Positions 1-64,000 are shown, counted from the first letter of the stretch. The stretch: 64,000 bases of DNA from Argopecten irradians (GCF_041381155.1 NC_091135.1:63571567-63635566), one strand, 5' to 3'. Numbers and translations are program-made. Notes: a model not told the origin generated them from the letters alone.

Positions 1-500
1 TATGGGAGGGTAGTTAATACAAGGTGTCTAAATGTGGATTTGTATGGGAGGGAGTTAATACAAGGTGTCTAAATGTGGATTTGTATGGGAGGGTAGTAAA
101 TACAAGGTGTATAAATGTGGATTTGTACGGGAGGGTAGTTAGTACAAAGTGTATAAATGTGGATTTGTATGGGAGGGAGTTAATACAAGGTGTCTAAATG
201 TGGATTTGTACGGGAGGGTAGTGAGTACTAGGTGTCTAAATGTGGATTTGCACGGGAGGGCAGTTAGTACAAGGTCTCAAAATGTGGATTTGTAAGGCAG
301 AGTAGTTAGTGCAAGGTGTCTAAATGTGGATTTGTACGGAAGAGTAGTTAGTACAAGGTGTCTAAATGTGGATTTGTATGGGAGGGTAGTTGTTACAAGG
401 TGTATAAATGTGGATTTGTATGGGAGGGTAGTAAATGTGGATTTGTATGGGAGGGTAGTTGTTACAAGGTGTATAAATGAGGATTTGTACGGGAGGGTAC
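1..500. repeat. Minisatellite, ~42-bp unit, ~12 copies, cut by the window edge
   Basis: About twelve head-to-tail copies of a 42-bp unit run from base 1 to about 500. Each carries GGATTTGTA, GGGAGGGTAG and ACAAGGTGT. Copies differ by a few substitutions, and a shortened copy sits near 430. The array continues off the left edge, so its true length is unknown. A 79-residue frame inside it (326-565) is only the repeat read in phase and ends in unrelated residues, so it is not called as a gene. Confidence 0.93.
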
Positions 501-1448
501 TCGGATTACAAAGACTAAATCACGGATTGGACAAAAGGAATGGAACCACCAGGCATACGGAGTAGTACAAATAGCTTCACAAGATAAACAAGGTGGGCAA
601 ATTCATTATTTGAAAATGAGCAACACAGCATAATAAAATGGTGATGAAAACAAAATCAAAATCAAAACTTGGATTTTACGATTTGATAGGGAGACAGACG
701 ATGGTAACCATGATGTGTCTGAAATGACAGCGGTGTGTCATTCCTTACCTATATCAGACATACAAGGTCAAACCCCGGACATCACAATAGCAAATTAGCT
801 CGGGTCAAGAGAACTGCTAGGATTACCATAAACATTTTGGTTTTACTTCATATAACATATGAACAAATAAAAACTGTTCTGCTAGGTTAAGGTGACGAGT
901 TTATAGTGTTAAATGTGTATTTCGTTAGCGTTAGTAGCTTTGGAATAAGAGGGTAGAAAACTGCATATGTTGTTTAAATTGCAGTAAAAGTTGACGTATG
1001 TGGAGATTGTACCACCTCCCCTGATACAGACTCACTCTTACTGTTAGATGGTACAGTCTGGCCAACAACTACGCTTTGCTCCTCAGTAGCAGAAACATGG
1101 TCGATCTGCATCCTCTGCCTAACATCTGATGGCTACTCTTCTTGCCCTTCCTGTCACCCAAAATATCTGCAGTAGTCTATTTTGGACAGGGAACCCACTA
1201 CAGTCTACTTTTTCCACAGATAAAATCCATATAGTCCATACCTTGGTACTGCACTTTGCCGTCAGTTCATCCTACTTCTTCCTTGCACGAGGGCCTTCGA
1301 AATCCTTTCTGTTGGTACGATGACATCATGGTTACCAGTGGAAAAACCAGCTTCCTGTATATGTCAACCTTCATCTCTCCTGACCGTGCTGTGTACAGGA
1401 TGGAAGAGTCACTTTACAATTATCCTTTTCTCATTGTTTCGCAAATAT
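501..1448. other. Unique AT-rich spacer, nothing recognised
   Basis: This non-repetitive stretch lies between the 42-bp and 48-bp arrays. Only short frames of under 80 residues are present, without recognisable domains or splice-flanked structure. I see no RNA gene or mobile-element end. Confidence 0.5.
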
Positions 1449-4400
1449 CCATGATGACAGTTATTAAAACTTATACGGTGTTCATGTGATGGTATTCCAT
1501 AATGAGAGCCATTAAAACGTATACGGTGTTCATGTGATGATGTTCCATGATGACAGCCATTGAAGCTAATACGGTGTTCATGTGATGATATTCCATGATG
1601 ACAGCCATTGAAGCTAAAACAGTGTTCATGTGATGGTGTTCCATGACGACAGCCATTGAAGCTAATACGGTGTTCATGTGATGGTATTCCATGATGACAG
1701 CCATTGAAGCTAACAAAGTGTTCATGTGATGGTGTTCCATGACGACAGCCATTGAAGCTAATACGGTGTCCATGTGATGGTATTCCATGATGACAGCCAT
1801 TGAAGCTTATACGGTGTCCATGTGATGGTATTCCATGATGACAGCCATTGAGGCTAATACGGTGTTCATGTGATGATGTTCCATGACGACAGCCATTGAA
1901 GCTAATACAGTGTTCATGTGATAATGATCTATCATGACAGCCATTGAAGCTAATACGGTGTTCATGTGATGGTATTCCATGATGACAGCCATTAAAGCTA
2001 ATACGATGTTCATGTGATGGTATTCCATGATGACAGCCATTGAAGCTAATACAGTGTCCATGTGATGGTATTCCATGATGACAGCCATTGAAGCTAATAC
2101 GGTGTCCATGTGATGGTATTCCATGATGACAGCCATTGAGGCTAATACGGTGTTCATGTGATGATGTTCCATGACGACAGCCATTAAAGCTAATACAGTG
2201 TTCATGTGATAATGTTCTATGATGACAGCCATTGAAGCTAATACGGTGTTCATGTGATAGTATTCCATAATGACAGCCATTAAAGCTAGTACGGTGTTCA
2301 TGTGATGGTATTCCATGATGACTGCCATTAAAGCTAATACGGTGTTCATGTGATGGTATTCCATGATGACAGCCATTGAGGCTAATATGGTGTTCATGTG
2401 ATAGTATTCCATGATGACAGCCATTGAAGCTAATACGGTGTTCATGTGATGATGTTCCATGATGACAGTCATTGAAGCTAATACGGTGTTCATGTGATGG
2501 TATTCCATGATGACAGCCATTGAAGCTAATACGGTGTTCATGTGATGATGTTCCATGATGACAGTCATTGAAGCTAATACGGTTTTCATGTGATAGTATT
2601 CCATGATGACAGCCATTAAAGCTAGTACGGTGTTCATGTGATGGTATTCCATGATGACAGCCATTGAAGCTAATACGGTGTTCATGTGATGGTATTCCAT
2701 GATGACAGCCATTGAGGCTAATATGGTGTTCATGTGATGATGTTCCATGATGACAGCCATTGAGGCTAATATGGTGTTCATGTGATGGTATTCCATGATG
2801 ACAGCCATTGAAGCTAATACGGTGTTCATGTGATAGTATTCCATGATGACAACCATTAAAGCTAGTACGGTGTTCATGTGATAGTATTCCATGATGACAG
2901 CCATTGAAGCTAATACGGTGTTCATGTGATGGTATTCCATGATGACAGCCATTGAAGCTAATACGGTGTTCATGTGATGATGTTCCATGATGACAGTCAT
3001 TGAAGCTAATACGGAGTTCATGTGATGGTATTCCATGATGACAGTCATTGAAGCTAATACGGTTTTCATGTGATAGTATTCCATGATGACAGTCATTAAA
3101 GCTAGTACGGTGTTCATGTGATGGTATTCCATGATGACAGCCATTGAAGCTAATATGGTGTTCATGTGATGATGTTCCATGATGACAGCCATTGAGGCTA
3201 ATACTGTGTTCATGTGATGGTATTCCATGATGACAGCCATTGAAGCTAATACGGTGTTCATGTAATGATGTTACATGACGGCAGCCATTGAAGCTAATAC
3301 AGTGTTCATATGATGGTATTCCATGATGACAGCCATTGAAGCTAATATGGTGTTCATGTGATGGTATTCTATGATGACAACCATTGAAGCTAATACGGTG
3401 TTCATGTTATGATGTTACATGACGACAGCCATTGAAGCTAATACGGTGTTCATGTGATGGTATTCCATGATGACAGCCATTAAAGCTAATACTGTGTTCA
3501 TATGATGGTATTCCATGACAACAGCCATTGAAGCTAATATGGTGTTCATGTGATGGTATTCCATGACGACAGCCATTGAAGCTAATACGGTGTTCATGTG
3601 ATGGTATTCCATGACAACAGCCATTGAAGCAAATATGGTGTTCATGTGATGGTATTCCATGATGACAGCCATTAAAGCTAATACTGTGTTCATATGATGG
3701 TATTCCATGATGACAGCCATTGAAGCTAATACGGTGTTCATGTAATGATGTTACATGACGACAGCCATTGAAGCTAATACAGTGTTCATGTGATGGTATT
3801 CCATGATGACAGCCATTAAAGCTAATACTGTGTTCATATGATGGTATTCCATGACAACAGCCATTGAAGCTAATATGGTGTTCATGTGATGGTATTCCAT
3901 GATGACAGCCATGGTATTCCATGATGACAGCCATTGAAGCTAATACGGTGTTCATGTGATGGTATTCCATGATGGCAGCCATTGAAGCTAATACGGTGTT
4001 CATGTGGTGGTATTCCATGATGACAGCCATTGAAGCTAATACGATGTTCATGTGATGGTATTCCATGACGATAGCCATTGAAGCTAATACGGTGTTCATG
4101 TGATGGTATTCCATGATGACAGCCATTGAAGCTAATACGGTGTCCATGTGATGGTATTCCATGATGACAGCCATTGAAGCTAATATGGTGTTCATGTGAT
4201 GGTATTCCATGATGGCAGCCATTGAAGCTAATACGGTGTTCATGTGGTGGTATTCCATGATGACAGCCATTGAAGCTAATACGATGTTCATGTGATGGTA
4301 TTCCATGATGACAGCCATTGAAGCTAATACGGTGTTCATGTGATGGTATTCCATGATGACAGCCATTGAAGCTAATACGGTGTTCATGTGATGATGTTCC

Positions 4401-4996
4401 GTGATGACAGTCATTCAAGCTAATACGGTGTTCAATTGATGGTATTCCATCAATGTGATGGAATTCCATGACAACAGCCATTGAAGCTAATACGGTGTTC
4501 ATGTGATGGTGTTCCATGACGACAGCCATTGAAGCTAATACGGTGTTCATGTGATGGTATTCCATGATGACAGCCATTAAAGCTAATACTGTGTTCATGT
4601 GATGGTATTCCATGACAACAGCCATTGAAGCTAATACGGTGTTCATGTGATGGTATTCCATGATGACAGTCATTAAGGCTAATACGGTGTTCATGTAATG
4701 ATGTTACATGACGACAGCCATTGAAGCTAATACGGTGTTTAGGTGATGGTATTGCATGGTGACAGCCATTGAAGCTAATACGGTGTTCTTGTGATGATGT
4801 TCCATGACGACAGCCATTGAAGCTAATACGGTGTTCATGTGATGATGTTCCATATGATGACAGCCATTGAAGATAAGACGGTGTCCATGTGATGGTATTC
4901 CATGATGACAGCCATTGAAGGTAATACGGTGTTCATGTGATGGTATTCCATGATGACAGCCATTGAAGCTAAGACGTCATGGGATGGTATTCCATG
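1449..4996. repeat. Minisatellite, 48-bp unit, ~74 copies
   Basis: About 74 tandem copies of a 48-bp unit carry the anchors CCATGATGACAGCCATTGA, GCTAATACGG and GTTCATGTGATG. Two common sub-variants alternate, one with TGGTATTCC and one with TGATGTTCC. A short partial unit lies near 3899-3930 and a disturbed unit near 4432-4470. Because 48 is a multiple of three and the minus strand of the unit lacks stops, frames of up to 484 residues (16-residue repeat with MEYHHMNT) stay open. Single-base indels break them and a second frame is also open, so they are judged artefacts. The segment from 3961 recurs at 4201, a five-unit duplication. Confidence 0.96.
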
Positions 4997-5893
4997 CCAC
5001 ATCCACAGATTAAGTTGTAAGAGTTCTTTACACGTTATCATTTACACCGGAAATTAATACATACAAACAAATGTACTATTTTCTTTCACGAACAACTGAA
5101 TTTTATCAAAGTTACTCGTCTGTGTAACGCATGAAATAGTTATGTCAAACAAAAACTAACAAAAAAAAAAATTGTTTAAAAGTTTGGCAGCAATTTGTGT
5201 CCATCTTATTTTGTATAGATGTATAAACTGCATATTACTTTCGTTGTTAATAGTTGAATCCTAAAGCGCCATAAAATGAGACAGAGATTCATTGTCGGTT
5301 TAATGTCTGATTTCTGAAGGAACTATGGATTTTTTTCTGAATTCCTAATTATTAAAAAACGCTGGCCATCTTTGACGCTATCTTTGATATCCATAAATAT
5401 TTAAAAATAAAATGCTCTCCACGCGCACGCACTTGGGTCTTAGTATATTTATACCAAGAGGAAATAATCAGTAGAGAATAAACATTATGTTGTTTTGTTT
5501 ACACATGACAGCCAGATTATGTTCCTGTATATATCCGTATATATAAGTATTTAGTGAGTAGGACAACTGGTTCAACTGTTGTCGGCATAATGTGACCGAA
5601 TGGATAGCCCTACTGGCGACAGTAAGATTCAGTGAGACATCAATATACCAAGGGTTTCTCGCTATCGCACGGAGACACAAATACCACAGACTGTTTAAAA
5701 GGAATAAACCCCAAAACACTCGCGTCCCATTGACATCCGTGTTATATGACTGAGATTTTTGCCGTTTTTTGATTGGTCTAGACTGCTCAGACAAGTTCTT
5801 CTAAAATGCAATGTCAAACTGAGTGTTCAGGGTTTTGGCTCTTTCGTATTTTGGACCAATTAGAATAGAGCGTTGTCGATTATCGGGTAGTAA

Positions 5894-5930
5894 TATCACA
5901 AAATTTAATATCACAAAGAATTTTGTGATA
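5894..5930. repeat. Short inverted repeat, 12-bp arms
   Basis: TATCACAAAATT at 5894-5905 is exactly the reverse complement of 5919-5930. The 13-bp spacer holds a further copy of the half-site TAATATCACAAA. This could be a protein-binding palindrome or chance in AT-rich DNA. There is no polymerase-III or transposon context. Confidence 0.4.
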
Positions 5931-7329
5931 AATATTTTAGTACTTTGAACTTCTGTTAATAGTTGCTAAATTTTAACATCAATTATCACGTTACTATTGT
6001 GTATAATTTGTCATTCCTAAGGCTTGATTATATTCTTGGTCATATTTACTCTACATATATCGTTTGTGACATTTGAGATAAAACCCCATAGTGAAAACTG
6101 TGTATATCCTCTGGCAATTTACTTCGATACCTTTTCTGAATTATCTTATGTTCCATTCTATAACGTAACCGGATTAATGTCACGGCCATCCTAATTGCCT
6201 AAAGGACACTGACCACGGCTGATTAATCTGCCAATGAGCGATATATGTCAATCATAATTCTGTAATTTTATTGTATGTCCATTATTTAAGCATGAAATAT
6301 TTTATGTGTAAGTCAGTGAGGTCTCCGACTTTGTACGGAATACAACGGTTACAATCTGGACACTCCAGAATAGCCATCCGTCAAGCCAAAGTTATCATCG
6401 TTAAATTCCAAAGTTCAACTTCAACATTTTCTTACGTCATCTTTACATCGTGACAAAACGTATGGAAGTTTCCGAATGTTAGTAACCACAATAAACAATT
6501 AGGAAAATCATGTCCTCATGGATAATAGCAAAACCTCGGATACATCAGTGATTTTTTTCTATAATTCTTTCCGAGAGAAAGGTCACGAATGTGATTTTGA
6601 AACGCTTAAAATTAACAATTTTGCTTTACGTTACAGCATGACCAGGAATTGATATGCTACATTTCAAAGTTTGCTTCTATCCAAAGTACTCTTTATATAT
6701 AACTTATTGTGTTGTCCTAGGTTCGTAATTGATTCAAAATGCAAAGCTGGTATCATATGCATCGTTTTATAAAATAAAACAGTTATTGACTTTCTGTAGG
6801 GGTTAATACGAGGAATCATTAACCCTTGAAAAGTGGAATGTCACCGTTCTCAGGTTAACAAGTCCACATATACGCTACAATGAGTCAATAGTTGTATAGC
6901 GTCACACGATACATACTGGGCATTTGTGTTATTGGACATCAATGTAGAAATAGACATCATGTAGTAAATCGATAGCGTCATGTAGTCCGTCGGTTTGGCC
7001 GTTAAAGAGATAGGTTCGATAACTTATCGATGTATTTAATTATTTTCAAATATCCAGTGTTCAATTCCTCTGTAATCGATTGTAAATGTAAAATGGCCTG
7101 ATTGGGTTAGAATCAAGAATGTCAAGTTGTTGTATCTAGAATAGCTGCATATTCTAGTTGAACCAATTGCATGTTGACCGCAGCGTTTTCGTGGGTGGCA
7201 ACATTATCCCACATGCATGACCTTGTTTTCGTCATTGGTTGTCGTGTAGATACCTTAGGCTGTTAAAGCATAAACTGTTGATTGGTTGAAGCAAATATAA
7301 CTATCCTCGTCTGACCCAAGAACTGAGTC

Positions 7330-7680
7330 CAGTGTGATTTGACAACTTGTTCGTTAACCCCGCCAATTGGCGTTATGTACGATGATGGTCCGCCTGACCG
7401 CGATCGTTTGATGGCATGTTCGGAGGTAGGCATCACTAATGGCCTGATGACTGTTGGTTCTCCAAATTTACATTCATCTGAGGGGATCAGGGGATATTTG
7501 ATTAGAAGTAGCGCTAGTTTCGGGCAGTGCTTAATACAGCAGTGATTGTGGGAAACACAGAGTGGTTGATTAAACTTTGGCTTTACTAATGAAACCTAGG
7601 TACAGAATTTGGCACATAATCAATACTAGAGTTGCGATTTAGATATAATCCTTTGCATGGCTCTTGCCTAGCGGGGCGGT
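7330..7680. promoter_or_regulatory. Candidate cis-regulatory module (motif-dense unique DNA)
   Basis: This unique stretch has several near-consensus transcription-factor sites. There is a perfect 12-bp palindrome CGCCAATTGGCG at 7361-7372, a Su(H)/RBPJ-type TGTGGGAA at 7547-7554, and an Otx/Bicoid-type TAATCC at 7646-7651. The last runs directly into a POU/octamer-like CTTTGCAT at 7651-7658. Homeodomain GATTA cores occur at about 7500 and 7570. The motifs are visible. The regulatory role is inferred only from their density and from the lower AT bias relative to the flanks. Confidence 0.25.
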
Positions 7681-8149
7681 CTGTCGAGCTGCTGATAAAA
7701 TTTACTTCTTCTATTCATGTTAAAAAGGACCCCTTTTAATTAAATTGAAATACATTTTGTTCATTAATGGGGCCAGGAGAGTCTGGATGTGACAGCCTTT
7801 CTCGCAATTACTTAGCAGTGCTAGCACAGTTGTCTTAATGATGTAAATTCTCCGGGCCCGCCGAGCCTATAGAAACGGTTTTGTCCATGTCAAGAAATAG
7901 AGAGAAATTGTATGCATTCATCAAAATTGTTTGTGAAGTTACCGTCCTAATGCTAAATTGGATGCTTGGTTGGCCTCAACTAGGTTTCGATAACTGAGTT
8001 ACACCATGAATTGTACAAATTATAAAGAAAAATTTCACATCTTCGACTCATATTATCAGATGGAAGCGGCACTAACTATATTAAACGTCTTCATTTGATG
8101 AATGGTATAGAAATTATATTCTAGATAGTGCAGGGAGATTGAAATGAAT

Positions 8150-8460
8150 TTCGCCATTTGTCGTGTCTGATTAAAGCGGTCGGTGAGAACTTGTTTTGTT
8201 TGGCCATTTCCCTAAATTAATATGGCCCGAAGCCAATTCTGTCTCGCGGCCATTAATGAGAGGGAGCCAAGATTGCGTTAAGATGTTATTTCACACGATC
8301 AATAACTTGCCGCTAATGACGAGGATAAAGTCTAGCAGTCCATTTGTTTCTTTGTTATTCCACCAACCCCTGCCCACTAGAGATCATAGCATTGACGCCA
8401 TTATTACAGAAATTGTCATGAGGCCGCAGACATGATTGCAAAATCTTTCAATCCTTAACC
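8150..8460. promoter_or_regulatory. Candidate cis-regulatory module rich in homeodomain cores
   Basis: Homeodomain-type cores are clustered here: TGATTAAAG near 8169, AAATTAATATGG near 8214, CCATTAATGAG near 8252, GCTAATGACG near 8313 and CCATTATTACAG near 8398. A C/EBP- or octamer-like ATTGCAAAA lies near 8434. The stretch is less AT-biased than its flanks and has no repeat character. It resembles non-coding DNA around developmental regulators, but conservation cannot be tested here. Confidence 0.25.
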
Positions 8461-10079
8461 TTCAGTACCTTTCCTTTTTTTCAAATTTCGTTTCCATGGT
8501 TGAGTATTTAAACTCCTCTAGACAATTTATTCAGTCATATTACCAGCGACCTACTTAAGCCCGCCGAAACTCAGTCGATTGTCTGCCTGTGTACTCTAGA
8601 AGGAAATATGATTATAGTATATATTGGAGATGATCTACTGTCGAATGTTTTGTGCTTATTGCCGCAGAGGGCCACTACCAACACTGTAATATATCTGCTA
8701 TGATTGTTATAAATATACCATCATCGGGAATATTATACTATACACAAGGAGAAGTAAAGTGTGTATACCTATATACAAAACATAGATTTACTGAATCAAT
8801 GTTCCCAGCATCTCACACCTACTCCGACACAGTGACCCCCCATTGACCGTCGGTGAAGACTAGGTATGTTGGTCTATTAAACTCCATGTCCAATTCTATA
8901 TTTAACAGCTATAGTCATTTATGGATGACCTCAAGTGTGCTATCTTGCGTGTGTGGGAGACTGCGGTATGTCCATTATAATAGTGCTATGTGACTGAAGC
9001 AGCTGATGACCAGAATCAACCCTGACTTTTGGTCCGTATCTGCCAATCGTCTACATCAATGTCAAAGTCAGAATATAGACATAGAGAACAATTGGTAGAA
9101 TGTCGGAGAACTACACCACTAACCCAATCCGCACTGAAAGATTTTTTCTTTGTCAAAATGTAAAAGATATAAAATTATAATGTGTTGTGTAGAATGAAAG
9201 CACACTGTGTTTACACGTAGGGTACTTATTTTGTAGGAGAACGACTGTACGGATAAACATACATGCTATCGACTTCGGGATCGATGTCAAAAGGAGTTTT
9301 TTAATTGGAGTCTCGTGAATACATATAGGAATTCCGTTGTCTGAAAAATTCCAGCAAATAATTGGAAGTTTGGTGTGATCGTCCTGGGGCTAAATTTAAC
9401 AAGAGATAATGCACTGAGGAATAGACACGGAATTATATACAACAGAACGCGGATCTGTGTAAATGCTTCGTCTACATTTTGTTTGATATAATGTAACTAA
9501 TTTTGTTCTGTCTCTTCCGTGTATACATATGTGTTGACACTTTATGGCACGAATCCCTGATCTATGAAGAGTGTAAGAATATTTCGTTTGTTGACCTGTG
9601 TTTAATTTGAAAGATAGTTTACATCTGTATCCGACAGATTAAAAGAAGGCCAAGCGCACATGTAGAATATTCGTGGAGAACACTTTTGAGCCAATCACTT
9701 TAGAACTTTTCGTTTATAAGATTTATCGTATAACTAGGTTATGTACAATTATACGGTTATTTAGTAACAATATACAGCGTGCTAGGTAGTAGATGTGTTG
9801 CCAGATTCTAGATTGTTGAGTGGCTTTCAGTGAGACTCCATCTCTTGGACTGCCGACACCTTCTTTTTGCAAGCGACTCATAAATATAATATTGCTTCCC
9901 ATTGCAGTGCATTATAGGCATCGGGCACCCAGACTATGGCTGACATCTACTTCAATCTTATGTTTTTATGTTTTATTTTACAAGATTGCAAGTTTTTCTT
10001 CACACCTCGATATGGTAGTCTTCAATCGGGTAGCTCTTACTGCTACTCTCTCCTGTCCATCACTGACCTTGTCGAGGTT

Positions 10080-10092
10080 TCTATAATGATAC
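10080..10092. repeat. Target-site duplication, left copy
   Basis: TCTATAATGATAC at 10080-10092 is repeated exactly at 10312-10324 and flanks the SINE. A 13-bp perfect direct repeat is typical of LINE-mediated insertion and shows that the insertion is fairly recent. Confidence 0.85.
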
Positions 10093-10311
10093 GTGGTTTG
10101 ATTTGATTAGTTTCACGTCCCACAGCCAGGGTAATTTAAGGACGTCCCAGGTTTGTTGGTGGAGGAGAAAGTCTGAGTACCCGGAGAAAAACCACCGACC
10201 ACCAGTCAGTACCTGGCACTTGCCACACTTGTGATTCGAACTCGCAACCAAGAGGTGGAGGGTTTGTAGTATTATGTCGGGACATCTTAATCACTCGGCC
10301 ACCGCGGCCCC
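10093..10311 (-). mobile_element. tRNA-derived SINE (possibly molluscan RUDI/V-SINE-like), full length
   Basis: Read on the minus strand, the 219-bp element starts with GGGGCCGCGGTGGCCGAGTG. This head holds a polymerase-III box A (TGGCCGAGTGATTAAG, complement of 10286-10301). A box B follows about 42 nt on (GAGTTCGAATC within the complement of 10233-10248). The head resembles a serine- or leucine-type tRNA. A conserved-looking body with GGTTTTTCTCCGGGTACTC follows, and the tail ends in an A-rich AATCAAATCAAA run at 10100. Perfect 13-bp direct repeats flank it. SINEs encode nothing and use a partner LINE's enzyme. The RUDI/V-SINE assignment is from memory of molluscan SINEs and is tentative; the tRNA-derived nature is well supported. 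Confidence 0.85.
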
Positions 10312-10324
10312 TCTATAATGATAC
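10312..10324. repeat. Target-site duplication, right copy
   Basis: This is the exact second copy of TCTATAATGATAC and abuts the tRNA-like head of the SINE. Confidence 0.85.
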
Positions 10325-10583
10325 ATTTAATGGTGTTGTATGTAGCAGTATGTAGGATAATGGGGGATACGTAACATATTAGGGCTACAGGGTCATCTTT
10401 AATGGTATACAATAAGTATGTTCACTCAACGTCTTTGTTGCAATAACTATGCAGTACAGACACGGGTGGATGTCAATCAAATTAATCTTCCTCAGCAGCA
10501 GATCAACAATCATAATTTCTCAGTTCTATACATGTCTGTTCTTCACCTACACAACTATTTAAATCTATTTGACGTTTTGTTCA

Positions 10584-13500
10584 CAGCAGCTGGTGACGAA
10601 TGGTATTGGTAGGACCCACATTTGGCCTCCCTTGTAGGAAGGTCAGCAACTGGTGACGAATGGTATTGGTAGGACCCACATTTGGCCTCCCTTGTAAGGA
10701 GGTCAGCAGCTGGTGACGAATGGTATTGGTAGGACCCACATTTGGCCTCCCTTGTGGGGAGGTCAGCAGCTGGTGACGAATGGTATTGGTAGGACCCACA
10801 TTTGGCCTCCCTTGTAGGGAGGTCAGCAGCTGGTGATGAATGGTATTGGTAGGACCCACATTTGGCCTCCCTTGTAAGGAGGTCAGCAGCTGGTGACAAA
10901 TGGTATTGGTAGGACCCACATTTGGCCTCCCTTGTAAGGAGGTCAGCAGCTGGTGACGAATGGTATTGGTAGGACCCACATTTGGCCTCCCTTGTAAGGA
11001 GGTCAGCAGCTGGTGATGAATGGTATTGGTAGGACCCACATTTGGCCTCCCTTTTAGGGAGGTCAGCAGCTGGTGACGAATGGTATTGGTAGGACCCACA
11101 TTTGGCCTCCCTTGTAAGGAGGTCAGCAGTTGGTGATGAATGGTATTGGTAGGACCCACATTTGGCCTCCCTTGTAAGGAGGTCAGCAACTGGTGACGAA
11201 TGGTATTGGTAGGACCCACATTTGGCCTCCCTTGTAAGGAGGTCAGCAGCTGGTGATGAATGGTATTGGTAGGACCCTCATTTGGCCTCCCTTGCAGGGA
11301 GGTCAGCAGCTGGTGATGAATGGTATTGGTAGGACCCACATTTGGCCTCCCTTGTAAGGAGGTCAGCAGCTGGTGACGAATGGTATTGGTAGGACCCACA
11401 TTTGGCCTCCCTTGTAGGGAGGTCAGCAGCTGGTGACGAATGGTATTGGTAGGACCCACATTTGGCCTCGCTTGTAGGGAGGTCAGCAGCTGGTGATGAA
11501 TGGTATTGGTAGGACCCACATTTGGCCTCCCTTGTAAGGAGGTCAGCAGCTGGTGACGAATGGTATTGGTAGGACCCACATTTGGCCTCCCTTGTAAGGA
11601 GGTCAGCAGCTGGTGACGAATGGTATTGGTAGGACCCACATTTGGCCTCCCTTGTATGGAGGTCAGCAGCTGGTGATGAATGGTATTGGTAGGACCCACA
11701 TTTGGCCTCCCTTGAAGGAAGGTCAGCAGCTGGTGACGAATGGTATTGGTAGGACCCACATTTGGCCTCCCTTGAAGGAAGGTCAGCAGCTGGTGATGAA
11801 TGGTATTGGTAGGACCCACATTTGGCCTCCCTTTTAGGGAGGTCAGCAGCTGGTGATGAATGGTATTGGTAGGACCCACATTTGGCCTCCCTTGTAAGGA
11901 GGTCAGCTACTGGTGACGAATGGTATTGGTAGGACCCACATTTGGCCTCCCTTGTAAGGAGGTCAGCAACTGGTGACGAATGGTATTGGTAGGAACCACA
12001 TTTGGCCTCCCTTGTAAGGAGGTCAGCAGCTGGTGATGAATGGTATTGGTAGGACCCTCATTTGGGCTCCCTTGCAGGGAGGTCAGCAGCTGGTGATGAA
12101 TGGTATTGGTAGGACCCACATTTGGCCTCCCTTGTAGGGAGGTCAGCAGCTGGTGACGAATGGTATTGGTAGGACCCACATTTGGCCTCCCTTGTAGGGA
12201 GGTCAGCAGCTGGTGATGAATGGTATTGGTAGGACCCACATTTGGCCTCCCTTGTAAGGAGGTCAGCAGCTGGTGACGAATGGTATTGGTAGGACCCACA
12301 TTTGGCCTCCCTTGTAAGGAGGTCAGCAGCTGGTGACGAATGGTATTGGTAGGACCCACATTTGGGCTCCCTTGCAGGGAGGTCAGCAGCTGGTGATGAA
12401 TGGTATTGGTAGGACCCACATTTGGCCTCCCTTGTAGGGAGGTCAGCAGCTGGTGACGAATGGTATTGGTAGGACCCACATTTGGCCTCCCTTGTAGGGA
12501 GGTCAGCAGCTGGTGATGAATGGTATTGGTAGGACCCACATTTGGCCTCCCTTGTAAGGAGGTCAGCAGCTGGTGACGAATGGTATTGGTAGGACCCACA
12601 TTTGGCCTCCCTTGTAAGGGTCAGCAGCTGGTGACGAATGGTATTGGTAGGACCCACATCATTTTGGCCTCCCTTGTATGGAGGTCAGCAGCTGGTGATG
12701 AATGGTATTGGTAGGACCCACATTTGGCCTCCCTTGAAGGAAGGTCAGCAGCTGGTGACGAATGGTATTGGTAGGACCCACATTTGGCCTCCCTTGAAGG
12801 AAGGTCAGCAGCTGGTGATGAATGGTATTGGTAGGACCCACATTTGGCCTCCCTTTTAGGGAGGTCAGCAGCTGGTGATGAATGGTATTGGTAGGACCCA
12901 CATTTGGCCTCCCTTGTAAGGAGGTCAGCTACTGGTGACGAATGGTATTGGTAGGACCCACATTTGGCCTCCCTTGTAAGGAGGTCAGCAACTGGTGACG
13001 AATGGTATTGGTAGGAACCACATTTGGCCTCCCTTGTAAGGAGGTCAGCAGCTGGTGATGAATGGTATTGGTAGGACCCTCATTTGGCCTCCCTTGCAGG
13101 GAGGTCAGCAGCTGGTGATGAATGGTATTGGTAGGACCCACATTTGGCCTCCCTTGTAAGGAGGTCAGCAGCTGGTGACGAATGGTATTGGTAGGACCCA
13201 CATTTGGCCTCCCTTGTAGGGAGGTCAGCAGCTGGTGATGAATGGTATTGGTAGGACCCACATTTGGCCTCCCTTGTAAGGAGGTCAGCAGCTGGTGACG
13301 AATGGTATTGGTAGGACCCACATTTGGCCTCCCTTGAGGAGGTCAGCAGCCGAATGGTATTGGTGGACCCACATTTGGCCTCCCTTGTATTGTAGGACCC
13401 ACATTTGGCTCCTTGTAGGAGGTCAGCAGCTGGTGATGAATGGTATTGGTAGGACCCACATTTGGCCTCCCTTGTAAGGAGGTCAGCAGCTGGTGACGAA

Positions 13501-15780
13501 TGGTATTGGTAGGACCCACATTTGGCCTCCCTTGTAGGAGGTCAGCAGCTGGTGACGAATGGTATTGGTAGGACCCACATTTGGCCTCCCTTGTAGGGAG
13601 GTCAGCAGCTGGTGATGAATGGTATTGGTAGGACCCACATTTGGCCTCCCTTGTAAGGAGGTCAGCAGCTGGTGACGAATGGTATTGGTAGGACCCACAT
13701 TTGGCCTCCCTTGTAAGGAGGTCAGCAGCTGGTGACGAATGGTATTGGTAGGACCCACATTTGGCCTCCCTTGTAAGGAGGTCAGCAGCTGGTGATGAAT
13801 GGTATTGGTAGGACCCACATTTGGCCTCCCTTGTAAGGAGGTCAGCAGCTGGTGATGAATGGTATTGGTAGGACCCACATTTGGCCTCCCTTGTAGGGAG
13901 GTCAGCAGCTGGTGATGAATGGTATTGGTAGGACCCACATTTGGCCTCCCTTGAAGGAAGGTCAGCAGCTGGTGATGAATGGTATTGGTAGGACCCACAT
14001 TTGGCCTCCCTTTTAGGGAGGTCAGCAGCTGGTGACGAATGGTATTGGTAGGACCCACATTTGGCCTCCCTTGTAAGGAGGTCAGCAGCTGGTGACGAAT
14101 GGTATTGGTAGGACCCACATTTGGCCTCCCTTGTAGGAGTCAATGGGAGGTCAGCAATTTGCCTCCCTGTAGGTGTCGAATGGTATTGGTAGGACCCACA
14201 TTTGGCCTCCCTTGTAAGGAGGTCAGCAGCTGGTGATGAATGGTATTGGTAGGACCCACATTTGGCCTCCCTTGTAAGGAGGTCAGCAGCTGGTGATGAA
14301 TGGTATTGGTAGGACCCACATTTGGCCTCCCTTGTAGGGAGGTCAGCAGCTGGTGACGAATGGTATTGGTAGGACCCACATTTGGCCTCCCTTGTAGGGA
14401 GGTCAGCAGCTGGTGACGAATGGTATTGGTAGGACCCACATTTGGCCTCCCTTGTAGGGAGGTCAGCAGCTGGTGATGAATGGTATTGGTAGGACCCACA
14501 TTTGGCCTCCCTTGTAAGGAGGTCAGCAGCTGGTGATGAATGGTATTGGTAGGACCCACATTTGGCCTCCCTTGTAAGGAGGTCAGCAGCTGGTGATGAA
14601 TGGTATTGGTAGGACCCACATTTGGCCTCCCTTGTAAGGAGGTCAGCAGCTGGTGATGAATGGTATTGGTAGGACCCACATTTGGCCTCCCTTGTAAGGA
14701 GGTCAGCAGCTGGTGATGAATGGTATTGGTAGGACCCACATTTGGCCTCCCTTGTAGGGAGGTCAGCAGCTGGTGATGAATGGTATTGGTAGGACCCACA
14801 TTTGGCCTCCCTTTTAGGGAGGTCAGCAGCTGGTGACGAATGGTATTGGTAGGACCCACATTTGGCCTCCCTAGTATGGAGGTCAGCAGCTGGTGATGAA
14901 TGGTATTGGTAGGACCACATTTGGCCTCCCTTGTAAGGAGGTCAGCAGTGGTGATGAATGGTATTGGTAGGACCCACATTTGGCCTCCCTTGTAAGGAGG
15001 TCAGCAGTTGGTGATGAATGGTATTGGTAGGACCCACATTTGGCCTCCCTTGTAAGGAGGTCAGCAGCTGGTGATGAATGGTATTGGTAGGACCCACATT
15101 TGGCCTCCCTTGTAAGGAGGTCAGCAGCTGGTGATGAATGGTATTGGTAGGACCCACATTTGGCCTCCCTTGTAAGGAGGTCAGCAGCTGGTGATGAATG
15201 GTATTGGTAGGACCCACATTTGGCCTCCCTTGTAAGGAGGTCAGCAGCTGGTGATGAATGGTATTGGTAGGACCCACATTTGGCCTCCCTTGTAGGGAGG
15301 TCAGCAGCTGGTGATGAATGGTATTGGTAGGACCCACATTTGGCCTCCCTTGTAAGGAGGTCAGCAGCTGGTGACGAATGGTATTGGTAGGACCCACATT
15401 TGGCCTCCCTTGTAAGGAAGTCAACAGCTGGTGATGAATGGTATTGGTAGGACCCACATTTGGCCTCCCTTGTAAGGAGGTCAGCAGCTGGTGATGAATG
15501 GTATCGGTAGGACCCACATTTGGCCTCCCTTGTAAGGAGGTCAGCAACTGGTGACTAATGGTATTGGTAGGACCCACATTTGGCCTCCCTTGTAAGGAAG
15601 TCAACAGCTGGTGAGGAATGGTATTGGTAGGACCCACATTTGGCCTCCCTTGTAGGGAGGTCAGCAGCTGGTGACGAATGGTATTGGTAGGACCCACATT
15701 TGGCCTCCTTTGTAGGGAGGTCAGCAGCTGGTAATGAATGGTATTGGTAGGACCCACATTTGGCCTCCTTTGTAGGGAGG
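10584..15780. repeat. Minisatellite, 60-bp unit, ~86 copies, with a hairpin in every unit
   Basis: About 86 tandem copies of a 60-bp unit are anchored by AATGGTATTGGTAGGACCCA, CATTTGGCCTCCCTTGTA and GGAGGTCAGCAGCTGGTGA. Most substitutions fall at a few diagnostic positions: TGACGAA or TGATGAA, and TTGTAAGG, TTGTAGGG, TTTTAGGG or TTGAAGGA. CCTCCC and GGGAGG, or CCTCC and GGAGG, flank a 5-7-nt loop, so each unit can form a stem-loop. The unit also carries the E-box CAGCTG. Two minus-strand frames are open across much of it (GPTNTIRHQLLTSLQGRPNV and CGSYQYHSSPAADLPTREAK repeats), a sign of stop-free units rather than coding. Irregular units lie near 12615-12660, 13335-13430 and 14140-14180. A block of about 0.65 kb from 11641 recurs about 1022 bp later. 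Confidence 0.97.
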
Positions 15781-15830
15781 CCGGTTACTGTGTCTGATCG
15801 TAATTATATAACAAGGACATAGTCATTCAG

Positions 15831-16780
15831 ATCCCCCGCCAATGGAGATATCAAAGCTGAAGTAAGTTTGATTGTGGAGAATTATGTGTATGAAAAAAAC
15901 CCAGGAAAAAGGAAGTTGAGCTAAAGAAAGATGGAGTATAATTCAAGTAGAGCGGGGCTGCAATTGTTGAATCAGGTATACAGCCTTGACATTTATATAG
16001 ACTATATACACACAGATGGGTGGAGTTTTGCAAAGTAACATTTATCATTTACCATGATATTTTCAGCAATATTTCCATGGTAACGGAAAAAGTGCAAAAA
16101 ATGAAAACCTAAAAATAGCAAAAGGTACTACTAGACCATAAAAAGAATGTGTCTATGAAGTTTCGTGGAAATATCTCTGCTGGTTTTAGAGTTATGCTGC
16201 GGAAACGAACCTGGTACAAAAATACGATATTTTCAGCAATGTTTCCATGGTTACGGAAAAAGTGCAAAAAATGGAAACCTAAAAATAGCAAAAGGCACTA
16301 CTAGACCATAAGAACAATGTGTCTATGAAGTTTCGTGAAAATATCTCTGCTTGTTTTAGAGTTGTGCTCCGGAAACGATTCTTACACAAAAATCTGCCAT
16401 TTTCAGCAATGTTTCCATGGTTACAGAAAAAAGTACAAAAAGTGAAAACCTTAAAATAGCAAAAGGCACTACTAGACCATAAGACCAATGTGTCTATGAA
16501 GTTTCGTGGAAATATCTCTGCTGGTTTTAGAGTTATGCTCCGGAAACGAACCTGGTACACAAATATGATATTTTCAGCAATGTTTCCATGGTTACGGAAA
16601 AAATGCAAAAAATGAAAACCTAAAAATAGCAAAAGGCACTACTAGACCATAAGACCAATGTGTGTATGAAGTTTCGTGGAAATATCTCTACTGGTTTTAA
16701 AGTTATGCTCCGGAAACCATTCGTACGGATGGACGGAACCCATTTGTATATCCCCCGCCAACTTCGTTGGGCGGGGGATA
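15831..16780 (+). mobile_element. Pearl/HINE-like non-autonomous element with four ~170-bp core repeats
   Basis: The left end carries ATCCCCCGCCAA (from 15831). The right end is a strong stem-loop at 16749-16780, whose 11-bp arms TATCCCCCGCC and GGCGGGGGATA repeat that motif. Between them are four copies of a ~170-bp core, with TTTCCATGG at about 16072, 16242, 16412 and 16583, and a short ACGGATGGACGG tract just before the right end. Terminal motif, tandem core, ACGG-type tract and terminal hairpin match the described layout of bivalve pearl elements, which are thought to be moved by Helentrons. There is no coding capacity. The architecture is seen; the family name is inferred. Confidence 0.65.
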
Positions 16781-17546
16781 ATTAACTTTACATTATAAGA
16801 ACGTTTAAGTATTCTGTCTTGATCAAGGGCACTGACTACTTAACCATCCTTTTGTCTACTCCATTTGAATTATTTTTTTTGTCTATGTCCAAAGCTTTAT
16901 TAAAAACATTCTCATTTTATTTCATCATACATACCTGAATTATCTTCCACAAATCTCAAATGCAAATAATAAATACAAATGTCTGGTGATGTTACCATAT
17001 TTTTTCTGAGTACGTTTTGCCCTTATACCCCAAGGTCTAATTGTCTTTTTATTAGTAAATCTTATCTGTACTTCCAACATATTTAAAAGTGTATTTGGTG
17101 ACAAAATTAAATTAGCAGTTACCAACATCCATTCCTGGACTAATTTACGTGGAGCACTACCCTCCCTTTGTGGTCTTTACTTCAGATTATCATGTTTATA
17201 CCTTTGAAAATTGGCTTCACATTTCCCAAACTACTAAAACTACAGTAGATATTTCTATTGTATCTGTCCTTATAAAGCATAACTGCTGTCTAACAGAAAG
17301 TTTTGATTAAATAAGTATGTTTAACATGCCCCATAGGAGTTATGCCAAGGGATGGCCGAATCACACTCTGGAATAAGCGACCTTTTTGACAGAGTTCTCC
17401 TTGATGGAGAAAATGTGACTCCAGTACCATTTAACCTTACCTATGAGGACAATCTCTCAATGGTCAAAGACTGATGTCAGGTAAAATGGATATATCTGGT
17501 TACAGTATCAAGATTCCCTGACCTGTCCTTGGGACACCCTTGTAAA
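16781..17546. other. Unique AT-rich spacer, nothing recognised
   Basis: This non-repetitive DNA lies between a pearl-like element and the 42-bp array. Only frames of about 60 residues are present and no motif or RNA gene is recognised. Confidence 0.5.
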
Positions 17547-20500
17547 GATGACAGAGGCCATGACCTATAACACACTGACATTTGTACTGATAACAGAGGC
17601 CATGACCTATAACACACTGACCTTTGTACTGATGACAGAGGCCATGACCTATAACACACTGACCTTTGTATTGATGACAGAGGCCATGACCTATAATACA
17701 CTGCACTTTGTACTGATGACAGAGGCCATGACCTATAACACACTGACCTTTGTACTGTTGACAGAGGTCATGACCTATATCACACTGACCTTTGTACTGA
17801 TGACAGAGGCCATGACCTATTACACACTGACCTTTGTACTGTTGACAGAGGTCATGACCTATAACACACTGACCTTTGTTCTGATGACAGAGGTCATGAC
17901 CTATAACACACTGACCTTTGTATTGATGACAGAGGCAATGACCTATAACACACTGACCTTTGTACTGATGACAGAGACATAACCTATAACACTCTGACAT
18001 TTGTACTGATTACAGAGGTCATGACCTATATCACACTGACCTTTGAACTGATGACAGAGGTCATGACCTATAACACACTGACATTTGTACTGATGACAGA
18101 GGCCATTGCCTATAACACACTGGCCTTTGTACTGATGACAGAGGCCATGACCTATAACAGACTGACCTTTGTACTGATGACAGAGGCCATGACCTATAAC
18201 ACACTGACCTTTGTATTGATGACAGAGGCCATGACCTATAATACACTGCACTTTGTACTGATGACAGAGGCCATGACCTATAACACACTGACCTTTGTAC
18301 TGTTGACAGAGGTCATGACCTATATCACACTGACCTTTGTACTGATGACAGAGGCCATGACCTATTACACACTGACCTTTGTACTGTTGACAGAGGTCAT
18401 GACCTATAACACACTGACCTTTGTTCTGATGACAGAGGTCATGACCTATAACACACTGACCTTTGTATTGATGACAGAGGCAATGACCTATAACACACCT
18501 TACAGAGGTCATGACCTATAACACACTGACCTTTGTACTGATGACAGAGGCCATGACCTATAACACACTGACCTTTGTACTGATGACAGAGGTCATGACC
18601 TATAACACACTGACCTTTGTACTGATGACAGAGGCCATGACCTATAACACACTGACATTTGTACTGATGACAGAGGCCATGACCTATAACACACTGACCT
18701 TTGTACTGATGACAGAGGCCATGACCTATAACACACTGACCTTTGTACTGATGACAGAGGCCATGACCTATAACACACTGACCTTTGTACTGATGACAGA
18801 GGCCATGACCTATAAACACTGATATTGTACTATGAAGAGGCCATGACCTTAACACACTGACCTTTGTACTGATGACAGAGGCCATGACCTATAACACACT
18901 GACCTTTGTATTGATGACAGAGGCCATGACCTATAATACACTGACCTTTGTACTGATGACAGAGGCCATGACCTATAACACACTGACCTTTGTACTGTTG
19001 ACAGAGGTCATGACCTATATCACACTGACCTTTGTACTGATGACAGAGGCCATGACCTATAACACACTGACCTTTGTACTGTTGACAGAGGTCATGACCT
19101 ATAACACACTGACCTTTGTACTGATGACAGAGGCCATGGCCTATAACACACTGACCTTTGTATTGATGACAGAGGTCATGACCTATATCACACTAAACTT
19201 TGTACTGATGACAGAGGCCTTGACCTATAACACACTGACCTTTGTATTAATGATAGAGGCCATGACCTATTACACACTGACCTTTGTATTGATGACAGAG
19301 GCCATGAGCTATAACATACTGACCTTTGTACTGATGACAGAGGTTATGACCTATAACACACTGACCTTTGTATTGATGACAGAGGCCATGACCTATAACA
19401 CACTGAACTTTGTACTGATAACAGAGTCATAACCTATAACACACTGACCTTTGTACTGATGACAGAGGCCATGACCTATAACACACTGATCTTTGTACTG
19501 ATCACAGAGGCCATGGCCTATAACACACTGACATTTGTACTGTTGACAGAGGTTATGACCTGTAACACACTGACCTTTGTACTGATCACAGAGGCCATGG
19601 CCTATAACACACTGACCTTTGTACTGATGAGAGAGGCCATCGCCTATAACACGCTGACCTTTGTATTGATGACAGAAGCCATGACCTATAATACACTGAC
19701 ATTTGTACTGCTGATAGAGGCCATGACCTTTACCACACTGACCTTTGTACTGATGACAGAGGCCATGACCTATAACACACTGATCCTTGTACTGATGACA
19801 GAGGTCATGACCTATATCACACTGACTTTTGTACTGATGACAGAGGCCATGACCTATAACACACTGACTTTTGTACTGATGACAGAGGCCATGACCTATA
19901 ACACACTGATCTTTGTACTGATGACAGAGGTCATGACCTATATCACACTGACTTTTGTACTGATGACAGAGGCCATGACCTATAACACACTGACTTTTGT
20001 ACTGATGATAGAGGCTATGACCTATAACACACTGACCTTTGTACTGATCACAGAGGCCATGACCTATAACACACTGACCTTTGTTCTGATGACAGAGGTC
20101 ATGGCCTATAACACACTGACCTTTGTACTGATGATAGAGGCCATGACCTATTACACACTGACGTTTGTATTGATGACAGAGGTCATGACCTATAACACAC
20201 TGACCTTTGTACTGATGAGAGAGGCCATGGCCCATAACACACTGACCTTTGCTAACACACTGACCTTTGTACTGATGACAGAGGCCATGACCTATAACAC
20301 ACTGACATTTCTACTGTTGACAGAGGTCATGACCTATAACACACTGACCTTTGTACTGATGACAGAGGCCATGGCCTATAACACACTGACCTTTGTACTG
20401 ATGAAAGAGGCCATGGCCCATAACACACTGACCTTTGTACTGATGACAGAGGCCATGACCTATAACACACTGATCTTTGTACTGATGATAGAGGCTATGA

Positions 20501-23500
20501 CCTATAACACACTGACCTTTGTATTGATGATAGAGGCCATGACCTATTACACACTGACGTTTGTATTGATGACAGAGGCCATGATCTATATCACACTGAC
20601 TTTTGTACTGATGACAGAGGCCATGACCTATAACACACTGACTTTTGTATTGATGACAGAGGTCATGACCTATAACACACTGACCTTTGTACTGATGACA
20701 GAGGCCATGACCTATAACACACTGACCTTTGTACTGATGAGAGAGGCCATGGCCCATAACACACTGACCTTTGTATTGATGACAGAGGTCATGACCTATA
20801 TCACACTAAACTTTGTACTGATGACAGAGGCCTTGACCTATAACACACTGACCTTTGTATTAATGATAGAGGCCATGACCTATTACACACTGACCTTTGT
20901 ATTGATGACAGAGGCCATGAGCTATAACATACTGACCTTTGTACTGATGACAGAGGTTATGACCTATAACACACTGACCTTTGTATTGATGACAGAGGCC
21001 ATGACCTATAACACACTGAACTTTGTACTGATAACAGAGTCATAACCTATAACACACTGACCTTTGTACTGATGACAGAGGCCATGACCTATAACACACT
21101 GATCTTTGTACTGATCACAGAGGCCATGGCCTATAACACACTGACATTTGTACTGTTGACAGAGGTTATGACCTGTAACACACTGACCTTTGTACTGATC
21201 ACAGAGGCCATGGCCTATAACACACTGACCTTTGTACTGATGAGAGAGGCCATGGCCTATAACACGCTGACCTTTGTATTGATGACAGAAGCCATGACCT
21301 ATAATACACTGACATTTGTACTGATGATAGAGGCCATGACCTTTACCACACTGACCTTTGTACTGATGACAGAGGCCATGACCTATAACACACTGATCTT
21401 TGTACTGATGACAGAGGTCATGACCTATATCACACTGACTTTTGTACTGATGACAGAGGCCATGACCTATAACACACTGACTTTTGTACTGATGACAGAG
21501 GCCATGACCTATAACACACTGATCTTTGTACTGATGACAGAGGCCATGACCTATAACACACTGATCTTTGTACTGATGACAGAGGTCATGACCTATATCA
21601 CACTGACTTTTGTACTGATGACAGAGGCCATGACCTATAACACACTGACTTTTGTACTGATGACAGAGGCCATGACCTATAACACACTGACCTTTGTACT
21701 GATCACAGAGGCCATGACCTATAACACACTGACCTTTGTTCTGATGACAGAGGTCATGGCCTATAACACACTGACCTTTGTACTGATGATAGAGGCCATG
21801 ACCTATTACACACTGACGTTTGTATTGATGACAGAGGTCATGACCTATAACACACTGACCTTTGTACTGATGAGAGAGGCCATGGCCCATAACACACTGA
21901 CCTTTGTACTGATGACAGAGGCCATGACCTATAACACACTGATCTTTGTACTGATGACAGAGGTCATGACCTATATCACACTGACCTTTGTACTGATGAC
22001 AGAGGCCATGACCTATAACACACTGACATTTGTACTGATGATAGAGGCCATGACCTATAACACACTGACCTTTGTACTAATCACAGAGGCCATGACCTAT
22101 AACACACTGACCTTTGTTCTGATGACAGAGGCCATGGCCTATAACACACTGACCTTTGTATTGATGATAGAGGCCATGACCTATTACACACTGACGTTTG
22201 TATTGATGACAGAGGCCATGACCTATAACACACTGACCTTTATACTGATGACAGAGGTCATGACCTATAACACACTGACCTTTGTACTGATGACAGAGGC
22301 CATGACCTATAACACACTGACCTTTGTACTGATGACAGAGGCCATGACCTATAACACACTGACCTTTGTACTGATGACAGAGGCCATGACCTATAACACA
22401 CTGACCTTTGTATTGATGACAGAGGCCATGGCCTATAACACACTGACCTTTGTACTGATGACAGAGGCCATGGCCTATAACACACTGACCTTTGTACTGA
22501 TCACAGAGGCCATGACCTATAACACACTGACCTTTGTACTGTTGACAGAGGCCATGACCTATAACACACTGAGCTTTGTATTGATGACAGAGGCCATGAC
22601 CTATATCACACTGACCTTTGTACTGATGACAGAGGCCATGATCTATAACACACTGAGCTTTGTAATGTTGACAGAGGTCATGACCTATATCACACTAAAC
22701 GTTGTACTGATGACAGAGGCCTTGACCTGTAACACACTGACCTTTGTATTAATGATATAGGCCATGACCTATTACACACTGACCTTTGTATTGATGACAG
22801 AGGCCATGAGCTATAACATACTGACCTTTGTACTGATGACAGAGGTTATGACCTATAACACACTGACGATGACAGAGGCCATGGCCTATGACACACTGAC
22901 CTTTGTACTGATAACAGAGTCATAACCTAAAACACACTGACCTTTGTACTGATGACAGAGGCCATGACCTATAACACACTGATCTTTGTACTGATCACAG
23001 AGGCCATGGCCTATAACACACTGACATTTGTACTGTTGACAGAGGTTATGACCTATAACACACTGACCTTTGTACTGATCACAGAGGCCATGGCCTATAA
23101 CACACTGACCTTTGTACTGATGAGAGAGGCCATGGCCTATAACACGCTGACCTTTGTATTGATGACAGAAGCCATGACCTATAATACACTGACATTTGTT
23201 CTGATGATACAGGCCATGACCTTTACCACACTGACCTTTGTACTGATGACAGAGGCCATGACCTATAACACACTGACCTTTGTATTGATGACAGACGCCA
23301 TGACCTATAACACACTGACCTTTGTACTGATGAGAGAGCCATGACCTATAACACACTGACCTTTGTATTGATGACAGAGGCCATGGCCTATAACACACTG
23401 ACCTTTGTACTGATGACAGAGGCCATGGCCTATAACACACTGACCTTTGTACTGATGACAGAGGCCATGACCTATAACACACTGACCTTTGTACTGATGA

Positions 23501-25508
23501 GAGAGGCCATGGCCTATAACATGGCTATAACACACTGACCTTTGTACTGATGAGAGAGGACCATGGCCTATAACACCTGACCTTTGTATTGATGACAGAA
23601 GCCATGACCTATAATACACTGACATTTGTTCTGATGATAGAGGCCATGACCTTTACCACACTGACCTTTGTACTGATGACAGAGGCCATGACCTATAACA
23701 CACTGACCTTTGTATTGATGACAGACGCCATGACCTATAACACACTGACCTTTGTACTGATGAGAGAGCCATGACCTATAACACACTGACCTTTGTATTG
23801 ATGACAGAGGCCATGGCCTATAACACACTGACCTTTGTACTGATGACAGAGGCCATGGCCTATAACACACTGACATTTGTACTGATGACAGAGGCCATGA
23901 CCTATAACACACTGACCTTTGTACTGATCACTGAGGCCATGACCTATAACACACTGACCTTTGTACTGTTGACAGAGGCCATGACCTATAACACACTGAG
24001 CTTTGTATTGATGACAGAGGCCATGACCTATATCACACTGATCTTTGTACTGATGACAGAGGCCATGACCTATAACACACTGATCTTTGTACTGATGACA
24101 GAGGCCATGACCTATATCACACTGACCTTTGTACTGATGACAGAGGCCATGATCTATAACACACTGAGCTTTGTAATGTTGACAGAGGTCATGACCTATA
24201 TCACACTAAACTTTGTACTGATGACAGAGGCCTTGACCTATAACACACTGACCTTTGTATTAATGATAGAGGCCATGACCTATTACACACTGACCTTTGT
24301 ATTGATGACAGAGGCCATGAGCTATAACATACTGACCTTTTTACTGATGACAGAGGTTATGACCTATAACACACTGACCTTTGTATTGATGACAGAGGCC
24401 ATGACCTATAACACACTGACCTTTGTACTGATGACAGAGGCCATGACCTATAACACACTGACATTTGTACTGTTGACAGATGTCATGACCTATAACACAC
24501 TGACCTTTGTACTGATGATAGAGGCCATGACCTATAACACACTGACCTTTGTACTGTTGACAGAGGTCATGACCTATATCACACTGACCTTTGTACTGAT
24601 GACAGAGGCCATGACCTATAACACACTGACCTTTGTACTGATGAGAGAGGCCATGACCTATAACACACTGACATTTGTACTGATGATAGAGGCCATGACC
24701 TATAACACACTGACCTTTGTACTAATCATAGAGGCCATGACCTATAACACACTGAGCTTTGTATTGATGACAGAGGCCATGACCTATAACACACTGACCT
24801 TTGAAATGTTGAGAGAGGTCATGACCTATATCACACTAAACTTTGTACTGATGACAGAGGCCATGACCTATAACACACTGACCTTTGTATTGATGATAGA
24901 GGCCATGACCTATTATACACTGACCTTTGTATTGATGACAGAGGCCATGACCTATAACACACTGACCTTTGTACTGATGACAGAGGTTATGACCTATAAC
25001 ACACTGACTTTTGTATTGATGACAGAGGCCATGACCTATAACACACTGACCTTTGTACTGATAACAGAGTCATAACCTTTAACACACTGACCTTTGTATT
25101 GATGACAGAGGCCTTTACCTATAACACACTGACCTTTGTACTGATGACAGAGGTTATGACCTATAACACACTGACCTTTGTATTGATGACAGAGGCCATG
25201 ACCTATAACACACTGACATTTTTACTGATGACGACAGGTCATGACCTATAACACACTGACCTTTGTTCTGATGACAGAGGCCATGACCTATAACACACTG
25301 ACCTTTGTATTGATGACAGAGGCCATGACCTATAACACACTGACCTTTGTACTGATCATAGAGGTCATGACCTATAACACACTGACCTTTGTACTGATCA
25401 TAGAGGCCATGACCTATATTACACTGACCTTTGTACTGATCATAGAGGCTATGACTTATATTACACTGACCTTTGTTCTGATCACAGAGGCCATGACCTA
25501 TAATGCAA
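17547..25508. repeat. Minisatellite, 42-bp unit, ~190 copies, dense in AGGTCA half-sites
   Basis: About 190 tandem copies of a 42-bp unit form the longest array here. Each holds GACAGAGGCCATGACCTA, AACACACTGACCTTTGTACT and a GATGACAG junction. In many copies GGCC is GGTC, which makes the perfect palindrome AGGTCATGACCT (for example 17765-17776). TGACCTTTG occurs in nearly every unit. Both strands give long open frames (MTEAMTYNTLTFVL repeats forward, HQYKGQCVIGHGLC repeats reverse). Being open on both strands with no unique ends argues against coding. Diagnostic variants recur as blocks. The segment ending in ATAACAGAGTCATAACC occurs near 19432, 21045, 22923 and 25075, which indicates higher-order repeats of about 1.6, 1.9 and 2.15 kb. 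Confidence 0.97.
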
Positions 25509-25965
25509 TATACAGTGTATCATCTCATTGTTTATGATTTGTCTTGTGTTTACCTCCCAATTTCAGATACATCCTTCAGTTTATTCACATCCTCCAAATA
25601 AACCCCATTAAATAATTAGAATGGATGGCAATGACAATTATATATTTTTTCCAATGATATATGAAATAGAATTACTTACGCTGATTACAATTGCTAAATG
25701 TCAATAACCTTCCACAACCTGACACATCCTTTAATGATCACAGCTGTTAATAGATAGAAAAATCTTACTGAATAATGAGAGACTACACTAGCTCAGCGGA
25801 TATGATCTGATCAGGTCAGCCCTGATCACATTTTTGGTATTGAATTCAAAGCAAATATTTAAAACACGATCTACTATCAAAAAACCAGTGAACTACAACA
25901 TATTGCCAAGGCTCTCAGTCCAATGTTGAAAGTCTCAACGTGTAAAACAATAAGAAAAACCAACA
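25509..25965. other. Unique spacer with a weak tRNA-like box A
   Basis: AT-rich unique DNA. TAGCTCAGCGG near 25791 fits the box A consensus, and a poor box B-like GGTATTGAATTCAAA follows near 25837. This could be a decayed SINE head, but it is not enough to annotate one. Confidence 0.4.
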
Positions 25966-26828
25966 ACAAGAGATCCCAGAGGGATTTTGGCCCCCACCAA
26001 AGAATGATCTATGTCTGACAATGGAAAAAGGGATCTTTTCTGCTTTTCAAACTTTTACTACATATTACTACATATAAAATTTGAGAAAGATCCTTTCAGT
26101 ACTTTCTGAGATATATAACAGTAACAAACTTAAATTGTCAAAATCCAAGATGGCGTCCTGTCAGCCATCTTGGTCACTGATCAGTACCAAAATGCAGTAT
26201 CACAACTAGGGACCTAGGGGAACCTACACATGAAATTTGAGACAGATCCCTTTAGCACTTTCTAAAATATAGGTTTAACAAACTCCTATTGTCAAAATTC
26301 AAGATGGTGGCCTGTCGGCCATCTGGTTGACCAATTGGTCCCCAAATGCAATATGCACAACTAGGGCCCTAGGGGAACCTACTTGTGAAATTTGAGTGAG
26401 ATCCCTTCAGCTCTTTCTGAGAAATAGCTGGAACAAACTTTAACTATCAAAATTCAAGATGGCTGCCCGTAGGCCATCTTGTTGATTGATCGGTCCCAAA
26501 ATGCAATATGCACAACTAGGGACATAGGGGAACGTACATGTGAAATTTGAGACAAATCCCTTCAATACTTTTTGACAAATAGCGGTTACAAACTTCAATT
26601 GTCAATATCCAAGATGGCGTCCTGTCAGCCATCTTGGTCACCTATCAGTACCAAAATGCATTATGCACAACTCGGGACCTAGGGGAACCTACATATGAAA
26701 TTTGACAAAGATCCCTTCCACCCTTTCTGAGAAATAGTGGTAACAAGAAATGTAAATAGACGGACGGAAGACTGACCACTTAAGAAAGACGTTTTGAATA
26801 GCCTACTCTTTGAGATGGTGGGCAAAAA
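25966..26828 (+). mobile_element. Pearl/HINE-like element, AGATCCC family, decayed copy
   Basis: The left end carries ACAAGAGATCCCAGAGGGAT (hairpin from 25971), followed by CCCCACCAAAG. The right end is a degraded hairpin near 26800-26823 (AGCCTACT with GATGGTGGGC). At least four core repeats of about 155 bp are recognisable by CAAGATGG at about 26146, 26300, 26455 and 26610. GACGGACGG near 26760 is the tract expected before the right end. It is the same family as 27675-28825, and its imperfect terminal hairpin suggests it is older. Non-coding. Confidence 0.65.
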
Positions 26829-27632
26829 ATTATTTTGACCATAGAAACTCAAGAAGATTTTGTAAGACATTAAAACCAGAAATAGAGAGACAGGGTCTAT
26901 TATAATGGGTTCCCATTAAAATGTTCCAGGCAGTGAGTTCTGCTCTCTTCCCAGACGTATAAGGTAGTCCTTTAATGGCTTGTGATCAGCCCAATTCTGC
27001 TTCCTCAAATTTCATTTTTGTCCTCTTGAAGATTTAAAATAGATCTATTAAGACGACAAATTGATCATGGCTGAATACTCTGAGTAATAAGCTAATTCAT
27101 GGATGTTCAATATGATTCTGGTTTTTCCATGCAGATACTTGAGCCATAAGTTGTACTTAATTTTAGATTTTTTTAAGTAAACAAAACCCCTTCCAATTTG
27201 TGTTTCTCAGAAGCTGGAATTCACATAAATATATAATTACATCATTATTTTTCTATCAAAATTAATCGTATGTTTTAACTTGATTTAATATCTTACATCA
27301 GTCTTGAAAAGAAGAGAAAGAATGAAAACATTAGAACATTTGACTTTATTGATAGCAGTAACAAATTATTAACAAAGCACCAAAATAAATGTGACAATAT
27401 CATATATACAATATCATATGACTAAAGTATCCAGGTAATATCAATAGCACACACACACAGTGTAGTTGACAGAGAGTTGTTCTTATCATTATTTAGAGTT
27501 ATCTGCCCCTGTCAGTAGATGTTTAGTGTTTCGCTTACCACATACAAGTTTTAATGAAGTTCATACAAACTTTCTGTCACACAGATTTATGACTTCTCAT
27601 AATGACAAGGGAAATAACTCCACTTTTTTCAA
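26829..27632. other. Unique AT-rich spacer with a short CA tract
   Basis: No gene or RNA is recognised. A short (CA)n tract lies near 27449-27460. This spacer separates two pearl-like elements. Confidence 0.5.
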
Positions 27633-29413
27633 AACAAGAGGCCCATGGGCCTTAACGGTCACCTGATATTTGATAACAAGAGATCCCAGAGGGATCTTGG
27701 CGCCCACCAAAGAATGATCTATGTCTGACAATGGAAAGATGGATCTTTTCTCTGCTTTTCAAACTTTTTCAAACATTCTACATACAAAATTTGAGACAGA
27801 TCGCTTCAGTACTTTCTGAGAAATAGCAGTAACAAACTTCAACTAGCAAAATCCAAGATGGCTCCTTGGTGGCTATCTTGTTGATGGATTGGTCCCAAAT
27901 CGCAATATGCCTAAATAGGGCCATAGGGAAACCTACATATAAAATTTGAGACAGATCCCTTCTGTACTTTCTGAGAAATAGCGATAACAAACTTTAACTA
28001 TCAAAATCCAAGATGGCTGCCTGGCCGCCATCTTGTTGATCGATGGGTCCCAACATATGAAATTTGAGACAGAACCCTTCAGCACTTTCTGAGAAATAGC
28101 GATAACAAACTTATTAATTAATTATCAATATCCAAGATGGCTGCCTCGTGGCCATCTTGTTGATCGATCGGTCCCAAAACGCATTATGCACAACTAGGGC
28201 CCTAAAGGAACCTACATATGAAATTTGAGACAGATCCCGTCAGTAGTTTCTGAGAAATAGTGATAACAAACTTTAACTATCAAAATCCAAGATGGCTGCC
28301 TAGTGGCCATCTTATTGATCGATCGGTCCAAAAACACAATATGCACAACTAAGGCCCTAGGGGAACATACATATGAAATTTGAGACAGATCCCTTCAGTA
28401 CTTTCTGAAAAATAGCGATAACAAACTTTAAATATCAAAATCAAAGATGGCTGCCTGGCGGCCATCTTGTTGGCCGATCAGTCTCAAAATGCAATATGCA
28501 CAACTAGGGCCCTAGGGGAACTTGCATATGAAATTTGAGGCAAATCCTTTCAGTACTTTGTGAGAAATAGCGATAACAAACTTTAACTATCAAAATCCAA
28601 GATGGCTGCCTTGCGGCCATCTTGTTGACCGATTGATCCCAAAATGCAATATGCACAACTAGGGCCCTAGGGGGACCTACATATGAAATTTGAGGCAGAT
28701 CTCCTCAGTACTTTCTGAGAAATAGCGATAACAAGAATTGTTAACGGACGGCCGGCCGGCCGGACGACGGACCACGGACAAAAAGCGATTTGAATAGCCC
28801 ACCATCTGATGATGGTGGGCTAAAAATTAGTTATGTCATTTACTAGCCTACTGATGTCTTTTGTTCATAAAATAGGAACATAGATCTATTAGGTCTACAT
28901 ACAAAGTTTCATTAAGACTGGTGCATATTAACTCACATTATTGTGGTCACAAGGTTCAATAATTATTATCGCAAAGGGCTATAACTTTGTAATTAAGTTA
29001 GAGTCGAATCAAGCTGATTTTCGAAGTAGTCAAAGATCTTTCCAATGTTAGTCTACATGCAAAGTGCATATGTACTAAGTTATCGTATTCACATGGTCGG
29101 ATCATAAGGGCAATAACTCTGTAAATTACTGTTGAATCAAGCTCATTTTGGAACTAGTCCAATAATCATTATTATTGCAAAGGGCAATAACTCTGTAAAT
29201 TACAGTCGAATCGTGCTAATTTTCGAAGTCGTCCAAGATCTTTCCAATGTTGGTCTACATAACAAGTTTTATTAAGCTCAGTTTATATTTACTCAAGTTC
29301 ACAAGGAAATGTTTACAGACGTCGCAAAATGGAGGAAGGACGGCGGACAATGGACGACGACAGACAAAAGACTTTCACAATAGGCACCATGACCTATGGT
29401 CAGGTGACCTAAA
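27633..29413 (+). mobile_element. Pearl/HINE-like element, AGGCCCATGGGCCT family, split by a nested insertion
   Basis: The left end is a perfect palindrome AGGCCCATGGGCCT at 27639-27652, followed by GGTCACCTGA (27657-27666). Sequence then breaks off at the left end of another element (27675-28825). It resumes at about 28826 with a core of diverged repeats (AAGATCTTTCCAATGTT near 29034 and 29238; AAAGGGCAATAACTCTGT near 29105 and 29180). A GGACGGCGGACAATGG tract follows, then a right end at about 29382-29410 with TCAGGTGACC, the complement of the left motif. Without the insert it is about 630 bp. Non-coding. The shared end motifs support treating the two halves as one element. Confidence 0.6.
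27675..28825 (+). mobile_element. Pearl/HINE-like element, AGATCCC family, nested inside another element
   Basis: The left end AACAAG is followed by the perfect hairpin AGATCCCAGAGGGATCT (27681-27697) and GCCCACCA (27702-27709). The right end is a perfect hairpin at 28796-28821, AGCCCACCATC, TGAT, then its complement, repeating the GCCCACCA motif. Six core repeats of about 155 bp are marked by CAAGATGGCTGCC-like sequence at about 27854, 28009, 28133, 28288, 28443 and 28598. One is about 31 bp short. A GACGGCCGGCCGGCCGGACG tract precedes the right end. It lies inside the 27633-29413 element and is therefore younger than it. Confidence 0.7.
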
Positions 29414-29814
29414 TATATCTGGGAAGTTTAGAAAAGAGATTAACTGCAGAAAGTTTAGAAAAAAATTAACTACAGAAAAACAAATCAAATTATAGATAGA
29501 CATACATCTGGTATGTTAATAGAAAATAATCACAGTCTAACACATAATAACATCAAATATATACAATAAGTCTTGCATATATAGCAAAGCATATATATTA
29601 TATATAAGAATCATTTATATACTTCCAATAATTACAATAGAATTATATAATTAACAAAGATGCAATAAAAAAGATGTACCATATCATGTAAATCAAAATA
29701 AATCACTAACATTATCAATAGCAAGAAAAACCAAAATCAGAGACAAGGGGGATAACACATTAGTTTTTACCATATCAATCACAAGGCAGTCATGTACACC
29801 ACCTGTACTGTGTT
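29414..29814. other. AT-rich spacer, nothing recognised
   Basis: Very AT-rich unique DNA runs up to the start of the 42-bp array. The last ~30 bp hold a degraded partial repeat unit (CCACCTGTACTGTGTTAGTA). Confidence 0.5.
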
Positions 29815-32800
29815 AGTACATATATCCACCTGTAGTATCTGTTGTCTAGTGCATTATATACCTTAATCCCATGTAGTATCTGTGGTCTAGTGTATTGTAT
29901 ACCAACCAATGTAGATTGTGTCTAGTACATTTATACCTAATCCACCTGTAGTATCTGTGGTCTAGTGTATTGTATACCTTAATCCATCTGTAGTATCTGT
30001 TGTCTAGTACATTATATACCTTAATCCATCTGTAGTATCTGTTGTCTAGTGCATTGTATACCTTAATCCATCTGTAGTATCTGTTGTCTAGTGCATTATA
30101 TACCTTAATCCATCTGTAGTATCTGTTGTCTAGTCATTATATACCTTAATCCACTGTAGTATCTGTTGTCTAGTGTATTGTATACCTTAATCCACCTGTA
30201 GTATCTGTTGTCTAGTACATTATATACCTTAATCCACCTGTAGTATCTGTTGTCTAGTACATTGTATACCTTAATCCATCTGTAGTATCTGTTGTCTAGT
30301 GCATTATATACCTTAATCCATCTGTAGTATCTGTTGTCTAGTGCATTATATACCTTAATCCACCTGTAGTATCTGTTGTCTAGTACATTGTATACCTTAA
30401 TCCACCTGTAGTATCTGTTGTCTAGTACATTATATACCTTAATCCACCTGTAGTATCTGTTGTCTAGTGCATTATATACCTTAATCCACCTGTAGTATCT
30501 GTTGTCTAGTGTATTGTATACCTTAATCCAACTGTAGTATCTGTTGTCTAGTACATTGTATACCTTAATCCACCTGTAGTATCTGTTGTCTAGTATTGTA
30601 TACCTTAATCCACTGTAGTATCTGTTGTCTAGTACATTATATACCTTAATCCACCTGTAGTATCTGTTGTCTAGTGCATTATATACCTTAATCCACCTGT
30701 AGTATCTGTTGTCTAGTGCATTATATACCTTAATCCACCTGTAGTATCTGTTGTCTAGTACATTATATACCTTAATCCACCTGTAGTATCTGTTGTCTAG
30801 TACATTATATACCTTAATCCATCTGTAGTATCTGTTGTCTAGTGCATTATATACCTTAATCCACCTGTAGTATCTGTTGTCTAGTGCATTATATACCTTA
30901 ATCCACCTGTAGTATCTGTTGTCTAGCATTATATACCTTAATCACTGTAGTATCTGTTGTCTAGTACATTATATACCTTAATCCACCTGTAGTATCTGTG
31001 TTGTCTATGTGTCTAGTCATTATATACCTTAATCCACCTGTAGTATCTGTTGTCTAGTCATTATATACCTTAATCCACCTGTAGTATCTGTTGTCTAGTA
31101 CATTGTATACCTTAATCCATCTGTAGTATCTGTTGTCTAGTGCATTATATACCTTAATCCACCTGTAGTATCTGTTGTCTAGTACATTATATACCTTAAT
31201 CCATCTGTAGTATCTGTTTGTCTAGTACATTATATACCTTAATCCATCTGTAGTATCTGTTGTCTAGTGCATTATATACCTTAATCCATCTGTAGTATCT
31301 GTTGTCTAGTACATTATACCTTAATCCATCTGTAGTATCTGTTGTCTAGTACATTTATACCTTAATCCACCTGTAGTATCTGTTGTCTAGTACATTATAT
31401 ACCTTAATCCACCTGTAGTATCTGTTGTCTAGTGCATTATATACCTTAATCCATCTGTAGTATCTGTTGTCTAGTGTAATTATATACCTTAATCCATCTG
31501 TAGTATCTGTTGTCTAGTGTATATACCTTAATCCACTGTGTATCTGTTGTCTAGTACATTGTATACCTTAATCCACCTGTAGTATCTGTTGTCTAGTACA
31601 TTGTATACCTTAATCCATCTGTAGTATCTGTTGTCTAGTACATTGTATACCTTAATCCACCTGTAGTATCTGTTGTCTAGTACATTGTATACCTTAATCC
31701 ACCTGTAGTATCTGTTGTCTAGTACATTGTATACCTTAATCCACCTGTAGTATCTGTTGTCTAGTACATTGTATACCTTAATCCACCTGTAGTATCTGTT
31801 GTCTAGTGCATTATATACCTTAATCCACCTGTAGTTGTATCTGTTGTCTAGTGTATTTTGTCTAGTCATTATATACCTTAATCCACCTGTAGTATCTGTT
31901 GTCTAGTGTCATTGTATACCTTAATCCACCTGTAGTATCTGTTGTCTAGTGCATTGTATACCTTAATCCACTGTAGTATCTGTTGTCTAGTGCATTATAT
32001 ACCTTAATCCACCTGTAGTATCTGTTGTCTAGTGCATTGTATACCTTAATCCACCTGTATTTTGTATCTGTTGTCTAGTGCATTATATACCTTAATCCAC
32101 CTGTAGTATCTGTTGTCTAGTCATTTATACCTTAATCCACCTGTAGTATCTGTTGTCCATTTATACCTTAATCCACCTGTAGTATCTGTTGTCTAGTGCA
32201 TTGTATACCTTAATCCACCTGTAGTATCTGTTGTCTAGTACATTATATACCTTAATCCACCTGTAGTATCTGTTGTCTAGTGCATTATATACCTTAATCC
32301 ACCTGTAGTATCTGTTGTCTAGTACATTGTATACCTTAATCCACCTGTAGTATCTGTGTTTGTTGTCTAGTGCATTATATACCTTAATCCACCTGTAGTA
32401 TCTGTTGTCTAGTGCATTATATACCTTAATCCACCTGTAGTATCTGTTGTCTAGTACATTTATATACCTTAATCCACTGTATTGTATCTGTTGTCTAGTA
32501 CATTATATACCTTAATCCACCTGTGTATCTGTTGTCTAGTGCATTATATACCTTAATCCACCTGTAGTATCTGTTGTCTAGTACATTATATACCTTAATC
32601 CACCTGTAGTATCTGTTGTCTAGTGCATTGTATACCTTAATCCACCTGTAGTATCTGTTGTCTAGTACATTATATACCTTAATCCACCTGTAGTATCTGT
32701 TGTCTAGTACATTGTATACCTTAATCCACCTGTAGTATCTGTTGTCTCTGTACATTTATATACCTTAATCCACCTGTGTACCTAGTACATTGTATACCTT

Positions 32801-35782
32801 AATCCACCTGTAGTATCTGTTGTCTAGTACATTGTATACCTTAATCCACCTGTAGTATCTGTGGTCTAGTGTATTGTATACCTTAATCCACCTGTAGTAT
32901 CTGTTGTCTAGTACATTGTATACCTTAATCCACCTGTAGTATCTGTTGTCTAGTGTATTGTATACCTTAATCCACCTGTAGTATCTGTTGTCTAGTGCAT
33001 TATATACCTTAATCATTTGGGTTGGGGGTGTGGGTATCCTGTAGTATCTGTCCACCTGTCTAGTGGCATTGTATACCTTAATCCACCTGTAGTATCTGTT
33101 GTCTAGTGCATTATATACCTTAATCCACCTGTAGTATCTGTTGTCTAGTACATTATATACCTTAATCCACCTGTGGTATCTGTTGTCTAGTGCATTATAT
33201 ACCTTAATCCACCTGTAGTATCTGTTGTCTAGTGTATTGTATACCATTATACCTTAATCCACCTGTAGTATCTGTTGTCTAGTACATTGTATACCTTAAT
33301 CCACCTGTAGTATCTGTTGTCTAGTACATTGTATACCTTAATCCACCTGTAGTATCTGTTGTCTAGTACATTGTATACCTTAATCCACCTGTAGTATCTG
33401 TTGTCTAGTACATTGTATACCTTAATCCACCTGTAGTATCTGTTGTCTAGTGCATTGTATACCTTAATCTACCTGTAGTATCTGTTGTCTAGTACATTGT
33501 ATACCTTAATCCACCTGTAGTATCTGTTGTCTAGTACATTGTATACCTTAATCCACCTGTAGTATATCTGTTGTCTAGTACATTGTATACCTTAATCCAC
33601 CTGTAGTATCTGTTGTCTAGTACATTGTATACCTTAATCCACCTGTAGTATCTGTTGTCTAGTACATTGTATACCTTAATCCACCTGTAGTATCTGTTGT
33701 CTAGTACATTGTATACCTTAATCCACCTGTAGTATCTGTTGTCTAGTGTACATTGTATACCTTAATCCACCTGTAGTATCTGTTGTCTAGTACATTGTAT
33801 ACCTTAATCCACCTGTAGTATCTGTGGTCTAGTGTATTGTATACCTTAATCCACCTGTAGTATCTGTTGTCTAGTACATTGTATACCTTAATCCACCTGT
33901 AGTATCTGTTGTCTAGTGTATTGTATACCTTAATCCACCTGTAGTATCTGTTGTCTAGTGCATTGTATACCTTAATCCACCTGTAGTATCTGTTGTCTAG
34001 TACATTGTATACCTTAATCCACCTGTAGTATCTGTTGTCTAGTACATTGTATACCTTAATCCACCTGTAGTATCTGTTGTCTAGTACATTGTATACCTTA
34101 ATCCACCTGTAGTATCTGTTGTCTAGTACATTGTATAGTAATCGTGTTCTGTCTGTCATTTATACCTTAATCACCTGTAGTATCTGTTGTCTAGTACATT
34201 GTATACCTTAATCCACCTGTAGTATCTGTTGTCTAGTGCATTATATACCTTAATCCACCTGTAGTATCTGTTGTCTAGTACATTGTATACCTTAATCCAC
34301 CTGTAGTATCTGTTGTTGTCTAGTACATTGTATACCTTAATCCACCTGTAGTATCTGTTGTCTAGTACATTGTATACCTTAATCCACCTGTAGTATCTGT
34401 TGTCTAGTACATTGTATACCTTAATCCACCTGTAGTATCTGTTGTCTAGTCATTATTGTATACCTTAAAACCTGTAGTATCTGTTGTCTAGTGCATTGTA
34501 TACCTTAATCCACCTGTAGTATCTGTTGTCTAGTACATTGTATACCTTAATCCACCTGTAGTATCTGTTGTCTAGTACATTGTATACCTTAATCCACCTG
34601 TAGTATCTGTTGTCTAGTACATTGTATACCTTAATCCACCTGTAGTATCTGTTGTCTAGTACATTGTATACCTTAATCCACCTGTAGTATCTGTGGTCTA
34701 GTACATTGTATACCTTAATCCACCTGTAGTATCTGTTGTCTAGTACATTGTATACCTTAATCCACCTGTAGTATCTGTTGTCTAGTACATTGTATACCTT
34801 AATCCACCTGTAGTATCTGTTGTCTAGTGCATTGTATACCTTAATCCACCTGTAGTATCTGTTGTCTAGTACATTGTATACCTTAATCCACCTGTAGTAT
34901 CTGTTGTCTAGTGTATTGTATACCTTAATCTACCTGTATACCTGTGGTTAGTATTGTATACCTTAATCCACCTGTAGTATCTGTTGTCTAGTGCATTGTA
35001 TACCTTAATCCACCTGTAGTATCTGTGTCTAGTACATTGTATACCTTAATCCACCTGTAGTATCTGTTGTCTAGTGCATTGTATACCTTAATCCACCTGT
35101 AGTATCTGTTGTCTAGTACATTGTATACCTTAATCCACCTGTAGTATATGTTGTCTAGTACATTGTATACCTTAATCCACCTGTAGTATCTGTTGTCTAG
35201 TACATTGTATACCTTAATCCACCTGTAGTATCTGTTGTCTAGTACATTGTATACCTTAATCCACCTGTAGTATATGTTGTCTAGTACATTGTATACCTTA
35301 ATCCACCTGTAGTATCTGTTGTCTAGTACATTGTATACCTTAATCCACCTGTAGTATATGTTGTCTAGTACATTGTATACCTTAATCCACCTGTAGTATC
35401 TGTGGTCTAGTACATTGTATACCTTAATCCACCTGTAGTATATGTTGTCTAGTACATTGTATACCTTAATCCACCTGTAGTATCTGTTGTCTAGTACATT
35501 GTATACCTTAATCCACCTGTAGTTTATGTTGTCTAGTACATTGTATACCTTACAATCACCTGTAGTATCTGTGGTCTGTACATTGATATACCTTATCCAC
35601 CTGTAGTATCTAGTACATTGGTATCTAGTGTATTGTATGTATACCTTAATCCACCTGTAGTATATGTTGTCTAGTACAGTGTATACCTTAATCCACCTGT
35701 AGTATCTGTTGTCTAGTAGTACATTGTATACCTTAATCCACCTGTAGTATCTGTGGTCTAGTACATTGTATACCTTAATCCA
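29815..35782. repeat. Minisatellite, 42-bp unit, ~142 copies
   Basis: About 142 copies of a 42-bp unit are anchored by CACCTGTAGTATCTGTTGTC, TAGTACATT and GTATACCTTAATC. The left third mixes variants (CCATCTG, TGCATT, ATTATATACC). The right third is far more uniform (CCACCTG, TACATT, ATTGTATACC). Many copies carry 1-6-bp indels, more than in the other large arrays. Minus-strand frames (LDNRYYRWIKVYNV, 14 residues) stay open only until the next indel, which argues against coding. A foreign G-rich tract (TTTGGGTTGGGGGTGTGGGT) interrupts the array at about 33016-33035. It is unrelated in sequence to the other two 42-bp arrays. Confidence 0.97.
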
Positions 35783-36133
35783 TACAATACAGGCCTCCCT
35801 TTCCTAGGCTTTACTTTAATCACTGTAGACACAAATATGTATAAATACCACATACAAACATCATAGATTATAAAAACACAAATTACAAAATCTAATCACT
35901 ATACACAACACAAAATGCTTACAGTACAATATACACTGTAGAAAATAAAATATGACTTCAAAATTACATAACAGCATAAAATAAACTACACAAAAAAGTT
36001 GAAAAATGTTATGGCTTGGTTACTTTAATATCTTCGTTTACACAAAAGTAATGGTTTCTTTCACCTTTACAACTTTACATCTATAGAACCTGGAAAACAT
36101 CTCACATTGCCTTAAACTAAGAGTGTATCGAGG
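35783..36133. other. AT-rich spacer, nothing recognised
   Basis: About 350 bp of unique A-rich DNA separates the 42-bp and 45-bp arrays. No gene, RNA or mobile element is seen. Confidence 0.5.
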
Positions 36134-37282
36134 TCAGTCAGGAAATTTAACCCATATACATTAATCAGTGGGCCCACAGTCAGGAAATTGTTAACTATAT
36201 ACATTGATCAGTGGGCCCCACAGTCAGGAAATTGTTAACCCATATACATTAATCATTGGGCCCCACAGTCAGAAAATTGTTAACCCATATACATTAATCA
36301 GTGGGCCCCACAGTCAGGAAAATTGTTAACCCATATACATTAATCAGTGGGCCCCACAGTCAGGAAATTGTTAACCCATATACATTAATCAGTGGGCCCC
36401 ACAGTCAGGAAATTGTTAACCCATATACATTAATCAGTGGGCCCCACAGTCAGGAAATTGTTAACCCATATACATTAATCATTGGGCCCCACAGTCAGGA
36501 AATTGTTAACCCATATACATTAATCAGTGGGCCCCACAGTCAGGAAATTGTTAACCCATATACATTAATCAGTGGGCCCCACAGTCAGGAAATTGTTAAC
36601 CCATATACATTAATCATTGGGCCCCACAGTCAGGAAATTGTTAACCCATATACATTAATCAGTGGGCCCCAAAGTCAGGAAATTGTTAACCCATATACAT
36701 TAATCATTGGGCCCCACAGTCAGGAAATTGTTAACCCATATACATTAATCATTGGGCCCCACAGTCAGGAAATTGTTAACCTATATACATTAATCAGTGG
36801 GCCCCACAGTCAGGAAATTGTTAACCCATATACATTAATCATTGGGCCCCACAGTCAGGAAATTGTTAACCCATATACATTAATCATTGGGCCCCACAGT
36901 CAGGAAATTGTTAACCTATATACATTGATCAGTGGGCCCCACAGTCAGGAAATTGTTAACCCATATACATTAATCAGTGGGCCCCACAGTCAGGAAATTG
37001 TTAACCCATATACATTAATCAGTGGGCCCCACAGTCAGGAAATTGTTAACCCATATACATTAATCAGTGGGCCCCACAGTCAGGAAATTGTTAACCCATA
37101 TACATTAATCATTGGGCCCCACAGTCATTAATCATTGGGCCCCACAGTCAGGAAATTGTTAACCCATATACATTAATCATTGGGCCCCACAGTCAGGAAA
37201 TTGTTAACCCATATACATTAATCATTGGGCCCCACAGTCAGGAAATTGTTAACCCATATACATTAATCATTGGGCCCCACAG
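36134..37282. repeat. Minisatellite, 45-bp unit, ~25 copies
   Basis: About 25.5 copies of a 45-bp unit carry GGGCCCCACAGTCAGGAAAT, TGTTAACCCATATACATTAA and TCAGT or TCATT. Copies are highly uniform, with a shortened unit near 37110-37140. The forward frame 36301-37131 (SQEIVNPYTLI repeats, 15 residues) is open because the unit is 3n long. It ends at the shortened unit and has no unique sequence, so it is not called a gene. Confidence 0.96.
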
Positions 37283-38043
37283 ATGTTTCTTTAACCTCAT
37301 CAGATAGTACAAAGTCATTATTTATCATATCACAATACAAACTATATGTATAAGAAAAAATAAGAAAAGTATAAAGTGAAAATGATGTGGAAATGACAAT
37401 ACATGTAAAAGACAATACATTGGTGGATATCACATATAGCACACGACATTCATCGTAATGTAAACCATTCTACAGTAAGTAGCATTTACTATAGAATCAT
37501 AACCCACATACAGAACCATTTCAACTAAGTTATACTAATATAACTTTGTTATCATAGTTATGAAAGAAAACTGTTTTAGCTTTTATTTCTTTACTGTAGT
37601 TACATCACATTTACACATTAAAACACAAAAATGGTTTCCGCGACATTTAAATCAGTACAGTTGTCATTACAAAGGACATTTTTCCATGAATATTTTCTAG
37701 ACTGAATTATCGATCATTGTTTGATTATGCATGAGCTTGTTTAAACATAAATTGCGTTACTTATTAACAGTCTAGCTTGGCATGCTATGTCAAATTTCAA
37801 ACAACTCTCAAGCACACAGAACAATTGCTATGTAAAATGAAATCACTAGGGGCACAGGAACTCTGCCCTAGAGACCTCAGTTGCCATGGCAATCGTTGGT
37901 AAGCTATTGAAATACAAATTTAAAATCTACATAGACTTTGAAAAAAAAGAGAAAATTAGGTTTTTCAACAATTAACAGTTTTTGAAAAGCTTCCAACTCA
38001 ATTCAAACGAAAGCTTTAAGCTAGTTTAAAACTGAAACATTTG
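37283..38043. other. Unique spacer containing an RFX-type X-box palindrome
   Basis: AT-rich unique DNA. GTTGCCATGGCAAT at 37880-37893 is one base from the symmetrical RFX X-box GTTGCCATGGCAAC. No transcription unit is recognisable nearby, so the site stands alone. Confidence 0.45.
37880..37893. promoter_or_regulatory. RFX X-box-like palindrome
   Basis: GTTGCCATGGCAAT matches 13 of 14 positions of the palindromic X-box bound by RFX factors, which are known for control of ciliary genes. The match is seen; use of the site is unproven, as no promoter or gene is visible within a few hundred bases. Confidence 0.3.
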
Positions 38044-38274
38044 GGAGCCTCTGTTTAACACCATGAAGCCTCTGTTTAACACCATGGAGCCTCTGTTTAA
38101 CACCATGGAGCCTCTGTTTAACACCATGGAGCCTCTGTTTAACACCATGGAGCCTTTGTTTAACACCATGGAGCCTCTGTTTAATACCATGGAGCCTTTG
38201 TTTAACACCATGGAGCCTCTGTTTAACACCATGGAGCCTCTGTTTAACACCATGGAGCCTTTGTTTAACACCAT
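38044..38274. repeat. Minisatellite, 21-bp unit, 11 copies
   Basis: Eleven near-perfect copies of a 21-bp unit hold GAGCCTCTGTTTAACACCAT. CTCTG and CTTTG are the only frequent variants. Each junction forms ACCATGG, a strong start-codon context, and the forward frame reads MEPLFNT again and again. Frames are open on both strands, so coding is unlikely. Its period is half that of the 42-bp arrays but the sequence is unrelated. Confidence 0.95.
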
Positions 38275-38434
38275 CACATTCATGTTTATATACACATGTA
38301 TGTTAAACCTGGCTTCATTTATCTCTCTCTCCTTGGTAAGGCAAATATAAAATCACTGATTTCTGCAGATTCTTGGTACCTGGTATGTACATAAAAGTAG
38401 TCACCTTCATAATGCACATTTAAATCTATCATGA

Positions 38435-38640
38435 AGATTTAGGTGTTAATTGTTCTAATTTCTGATTTTAATTATTCCAATATCTTACATTAATTGTTCT
38501 GATTTCTGATTTTAACTGTTCTAATTTCTGATTTTAATTATTCCAATTTCCGATATAAATTGTTCAAATTTCTCATTTTAACTCTTCTAATTTCTAATTT
38601 TTAACAGTTCCAAATTCAATTTTAATTAAACTTACAGCTA
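38435..38640. repeat. Degenerate AT-rich ~24-bp repeats
   Basis: Diverged copies of TTAATTGTTCTAATTTCTGA recur about every 23-24 bp, about eight times, with many substitutions. This looks like an old, decaying array. Confidence 0.6.
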
Positions 38641-40950
38641 ACTATGGACTGAGTGTCAATGAGAGCCTAAACAGGGCCGTCCACACTGATAGAGATACAG
38701 AACACATACACAGACCATCTTAGACGAGTGTTCACTTTGTAGGAAATTTAATAAAATGAGTCAGAACTTTTTTGAGCCTTAGCAAATACTTTTTACGACA
38801 AATCAAAGTAAAAAATAGTTATAGTAAAAATGCTGTTGTCCTGTTATATCTATTTACTGATTTACCACTGCATTTCCTACCTGTTGATTCATGTGGAAGC
38901 ATGCCTCAGTTAATAACTTGTAGGTATATTAGATTTGTTATTCTGCCTTTCAGACAGTAGATTCAAAGAAAAATATTATAATGAGATCAAAACAGAAAAA
39001 AAAAAAATCCAGATATATATTCTCTGTTAATTATATATAAAAAAAAAGAAAAAAATCAATTAAAAAATTAATGTTAATCATACATAAATGAAACATGTCA
39101 CCAATATTTTAAAACTTATACTATATATGTACATTTATATAGGTTTAACTCATAAAAAAATAAATAATAAGAATGTCGTTTAATACATGAAGTAGATCAG
39201 ACAGCCTAATACAAAGTCTGTAGAAAACTGATATAAAACAGCCAGGTGGTCTAGAAACAAACAAATGCTTAAATCACCAGGTATGTCTGATGGCTGTAAC
39301 AAATACTAGAGATCTAAAGGATAACAAGTAAAAACGTAGCACCAATTCACATCCCCGTCTCACTCACCTGTAACTTTATAATGAACTCTTCAATCTGCTG
39401 CAAAAGAAAGAAGAGTTCAAATGCCCCCTCCCCCTCGATATTCCACATGTTTGTTACAAGTAGGACATTTTGTACCCTAATTATGGTACCTGAAGGGATG
39501 GCTCAGTGGTTAAGGTGTTCAATGGTGTATATAAAGTACATATACATGTGAGAAATCATCCAGGTACTTTCTTTACCCATACCTGGTACTTTTTATACAC
39601 AGTACTGACCACTGGCCATCATTGGTCAGTGTCTGTTGTCTATAGGTGATTTCTGGGATACATCAATTAATTATATAATTTAGCTTTCTATATCATTTCC
39701 CTCCTAATCTGCCCAGGTATAAAATGTCAGCTTTGATATAATCTTTTGTAGATTAACCACCTCCAAAATAAAAAAAAAAAATCATTAAAAATTTATAAAT
39801 GATAGTAATATGTGTTGAATTCTATGTACCCTTTCTCTGCTAATTTGATATAAAATCAATTAGTCAAGTGCGAAAAAACCCTTGGAATTTTGCGGCAGGA
39901 GTGTGAGAACATTTTAAAATTTGGTGTTATCTATAATTAACTAGGTTAACTTAAACAAAGGCAGAATTACAAATCCCACAGGTAGTGAAAAGTTTTATAA
40001 TTAGCATCAGATGCAATGTTTAATTACTAATTATGCATCACACCATGTTTCCTGCTTGCCCTGTATATCTCCCAGAAGTCAGCCCACAAGTTCTCATTAT
40101 CAATTAAGCTGTCCACCATTTTACATGATACAAACTTTGATTAGAAGGAATGATGATGTATGCCCCAGTTGGGCCCTGTGTTAGCTCCCAGCATCATTAT
40201 AAAATCACTTCTAATAAAGGGTCTACCTAAATAATACAAGGCTACTTTAACATGAAGCTCTGAAACAATAGGACACTTACACTGACCTGAGTATAATGGT
40301 TTAATTGTATTAAGGTGCTGTAATACTGGTATGGTCATTTGGTGTCAGGACTTGGTGGTGCAACTCTAGCAGAAAAATCAATAGTTTGTTGATAGCACCT
40401 TACCAATACCTAGCTTAGATATCACAATAGTGGCTAGAAGTTTCCGGACCAGTACCTAGCAATACAATTTAACTTGTTCAAACCAGGCTAATTCGGATAC
40501 CGGTCCAGCACAATTAAATGGCATTTTCCTTCATCATTTATAGCAATTCTTTAACCCAGAAGCCTGGCTATACCGACCAAATATGCTGGTTCCTTTGACA
40601 TCCAGTTTACACAAGTTACTTTCTAAGCAACCACCTGTATATAACAACCACTTGCTTATAAGACCACACTATAGGGTCGTCAATGGCCATTTTAAACACT
40701 AAAGACCACTTGGTTTTAAAGTCACTGTTTTTCTTTGTCCCTTATGTATTAAGACCATATGGAATATTCTGGAAAAAAATCACCTATCTTAAGTTCTCCT
40801 GCCTGTCCTGCTAATTGCCTTGGAGATATGGAAGATTAGAAGGTGTTGGACACTTTAACCACTCAGCCACTCTGGTGTCAATCAATTATACTAGTAAAAT
40901 GCCATATGAATCCTTAGCCAGCATCAAAAAATATATTCCAGGAATACAGC
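38641..40950. other. Unique AT-rich spacer with two tRNA-like heads
   Basis: No gene is recognised. Two stretches resemble polymerase-III box A: GATGGCTCAGTGGTTAAGG near 39498 (plus), and TGGCTGAGTGGTTAAAG, the complement of about 40856-40872 (minus). Neither has a convincing box B, so they may be decayed SINE heads. A-rich homopolymer tracts lie near 38996 and 39040. Confidence 0.4.
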
Positions 40951-43900
40951 TAAGTTGTGTGAACAGTAGGACAGTCCATATTAGGTAAGGTGGAGGTAAA
41001 GTTGTGTGTACAGTAGGACAGTCCATATTAGGTGAAGTAAGGTGGAGGTTAAGTTGTGTGTACAGTAGGACAGTCCATATTAGGTAAATAAGGTGGAGGT
41101 AAAGTTGTGTGTACAGTAGGACAGTCCATATTAGGTAAGGTGGAGGTAAAGTTGTGTGTACAGTAGGACAGTCCATATTAGGTAAATAAGGTGGAGGTAA
41201 AGTTGTGTGTACAGTAGGACAGTCCATATTAGGTAAATAAGGTGGAGGTAAAGTTGTGTGTACAGTAGGACAGTCCATATTAGGTAAGTAAGGTGGAGGT
41301 AAAGTTGTGTGTACAGTAGGACAGTCCATATTAGGGTAATAAGGTGGAGGTAAAGTTGTGTGTACAGTAGGACAGTCCATATTAGGTAAATAAGGTGGAG
41401 GTAAAGTTGTGTGTACAGTAGGACAGTCCATATTAGGTAAGTAAGGTGGAGGTAAAGTTGTGTGTACAGTAGGACAGTCCATATTAGGTAAGTAAGGTGG
41501 AGGTAAAGTTGTGTGTACAGTAGGACAGTCCATATTAGGTAAGTAAGGTGGAGGTAAAGTTGTGTGTACAGTAGGACAGTCCATATTAGGTAAGTAAGTG
41601 GAGGTAAAGTTGTGTGTACAGTAGGACAGTCCATATTAGGTAAGTAAGGTGGAGGTAAAGTTGTGTGTACAGTAGGACAGTCCATATTAGGTAAGTAAGG
41701 TGGAGGTAAAGTTGTGTGTACAGTAGGACAGTCCATATTAGGTAAGTAAGGTGGAGGTAAAGTTGTGTGTACAGTAGGACAGTCCATATTAGGTAAGTAA
41801 GGTGGAGGTAAAGTTGTGTGTACAGTAGGACAGTCCATATTAGGTAAGGTGGAGGTAAAGTTGTGTGTACAGTAGGACAGTCCATATTAGGTAAGTAAGG
41901 TGGAGGTAAAGTTGTGTGTACAGTAGGACAGTCCATATTAGGTAAGTAAGGTGGAGGTAAAGTTGTGTGTACAGTAGGACAGTCCATATTAGGTAAGTAA
42001 GGTGGAGGTAAAGTTGTGTGTACAGTAGGACAGTCCATATTAGGTAAGTAAGGTGGAGGTAAAGTTGTGTGTGTACAGTAGGACAGTCCATATTAGGTAA
42101 GTAAGGTGGAGGTAAAGTTGTGTGTACAGTAGGACAGTCCATATTAGGTAAGTAAGGTGGAGGTAAAGTTGTGTGTACAGTAGGACAGTCCATATTAGGT
42201 AAGTAAGGTGGAGGTAAAGTTGTGTGTACAGTAGGACAGTCCATATTAGGTAAGTAAGGTGGAGGTAAAGTTGTGTGTACAGTAGGACAGTCCATATTAG
42301 GTAAGTAAGGTGGAGGTAAAGTTGTGTGTACAGTAGGACAGTCCATATTAGGTAAGTAAGGTGGAGGTAAAGTTGTGTGTACAGTAGGACAGTCCATATT
42401 AGGTAAGTAAGGTGGAGGTAAAGTTGTGTGTACAGTAGGACAGTCCATATTAGTTAAGTAAGGTGGAGGTAAAGTTGTGTGTACAGTAGGACAGTCCATA
42501 TTAGGTAAGTAAGGTGGAGGTAAAGTTGTGTGTACAGTAGGACAGTCCATATTAGGTAAGTAAGGTGGAGGTAAAGTTGTGTGTACAGTAGGACAGTCCA
42601 TATTAGGTAAGTAAGGTGGAGGTAAAGTTGTGTGTACAGTAGGACAGTCCATATTAGGTAAGTAAGGTGGAGGTAAAGTTGTGTGTACAGTAGGACAGTC
42701 CATATTAGGTAAGTAAGGTGGAGGTAAAGTTGTGTGTACAGTAGGACAGTCCATATTAGGTAAGTAAGGTGGAGGTAAAGTTGTGTGTACAGTAGGACAG
42801 TCCATATTAGGTAAGTAAGGTGGAGGTAAAGTTGTGTGTACAGTAGGACAGTCCATATTAGGTAAGTAAGGTGGAGGTAAAGTTGTGTGTACAGTAGGAC
42901 AGTCCATATTAGGTAAGTAAGGTGGAGGTAAAGTTGTGTGTACAGTAGGACAGTCCATATTAGGTAAAGTAAGGTGGAGGTAAAGTTGTGTGTACAGTAG
43001 GACAGTCCATATTAGGTAAGTAAGGTGGAGGTAAAGTGTGTGTGACACAGTAGGACAGTCCATATTAGGTAGACAGTAAGTAAGGTGGAGGTAAAGTTTG
43101 TGTGTACAGAAGGACAGTCCATATTAGGTAAGTAAGGTGGAGGTAAAGTTGTGTGTACAGTAGGACAGTCCATATTAGGTAAATAAGGTGGAGGTAAAGT
43201 TGTGTGTACAGTAGGACAGTCCATATTAGGTAAGTAAGGTGGAGGTAAAGTTGTGTGTACAGTAGGACAGTCCATATTAGGTAAGTAAGGTGGAGGTAAA
43301 GTTGTGTGTACAGTAGGACAGTCCATATTAGGTAAATAAGGTGGAGGTAAAGTTGTGTGTACAGTAGGACAGTCCATATTAGGTAAGTAAGGTGGAGGTA
43401 AAGTTGTGTGTACAGTAGGACAGTCCATATTAGGTAAGTAAGGTGGAGGTAAAGTTGTGTGTACAGTAGGACAGTCCATATTAGGTAAGTAAGGTGGAGG
43501 TAAAGTTGTGTGTACAGTAGGACAGTCCATATTAGGTAAGTAAGGTGGAGGTAAAGTTGTGTGTACAGTAGGACAGTCCATATTAGGTAAGTAAGGTGGA
43601 GGTAAAGTTGTGTGTACAGTAGGACAGTCCATATTAGGTAAGTAAGGTGGAGGTAAAGTTGTGTGTACAGTAGGACAGTCCATATTAGGTAAATAAGGTG
43701 GAGGTAAAGTTGTGTGTACAGTAGGACAGTCCATATTAGGTAAGTAAGGTGGAGGTAAAGTTGTGTGTACAGTAGGACAGTCCATATTAGGTAAGTAAGG
43801 TGGAGGTAAAGTTGTGTGTACAGTAGGACAGTCCATATTAGGTAAGTAAGGTGGAGGTAAAGTTGTGTGTACAGTAGGACAGTCCATATTAGGTGAAGTA

Positions 43901-46900
43901 AGGTGGAGGTAAAGTTGTGTGTACAGTAGGACAGTCCATATTAGGTAAGTAAGGTGGAGGTAAAGTTGTGTGTACAGTAGGACAGTCCATATTAGGTAAG
44001 TAAGGTGGAGGTAAAGTTGTGTGTACAGTAGGACAGTCCATATTAGGTAAGTAAGGTGGAGGTAAAGTTGTGTGTACAGTAGGACAGTCCATATTAGGTA
44101 AGTAAGGTGGAGGTAAAGTTGTGTGTACAGTAGGACAGTCCATATTAGGTAAATAAGGTGGAGGTAAAGTTGTGTGTACAGTAGGACAGTCCATATTAGG
44201 TAAGTAAGGTGGAGGTAAAGTTGTGTGTACAGTAGGACAGTCCATATTAGGTAAGTAAGGTGGAGGTAAAGTTGTGTGTACAGTAGGACAGTCCATATTA
44301 GGTAAGTAAGGTGGAGGTAAAGTTGTGTGTACAGTAGGACAGTCCATATTAGGTAAGTAAGGTGGAGGTAAAGTTGTGTGTACAGTAGGACAGTCCATAT
44401 TAGGTGAAGTAAGGTGGAGGTAAAGTTGTGTGTACAGTAGGACAGTCCATATTAGGTGAAGTAAGGTGGAGGTAAAGTTGTGTGTACAGTAGGACAGTCC
44501 ATATTAGGTAAGTAAGGTGGAGGTAAAGTTGTGTGTACAGTAGGACAGTCCATATTAGGTAAGTAAGGTGGAGGTAAAGTTGTGTGTACAGTAGGACAGT
44601 CCATATTAGGTAAGTAAGGTGGAGGTAAAGTTGTGTGTACAGTAGGACAGTCCATATAAGTAGAAGTCCATATTAGGTAAGTAAGTGGAGGTAAAGTTGT
44701 GTGTACAGTAGGACAGTCCATATTAGGTAAGGTAAGTGTGTGGAGGGTAAAGTTGTGTGTACAGTAGGACAGTCCATATTAGGTAAGTAAGGTGGAGGTA
44801 AAGTTGTGTGTACAGAGGACAGTCCATATTAGGTAAGTAAGGTGGAGGTAAAGTTGTGTGTACAGTAGGACAGTCCATATTAGGTAAGTAAGGTGGAGGT
44901 AAAGTTGTGTGTACAGTAGGACAGTCCATATTAGGTAAGTAAGGTGGAGGTAAAGTTGTGTGTACAGAAGGACAGTCCATATTAGGTAAGTAAGGTGGAG
45001 GTAAAGTTGTGTGTACAGTAGGACAGTCCATATTAGGTAAGTAAGGTGGAGGTAAAGTTGTGTGTACAGTAGGACAGTCCATATTAGGTAAGTAAGGTGG
45101 AGGTAAAGTTGTGTGTACAGTAGGACAGTCCATATTAGGTAAGTAAGGTGGAGGTAAAGTTGTGTGTACAGTAGGACAGTCCATATTAGGTAAGTAAGGT
45201 GGAGGTAAAGTTGTGTGTACAGTAGGACAGTCCATATTAGGTAAGTAAGGTGGAGGTAAAGTTGTGTGTACAGTAGGACAGTCCATATTAGGTAAGTAAG
45301 GTGGAGGTAAAGTTGTGTGTACAGTAGGACAGTCCATATTAGGTAAGTAAGGTGGAGGTAAAGTTGTGTGTACAGTAGGACAGTCCATATTAGGTAAGTA
45401 AGGTGGAGGTAAAGTTGTGTGTACAGTAGGACAGTCCATATTAGGTAATAAGGAGTGGTAAAGCCTAGTAAGGTGGAGTAAAGTTGTGTGTACAGTAGGA
45501 CAGTCCATATTAGGTAAGTAAGGTGGAGGTAAAGTTGTGTGTACAGTAGGACAGTCCATATTAGGTAAGTAAGGTGGAGGTAAAGTTGTGTGTACAGTAG
45601 GACAGTCCATATTAGGTAAGTAAGGTGGAGGTAAAGTTGTGTGTACAGTAGGACAGTCCATATTAGGTAAGTAAGGTGGAGGTAAAGTTGTGTGTACAGT
45701 AGGACAGTCCATATTAGGTAAGTAAGGTGGAGGTAAAGTTGTGTGTACAGTAGGACAGTCCATATTAGGTTAAGTAAGGTGGAGGTAAAGTTGTGTGTAC
45801 AGTAGGACAGTCCATATTAGGTAAGTAAGGTGGAGGTAAAGTTGTGTGTACAGTAGGACAGTCCATATTAGGTAAGTAAGGTGGAGGTAAAGTTGTGTGT
45901 ACAGTAGGACAGTCCATATTAGGTAAGTAAGGTGGAGGTAAAGTTGTGTGTACAGTAGGACAGTCCATATTAGGTAAATAAGGTGGAGGTAAAGTTGTGT
46001 GTACAGTAGGACAGTCCATATTAGGTAAGTAAGGTGGAGGTAAAGTTGTGTGTACAGTAGGACAGTCCATATTAGGTAAGTAAGGTGGAGGTAAAGTTGT
46101 GTGTACAGTAGGACAGTCCATATTAGGTAATAAGGTGGAGGTAAAGTTGTGTGTACAGTAGGACAGTCCATATTAGGTAAGTAAGGTGGAGGTAAAGTTG
46201 TGTGTACAGTAGGACAGTCCATATTAGGTAAGTAAGGTGGAGGTAAAGTTGTGTGTACAGTAGGACAGTCCATATTAGGTAAGTAAGGTGGAGGTAAAGT
46301 TGTGTGTACAGTAGGACAGTCCATATTAGGTAAGTAAGGTGGAGGTAAAGTTGTGTGTACAGTAGGACAGTCCATATTAGGTAAGTAAGGTGGAGGTAAA
46401 GTTGTGTGTACAGTAGGACAGTCCATATTAGGTAAGTAAGGTGGAGGTAAAGTTGTGTGTACAGTAGGACAGTCCATATTAGGTAAGTAAGGTGGAGGTA
46501 AAGTTGTGTGTACAGTAGGACAGTCCATATTAGGTAAGTAAGGTGGAGGTAAAGTTGTGTGTACAGTAGGACAGTCCATATTAGGTAAGTAAGGTGGAGG
46601 TAAAGTTGTGTGTACAGTAGGACAGTCCATATTAGGTAAGTAAGGTGGAGGTAAAGTTGTGTGTACAGTAGGACAGTCCATATTAGGTAAGTAAGGTGGA
46701 GGTAAAGTTGTGTGTACAGTAGGACAGTCCATATTAGGTAAGTAAGGTGGAGGTAAAGTTGTGTGTACAGTAGGACAGTCCATATTAGGTAAGTAAGGTG
46801 GAGGTAAAGTTGTGTGTACAGTAGGACAGTCCATATTAGGTAAGTAAGGTGGAGGTAAAGTTGTGTGTACAGTAGGACAGTCCATATTAGGTAAGTAAGG

Positions 46901-48006
46901 TGGAGGTAAAGTTGTGTGTACAGTAGGACAGTCCATATTAGGTAAGTAAGGTGGAGGTAAAGTTGTGTGTACAGTAGGACAGTCCATATTAGGTAAATAA
47001 GGTGGAGGTAAAGTTGTGTGTACAGTAGGACAGTCCATATTAGGTAAATAAGGTGGAGGTAAAGTTGTGTGTACAGTAGGACAGTCCATATTAGGTAAGT
47101 AAGGTGGAGGTAAAGTTGTGTGTACAGTAGGACAGTCCATATTAGGTAAAGTAAGGTGGAGGTAAAGTTGTGTGTACAGTAGGACAGTCCATATTAGGTA
47201 AATAAGGTGGAGGTAAAGTTGTGTGTACAGTAGGACAGTCCATATTAGGTAAATAAGGTGGAGGTAAAGTTGTGTGTACAGTAGGACAGTCCATATTAGG
47301 TAAGTAAGGTGGAGGTAAAGTTGTGTGTAACAGTAGGACAGTCCATATTAGGTAAATAAGGTGGAGGTAAAGTTGTGTGTACAGTAGGACAGTCCATATT
47401 AGGTAAGTAAGGTGGAGGTAAAGTTGTGTGTACAGTAGGACAGTCCATATTAGGTAAGGTGGAGGTAAAGTTGTGTGTACAGTAGGACAGTCCATATTAG
47501 GTAAGTAAGGTGTAAAGTGTGTACAGTAGGACAGTCCATATTAGGTAAATAAGGTGGAGGTAAAGTTGTGTGTACAGTAGGACAGTCCATATTAGGTAAG
47601 TAAGGTGGAGGTAAAGTTGTGTGTACAGAAGGACAGTCCATATTAGGTAAGTAAGGTGGAGGTAAAGTTGTGTGTACAGTAGGACAGTCCATATTAGGTA
47701 AGTAAGGTGGAGGTAAAGTTGTGTGTACAGTAGGACAGTCCATATTAGGTAAGTAAGGTGGAGGTAAAGTTTGTGTGTACAGTAGGACAGTCCATATTAG
47801 GTAAGTAAGGTGGAGGTAAAGTTGTGTGTACAGTAGGACAGTCCATATTAGTAAGGTGGAGGTAATGGTAAGTGGCATATTGTGTAGTAAGGTGGAGGTT
47901 AAGTTGTGTGTACAGTAGGACAGTCCATATTAGGTAAGTAAGGTGGAGGTAAAGTTGTGTGTACAGTAGGACAGTCCATATTAGGTAAGTAAGGTGGAGG
48001 TAAAGT
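40951..48006. repeat. Minisatellite, 51-bp unit, ~138 copies, very uniform, G-rich strand on plus
   Basis: About 138 copies of a 51-bp unit hold GTAAGGTGGAGGTAAAGTTG, TGTGTACAGTAGGACAGTCC and ATATTAGGTAA. Most copies are identical apart from AGGTAAGTAAGG or AGGTAAATAAGG and occasional 3-4-bp losses. The plus-strand unit has about 17 G and 4 C, a strong skew kept over 7 kb. Most units carry AGGTAAGT, a consensus 5' splice site. Minus-strand frames (MDCPTVHTTLPPPYLPN, 17 residues, up to 456 in a row) follow from 3n length and lack of stops. Two minus frames are open in places and no unique ends exist. Rearranged units lie near 43030-43100, 44655-44760, 45440-45480 and 47500-47900. Confidence 0.97.
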
Positions 48007-49124
48007 ATTAAGTAGAGGCCAAAAAACATCAACATATACAATCTTGTGATCAAAATTTTCTGTAAAAGCACAATGGAGATAATATAAAAGAAAACGGAAA
48101 TAAAGAATTCAAATGTATTGCCCCATTTAGTAAAGAACAATTAAGGTATGCTTTACAAACAAAGATGATATATATAATGACACTGTTATATACATTTTGA
48201 AACAAGGACTTTTTTAATAGAAATAAAACCTATTCTTGAAATGGAGATTTTCCATGCATTTATTCTACATCTAAAACGAGAAATAACTACATATTAGACA
48301 AACTGTATCTATGGAAAGCAGAAAAACATATATCTATCAAAATCAACTTAGTCAGAATAAGAATTGCTTTACTAGTTTTATTATTTATGGCAGGTTTAAG
48401 CACTGCATAAGGACACAACACACGAACTGATTGGCTGATTTACTGTCGTGAGATTTTAAAAGAGAATCTATAAATCTCCAACATACTCTTTATCACATAG
48501 AAGCTTGACAGAATACCTAACAACTGCCTTTGCTTACAAGAGCTACAATGATCTAGTTCTCATTAAGGCTCAAGTAATTTCTCTTCTAATTACCTATCTA
48601 AAGATAATTAAGTTTTAATTTTTCTCTTAGTATAGTAATATGAGGCTAGACACTTCTTTCCTTGGTGCAGTGGGGCAATTGTGTTTTATGCTATGTTTTT
48701 AATGAGCTTTCCTCCTATCAATTAAAGCTAAAAACCTTCTCCTAACAAACAGATCTAGGCATATATATCCATTAAAACGGCCAGCCTAATCAGAAACTCT
48801 CTTAGAGGTCTGCTTATGTACCACATAGTTATCAAACTACTACATGTCCCTAATTAAGAATAGCTTTAAATACCGCTTTTAGAACACTACAAATCTTTCA
48901 GTAGTTACACATTTTCTCTATTTGTCTTAATTACGCTCATAAACTAAATTTACACACTGGAATTCAACAAGGCAAATTAATGGATACATTTTCAGGTCAG
49001 TTACCTTTAGAGACAGCTTGGTATATATATAAAAGGAAGAAAATTACATAACTGTGGTCACATTTACGTGTTTGACTCAATAAGCCCCATTGCAAGGCCA
49101 GGATGTTTACAAAATTAAAAACAA
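48007..49124. other. Unique AT-rich spacer, nothing recognised
   Basis: About 1.1 kb of non-repetitive DNA lies between the 51-bp array and a pearl-like element. No frame, RNA gene or terminal motif is recognised. Confidence 0.5.
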
Positions 49125-51183
49125 AACAAGAGGCCCATGGGCCTAAACGGTCACCTGAGTTAGAATATATAATGAAACAAATAAAGAAAAACATAAAGAC
49201 ATATAAACACTATATGCTGGGAATTGAAGTTGGTCAGTGATTTATAAATTTGACTTTTTAGACTATGAAGAGTAATTGCTTTCATCAAACCTGTGAACTC
49301 GAGGTATTTTTTGAAATTTTAATCATTTTTACCCTGTTTGGTCCGGCCCCTCTGGTCCCCCAGGGGGTCATCGAGGACAGATATGGATGTTAAAATGCTA
49401 TATCTTAGGCTAATAATTCTAATCAAGTTTGACTAATTTCCTACGAAAATTGGGCAAATAATGTTCACAAAAATGTTTTTCCTATATAAACTAAAGTAAA
49501 CTTGACCCCTCCCCGTGAGACCCCAAGGTTATATAATTCACAATTTTTATAACACACCTTAAGACCTTTCCATCTATAATAATTTGATTCTACTATATCC
49601 AGAATTTTAGAAGATTTTTGAAGTTTTAGCCTATTTGACACTTTTTTTGCCCCGCTCCTCTGCCCCCAGGGAGTCGGCCAGGACCAATGTGGATATGATA
49701 TTAAAATGCTATCTCAGGCCAATAATTCTAACCAAGTTTGACTCATTTCCTATGAAAATTGAGCAAAAAATGCTCATTAATGTGTTTTTCTTATATAAAC
49801 TATTGTAAACTTGACCCACTCCCCAAGGGGAAACGTGAGACCCCAGTGTCATATAATTTACAATTTTTATAAACAAACTTTAAGACCTTTTCATCTATAA
49901 AGTGTATTTGAATCTACCATTTCCAGAATTTTAAAAGAATATTTTTGAAGTTTTAGCCTATTTGACCTTTTTTGGCCCCGCCCCTCTGCCCCCCAGTGGG
50001 TTGGCCTGGACCAATATGGATATGATATTAAAATGCTATCTCAGGCCAATAATTCTAACCAAGTTTGACTTGTTTCCAATGAAAATTGAGCAAAAAATGC
50101 TCATAAATGTGTTTTCCCTATATAAACTATGGTAAACTTGACCCCCTCCACAGGGGGAAACGTGAGACCCCAGGGTCATATAATTCACAATTTTTGTAAA
50201 GGACCTTAATACCTTTTTATTTATGAAAAATATTTGATTCTACCATTTCCAGAATTTCAGAAGAATATTTTTGAAGTTTTAGCCTATTTGACCCTTTTTT
50301 AGCCCCACCCTTCTAACCCCAGGGGGTCGGCCAGGACCAATGTGGATATGATATTAAAATGCTATCTCAGGCTAATAATTCTAATCAAGTTTGACTCGTT
50401 TCCAATAAAAATTGAGCAAAACATGCTCATAAATGTGTTTTCCCTATATAAACTATAGTAAACTTGACCCCCTCCCCAGGGGAAAACGTGAAACACAGGG
50501 GTCATATAATTCACAATTTTTGTAAAGGACCTTAATACCTTTTTATTTATGAAAAATATTTGATTCTACCATTTCCAGAATTTCAGAAGAAGATTTTTGA
50601 AGTTTTAGCCTATTTGACCCCTTTTGACCCCGCCCCTAAGGCCCCTGGGGGTCAGTCATAGAAAATTTGTTAATAGGATTAAATGGCCATCTTATACTGA
50701 TAATTCTGTCAACATTTGACTCATTTCCTATTACAAATGACCAAATAATGTGCAAAAATGTGTTTTCCCTATATAAACTATAGTAAACTTAACCCCCTCC
50801 CCAGGGGCAAACTAGAGACCCCAGGGTCATATAATTCACAATTTTTGTAAAGGACCTTAAGACCTTTCTATCTATGAACAGTATTTGATTCTACCACATC
50901 TGTGAGTAGAGAAGAAGATTTTTACAATTTTACTCAATTTTACCCCTTTTGGCCCCTCCCAGAGCCACCTGGGGGGTGGGGACCATATAATTCACAATTT
51001 TGATTGGCCTTATGCCTTAGAAGGTTTGTGCAAAATTTCATTGAAATTGCTTCAGCAGTTTTGGAGAAGAAGACGAAAATGTAAATTGTTTACGGACATA
51101 CGACGCACGACGCATGACGCACGACGACGGACAAAAGGCGATTAGAATAGGTCACTTGAGACTTCGTCTCAGGTGACCTAAAA
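49125..51183 (+). mobile_element. Pearl/HINE-like element, AGGCCCATGGGCCT family, with ~325-bp core repeats
   Basis: The left end is the perfect palindrome AGGCCCATGGGCCT (49131-49144) followed by GGTCACCTGA (49149-49158). It is nearly identical to the left end at 27633. The right end is a strong hairpin at 51149-51179, AGGTCACTTGAGAC, TTC, GTCTCAGGTGACCT, with one T-G wobble in 14 pairs, and it embeds the same motif. In between are about five core repeats of 306-328 bp, marked by TTTGACTCATTTCC-like sequence at about 49430, 49735, 50063, 50390 and 50716. An ACGACGCACGACGC tract runs near 51100-51130. The core is unrelated to that of the 27633 element despite matching ends. Non-coding. Confidence 0.65.
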
Positions 51184-51378
51184 ATGAAAAAGTGCTAATA
51201 ACACAAAATTATTGCAAACATATACAGTTTTGTGTAGTTTTGGTCTTTGTTTATGCCTGGGAAATTGAAACCGAGGCTTCAAAAAGGGGGAGGGGCGCTT
51301 ATAGGGACATGGGCTCTTATTGGGTCGAATATGATAACCAAAATGGAAATAGGTATTCAGTTTCATGAACATTCTTTT
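51184..51378. other. Short unique spacer
   Basis: Unique DNA between a pearl-like element and a foldback. AGGGGCGCTTATAGGGACAT and GGGCTCTTATTGGGTCGAAT near 51291-51332 form an imperfect ~20-bp tandem pair. Confidence 0.4.
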
Positions 51379-51520
51379 TTAAAGAATACTTTACCTTTAA
51401 ATTCCTCATAGGAAAGCATTACTAATTTTAAGGAAGACTTCTTAACTTCAGATTTTTATTAGAAATTATGTAATGCTTTCTCATGGAGAATTTCAAGTGA
51501 AGGATTTCCTTAAAGTTAAG
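51379..51520. repeat. Imperfect foldback element, ~50-bp arms
   Basis: The left arm (about 51379-51428) and right arm (about 51465-51520) are imperfect reverse complements. The best part is GAAAGCATTAC (51412-51422), matched exactly by GTAATGCTTTC (51470-51480), with further matches in the AAATTC and TTTAA blocks outside. The ~36-bp centre holds AAGGAAGACTTCTTAA, itself nearly palindromic. It could be a small MITE-like foldback or a local inverted duplication. No target-site duplication was identified. Confidence 0.5.
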
Positions 51521-51999
51521 GAATGGTCATGGGCCCAGATACAAACAAGCATCTGGACATGTAACCTACTTAAAGCTTTAAAAAATCTTAATCCCAAACA
51601 CGCAGACAATGTTTGAAAAATGTTAAGGCATAGTCTATTGGGACATGAACAACCAACAGAGGGCTGCATTTCTGTTCCAGACATCGTCATTCAAAAGGCA
51701 AATACATTATACAAACTTTGGCATCTGATGGGCAATACAATGCTGACTATGATACCACACATCCTCATCATCAAACTATCACATGAAGTTCTACAAGAAC
51801 ACTAAACTCTAGTTTGGAAAATCTACAAAATGAATTGAAATCTGACAATTACATATTACTAAAACTTGTTGGATACATGCATGTACTACATTGGTAATAG
51901 TCATAGAGTCTTAATCTTGTCAGACAATTATCAGTGTCATCTATTTGACTATATTACTACAATAGAATATTGGAATGTATTAAGGAGATTACATACAAG
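51521..51999. other. Unique AT-rich spacer, nothing recognised
   Basis: About 480 bp of non-repetitive DNA leads into the 26-bp array. Only short frames without features are present. Confidence 0.5.
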
Positions 52000-54041
52000 T
52001 TCTGTTTGTCTGTATGGCTACATTTGTCTATTTATCTGTATGCTTACATTTGTCTGTTTATCTGTATGCTTACATTTGTCTGTTTATCTGTATGGCTACA
52101 TTTGTCTGTTTATCTGTATGGCTACATTTGTCTGTTTATCTGTATGGCTACATTTGTCTGTTTATCTGTATGGCTACTACATTTGTCTGTTTATCTGTAT
52201 GGCTACATTTGTCTGTTTATCTGTATGGCTACATTTGTCTGTTTATCTGTATGGCTACATTTGTCTGTGTATCTATATGTCTACATTTGTCTGTTTATCT
52301 GTATGGCTACATTTGTCTGTTTATCTGTATGGATACATTTGTCTGTGTATCTATATGTCTACATTTGTCTGTTTATCTGTATGGCTACATTTGTCTGTTT
52401 ATCTGTATGGCTACATTTGTCTGTGTATCTATATGTCTACATTTGTCTGTTTATCTGTATGGCTACATTTGTCTGTTTATCTGTATGGCTACATTTGTCT
52501 GTTTATCTGTATGGCTACATTTGTCTGTTTATCTGTATGGCTACATTTGTCTGTTTATCTGTATGGCTACATTTGTCTGTTTATCTGTATGGCTACATTT
52601 GTCTGTTTATCTGTATGGCTACATTTGTCTGTTTATCTGTATGGCTACATTTGTCTGTTTATCTGTATGGCTACATTTGTCTGTTTATCTGTATGGCTAA
52701 ATTTGTCTGTTTATCTGTATGGCTACATTTGTCTGTTTATCTGTATGGCTACTACATTTGTCTGTTTATCTGTATGGCTACTACATTTGTCTGTTTATCT
52801 GTATGGCTACTACATTTGTCTGTTTATCTGTATGGCTACATTTGTCTGTTTATCTGTATGGCTACATTTGTCTGTTTATCTGTATGGCTACATTTGTCTG
52901 TTTATCTGTATGGCTACATTTGTCTGTGTATCTGTATGGCTACATTTGTCTGTTTATCTGTATGGCTACATTTGTCTGTTTATCTGTATGGCTAAATTTG
53001 TCTGTTTATCTGTATGGCTACATTTGTCTGTTTATCTGTATGGCTACATTTGTCTGTTTATCTGTATGTCTACATTTGTCTGTTTATCTGTATGTCTACA
53101 TTTGTCTGTTTATCTGTATGTCTACATTTGTCTATTTATCTGAATGCTTACATTTGTCTGTTTATCTGTATGGCTACATTTGTCTGTTTATCTGTATGGC
53201 TACATTTGTCTGTTTATCTATATGGCTACATTTGTCTGTTTATCTGTATGGCTACTACATTTGTCTGTTTATCTGTATGGCTACTACATTTGTCTGTTTA
53301 TCTGAATGCTTACATTTGTCTGTTTATCTGTATGGCTACATTTGTCTGTTTATCTGTATGGCTACATTTGTCTGTTTATCTGTATGGCTACATTTGTCTG
53401 TTTATCTGTATGGCTACTACATTTGTCTGTTTATCTGTATGGCTACTACATTTGTCTGTTTATCTGTATGGCTACATTTGTCTGTTATCTTTGGCTACTG
53501 TATGGCTACATTTGTCTGTTATCTGTATGGCTACATTTGTCTGTTTATCTGTATGGCTACATTTGTCTGTTTATCTGTATGGCTACATTTGTCTGTTTAT
53601 CTGTATGGCTACATTTGTCTGTTTATCTGTATGGCTACTACATTTGTCTGTTTATCTGTATGGCTACTACAATTTGTCTGTTTATCTGTATGGCTACATT
53701 TGTCTGTTTATCTGTATGGCTACATTTGTCTGTTTATCTGTATGGCTACATTTGTCTGTTTATCTGTATGGCTACATTTGTCTGTTTATCTGTATGGCTA
53801 CATTTGTCTGTTTATCTGTATGGCTACATTTGTCTGTTTATCTGTATGGCTACATTTGTCTGATTATCTGTATGGCTACATTTGTCTGTTTATCTGTATG
53901 GCTACATTTGTCTGTTTATCTGTATGGCTACATTTGTCTGTTTATCTGTATGGCTACATTTGTCTGTTTATCTGTATGGCTACATTTGTCTGTTTATCTG
54001 TATGGCTACATTTGTCTGTGTATCTATTTGGCTACATTTGT
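52000..54041. repeat. Minisatellite, 26-bp unit, ~78 copies, with 29-bp variants
   Basis: About 78 copies of a 26-bp unit hold TGTCTGTTTATCTGTATGGC and TACATT. A 29-bp variant with an extra TAC (GGCTACTACATT) recurs at scattered places. TTATCT, the complement of GATA site AGATAA, and forkhead-like TGTTTA overlap in nearly every unit. As 26 is not a multiple of three and the unit has no stop in any forward frame, all three plus frames are open for over 1 kb (hydrophobic VCLSVWLHLSVYLYGYI repeats). That is a mathematical consequence and argues against a gene. Confidence 0.96.
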
Positions 54042-54536
54042 TACTAAAGGATTACTAAAGTTCTGCATTAAGGTGAGAATATAGCGAGCAAAATATTGTA
54101 TGGTATCTTGTAAGTACATTTAATTGTAAAGCAAAAGAAAACCAGATCTGGTGAATTACTGTGTAAATGTTATAACTTGATGAAGGAGTAATAGTGAGGG
54201 CAATGTCATGATGAAAATAGGAATGTGATAAGGTCAAGGTCATTGTAGGGATAAAGTTATTGGTGAAAGTCAATGTTCTATTGCTGGTAATTAAAGGTTA
54301 CTAACAGCAAATTGTCACTATAAAGACTAGGTTGTGGTGAGGTTGAGTCAAGGAAAAGGGTACTAATAGGAAAATGATTTATGAGGACACTGTATTGGGA
54401 AAAAGTCACCTTAATATATATTTCTGGTGAGTTCAAGGTCATGTAACAGAAAATAGTCATATTTTAGGAAAAAAAATACTGAAATGTAAAGCTTTAGATT
54501 GGGGCAAAAGCTTGATCACTAAGAGGCAAAGGTCAT
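54042..54536. repeat. Degenerate AAGGTCA-containing repeat region
   Basis: Loose, diverged repeats hold AAGGTCA, AAAGTCA and GGTCATTG. The tandem pair AAGGTCAAGGTCATTG lies near 54230-54245. It runs into the cleaner 40-bp array and resembles the degenerate stretch at 57090-57316 beyond the LINE. The two may have been one region split by the LINE. Confidence 0.4.
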
Positions 54537-54834
54537 TTACTCTGAAGTTGACCTTGGCAACGTTTGACACCCGTGTTAACTCTGAAGTTGACCTTGGCAA
54601 TGTTTGACACCTGTGTTGACTCTGAAGTTGATCTTGGCAATGTTTGACACCTGTGTTGACTTTGAAGTTGACCTTACCAATGTTTGGCACCTGTGTTGAC
54701 TTTGAAGTTGATCTTGCCAATGTTTGACACCAGTGTTGACTCTGAAGTTGACCTTGGCAATGTTTGACACCTGTGTTGACTCTGAAGTTGACCTTACCAA
54801 TGTTTGACACTTGTGTTGAGTCTGCAGTTGACCT
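54537..54834. repeat. Minisatellite, 40-bp unit, ~7.5 copies
   Basis: Copies start every 40 bp from 54541 (54581, 54621, 54661, 54701, 54741, 54781, 54821). They hold TCTGAAGTTGACCTTGGCAA and TGTTTGACACCTGTGTTGAC. TGACCTTGG is the complement of CCAAGGTCA, the extended half-site for NR5A (FTZ-F1/SF-1) and ERR receptors. Overlapping minus-strand frames of 117 and 74 residues are by-products. Confidence 0.93.
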
Positions 54835-55261
54835 CTGTAGGGTAGAGTTTCATGAACCAGTTTTTGAATCAGAAGATTTTCGCTTGAACAAGTATTTGAT
54901 AGTGTCTGTTATTAAATTGGGATAAATATGTTGGGATCTTACCATCAATCCATTCCGTATTCAGACCTAAACAAACAAATAAAAGAACAAATTACATTAA
55001 AATTGAAACTGTTGCACGTATATCACATTCAGGATGTTCACTTTTTTTTTCACAGTACAAATATTTTATTCCCCCAGCTGTATATGATGTGTATATACAT
55101 TTGTGGCATAGCAACAAATGTATATACACATCAGTAATTTGGTGAGAGCTGCCAGGGTTGGGGTGCCCTGGGGTCAACTCCCCGAACAATAATGTCCTTG
55201 CACAGGAGGGCTCTCGCACAGCATGCATCAATTTAAACAATAATTTTTTTTTTAGAGCCAT
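54835..55261. other. Spacer with a perfect hairpin and a GC-rich structured patch
   Basis: Unique DNA up to the 3' end of the LINE. It holds the perfect inverted repeat at 55085-55133. A GC-rich patch at about 55141-55216 has nested complementary segments: GAGAGC at 55144 with GCTCTC at 55210, CAGGG at 55153 with CCCTG at 55166, and GGGG at 55170 with CCCC at 55180. No gene is recognised. Confidence 0.45.
55085..55133. repeat. Perfect 20-bp inverted repeat, 9-nt loop
   Basis: TGATGTGTATATACATTTGT (55085-55104) is followed by GGCATAGCA and then its exact reverse complement (55114-55133). A perfect 20-bp stem is unlikely by chance in 64 kb, although its AT/TATA content raises the odds. It could be a foldback, part of a transposon end or a small hairpin RNA. 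Nothing here decides between them. Confidence 0.75.
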
Positions 55262-57068
55262 TACAATTAAAGGGAAAAAAAAAGAAAAAACTTTTTAAGA
55301 AAATTACTTGTGTATTTAATTCTGTTCACATTAAGATTTGGAATTTAATTGTTTTGGTTTAATGTTTGTAGTGGAGTGAATAAAATATTTGTATATACAA
55401 ACAAAAACTAGCACAAAAAGACACACACAGTCACACATATATATAAAGAATTATAGACAATACACAAACAAGACAAAAAAAATTCAAATCATACATATTT
55501 AAGTACTACAACATAAAAACATCATACAAACATCGATTGGCATATTTCAAGAACTATTCAAAAATATATTTCCAATTGATCCATATTTGATCAAATTTCT
55601 CAATACATCCATTTTTAATTGATAGCTTTTTTTCAACATCATATTTTGTTAACAAAAACTCACTCAAACCTTGCATATTTATGTTTTGTTTTTTTCTTGA
55701 TACAGAAAAAATATAAAACTTCATATAAAGAATAATAAAATTGAGAGGTAATGAAAAATTTTCAGTCTCACCAAACAGTATTGTTTCTAATTTAAATTCT
55801 ACCACATTATTAGTTTTTTCATATATTTTTCTTTTCATATCTTGCCATATTTCAAAAGATTTTTGACAATACCAAAAAACATGTTTTATGGTTTCAACTT
55901 CTGTATTACAGATATTACATATATTATTTCCAGAAATATTCATAATTTTAAAGTAATTATTCAAAGGGAGTATACAGTGTTGTAGTCTATACTGGAACCA
56001 TTGTATTGATGTATCCTTGGTAATTAGAAAAGGTATCTTATATTTGCTTGTCCAGTGTATGTTTCTAAAGACAGCTTGTTGCTTCCATTTCTGCTCTGAT
56101 GTTATCAAACCTTTATTTTTTTTCAATTAAACAAAAATACATGTCTTTACATCCCTTAATACTTTTAAATAAAAAATGAATATGGCTAGGTATGAATGGT
56201 CTATCTAGTTTATTTAACATAATAAGGTTTAAATTTAGATTCTTACATATTTTCTTGATACAACTGCATATACTTCGATAAAGCAACAAATTTTCTGATT
56301 CTATACCGAATCTTTGTTTGAAATCATTAAAAGAAAGAAAATTATTCTCTTGGTCTAATAAATCACAAACATTTCGAACACCCTTATCAAACCATTTTTT
56401 GTTAAAAAAGGATTTATTATCAATGCAAAAAAAAAGGGTTGTACCATAAAGGAAGTCTTAAAAATTCTGAAGAAGTTCTCACCTGTACTTCTTCAGATAC
56501 CCTAACCCATGCCTGGAAAACATGCATCCAAAATGTATTATTTGTTTTAAGGTTTTTGATAAAATCAGTTCCTAAATCTGATACATTTGATATTGGGAAG
56601 TGTTGCACTTCAAAAATATTAATCCAGCATTTTCTATTACTTTTAAGAAGCCTTCGCATCCATGTAGATTTCAAACTAGATATGAATTCAGAAATATCAA
56701 CCATTTTAAGACCACCATTTTCATAATTTGATATTAATGTTTTTCTTTTGATTTTATCAACTGGTGATTGCCAAATGAAATTAAAGAATAAAGTATTCAA
56801 ATGTTGAATGAAAGTGTTTCCAGGAGTGGGAATGGATATAAACAAATGATTGAATTTAGGTATAATAATTGATTTCAAAACTACAATTCTTCCAATAGGA
56901 GTAAAGAGTCTTCTTGACCAATGCCCAAGGATATTTCTTATATTAGTTTGCATTTTCGTGTAATTTATACCAGTCATTTCATCTAAATTAACTGAAAAAT
57001 CAATACCAAGCAAATTAAATTTTGTTTCACCCCATTTAAGTTTCCATCTATGATGGTATGTTCACTTG
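55262..57068 (-). mobile_element. 5'-truncated LINE, L1/Tx1-like clade
   Basis: On the minus strand this holds the last ~500 residues of a non-LTR retrotransposon ORF2, followed by ~290 bp of AT-rich 3' region. The A-run at about 55244-55253 (minus) may be the 3' tail, so the 3' border is approximate. The element starts inside ORF2 near 57068, after the reverse-transcriptase catalytic core, so endonuclease and catalytic residues are absent. This is the usual result of incomplete target-primed reverse transcription. It lies between two degenerate AAGGTCA-type repeat regions. No clear target-site duplication was found. Confidence 0.8.
55554..57067 (-). pseudogene. LINE ORF2 C-terminal half (RT thumb to zinc-knuckle), two frameshifts
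   Basis: Three successive minus-strand frames cover it. 57067-56420 has KWGETKFNLLGIDFS, then RRLFTPIGRIVVLKSIIIPK and GGLKMVDISEF, typical of the region after the RT catalytic motifs in L1/Tx1-like LINEs. About 56430-56125 continues with KKWFDKGVRNVCDLL. 56126-55554 carries the RT-associated zinc-binding motif CNIC-x8-HVFWYC (C-x2-C-x8-H-x4-C) and ends WKYIFE-stop. Both frame changes fall in homopolymers, an A9 run at 56427-56435 and a T8 run at 56116-56123 (plus-strand view). Otherwise the frames are free of stops, so this is a young copy or one with sequencing errors. It cannot be active because its 5' half is missing. Confidence 0.82.
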
Positions 57069-57089
57069 AGATAAAAAAAAATCAAAGAT

Positions 57090-57316
57090 AAAAATGCTTA
57101 CATATCCAGAGATGACAAACCTTTCCAAAGTTGCATTAGCCATCTATGTTTTAAGGTCACTGCAGATTTTAAGTCAAATGTCTCCCACACTTAGAGGTCA
57201 ACAAATATATAAGGTTAAAGATCACCCATTACTAAGGTCAAAGTTTACACCTTTACAGAAGTCACTATATCAGGTATAAGGTCACCCTTCTCTAACATAT
57301 TAAATACCAAAGAGGT
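57090..57316. repeat. Degenerate AAGGTCA-containing repeat region
   Basis: AAGGTCA or GAGGTCA recurs irregularly (near 57152, 57200, 57234, 57269 and 57312) in otherwise diverged sequence. It runs into the 34-bp array and is similar in style to 54042-54536 on the far side of the LINE. Confidence 0.35.
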
Positions 57317-57530
57317 CAAAAGTCATCAGGATTCAACCACTATTTATGGACAAAAGTCATCAGGATTCAACCACTATTTATGGACAAAAGTCATCAGGAT
57401 TCAACCACTATTTATGGACAAAAGTCATCAGGATTCCACCACTATTTATGGACAAAAGTCATCAGGATTCAACCACTATTTATGGACAAATGTCATCAGG
57501 ATTCAACCACTATTTATAGACAAATGTCAT
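57317..57530. repeat. Minisatellite, 34-bp unit, ~6 copies
   Basis: About 6.3 near-identical copies hold GTCATCAGGATTCAACCACT and ATTTATGGACAAA. A forward frame of 71 residues is a by-product of the repeat. Confidence 0.93.
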
Positions 57531-58805
57531 CCACCCTAAAAGATCATGCATCAGAATTGATAGAAATATTCCTTTGTTGTCATGGTAAAGTGTGAGCCCT
57601 GTTTTCAAAGCTCACTATTTGTGTTGTAAATCAAAATTACAATTATATTTCACTATCATTAACTTCTTTTCATGTGAGATTCAGCTTCACAAATGAATAC
57701 ATTGTACATGTTTACCTTATTTAAGTTGATTGGTATACAATTTTCAAATTTGTCAAAGTTCATCTTCATGTTTTTACGTATAGTATACATTGTATTGTAC
57801 AGCCTTTTATCTGAAGCCTGGTCTGTTTTTTATAGTGTTTGTCATGACCTAATTAATATCAAAATCATCACAAAATGGGACAAAATGTCAAGGCCAAGTT
57901 TTTAGGATAACCACATCATCTTGTGTAGCTATTATACTTATTAAGTTCCTGAGTAGGAGCTGAAATAATTCACAGTTGATCGCTGAAAAAAAAGCAAAAT
58001 AAGAGTGGTCGTAGATAGTAATTACTGAGAAGCTACAGGCATGTATCTCCACTAGCAGGCTGTAACACACATTTTATCTTTAAAGAGACGAAAAAAGTAA
58101 TTAACACGACAATTTTCCATCAACAGCACACAGCAATTGTATTAAATTTAATATATATGATTGTTTCCGATGGTGGTAGACATTTACAAAAGGTACATGC
58201 TTGGAATCTATTGTACCTCAGCTATAGTTCAAGGCTTCTCAAATAGGTATAGCGCTTAAAACTGCTTCGTTTCACAGCAATAAAATCAAATTAAGACTAT
58301 AAGCTTGCAAATTAAATCTTTAGCAATCTCGTCAGTAGCAGGCATTCAGTGCGTTCCATTGACAGACATGGGAAGCTCACCAAAAACATGCATCAGCTAG
58401 ATTTCCAGGATAATGTTCTCTACAACAGAGCAAACTATTCTCCTTCATTTATCAAATAGGTATTTTCTTGATATAAATTAACAAAGACTTTAGTAATATA
58501 GGCACAAAATAAAACTTCAACAACTGAAGAAGAGACCTATAAAGCCTGTATAGCGGACCTAGCCCCAATTTCTCATAACAAACTGACTTTAGTCAAAACT
58601 TTTCACATAAGTAACACAGGGAGAAAAAAATTAGTTTTGACTGCAGTCTGCAATTATTTTTTTGAGGAATTGGCGTCCGGTTATTTCAGCAAATATGACA
58701 AATTTTGATCATTGGCAGGGGGATATAAACAATAAAGATTAAAAGCAGGAACAGCTAAGCTATAGAAATATGAAGTGGTAACCTTAAAATGATAGAACAT
58801 ACAAG
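57531..58805. other. Unique AT-rich spacer, nothing recognised
   Basis: About 1.3 kb of non-repetitive DNA. Frames are at most about 70 residues without domains. No RNA gene or mobile-element end is recognised. Confidence 0.5.
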
Positions 58806-59004
58806 CATGTAGAATTAAAGTGTTGGAAGAAGGATATGGTCACTGTTGATCCACATGTAGGATTCAAAGGTCGGTAGGAGGAGGAATGGTCACTGTTGAT
58901 CCACATGTAGGATTCAAGTGTTGGAAGGAGGAGGAATGATCACTGTTGATCCACATGTAGAATTCAAGTGTTGGATGAAGGAGGAATGGTCACTGTTGAT
59001 CCAG
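58806..59004. repeat. Minisatellite, 50-bp unit, ~4 copies
   Basis: About four copies with a period of exactly 50 bp (GGTCACTGTTGATCCACATG at about 58838, 58888, 58938 and 58988, followed by AGTGTTGGAAGGAGGAGG). It is a small array with moderate divergence. Confidence 0.9.
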
Positions 59005-59611
59005 CTATCACAATGCAGGACTCTTGTCCTGTGGTAGAAATGTGCTACAGGTGAAATATCATGTGACAACTCTGTTTAATATGTCATTACAGAAGATTTT
59101 AACTGATCGTCAAAACTTGTAAGGTGACAGGGTCCTTTCTTTTAGATACTGTGGTTACCCGATACTGCAGAGCAGCACTCAGATTTTGAATTTTGATTTC
59201 AATGCATTCTGGCCAATATTGAATTAAAATATTGTATCAACAATATTTTTCGGTACAAGCTCATCAAAGGACCAATTTTTGAGAATACAAATAAAGTTGT
59301 ATTTTACATTTTTACATCTGATGTACTTTTTCAAAAAATTGGATTTTAATGTGGAATAACCTTTCCAAAATTCACAAATCACGCAAAGATGCAACTTTGA
59401 AAAAACTTATCTACTGCAATTATCAAACTACCTTTTTACAAATAAGATCATTTATATGTTGGATATGCAGCTTACATATTCAGAAATATATTCTGTTATT
59501 TGTTTTTCATTTTGAAAATATAGTTGCTTTGGTTTGAACCAGGTCAATTTGCACCAATTGCCTCTTTTAAAACAGTCATATTGATAATGAGGTAATGATG
59601 ACTAATTACTG
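59005..59611. other. Unique AT-rich spacer, nothing recognised
   Basis: About 600 bp between the 50-bp and 30-bp arrays. No gene, RNA or mobile-element end is seen. Confidence 0.5.
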
Positions 59612-62475
59612 AAAAGACATACCCAATGCAATGAGCCAATGTGAAGACAAACACAAGGCAATAAAACAATGGGGAGAGACAAGGCAGTGAGCCAATTGAA
59701 AGACAGACACAAGACAAAAAACTAACGGGAAGACAGATACAAGGCAGTGAGCCAATGGGAAGACAGACACAAGGCAGTGAGCCAATGAGAAGACAGACAC
59801 AAGGCAATAAAACAATGGGGAGAGACAAGGCAGTGAGCCAATTGAAAGACAGACACAAGACAAAAAACTAATGGGAAGACAGATACAAGGCAGTGAGCCA
59901 ATGGGAAGACAGACACAAGGCAGTGAGCCAATGAGAAGACAGACACAAGGCAGTGAGCCAATGAGAAGACAGACACAAGGCGGTGAGTCAATGGGAAGAT
60001 AGACACACGGCAATAAGCCAATGGGAAGACAGGCACAAGGCAAAAAACTAATGGGAAGACAGACACAAGGCAGTGAGCCAATGGGAGGACAGACAAAAGG
60101 CAATGAGCCAATGGGAAGACAGACAGAAGGCAATGAGCCAATGGGAATATAGACACACGGCAATAAGCCAATGGGAAGACAGGCACAAGGCAATAACCAA
60201 ATGGGAAGACAGAAAAAAGGCAATAACCCAATGGGAAGAAAGGCACAAGGCAATAACCCAATGGGAAGAAAGGCACAAGGCAATAACCCAATGGGAAGAA
60301 AGGCACAGGGCAATAACCAAATGGGAAGACAGACAAAAGGCAAAAACCCAAGGGGAAGGCAGACACAAGACAATAACCCAATGGGATGATAGACACAAGG
60401 CAATGAGCCAATGAGAAGATGGCACAAGGCAAAAACCCAATGGGAAGACAGACAAAAGGCAATAACCCAATGGGAAGAACGGAACAAGGCAATAACCCAA
60501 TGGGAAGAAAGGCACAGGGCAATAACCAAATGGGAAGACAGATACAAGACAATAACCCGATGGGAATACAGACAAAAGGCAATGAGCCAATGAGAAGACA
60601 GACAAAAGGTAGTGAGCCAATGGGAAAGCAGACAAAAGGCAATGAGCCGATGGGAAGATAAACAAATGGCAATGAGCCAATGGGAAGACAGGCACAAGGC
60701 AAAAAACTAATGGGAAGACAGACACAAGGCAGTGAGCCAATGGGAGGACAGACAAAAGGCAATGAGCCAATGGGAAGACAGACAGAAGGCAATGAGCCAA
60801 TGGGAAGACAGACAGAAGGCAATAACCCAATGGGAAGACAGGCACAAGGCAATAACCCAATGGGAAGAAAGGCACAAGGCAATAACCCAATGGGAAGAAA
60901 GGCACAAGGCAATAACCCAATGGGAAGAAAGGCACAGGGCAATAACCAAATGGGAAGACAGACAAAAGGCAAAAACCCAAGGGGAAGGCAGACACAAGAC
61001 AATAACCCAATGGGATGATAGACACAAGGCAATGAGCCAATGAGAAGATGGCACAAGGCAAAAACCCAATGGGAAGACAGACAAAAGGCAATAACCCAAT
61101 GGGAAGAACGGAACAAGGCAATAACCCAATGGGAAGAAAGGCACAGGGCAATAACCAAATGGGAAGTCAGATACAAGACAATAACCCGATGGGAATACAG
61201 ACAAAAGGCAATGAGCCAATGAGAAGACAGACAAAAGGTAGTGAGCCAATGGGAAAGCAGACAAAAGGCAATGAGCCGATGGGAAGATAAACAAATGGCA
61301 ATGAGCCAATGGGAAGACAGGCACAAGGCAAAAAACTAATGGGAAGACAGACACAAGGCAGTGAGCCAATGGGAGGACAGACAAAAGGCAATGAGCCAAT
61401 GGGAAGACAGACAGAAGGCAATGAGCCAATGGGAATATAGACACACGGCAATAAGCCAATGGGAAGACAGGCACAAGGCAATGAGCCAATGGGAAGACAG
61501 ACAGAAGGCAATGAGCCAATGGGAAGACAGACAGAAGGCAATGAGCCAATGGGAATATAGACACACGGCAATAAGCCAATGGGAAGACAGGCACAAGGCA
61601 ATAACCAAATGGGAAGAAAGGCACAAGGCAATAACCCAATGGGAAGAAAGGCACAGGGCAATAACCAAATGGGAAGACAGACAAAAGGCAAAAACCCAAG
61701 GGGAAGGCAGACACAAGACAATAACCCAATGGGATGATAGACACAAGGCAATGAGCCAATGAGAAGATGGCACAAGGCAAAAACCCAATGGGAAGACAGA
61801 CAAAAGGCAATAACCCAATGGGAAGAAAGGAACAAGGCAATAACCCAATGGGAAGAAAGGCACAGGGCAATAACCAAATGGGAAGACAGATACAAGACAA
61901 TAACCCGATGGGAATACAGACAAAAGGCAATGAGCCAATGAGAAGACAGACAAAAGGCAGTGAGCCAATGGGAAAGCAGGCACAAGGCAATGAGCCAATG
62001 GGAAGATAGACACAAAGCAGACACAAGGCAATAAACCAATGGGAAGATAGACACAAGGCAAAAACCCAATGGGAAGACAGACAAAAGGCAATGAGCCAAT
62101 GGGAAGAGAGGCACAAGGCAATAACCCAATGGGAAGACAGACAAAAGGCAATAACCCTATGGGTAGAAAGGCACAAGACAATGACCCAATGGGAAGAAAG
62201 GCACAAGGCAATAACCAAATGGGACTACAGACAAAAGGCAATGAGCCAATGAGAAGACAGACACAAGACAATAAACCAATGGGTAGATAGACACAAGACA
62301 ATGAGCCAATGGGAAGAATGACAAAAAACAATGAGCCAATAGGAAGTTAAGTAACACAAAGTAATGAACCAATGAAAACACATTTATTACACAAAGGAAC
62401 CAATGGGAAACCACTAACATAAAATCAGTTGATAGCCAACATAGGAGCCAGATTGAGAAAACAGACACAAGGCAA
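59612..62475. repeat. Minisatellite, 30-bp unit, ~95 copies, CCAAT box in nearly every unit
   Basis: About 95 copies of a 30-bp unit hold AGCCAATGGGAAGACAGACA and CAAGGCAATG. Units vary (AACCCAATGGG, AACCAAATGGG, GAAAGGCACA). From about 62345 to 62475 they decay into unique DNA. AGCCAATGGG and ACCCAATGGG fit the NF-Y consensus. Several frames on both strands are open for 60-530 residues (reverse GSLPCVCLPI-type, forward MGRQTKGNNP-type), as expected of a 3n unit without stops. Blocks are duplicated: the segment at 60411 recurs at 61040 and 61759 with nearly the same variant order. Confidence 0.96.
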
Positions 62476-63389
62476 GTAATCTAAAGGAATATCGTAAAAA
62501 TATGTGGGATCCAACGGAAAGACACATCCAACGAATGAGGAAGAAAGGATGAAACAGAAGGTGAGGACAACCATCTACCATCACTGGGTCAATACCACAC
62601 ACAAGTTGTCCCTTCACCATGAGGAGGGGGGACATGTGTGTTGTCTTTTGATAAGTGGGACACAATAACAATGACCTATATAGGTCCTGGAAAAGAGGCT
62701 TGTTTTCCAATAGGCCTATTACTGATATCTGTAAGGTTCTAGTGTTTAAGGGTGTAAATCATTGAGGTTATAATCTTATATTCAAAATAAAGCTATCCCT
62801 CTTTCTTAACAAATATTCTATGTTTTCATAGACAAAGTCAATGCATAGTTTCTATCTAATTATACAAAGAAACAAAGCCTTCCCAATTTTTAAAAGCTTA
62901 GTAATAATATCTAATTCTCTATTTCATATTATTTTTTTTCTCAATAAATTAAGAAACAAAAGAGAAGGAGATTCTGTTTTATCTTCTATGCAGATTTGGT
63001 GGATATTTTTTATTATTTTATTTTCCTTATTTTCATTTGAAGACCATGATGCTGTGACTACCTATCAATTTCACTAGATATAAGACTGTTTAATGACGTT
63101 CACACTGTCCTAATATTTGGCTAACAACAATAATGTACATGTATATCATAAGTCACCAGTGCAAAAAGGAATGTTCAGCAGGATGGAACAGGCTAATTTA
63201 CAATAATATAAAAGAAGCAAGCAGGAATTTCAGATTTGACATTCATGGATGCTTATTATACCTTTCATTTAGAAATGACAAAGAATACCTTTGTGAGCAA
63301 AGTGAACTGCCACATTCTAAATTCTCACAAGAAGGCTTGAAATGAAGCCTAATTGTATTATGGCATCTGTTTTTTCTGAAGTGTTTTTA
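62476..63389. other. Unique AT-rich spacer, nothing recognised
   Basis: About 900 bp of non-repetitive DNA with short frames only and no recognised motif-rich block or RNA. Confidence 0.5.
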
Positions 63390-63990
63390 GTATGAAATCA
63401 CTGGTATGATGCCCTTGTGAAAGGCTTCATGACAGTTGATTAAATCTGTTAATAAGCCCCACTTGAAATTTTGCTGTATGACCTTGGATGAATTTTTTGT
63501 CGATTTCACAAGGGACATGTTTTGATGTGGTAAATGACAGAAAAATGATGCAGCCGTCATTTCCTGATAAGTGCGGAGTGATAGACAGCATTGATTAAGG
63601 GGAACAATCTCTCGCCAGGCCATAATGATGGACAGGGAGAAAAGAACTCACAGATAAATGGTCCGGCTAGCACATCTCTAAAATACAATTCAGCGACTCC
63701 CATCAGAGAGCCTGCCTGCAATTTCCTTTTAATTAGGCTAAGTAAGGTTGGAGAAAGGTCCTTCTAGTTATCACATTAATTAGTGGCCACCAGTAACCTA
63801 CCCTTGTAAAGACCTGTCAATTAATACAGTAGCGATGCATTGATTTCTCAGGCTCTGTTATTGAAAATTTTACCCCAATTAGCTTCAGCTTGATGTGATG
63901 GTGTGTCGGAATGGAATGGAGAGAAAGCTTGCTCAGAGAGCTACCATAATTTGGTACTATTATCATCAGGCGGTAATGCCTAGGTCAGCA
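63390..63990. promoter_or_regulatory. Candidate developmental enhancer-like non-coding element
   Basis: Unique DNA with at least nine homeodomain-type cores in about 600 bp. Examples are GTTGATTAAATC near 63437, CATTGATTAAGG near 63589, TTTTAATTAGGC near 63728, CATTAATTAGTGG near 63775, CTGTCAATTAATAC near 63815 and CCCCAATTAGC near 63873. The TGTCA-ATTA arrangement fits a TALE-plus-Hox or paired-type site, and TATGACCTTGG near 63477 is an extended nuclear-receptor half-site. There are no long frames and no repeat character. The density of intact motifs resembles conserved non-coding elements, but conservation cannot be checked from one sequence. Confidence 0.3.
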
Positions 63991-64000
63991 GGATAACAAA

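Follow-up and report, generated by a model that had tools for sequence, protein, structure and literature searches.

Within a 64,000-nucleotide stretch of the Argopecten irradians genome (GCF_041381155.1, NC_091135.1:63571567-63635566; hereafter the window), minisatellites with many different repeat units lie close together, separated by short spacers and mobile elements. The question raised by this locus is whether such a cluster marks a chromosomal domain that repeatedly generates new arrays, or whether it is what a genome rich in tandem repeats would be expected to contain.

Results

Fourteen minisatellite arrays cover more than half of the window

TRF analysis of the whole window identified 14 minisatellite arrays (Table 1). 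Their units measure 21-60 bp, and the limits of each array were set by merging TRF rows by hand. Together the arrays amount to 37,271 bp, or 58.2% of the window, and the tandem cores of mobile elements add a further 3.8 kb, bringing the tandem fraction to ~64%. The arrays consist of head-to-tail units within the 10-100 bp range that characterizes minisatellites (VNTR), and eight of the 14 are longer than 1 kb; A8 is a weak array with 75% matches. These measurements agree closely with the original prediction of about 37.2 kb (58%) of tandem sequence including eight arrays above 1 kb. The predicted size range of 21-60 bp also held, while the predicted number of units (13) was one too low, the additional unit probably being the degenerate A8. 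The mobile elements noted at that time could be identified as four Helentron-like elements (T1-T4) and the remnant of a LINE.

As a control for chance, 20 sequences simulated from a first-order Markov model of the window were run through TRF. No simulated sequence exceeded 2 TRF rows, 82 bp or a score of 65, compared with scores of up to 12,802 for the real window. Because the simulations yield almost nothing comparable, a chance origin of the arrays is excluded. AAGGTCA words were also seen to recur at 54070-57600, in the spacers flanking A11 and A12, and are perhaps relics of older decayed arrays.

Table 1. Minisatellite arrays and mobile elements located in the window.
Feature	Start	End	Strand	Remarks
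A1 minisatellite, 42-bp unit	1	499	+	truncated by window start; GC skew 0.73
A2 minisatellite, 48-bp unit	1448	4996	+	~75 copies, mean identity 0.93
A3 minisatellite, 60-bp unit	10584	15780	+	~86 copies, mean identity 0.97
T1 HINE-like element	15838	16785	.	left edge approximate; 170-bp tandem core 16054-16726, inverted ends ATCCCCCGCCAA, terminal hairpin
A4 minisatellite, 42-bp unit	17536	25503	+	~190 copies, mean identity 0.94
T2 HINE-like element	25968	26835	.	155-bp tandem core 26068-26746; related to T3
T3 HINE-like element, T2 family	27676	28832	.	155-bp tandem core, GC-rich simple repeat, terminal hairpin
A5 minisatellite, 42-bp unit	29824	35782	+	~143 copies; many indel bursts
A6 minisatellite, 45-bp unit	36135	37282	+	~26 copies
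A7 minisatellite, 21-bp unit	38044	38274	+	11 copies
A8 degenerate minisatellite, 22/66-bp unit	38446	38627	+	TRF
A9 minisatellite, 51-bp unit	40952	48006	+	~139 copies; GC skew 0.62
T4 HINE-like element	49124	51186	.	326-bp core 49380-50896, GGTCACCTGA inverted ends, ACGACGC simple repeat, terminal hairpin
A10 minisatellite, 26-bp unit	52001	54041	+	~78 copies; AT skew -0.51
A11 minisatellite, 40-bp unit	54539	54834	+	~7 copies
Decayed LINE reverse transcriptase remnant	55554	57061	-	three frame pieces
A12 minisatellite, 34-bp unit	57317	57531	+	~6 copies
A13 minisatellite, 50-bp unit	58806	59003	+	4 copies
A14 minisatellite, 30-bp unit	59614	62346	+	~91 copies, identity 0.87; AT skew 0.71

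The repeat units are mutually unrelated by sequence comparison

Units were compared with one another on both strands in 182 pairwise tests. A p value below 0.05 was obtained in 6.6% of the tests, where ~5% would be expected, and none of the 182 comparisons was significant after correction (minimum p 0.0025). As judged by sequence comparison, the 14 unit sequences are mutually unrelated, being no closer to each other than shuffled ones. The earlier claim that cross-homology between units is not evident was thereby borne out. The accompanying claim that the window does not represent one satellite spreading was also upheld, there being many independent arrays with unrelated units and differing internal divergence. 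A search of the spacers for a single-copy source of any unit returned no clear candidate, the best being a 15-bp match to A14 within the flank of A14 itself. No significant sub-repeats were detected within the units, no flanks were common to different arrays, and no match was found when the repeat sequences were searched for in paper texts.

Arrays carry marks suggestive of unequal exchange or gene conversion

The mean identity of the long arrays ranges from 0.87 (A14, the most diverged) to 0.98 (A9), and in most of them the centre is cleaner than the edges. The contrast is clearest for A9, with an identity of 0.997 centrally against 0.925 towards the edges, and is also seen in A2 (0.938 versus 0.869) and A14 (0.883 versus 0.807), whereas in A3 and A4 it differs little. 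In addition, blocks spanning many units have been duplicated within arrays, with exact repeats of 320-500 bp present in A14, A3 and A4. In A3 an exact 425-bp block is found again 1022 bp (17 units) away and in A4 an exact 498-bp block 1613 bp (38.4 units) away, while blocks recur in A14 at 629 and 719 bp (21 and 24 units) and A2 contains a block duplication at a lag of 23 units. Block duplications and cleaner centres are what unequal exchange or gene conversion would be expected to leave behind. Substitution variants are mostly common to several copies (singletons make up 4-23%), as expected when variants spread within an array, and variants of the kind that unequal exchange or conversion would spread were found in the arrays with enough copies. 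The overall pattern fits independent local birth of the arrays, with unequal exchange or gene conversion acting on them thereafter. Copy-to-copy identity in the long arrays is almost flat with lag; a short-lag higher-order structure was considered and rejected, the triple-length periods reported by TRF being multiples of the basic unit.

Helentron-like elements and a LINE remnant lie between the arrays

T1-T4 each contain a tandem core between conserved ends, as do HINE, or non-autonomous Helentrons. All four have inverted subterminal repeats near AACAAG-type starts, and simple repeats are located close to one end of T3 and T4. The inverted repeats and terminal palindrome hairpin are clear in T1, T3 and T4 and weak in T2, with T4 the only element whose inverted pair exceeds shuffled sequences (p 0.045). 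The combination of tandem core, inverted subterminal repeats, simple repeat and terminal palindrome resembles that of the oyster HINE (Cg_HINE), in which cores of 160-180 bp dominate (PMC7492417); the cores of T1-T3 are 155-170 bp and that of T4 is 326 bp. T3 itself is a nested insertion, enclosed by the two ends of a further element, of AAGAGGCCCATGGGCC type (27637-29416). The window further contains AACAAGAGGCCCATGGGCC-type sequence, which we take to be of a kind that occurs in bivalve genomes; together with the element ends, it suggests that the window is of bivalve origin.

The LINE remnant gave a zf-RVT Pfam match (E 1.5e-5) just under the family gathering score, as well as matches to LINE-1 ORF2 and other reverse-transcriptase entries in the PDB (best E 8.6e-6). 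Its frame breaks at 56110 and 56430 are at or beside A/T homopolymer runs and could reflect either decay or sequencing error. By eye only, the sequence at 10100-10320 resembles, in reverse orientation (GATTCGAACTCGCAACC), a tRNA-derived SINE. Comparison of three motifs shared by the mobile elements with public viral contigs revealed no relatives. One element motif had a single match among bacterial and archaeal genomes, in Aeromonas and at the palindrome of the motif, which was taken as chance.

The four tandem cores described above are indeed parts of Helentron-like elements, and in oysters most satellite DNA is similar to the central repeats of Helitrons. According to one model, the minisatellites would have been brought in by such elements, in the manner of the 160-180 bp repeats of bivalves. 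The likeness to HINE is, however, limited to T1-T4: inverted repeats around the 14 minisatellites never exceeded shuffles (p at least 0.095) in a test that is weak, having flagged only T4 of the four elements, and in which A1 entered truncated at the start of the window. By eye, neither an AACAAG start nor a terminal hairpin was apparent at the limits of any minisatellite, and by neither approach were conserved HINE-type ends found beside any of the 14. Along with the lack of a flank common to the arrays, these observations make carriage by Helentron-like elements very unlikely.

Density of the cluster relative to published genome backgrounds

In the scallop Amusium pleuronectes tandem repeats detected by TRF are the largest repeat class, at 21.7% of the genome, a figure that counts units of every length as well as the repeats within mobile elements (PMC10225492), and in Argopecten purpuratus they account for 11.46% (TRF; PMC5905365). 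Oyster satellitomes constitute ~3-8% of the genome. For Daphnia, Drosophila and honeybee, values of ~1.3-2.9% have been obtained for units of 1-50 bp using different software (PMC3152781), and compared with this arthropod background, 14 unrelated arrays in 62 kb are far denser. The window resembles scallop genomes in that tandem repeats are a major repeat class; the scallop figures, however, are genome averages over all unit lengths, and the window lies several times higher. Given the published scallop content, a similar density elsewhere in the genome is plausible.

These backgrounds were used in a density model in which arrays were placed randomly, with array lengths taken from this window (a bias), so that its output serves as a guide only. 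Coverage of at least 37 kb was reached in 1.25% of 64-kb windows at a background of 21.7%, in 0.05% at 11.5%, and in ~1 in 70,000 at 6.3%; at the two higher backgrounds this corresponds to several to many windows per genome. The array count was rarer under the model than the coverage, with at least 14 arrays per window in 0.11% of cases at 21.7% and in zero of 200,000 draws at 11.5%. At scallop backgrounds, therefore, such windows are expected without a special domain, whereas at an oyster-like background they are not: were the background ~3-8%, the window would be a strong outlier.

In unit size, in the head-to-tail organization of arrays of 0.2-8 kb and in the presence of variant copies, the arrays resemble animal minisatellites (VNTR, units of ~10-100 bp), as they do in the strand asymmetry of some arrays and in their internal block-wise duplication. 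Many different short-unit families within one genome are also a feature of freshwater crayfish satellitomes, in which there are 54-622 satellite families, mostly <100 bp; there the families are counted genome-wide from reads, and local clustering is not described in the part of that work drawn on here (PMC13130569).

Assembly error, coding repeats and chromosomal context as alternative explanations

The indels in these arrays are bunched, with variance/mean ratios of 3.8-5.7 in A3, A4, A5 and A9, while substitutions are near random in A3, A4 and A9 (0.9-1.1) and have a ratio of 2.3 in A5. Inside the arrays 29 indel bursts were counted, among them a stretch of A5 (33017-33060) holding ~30 bp of unrelated G-rich sequence; further bursts interrupt otherwise clean arrays at 13337-13417, 44658-44745, 45446-45477 and 47848-47886. 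Because indels are bunched while substitutions are mostly scattered, the bursts are likely to be local consensus errors of a long-read assembly, and exact array lengths are unreliable. Some bursts are clean phase jumps and may be true rearrangement joints, for example in A2 near 3905. The bursts have no regular spacing (p 0.93), and a polishing-window footprint was rejected. That the arrays as a whole are largely an assembly artefact is, however, highly improbable: such errors change lengths and local sequence but would not make 14 unrelated arrays, and random consensus error cannot produce substitution variants that are shared and organized in blocks. The arrays themselves are thus very likely real, even though their exact lengths are not reliable. 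A different possibility is that the arrays are exons of a repeat protein, as might be suggested by stop-free runs of up to 665 aa and by nine of 14 unit lengths being divisible by three (p 0.017 uncorrected, with six divisors tested). The open runs, however, occur in several frames on both strands and terminate inside arrays, consensus units carry stops in many frames, an excess of third-position substitutions is not consistent, and one-base indels are common; the single conserved open frame without frameshifts that is typical of protein-coding repeats was not found. Divisibility by three was rejected as a sign of coding, and we regard the exon explanation as exceedingly unlikely. Unit lengths are also even in 11 of 14 cases (p 0.029 uncorrected), which, like the multiples of three, is probably chance.

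The remaining alternatives place the cluster in a particular chromosomal setting. If the window lay within an exceptionally long intron, or in a gene desert of regulatory character, insertions would be tolerated and arrays could accumulate passively. Consistent with this, no Pfam domain other than that of the LINE remnant was found in 27 ORFs from outside the arrays. The spacer ORFs that were scanned revealed neither an exon nor a gene, and no tRNA or Rfam RNA family was found in the window. Homeodomain-like AT-rich sites, scored with a motif set picked after the sequence had been read, are in excess in two spacers (24 versus 10.9 expected at 38628-40951, and 9 versus 1.9 expected at 63400-64000), a weak hint of regulatory sequence, possibly conserved, and hence of a gene desert or long intron. 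Against it, no exon or splice pair was found (short exons would escape detection), and the 5.6-kb spacer at 4997-10583 contains neither arrays nor an excess of AT-rich sites. An intron or gene desert is therefore a tentative possibility, and one compatible with the explanation that we prefer. We consider it distinctly unlikely that the window instead belongs to a subtelomeric or pseudoautosomal-like domain where frequent meiotic breaks found and enlarge minisatellites. Such a domain would accommodate 14 independent arrays, block-wise duplications within them and strand-asymmetric units (GC skew 0.73 in A1 and 0.62 in A9), and it has precedents in human subtelomeric minisatellites, which destabilize chromosomes in yeast (PMC3486850), and in mouse PAR and PAR-like ends rich in the mo-2 minisatellite (PMC10997794). 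However, the window contains no TTAGGG repeat with one mismatch allowed, no array contains a consensus G-quadruplex motif (the weak two-G pattern was frequent only in A9), and the units are AT-rich to moderate in GC. Although the mouse mo-2 ends are likewise minisatellite-rich stretches, they involve one family with a meiotic role, whereas the window holds 14 unrelated families with no known role. The broader proposal of a bivalve chromosomal domain, whether an end, sex-linked or recombination-hot, that repeatedly founds minisatellites from unrelated sequence, with births of different ages, seems to us comparably doubtful.

The A9 unit was also observed to contain AGGTAAGT, a consensus 5′ splice site, which is present 105 times on the plus strand of A9 (40952-48006) and nowhere else on the plus strand of the window. 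If A9 were transcribed from the plus strand, these copies would constitute a row of decoy donor sites.

Discussion

We conclude that the window probably represents a dense cluster of ordinary minisatellites, without recognizable genes, in a tandem-repeat-rich bivalve genome that is scallop-like as judged from published backgrounds, lying in the dense tail of their scatter. According to this model, each array would have been founded separately when a short sequence happened to be duplicated in the course of replication or break repair. The arrays would then have grown and been homogenized as unequal sister exchange or gene conversion copied many units together in blocks, a step supported by their internal structure. 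The Helentron-like elements and the LINE would be independent insertions into the same stretch. The clustering itself would most likely correspond to the dense tail of a genome-wide scatter, combined with selection in choosing the window. The original interpretation is supported in part, as regards the many independent arrays, whereas an array-generating domain is probably not required, and the window is probably mostly ordinary for such a genome, with the cluster being real.

If the density proves to be truly local, the window would offer a natural laboratory for minisatellite birth, with unrelated arrays at several apparent stages of homogenization. If instead it is the norm for this genome, as published scallop figures suggest, the window would mainly illustrate the extent to which some bivalve genomes are shaped by tandem repeats, and would also serve as a warning of local assembly errors in such arrays.
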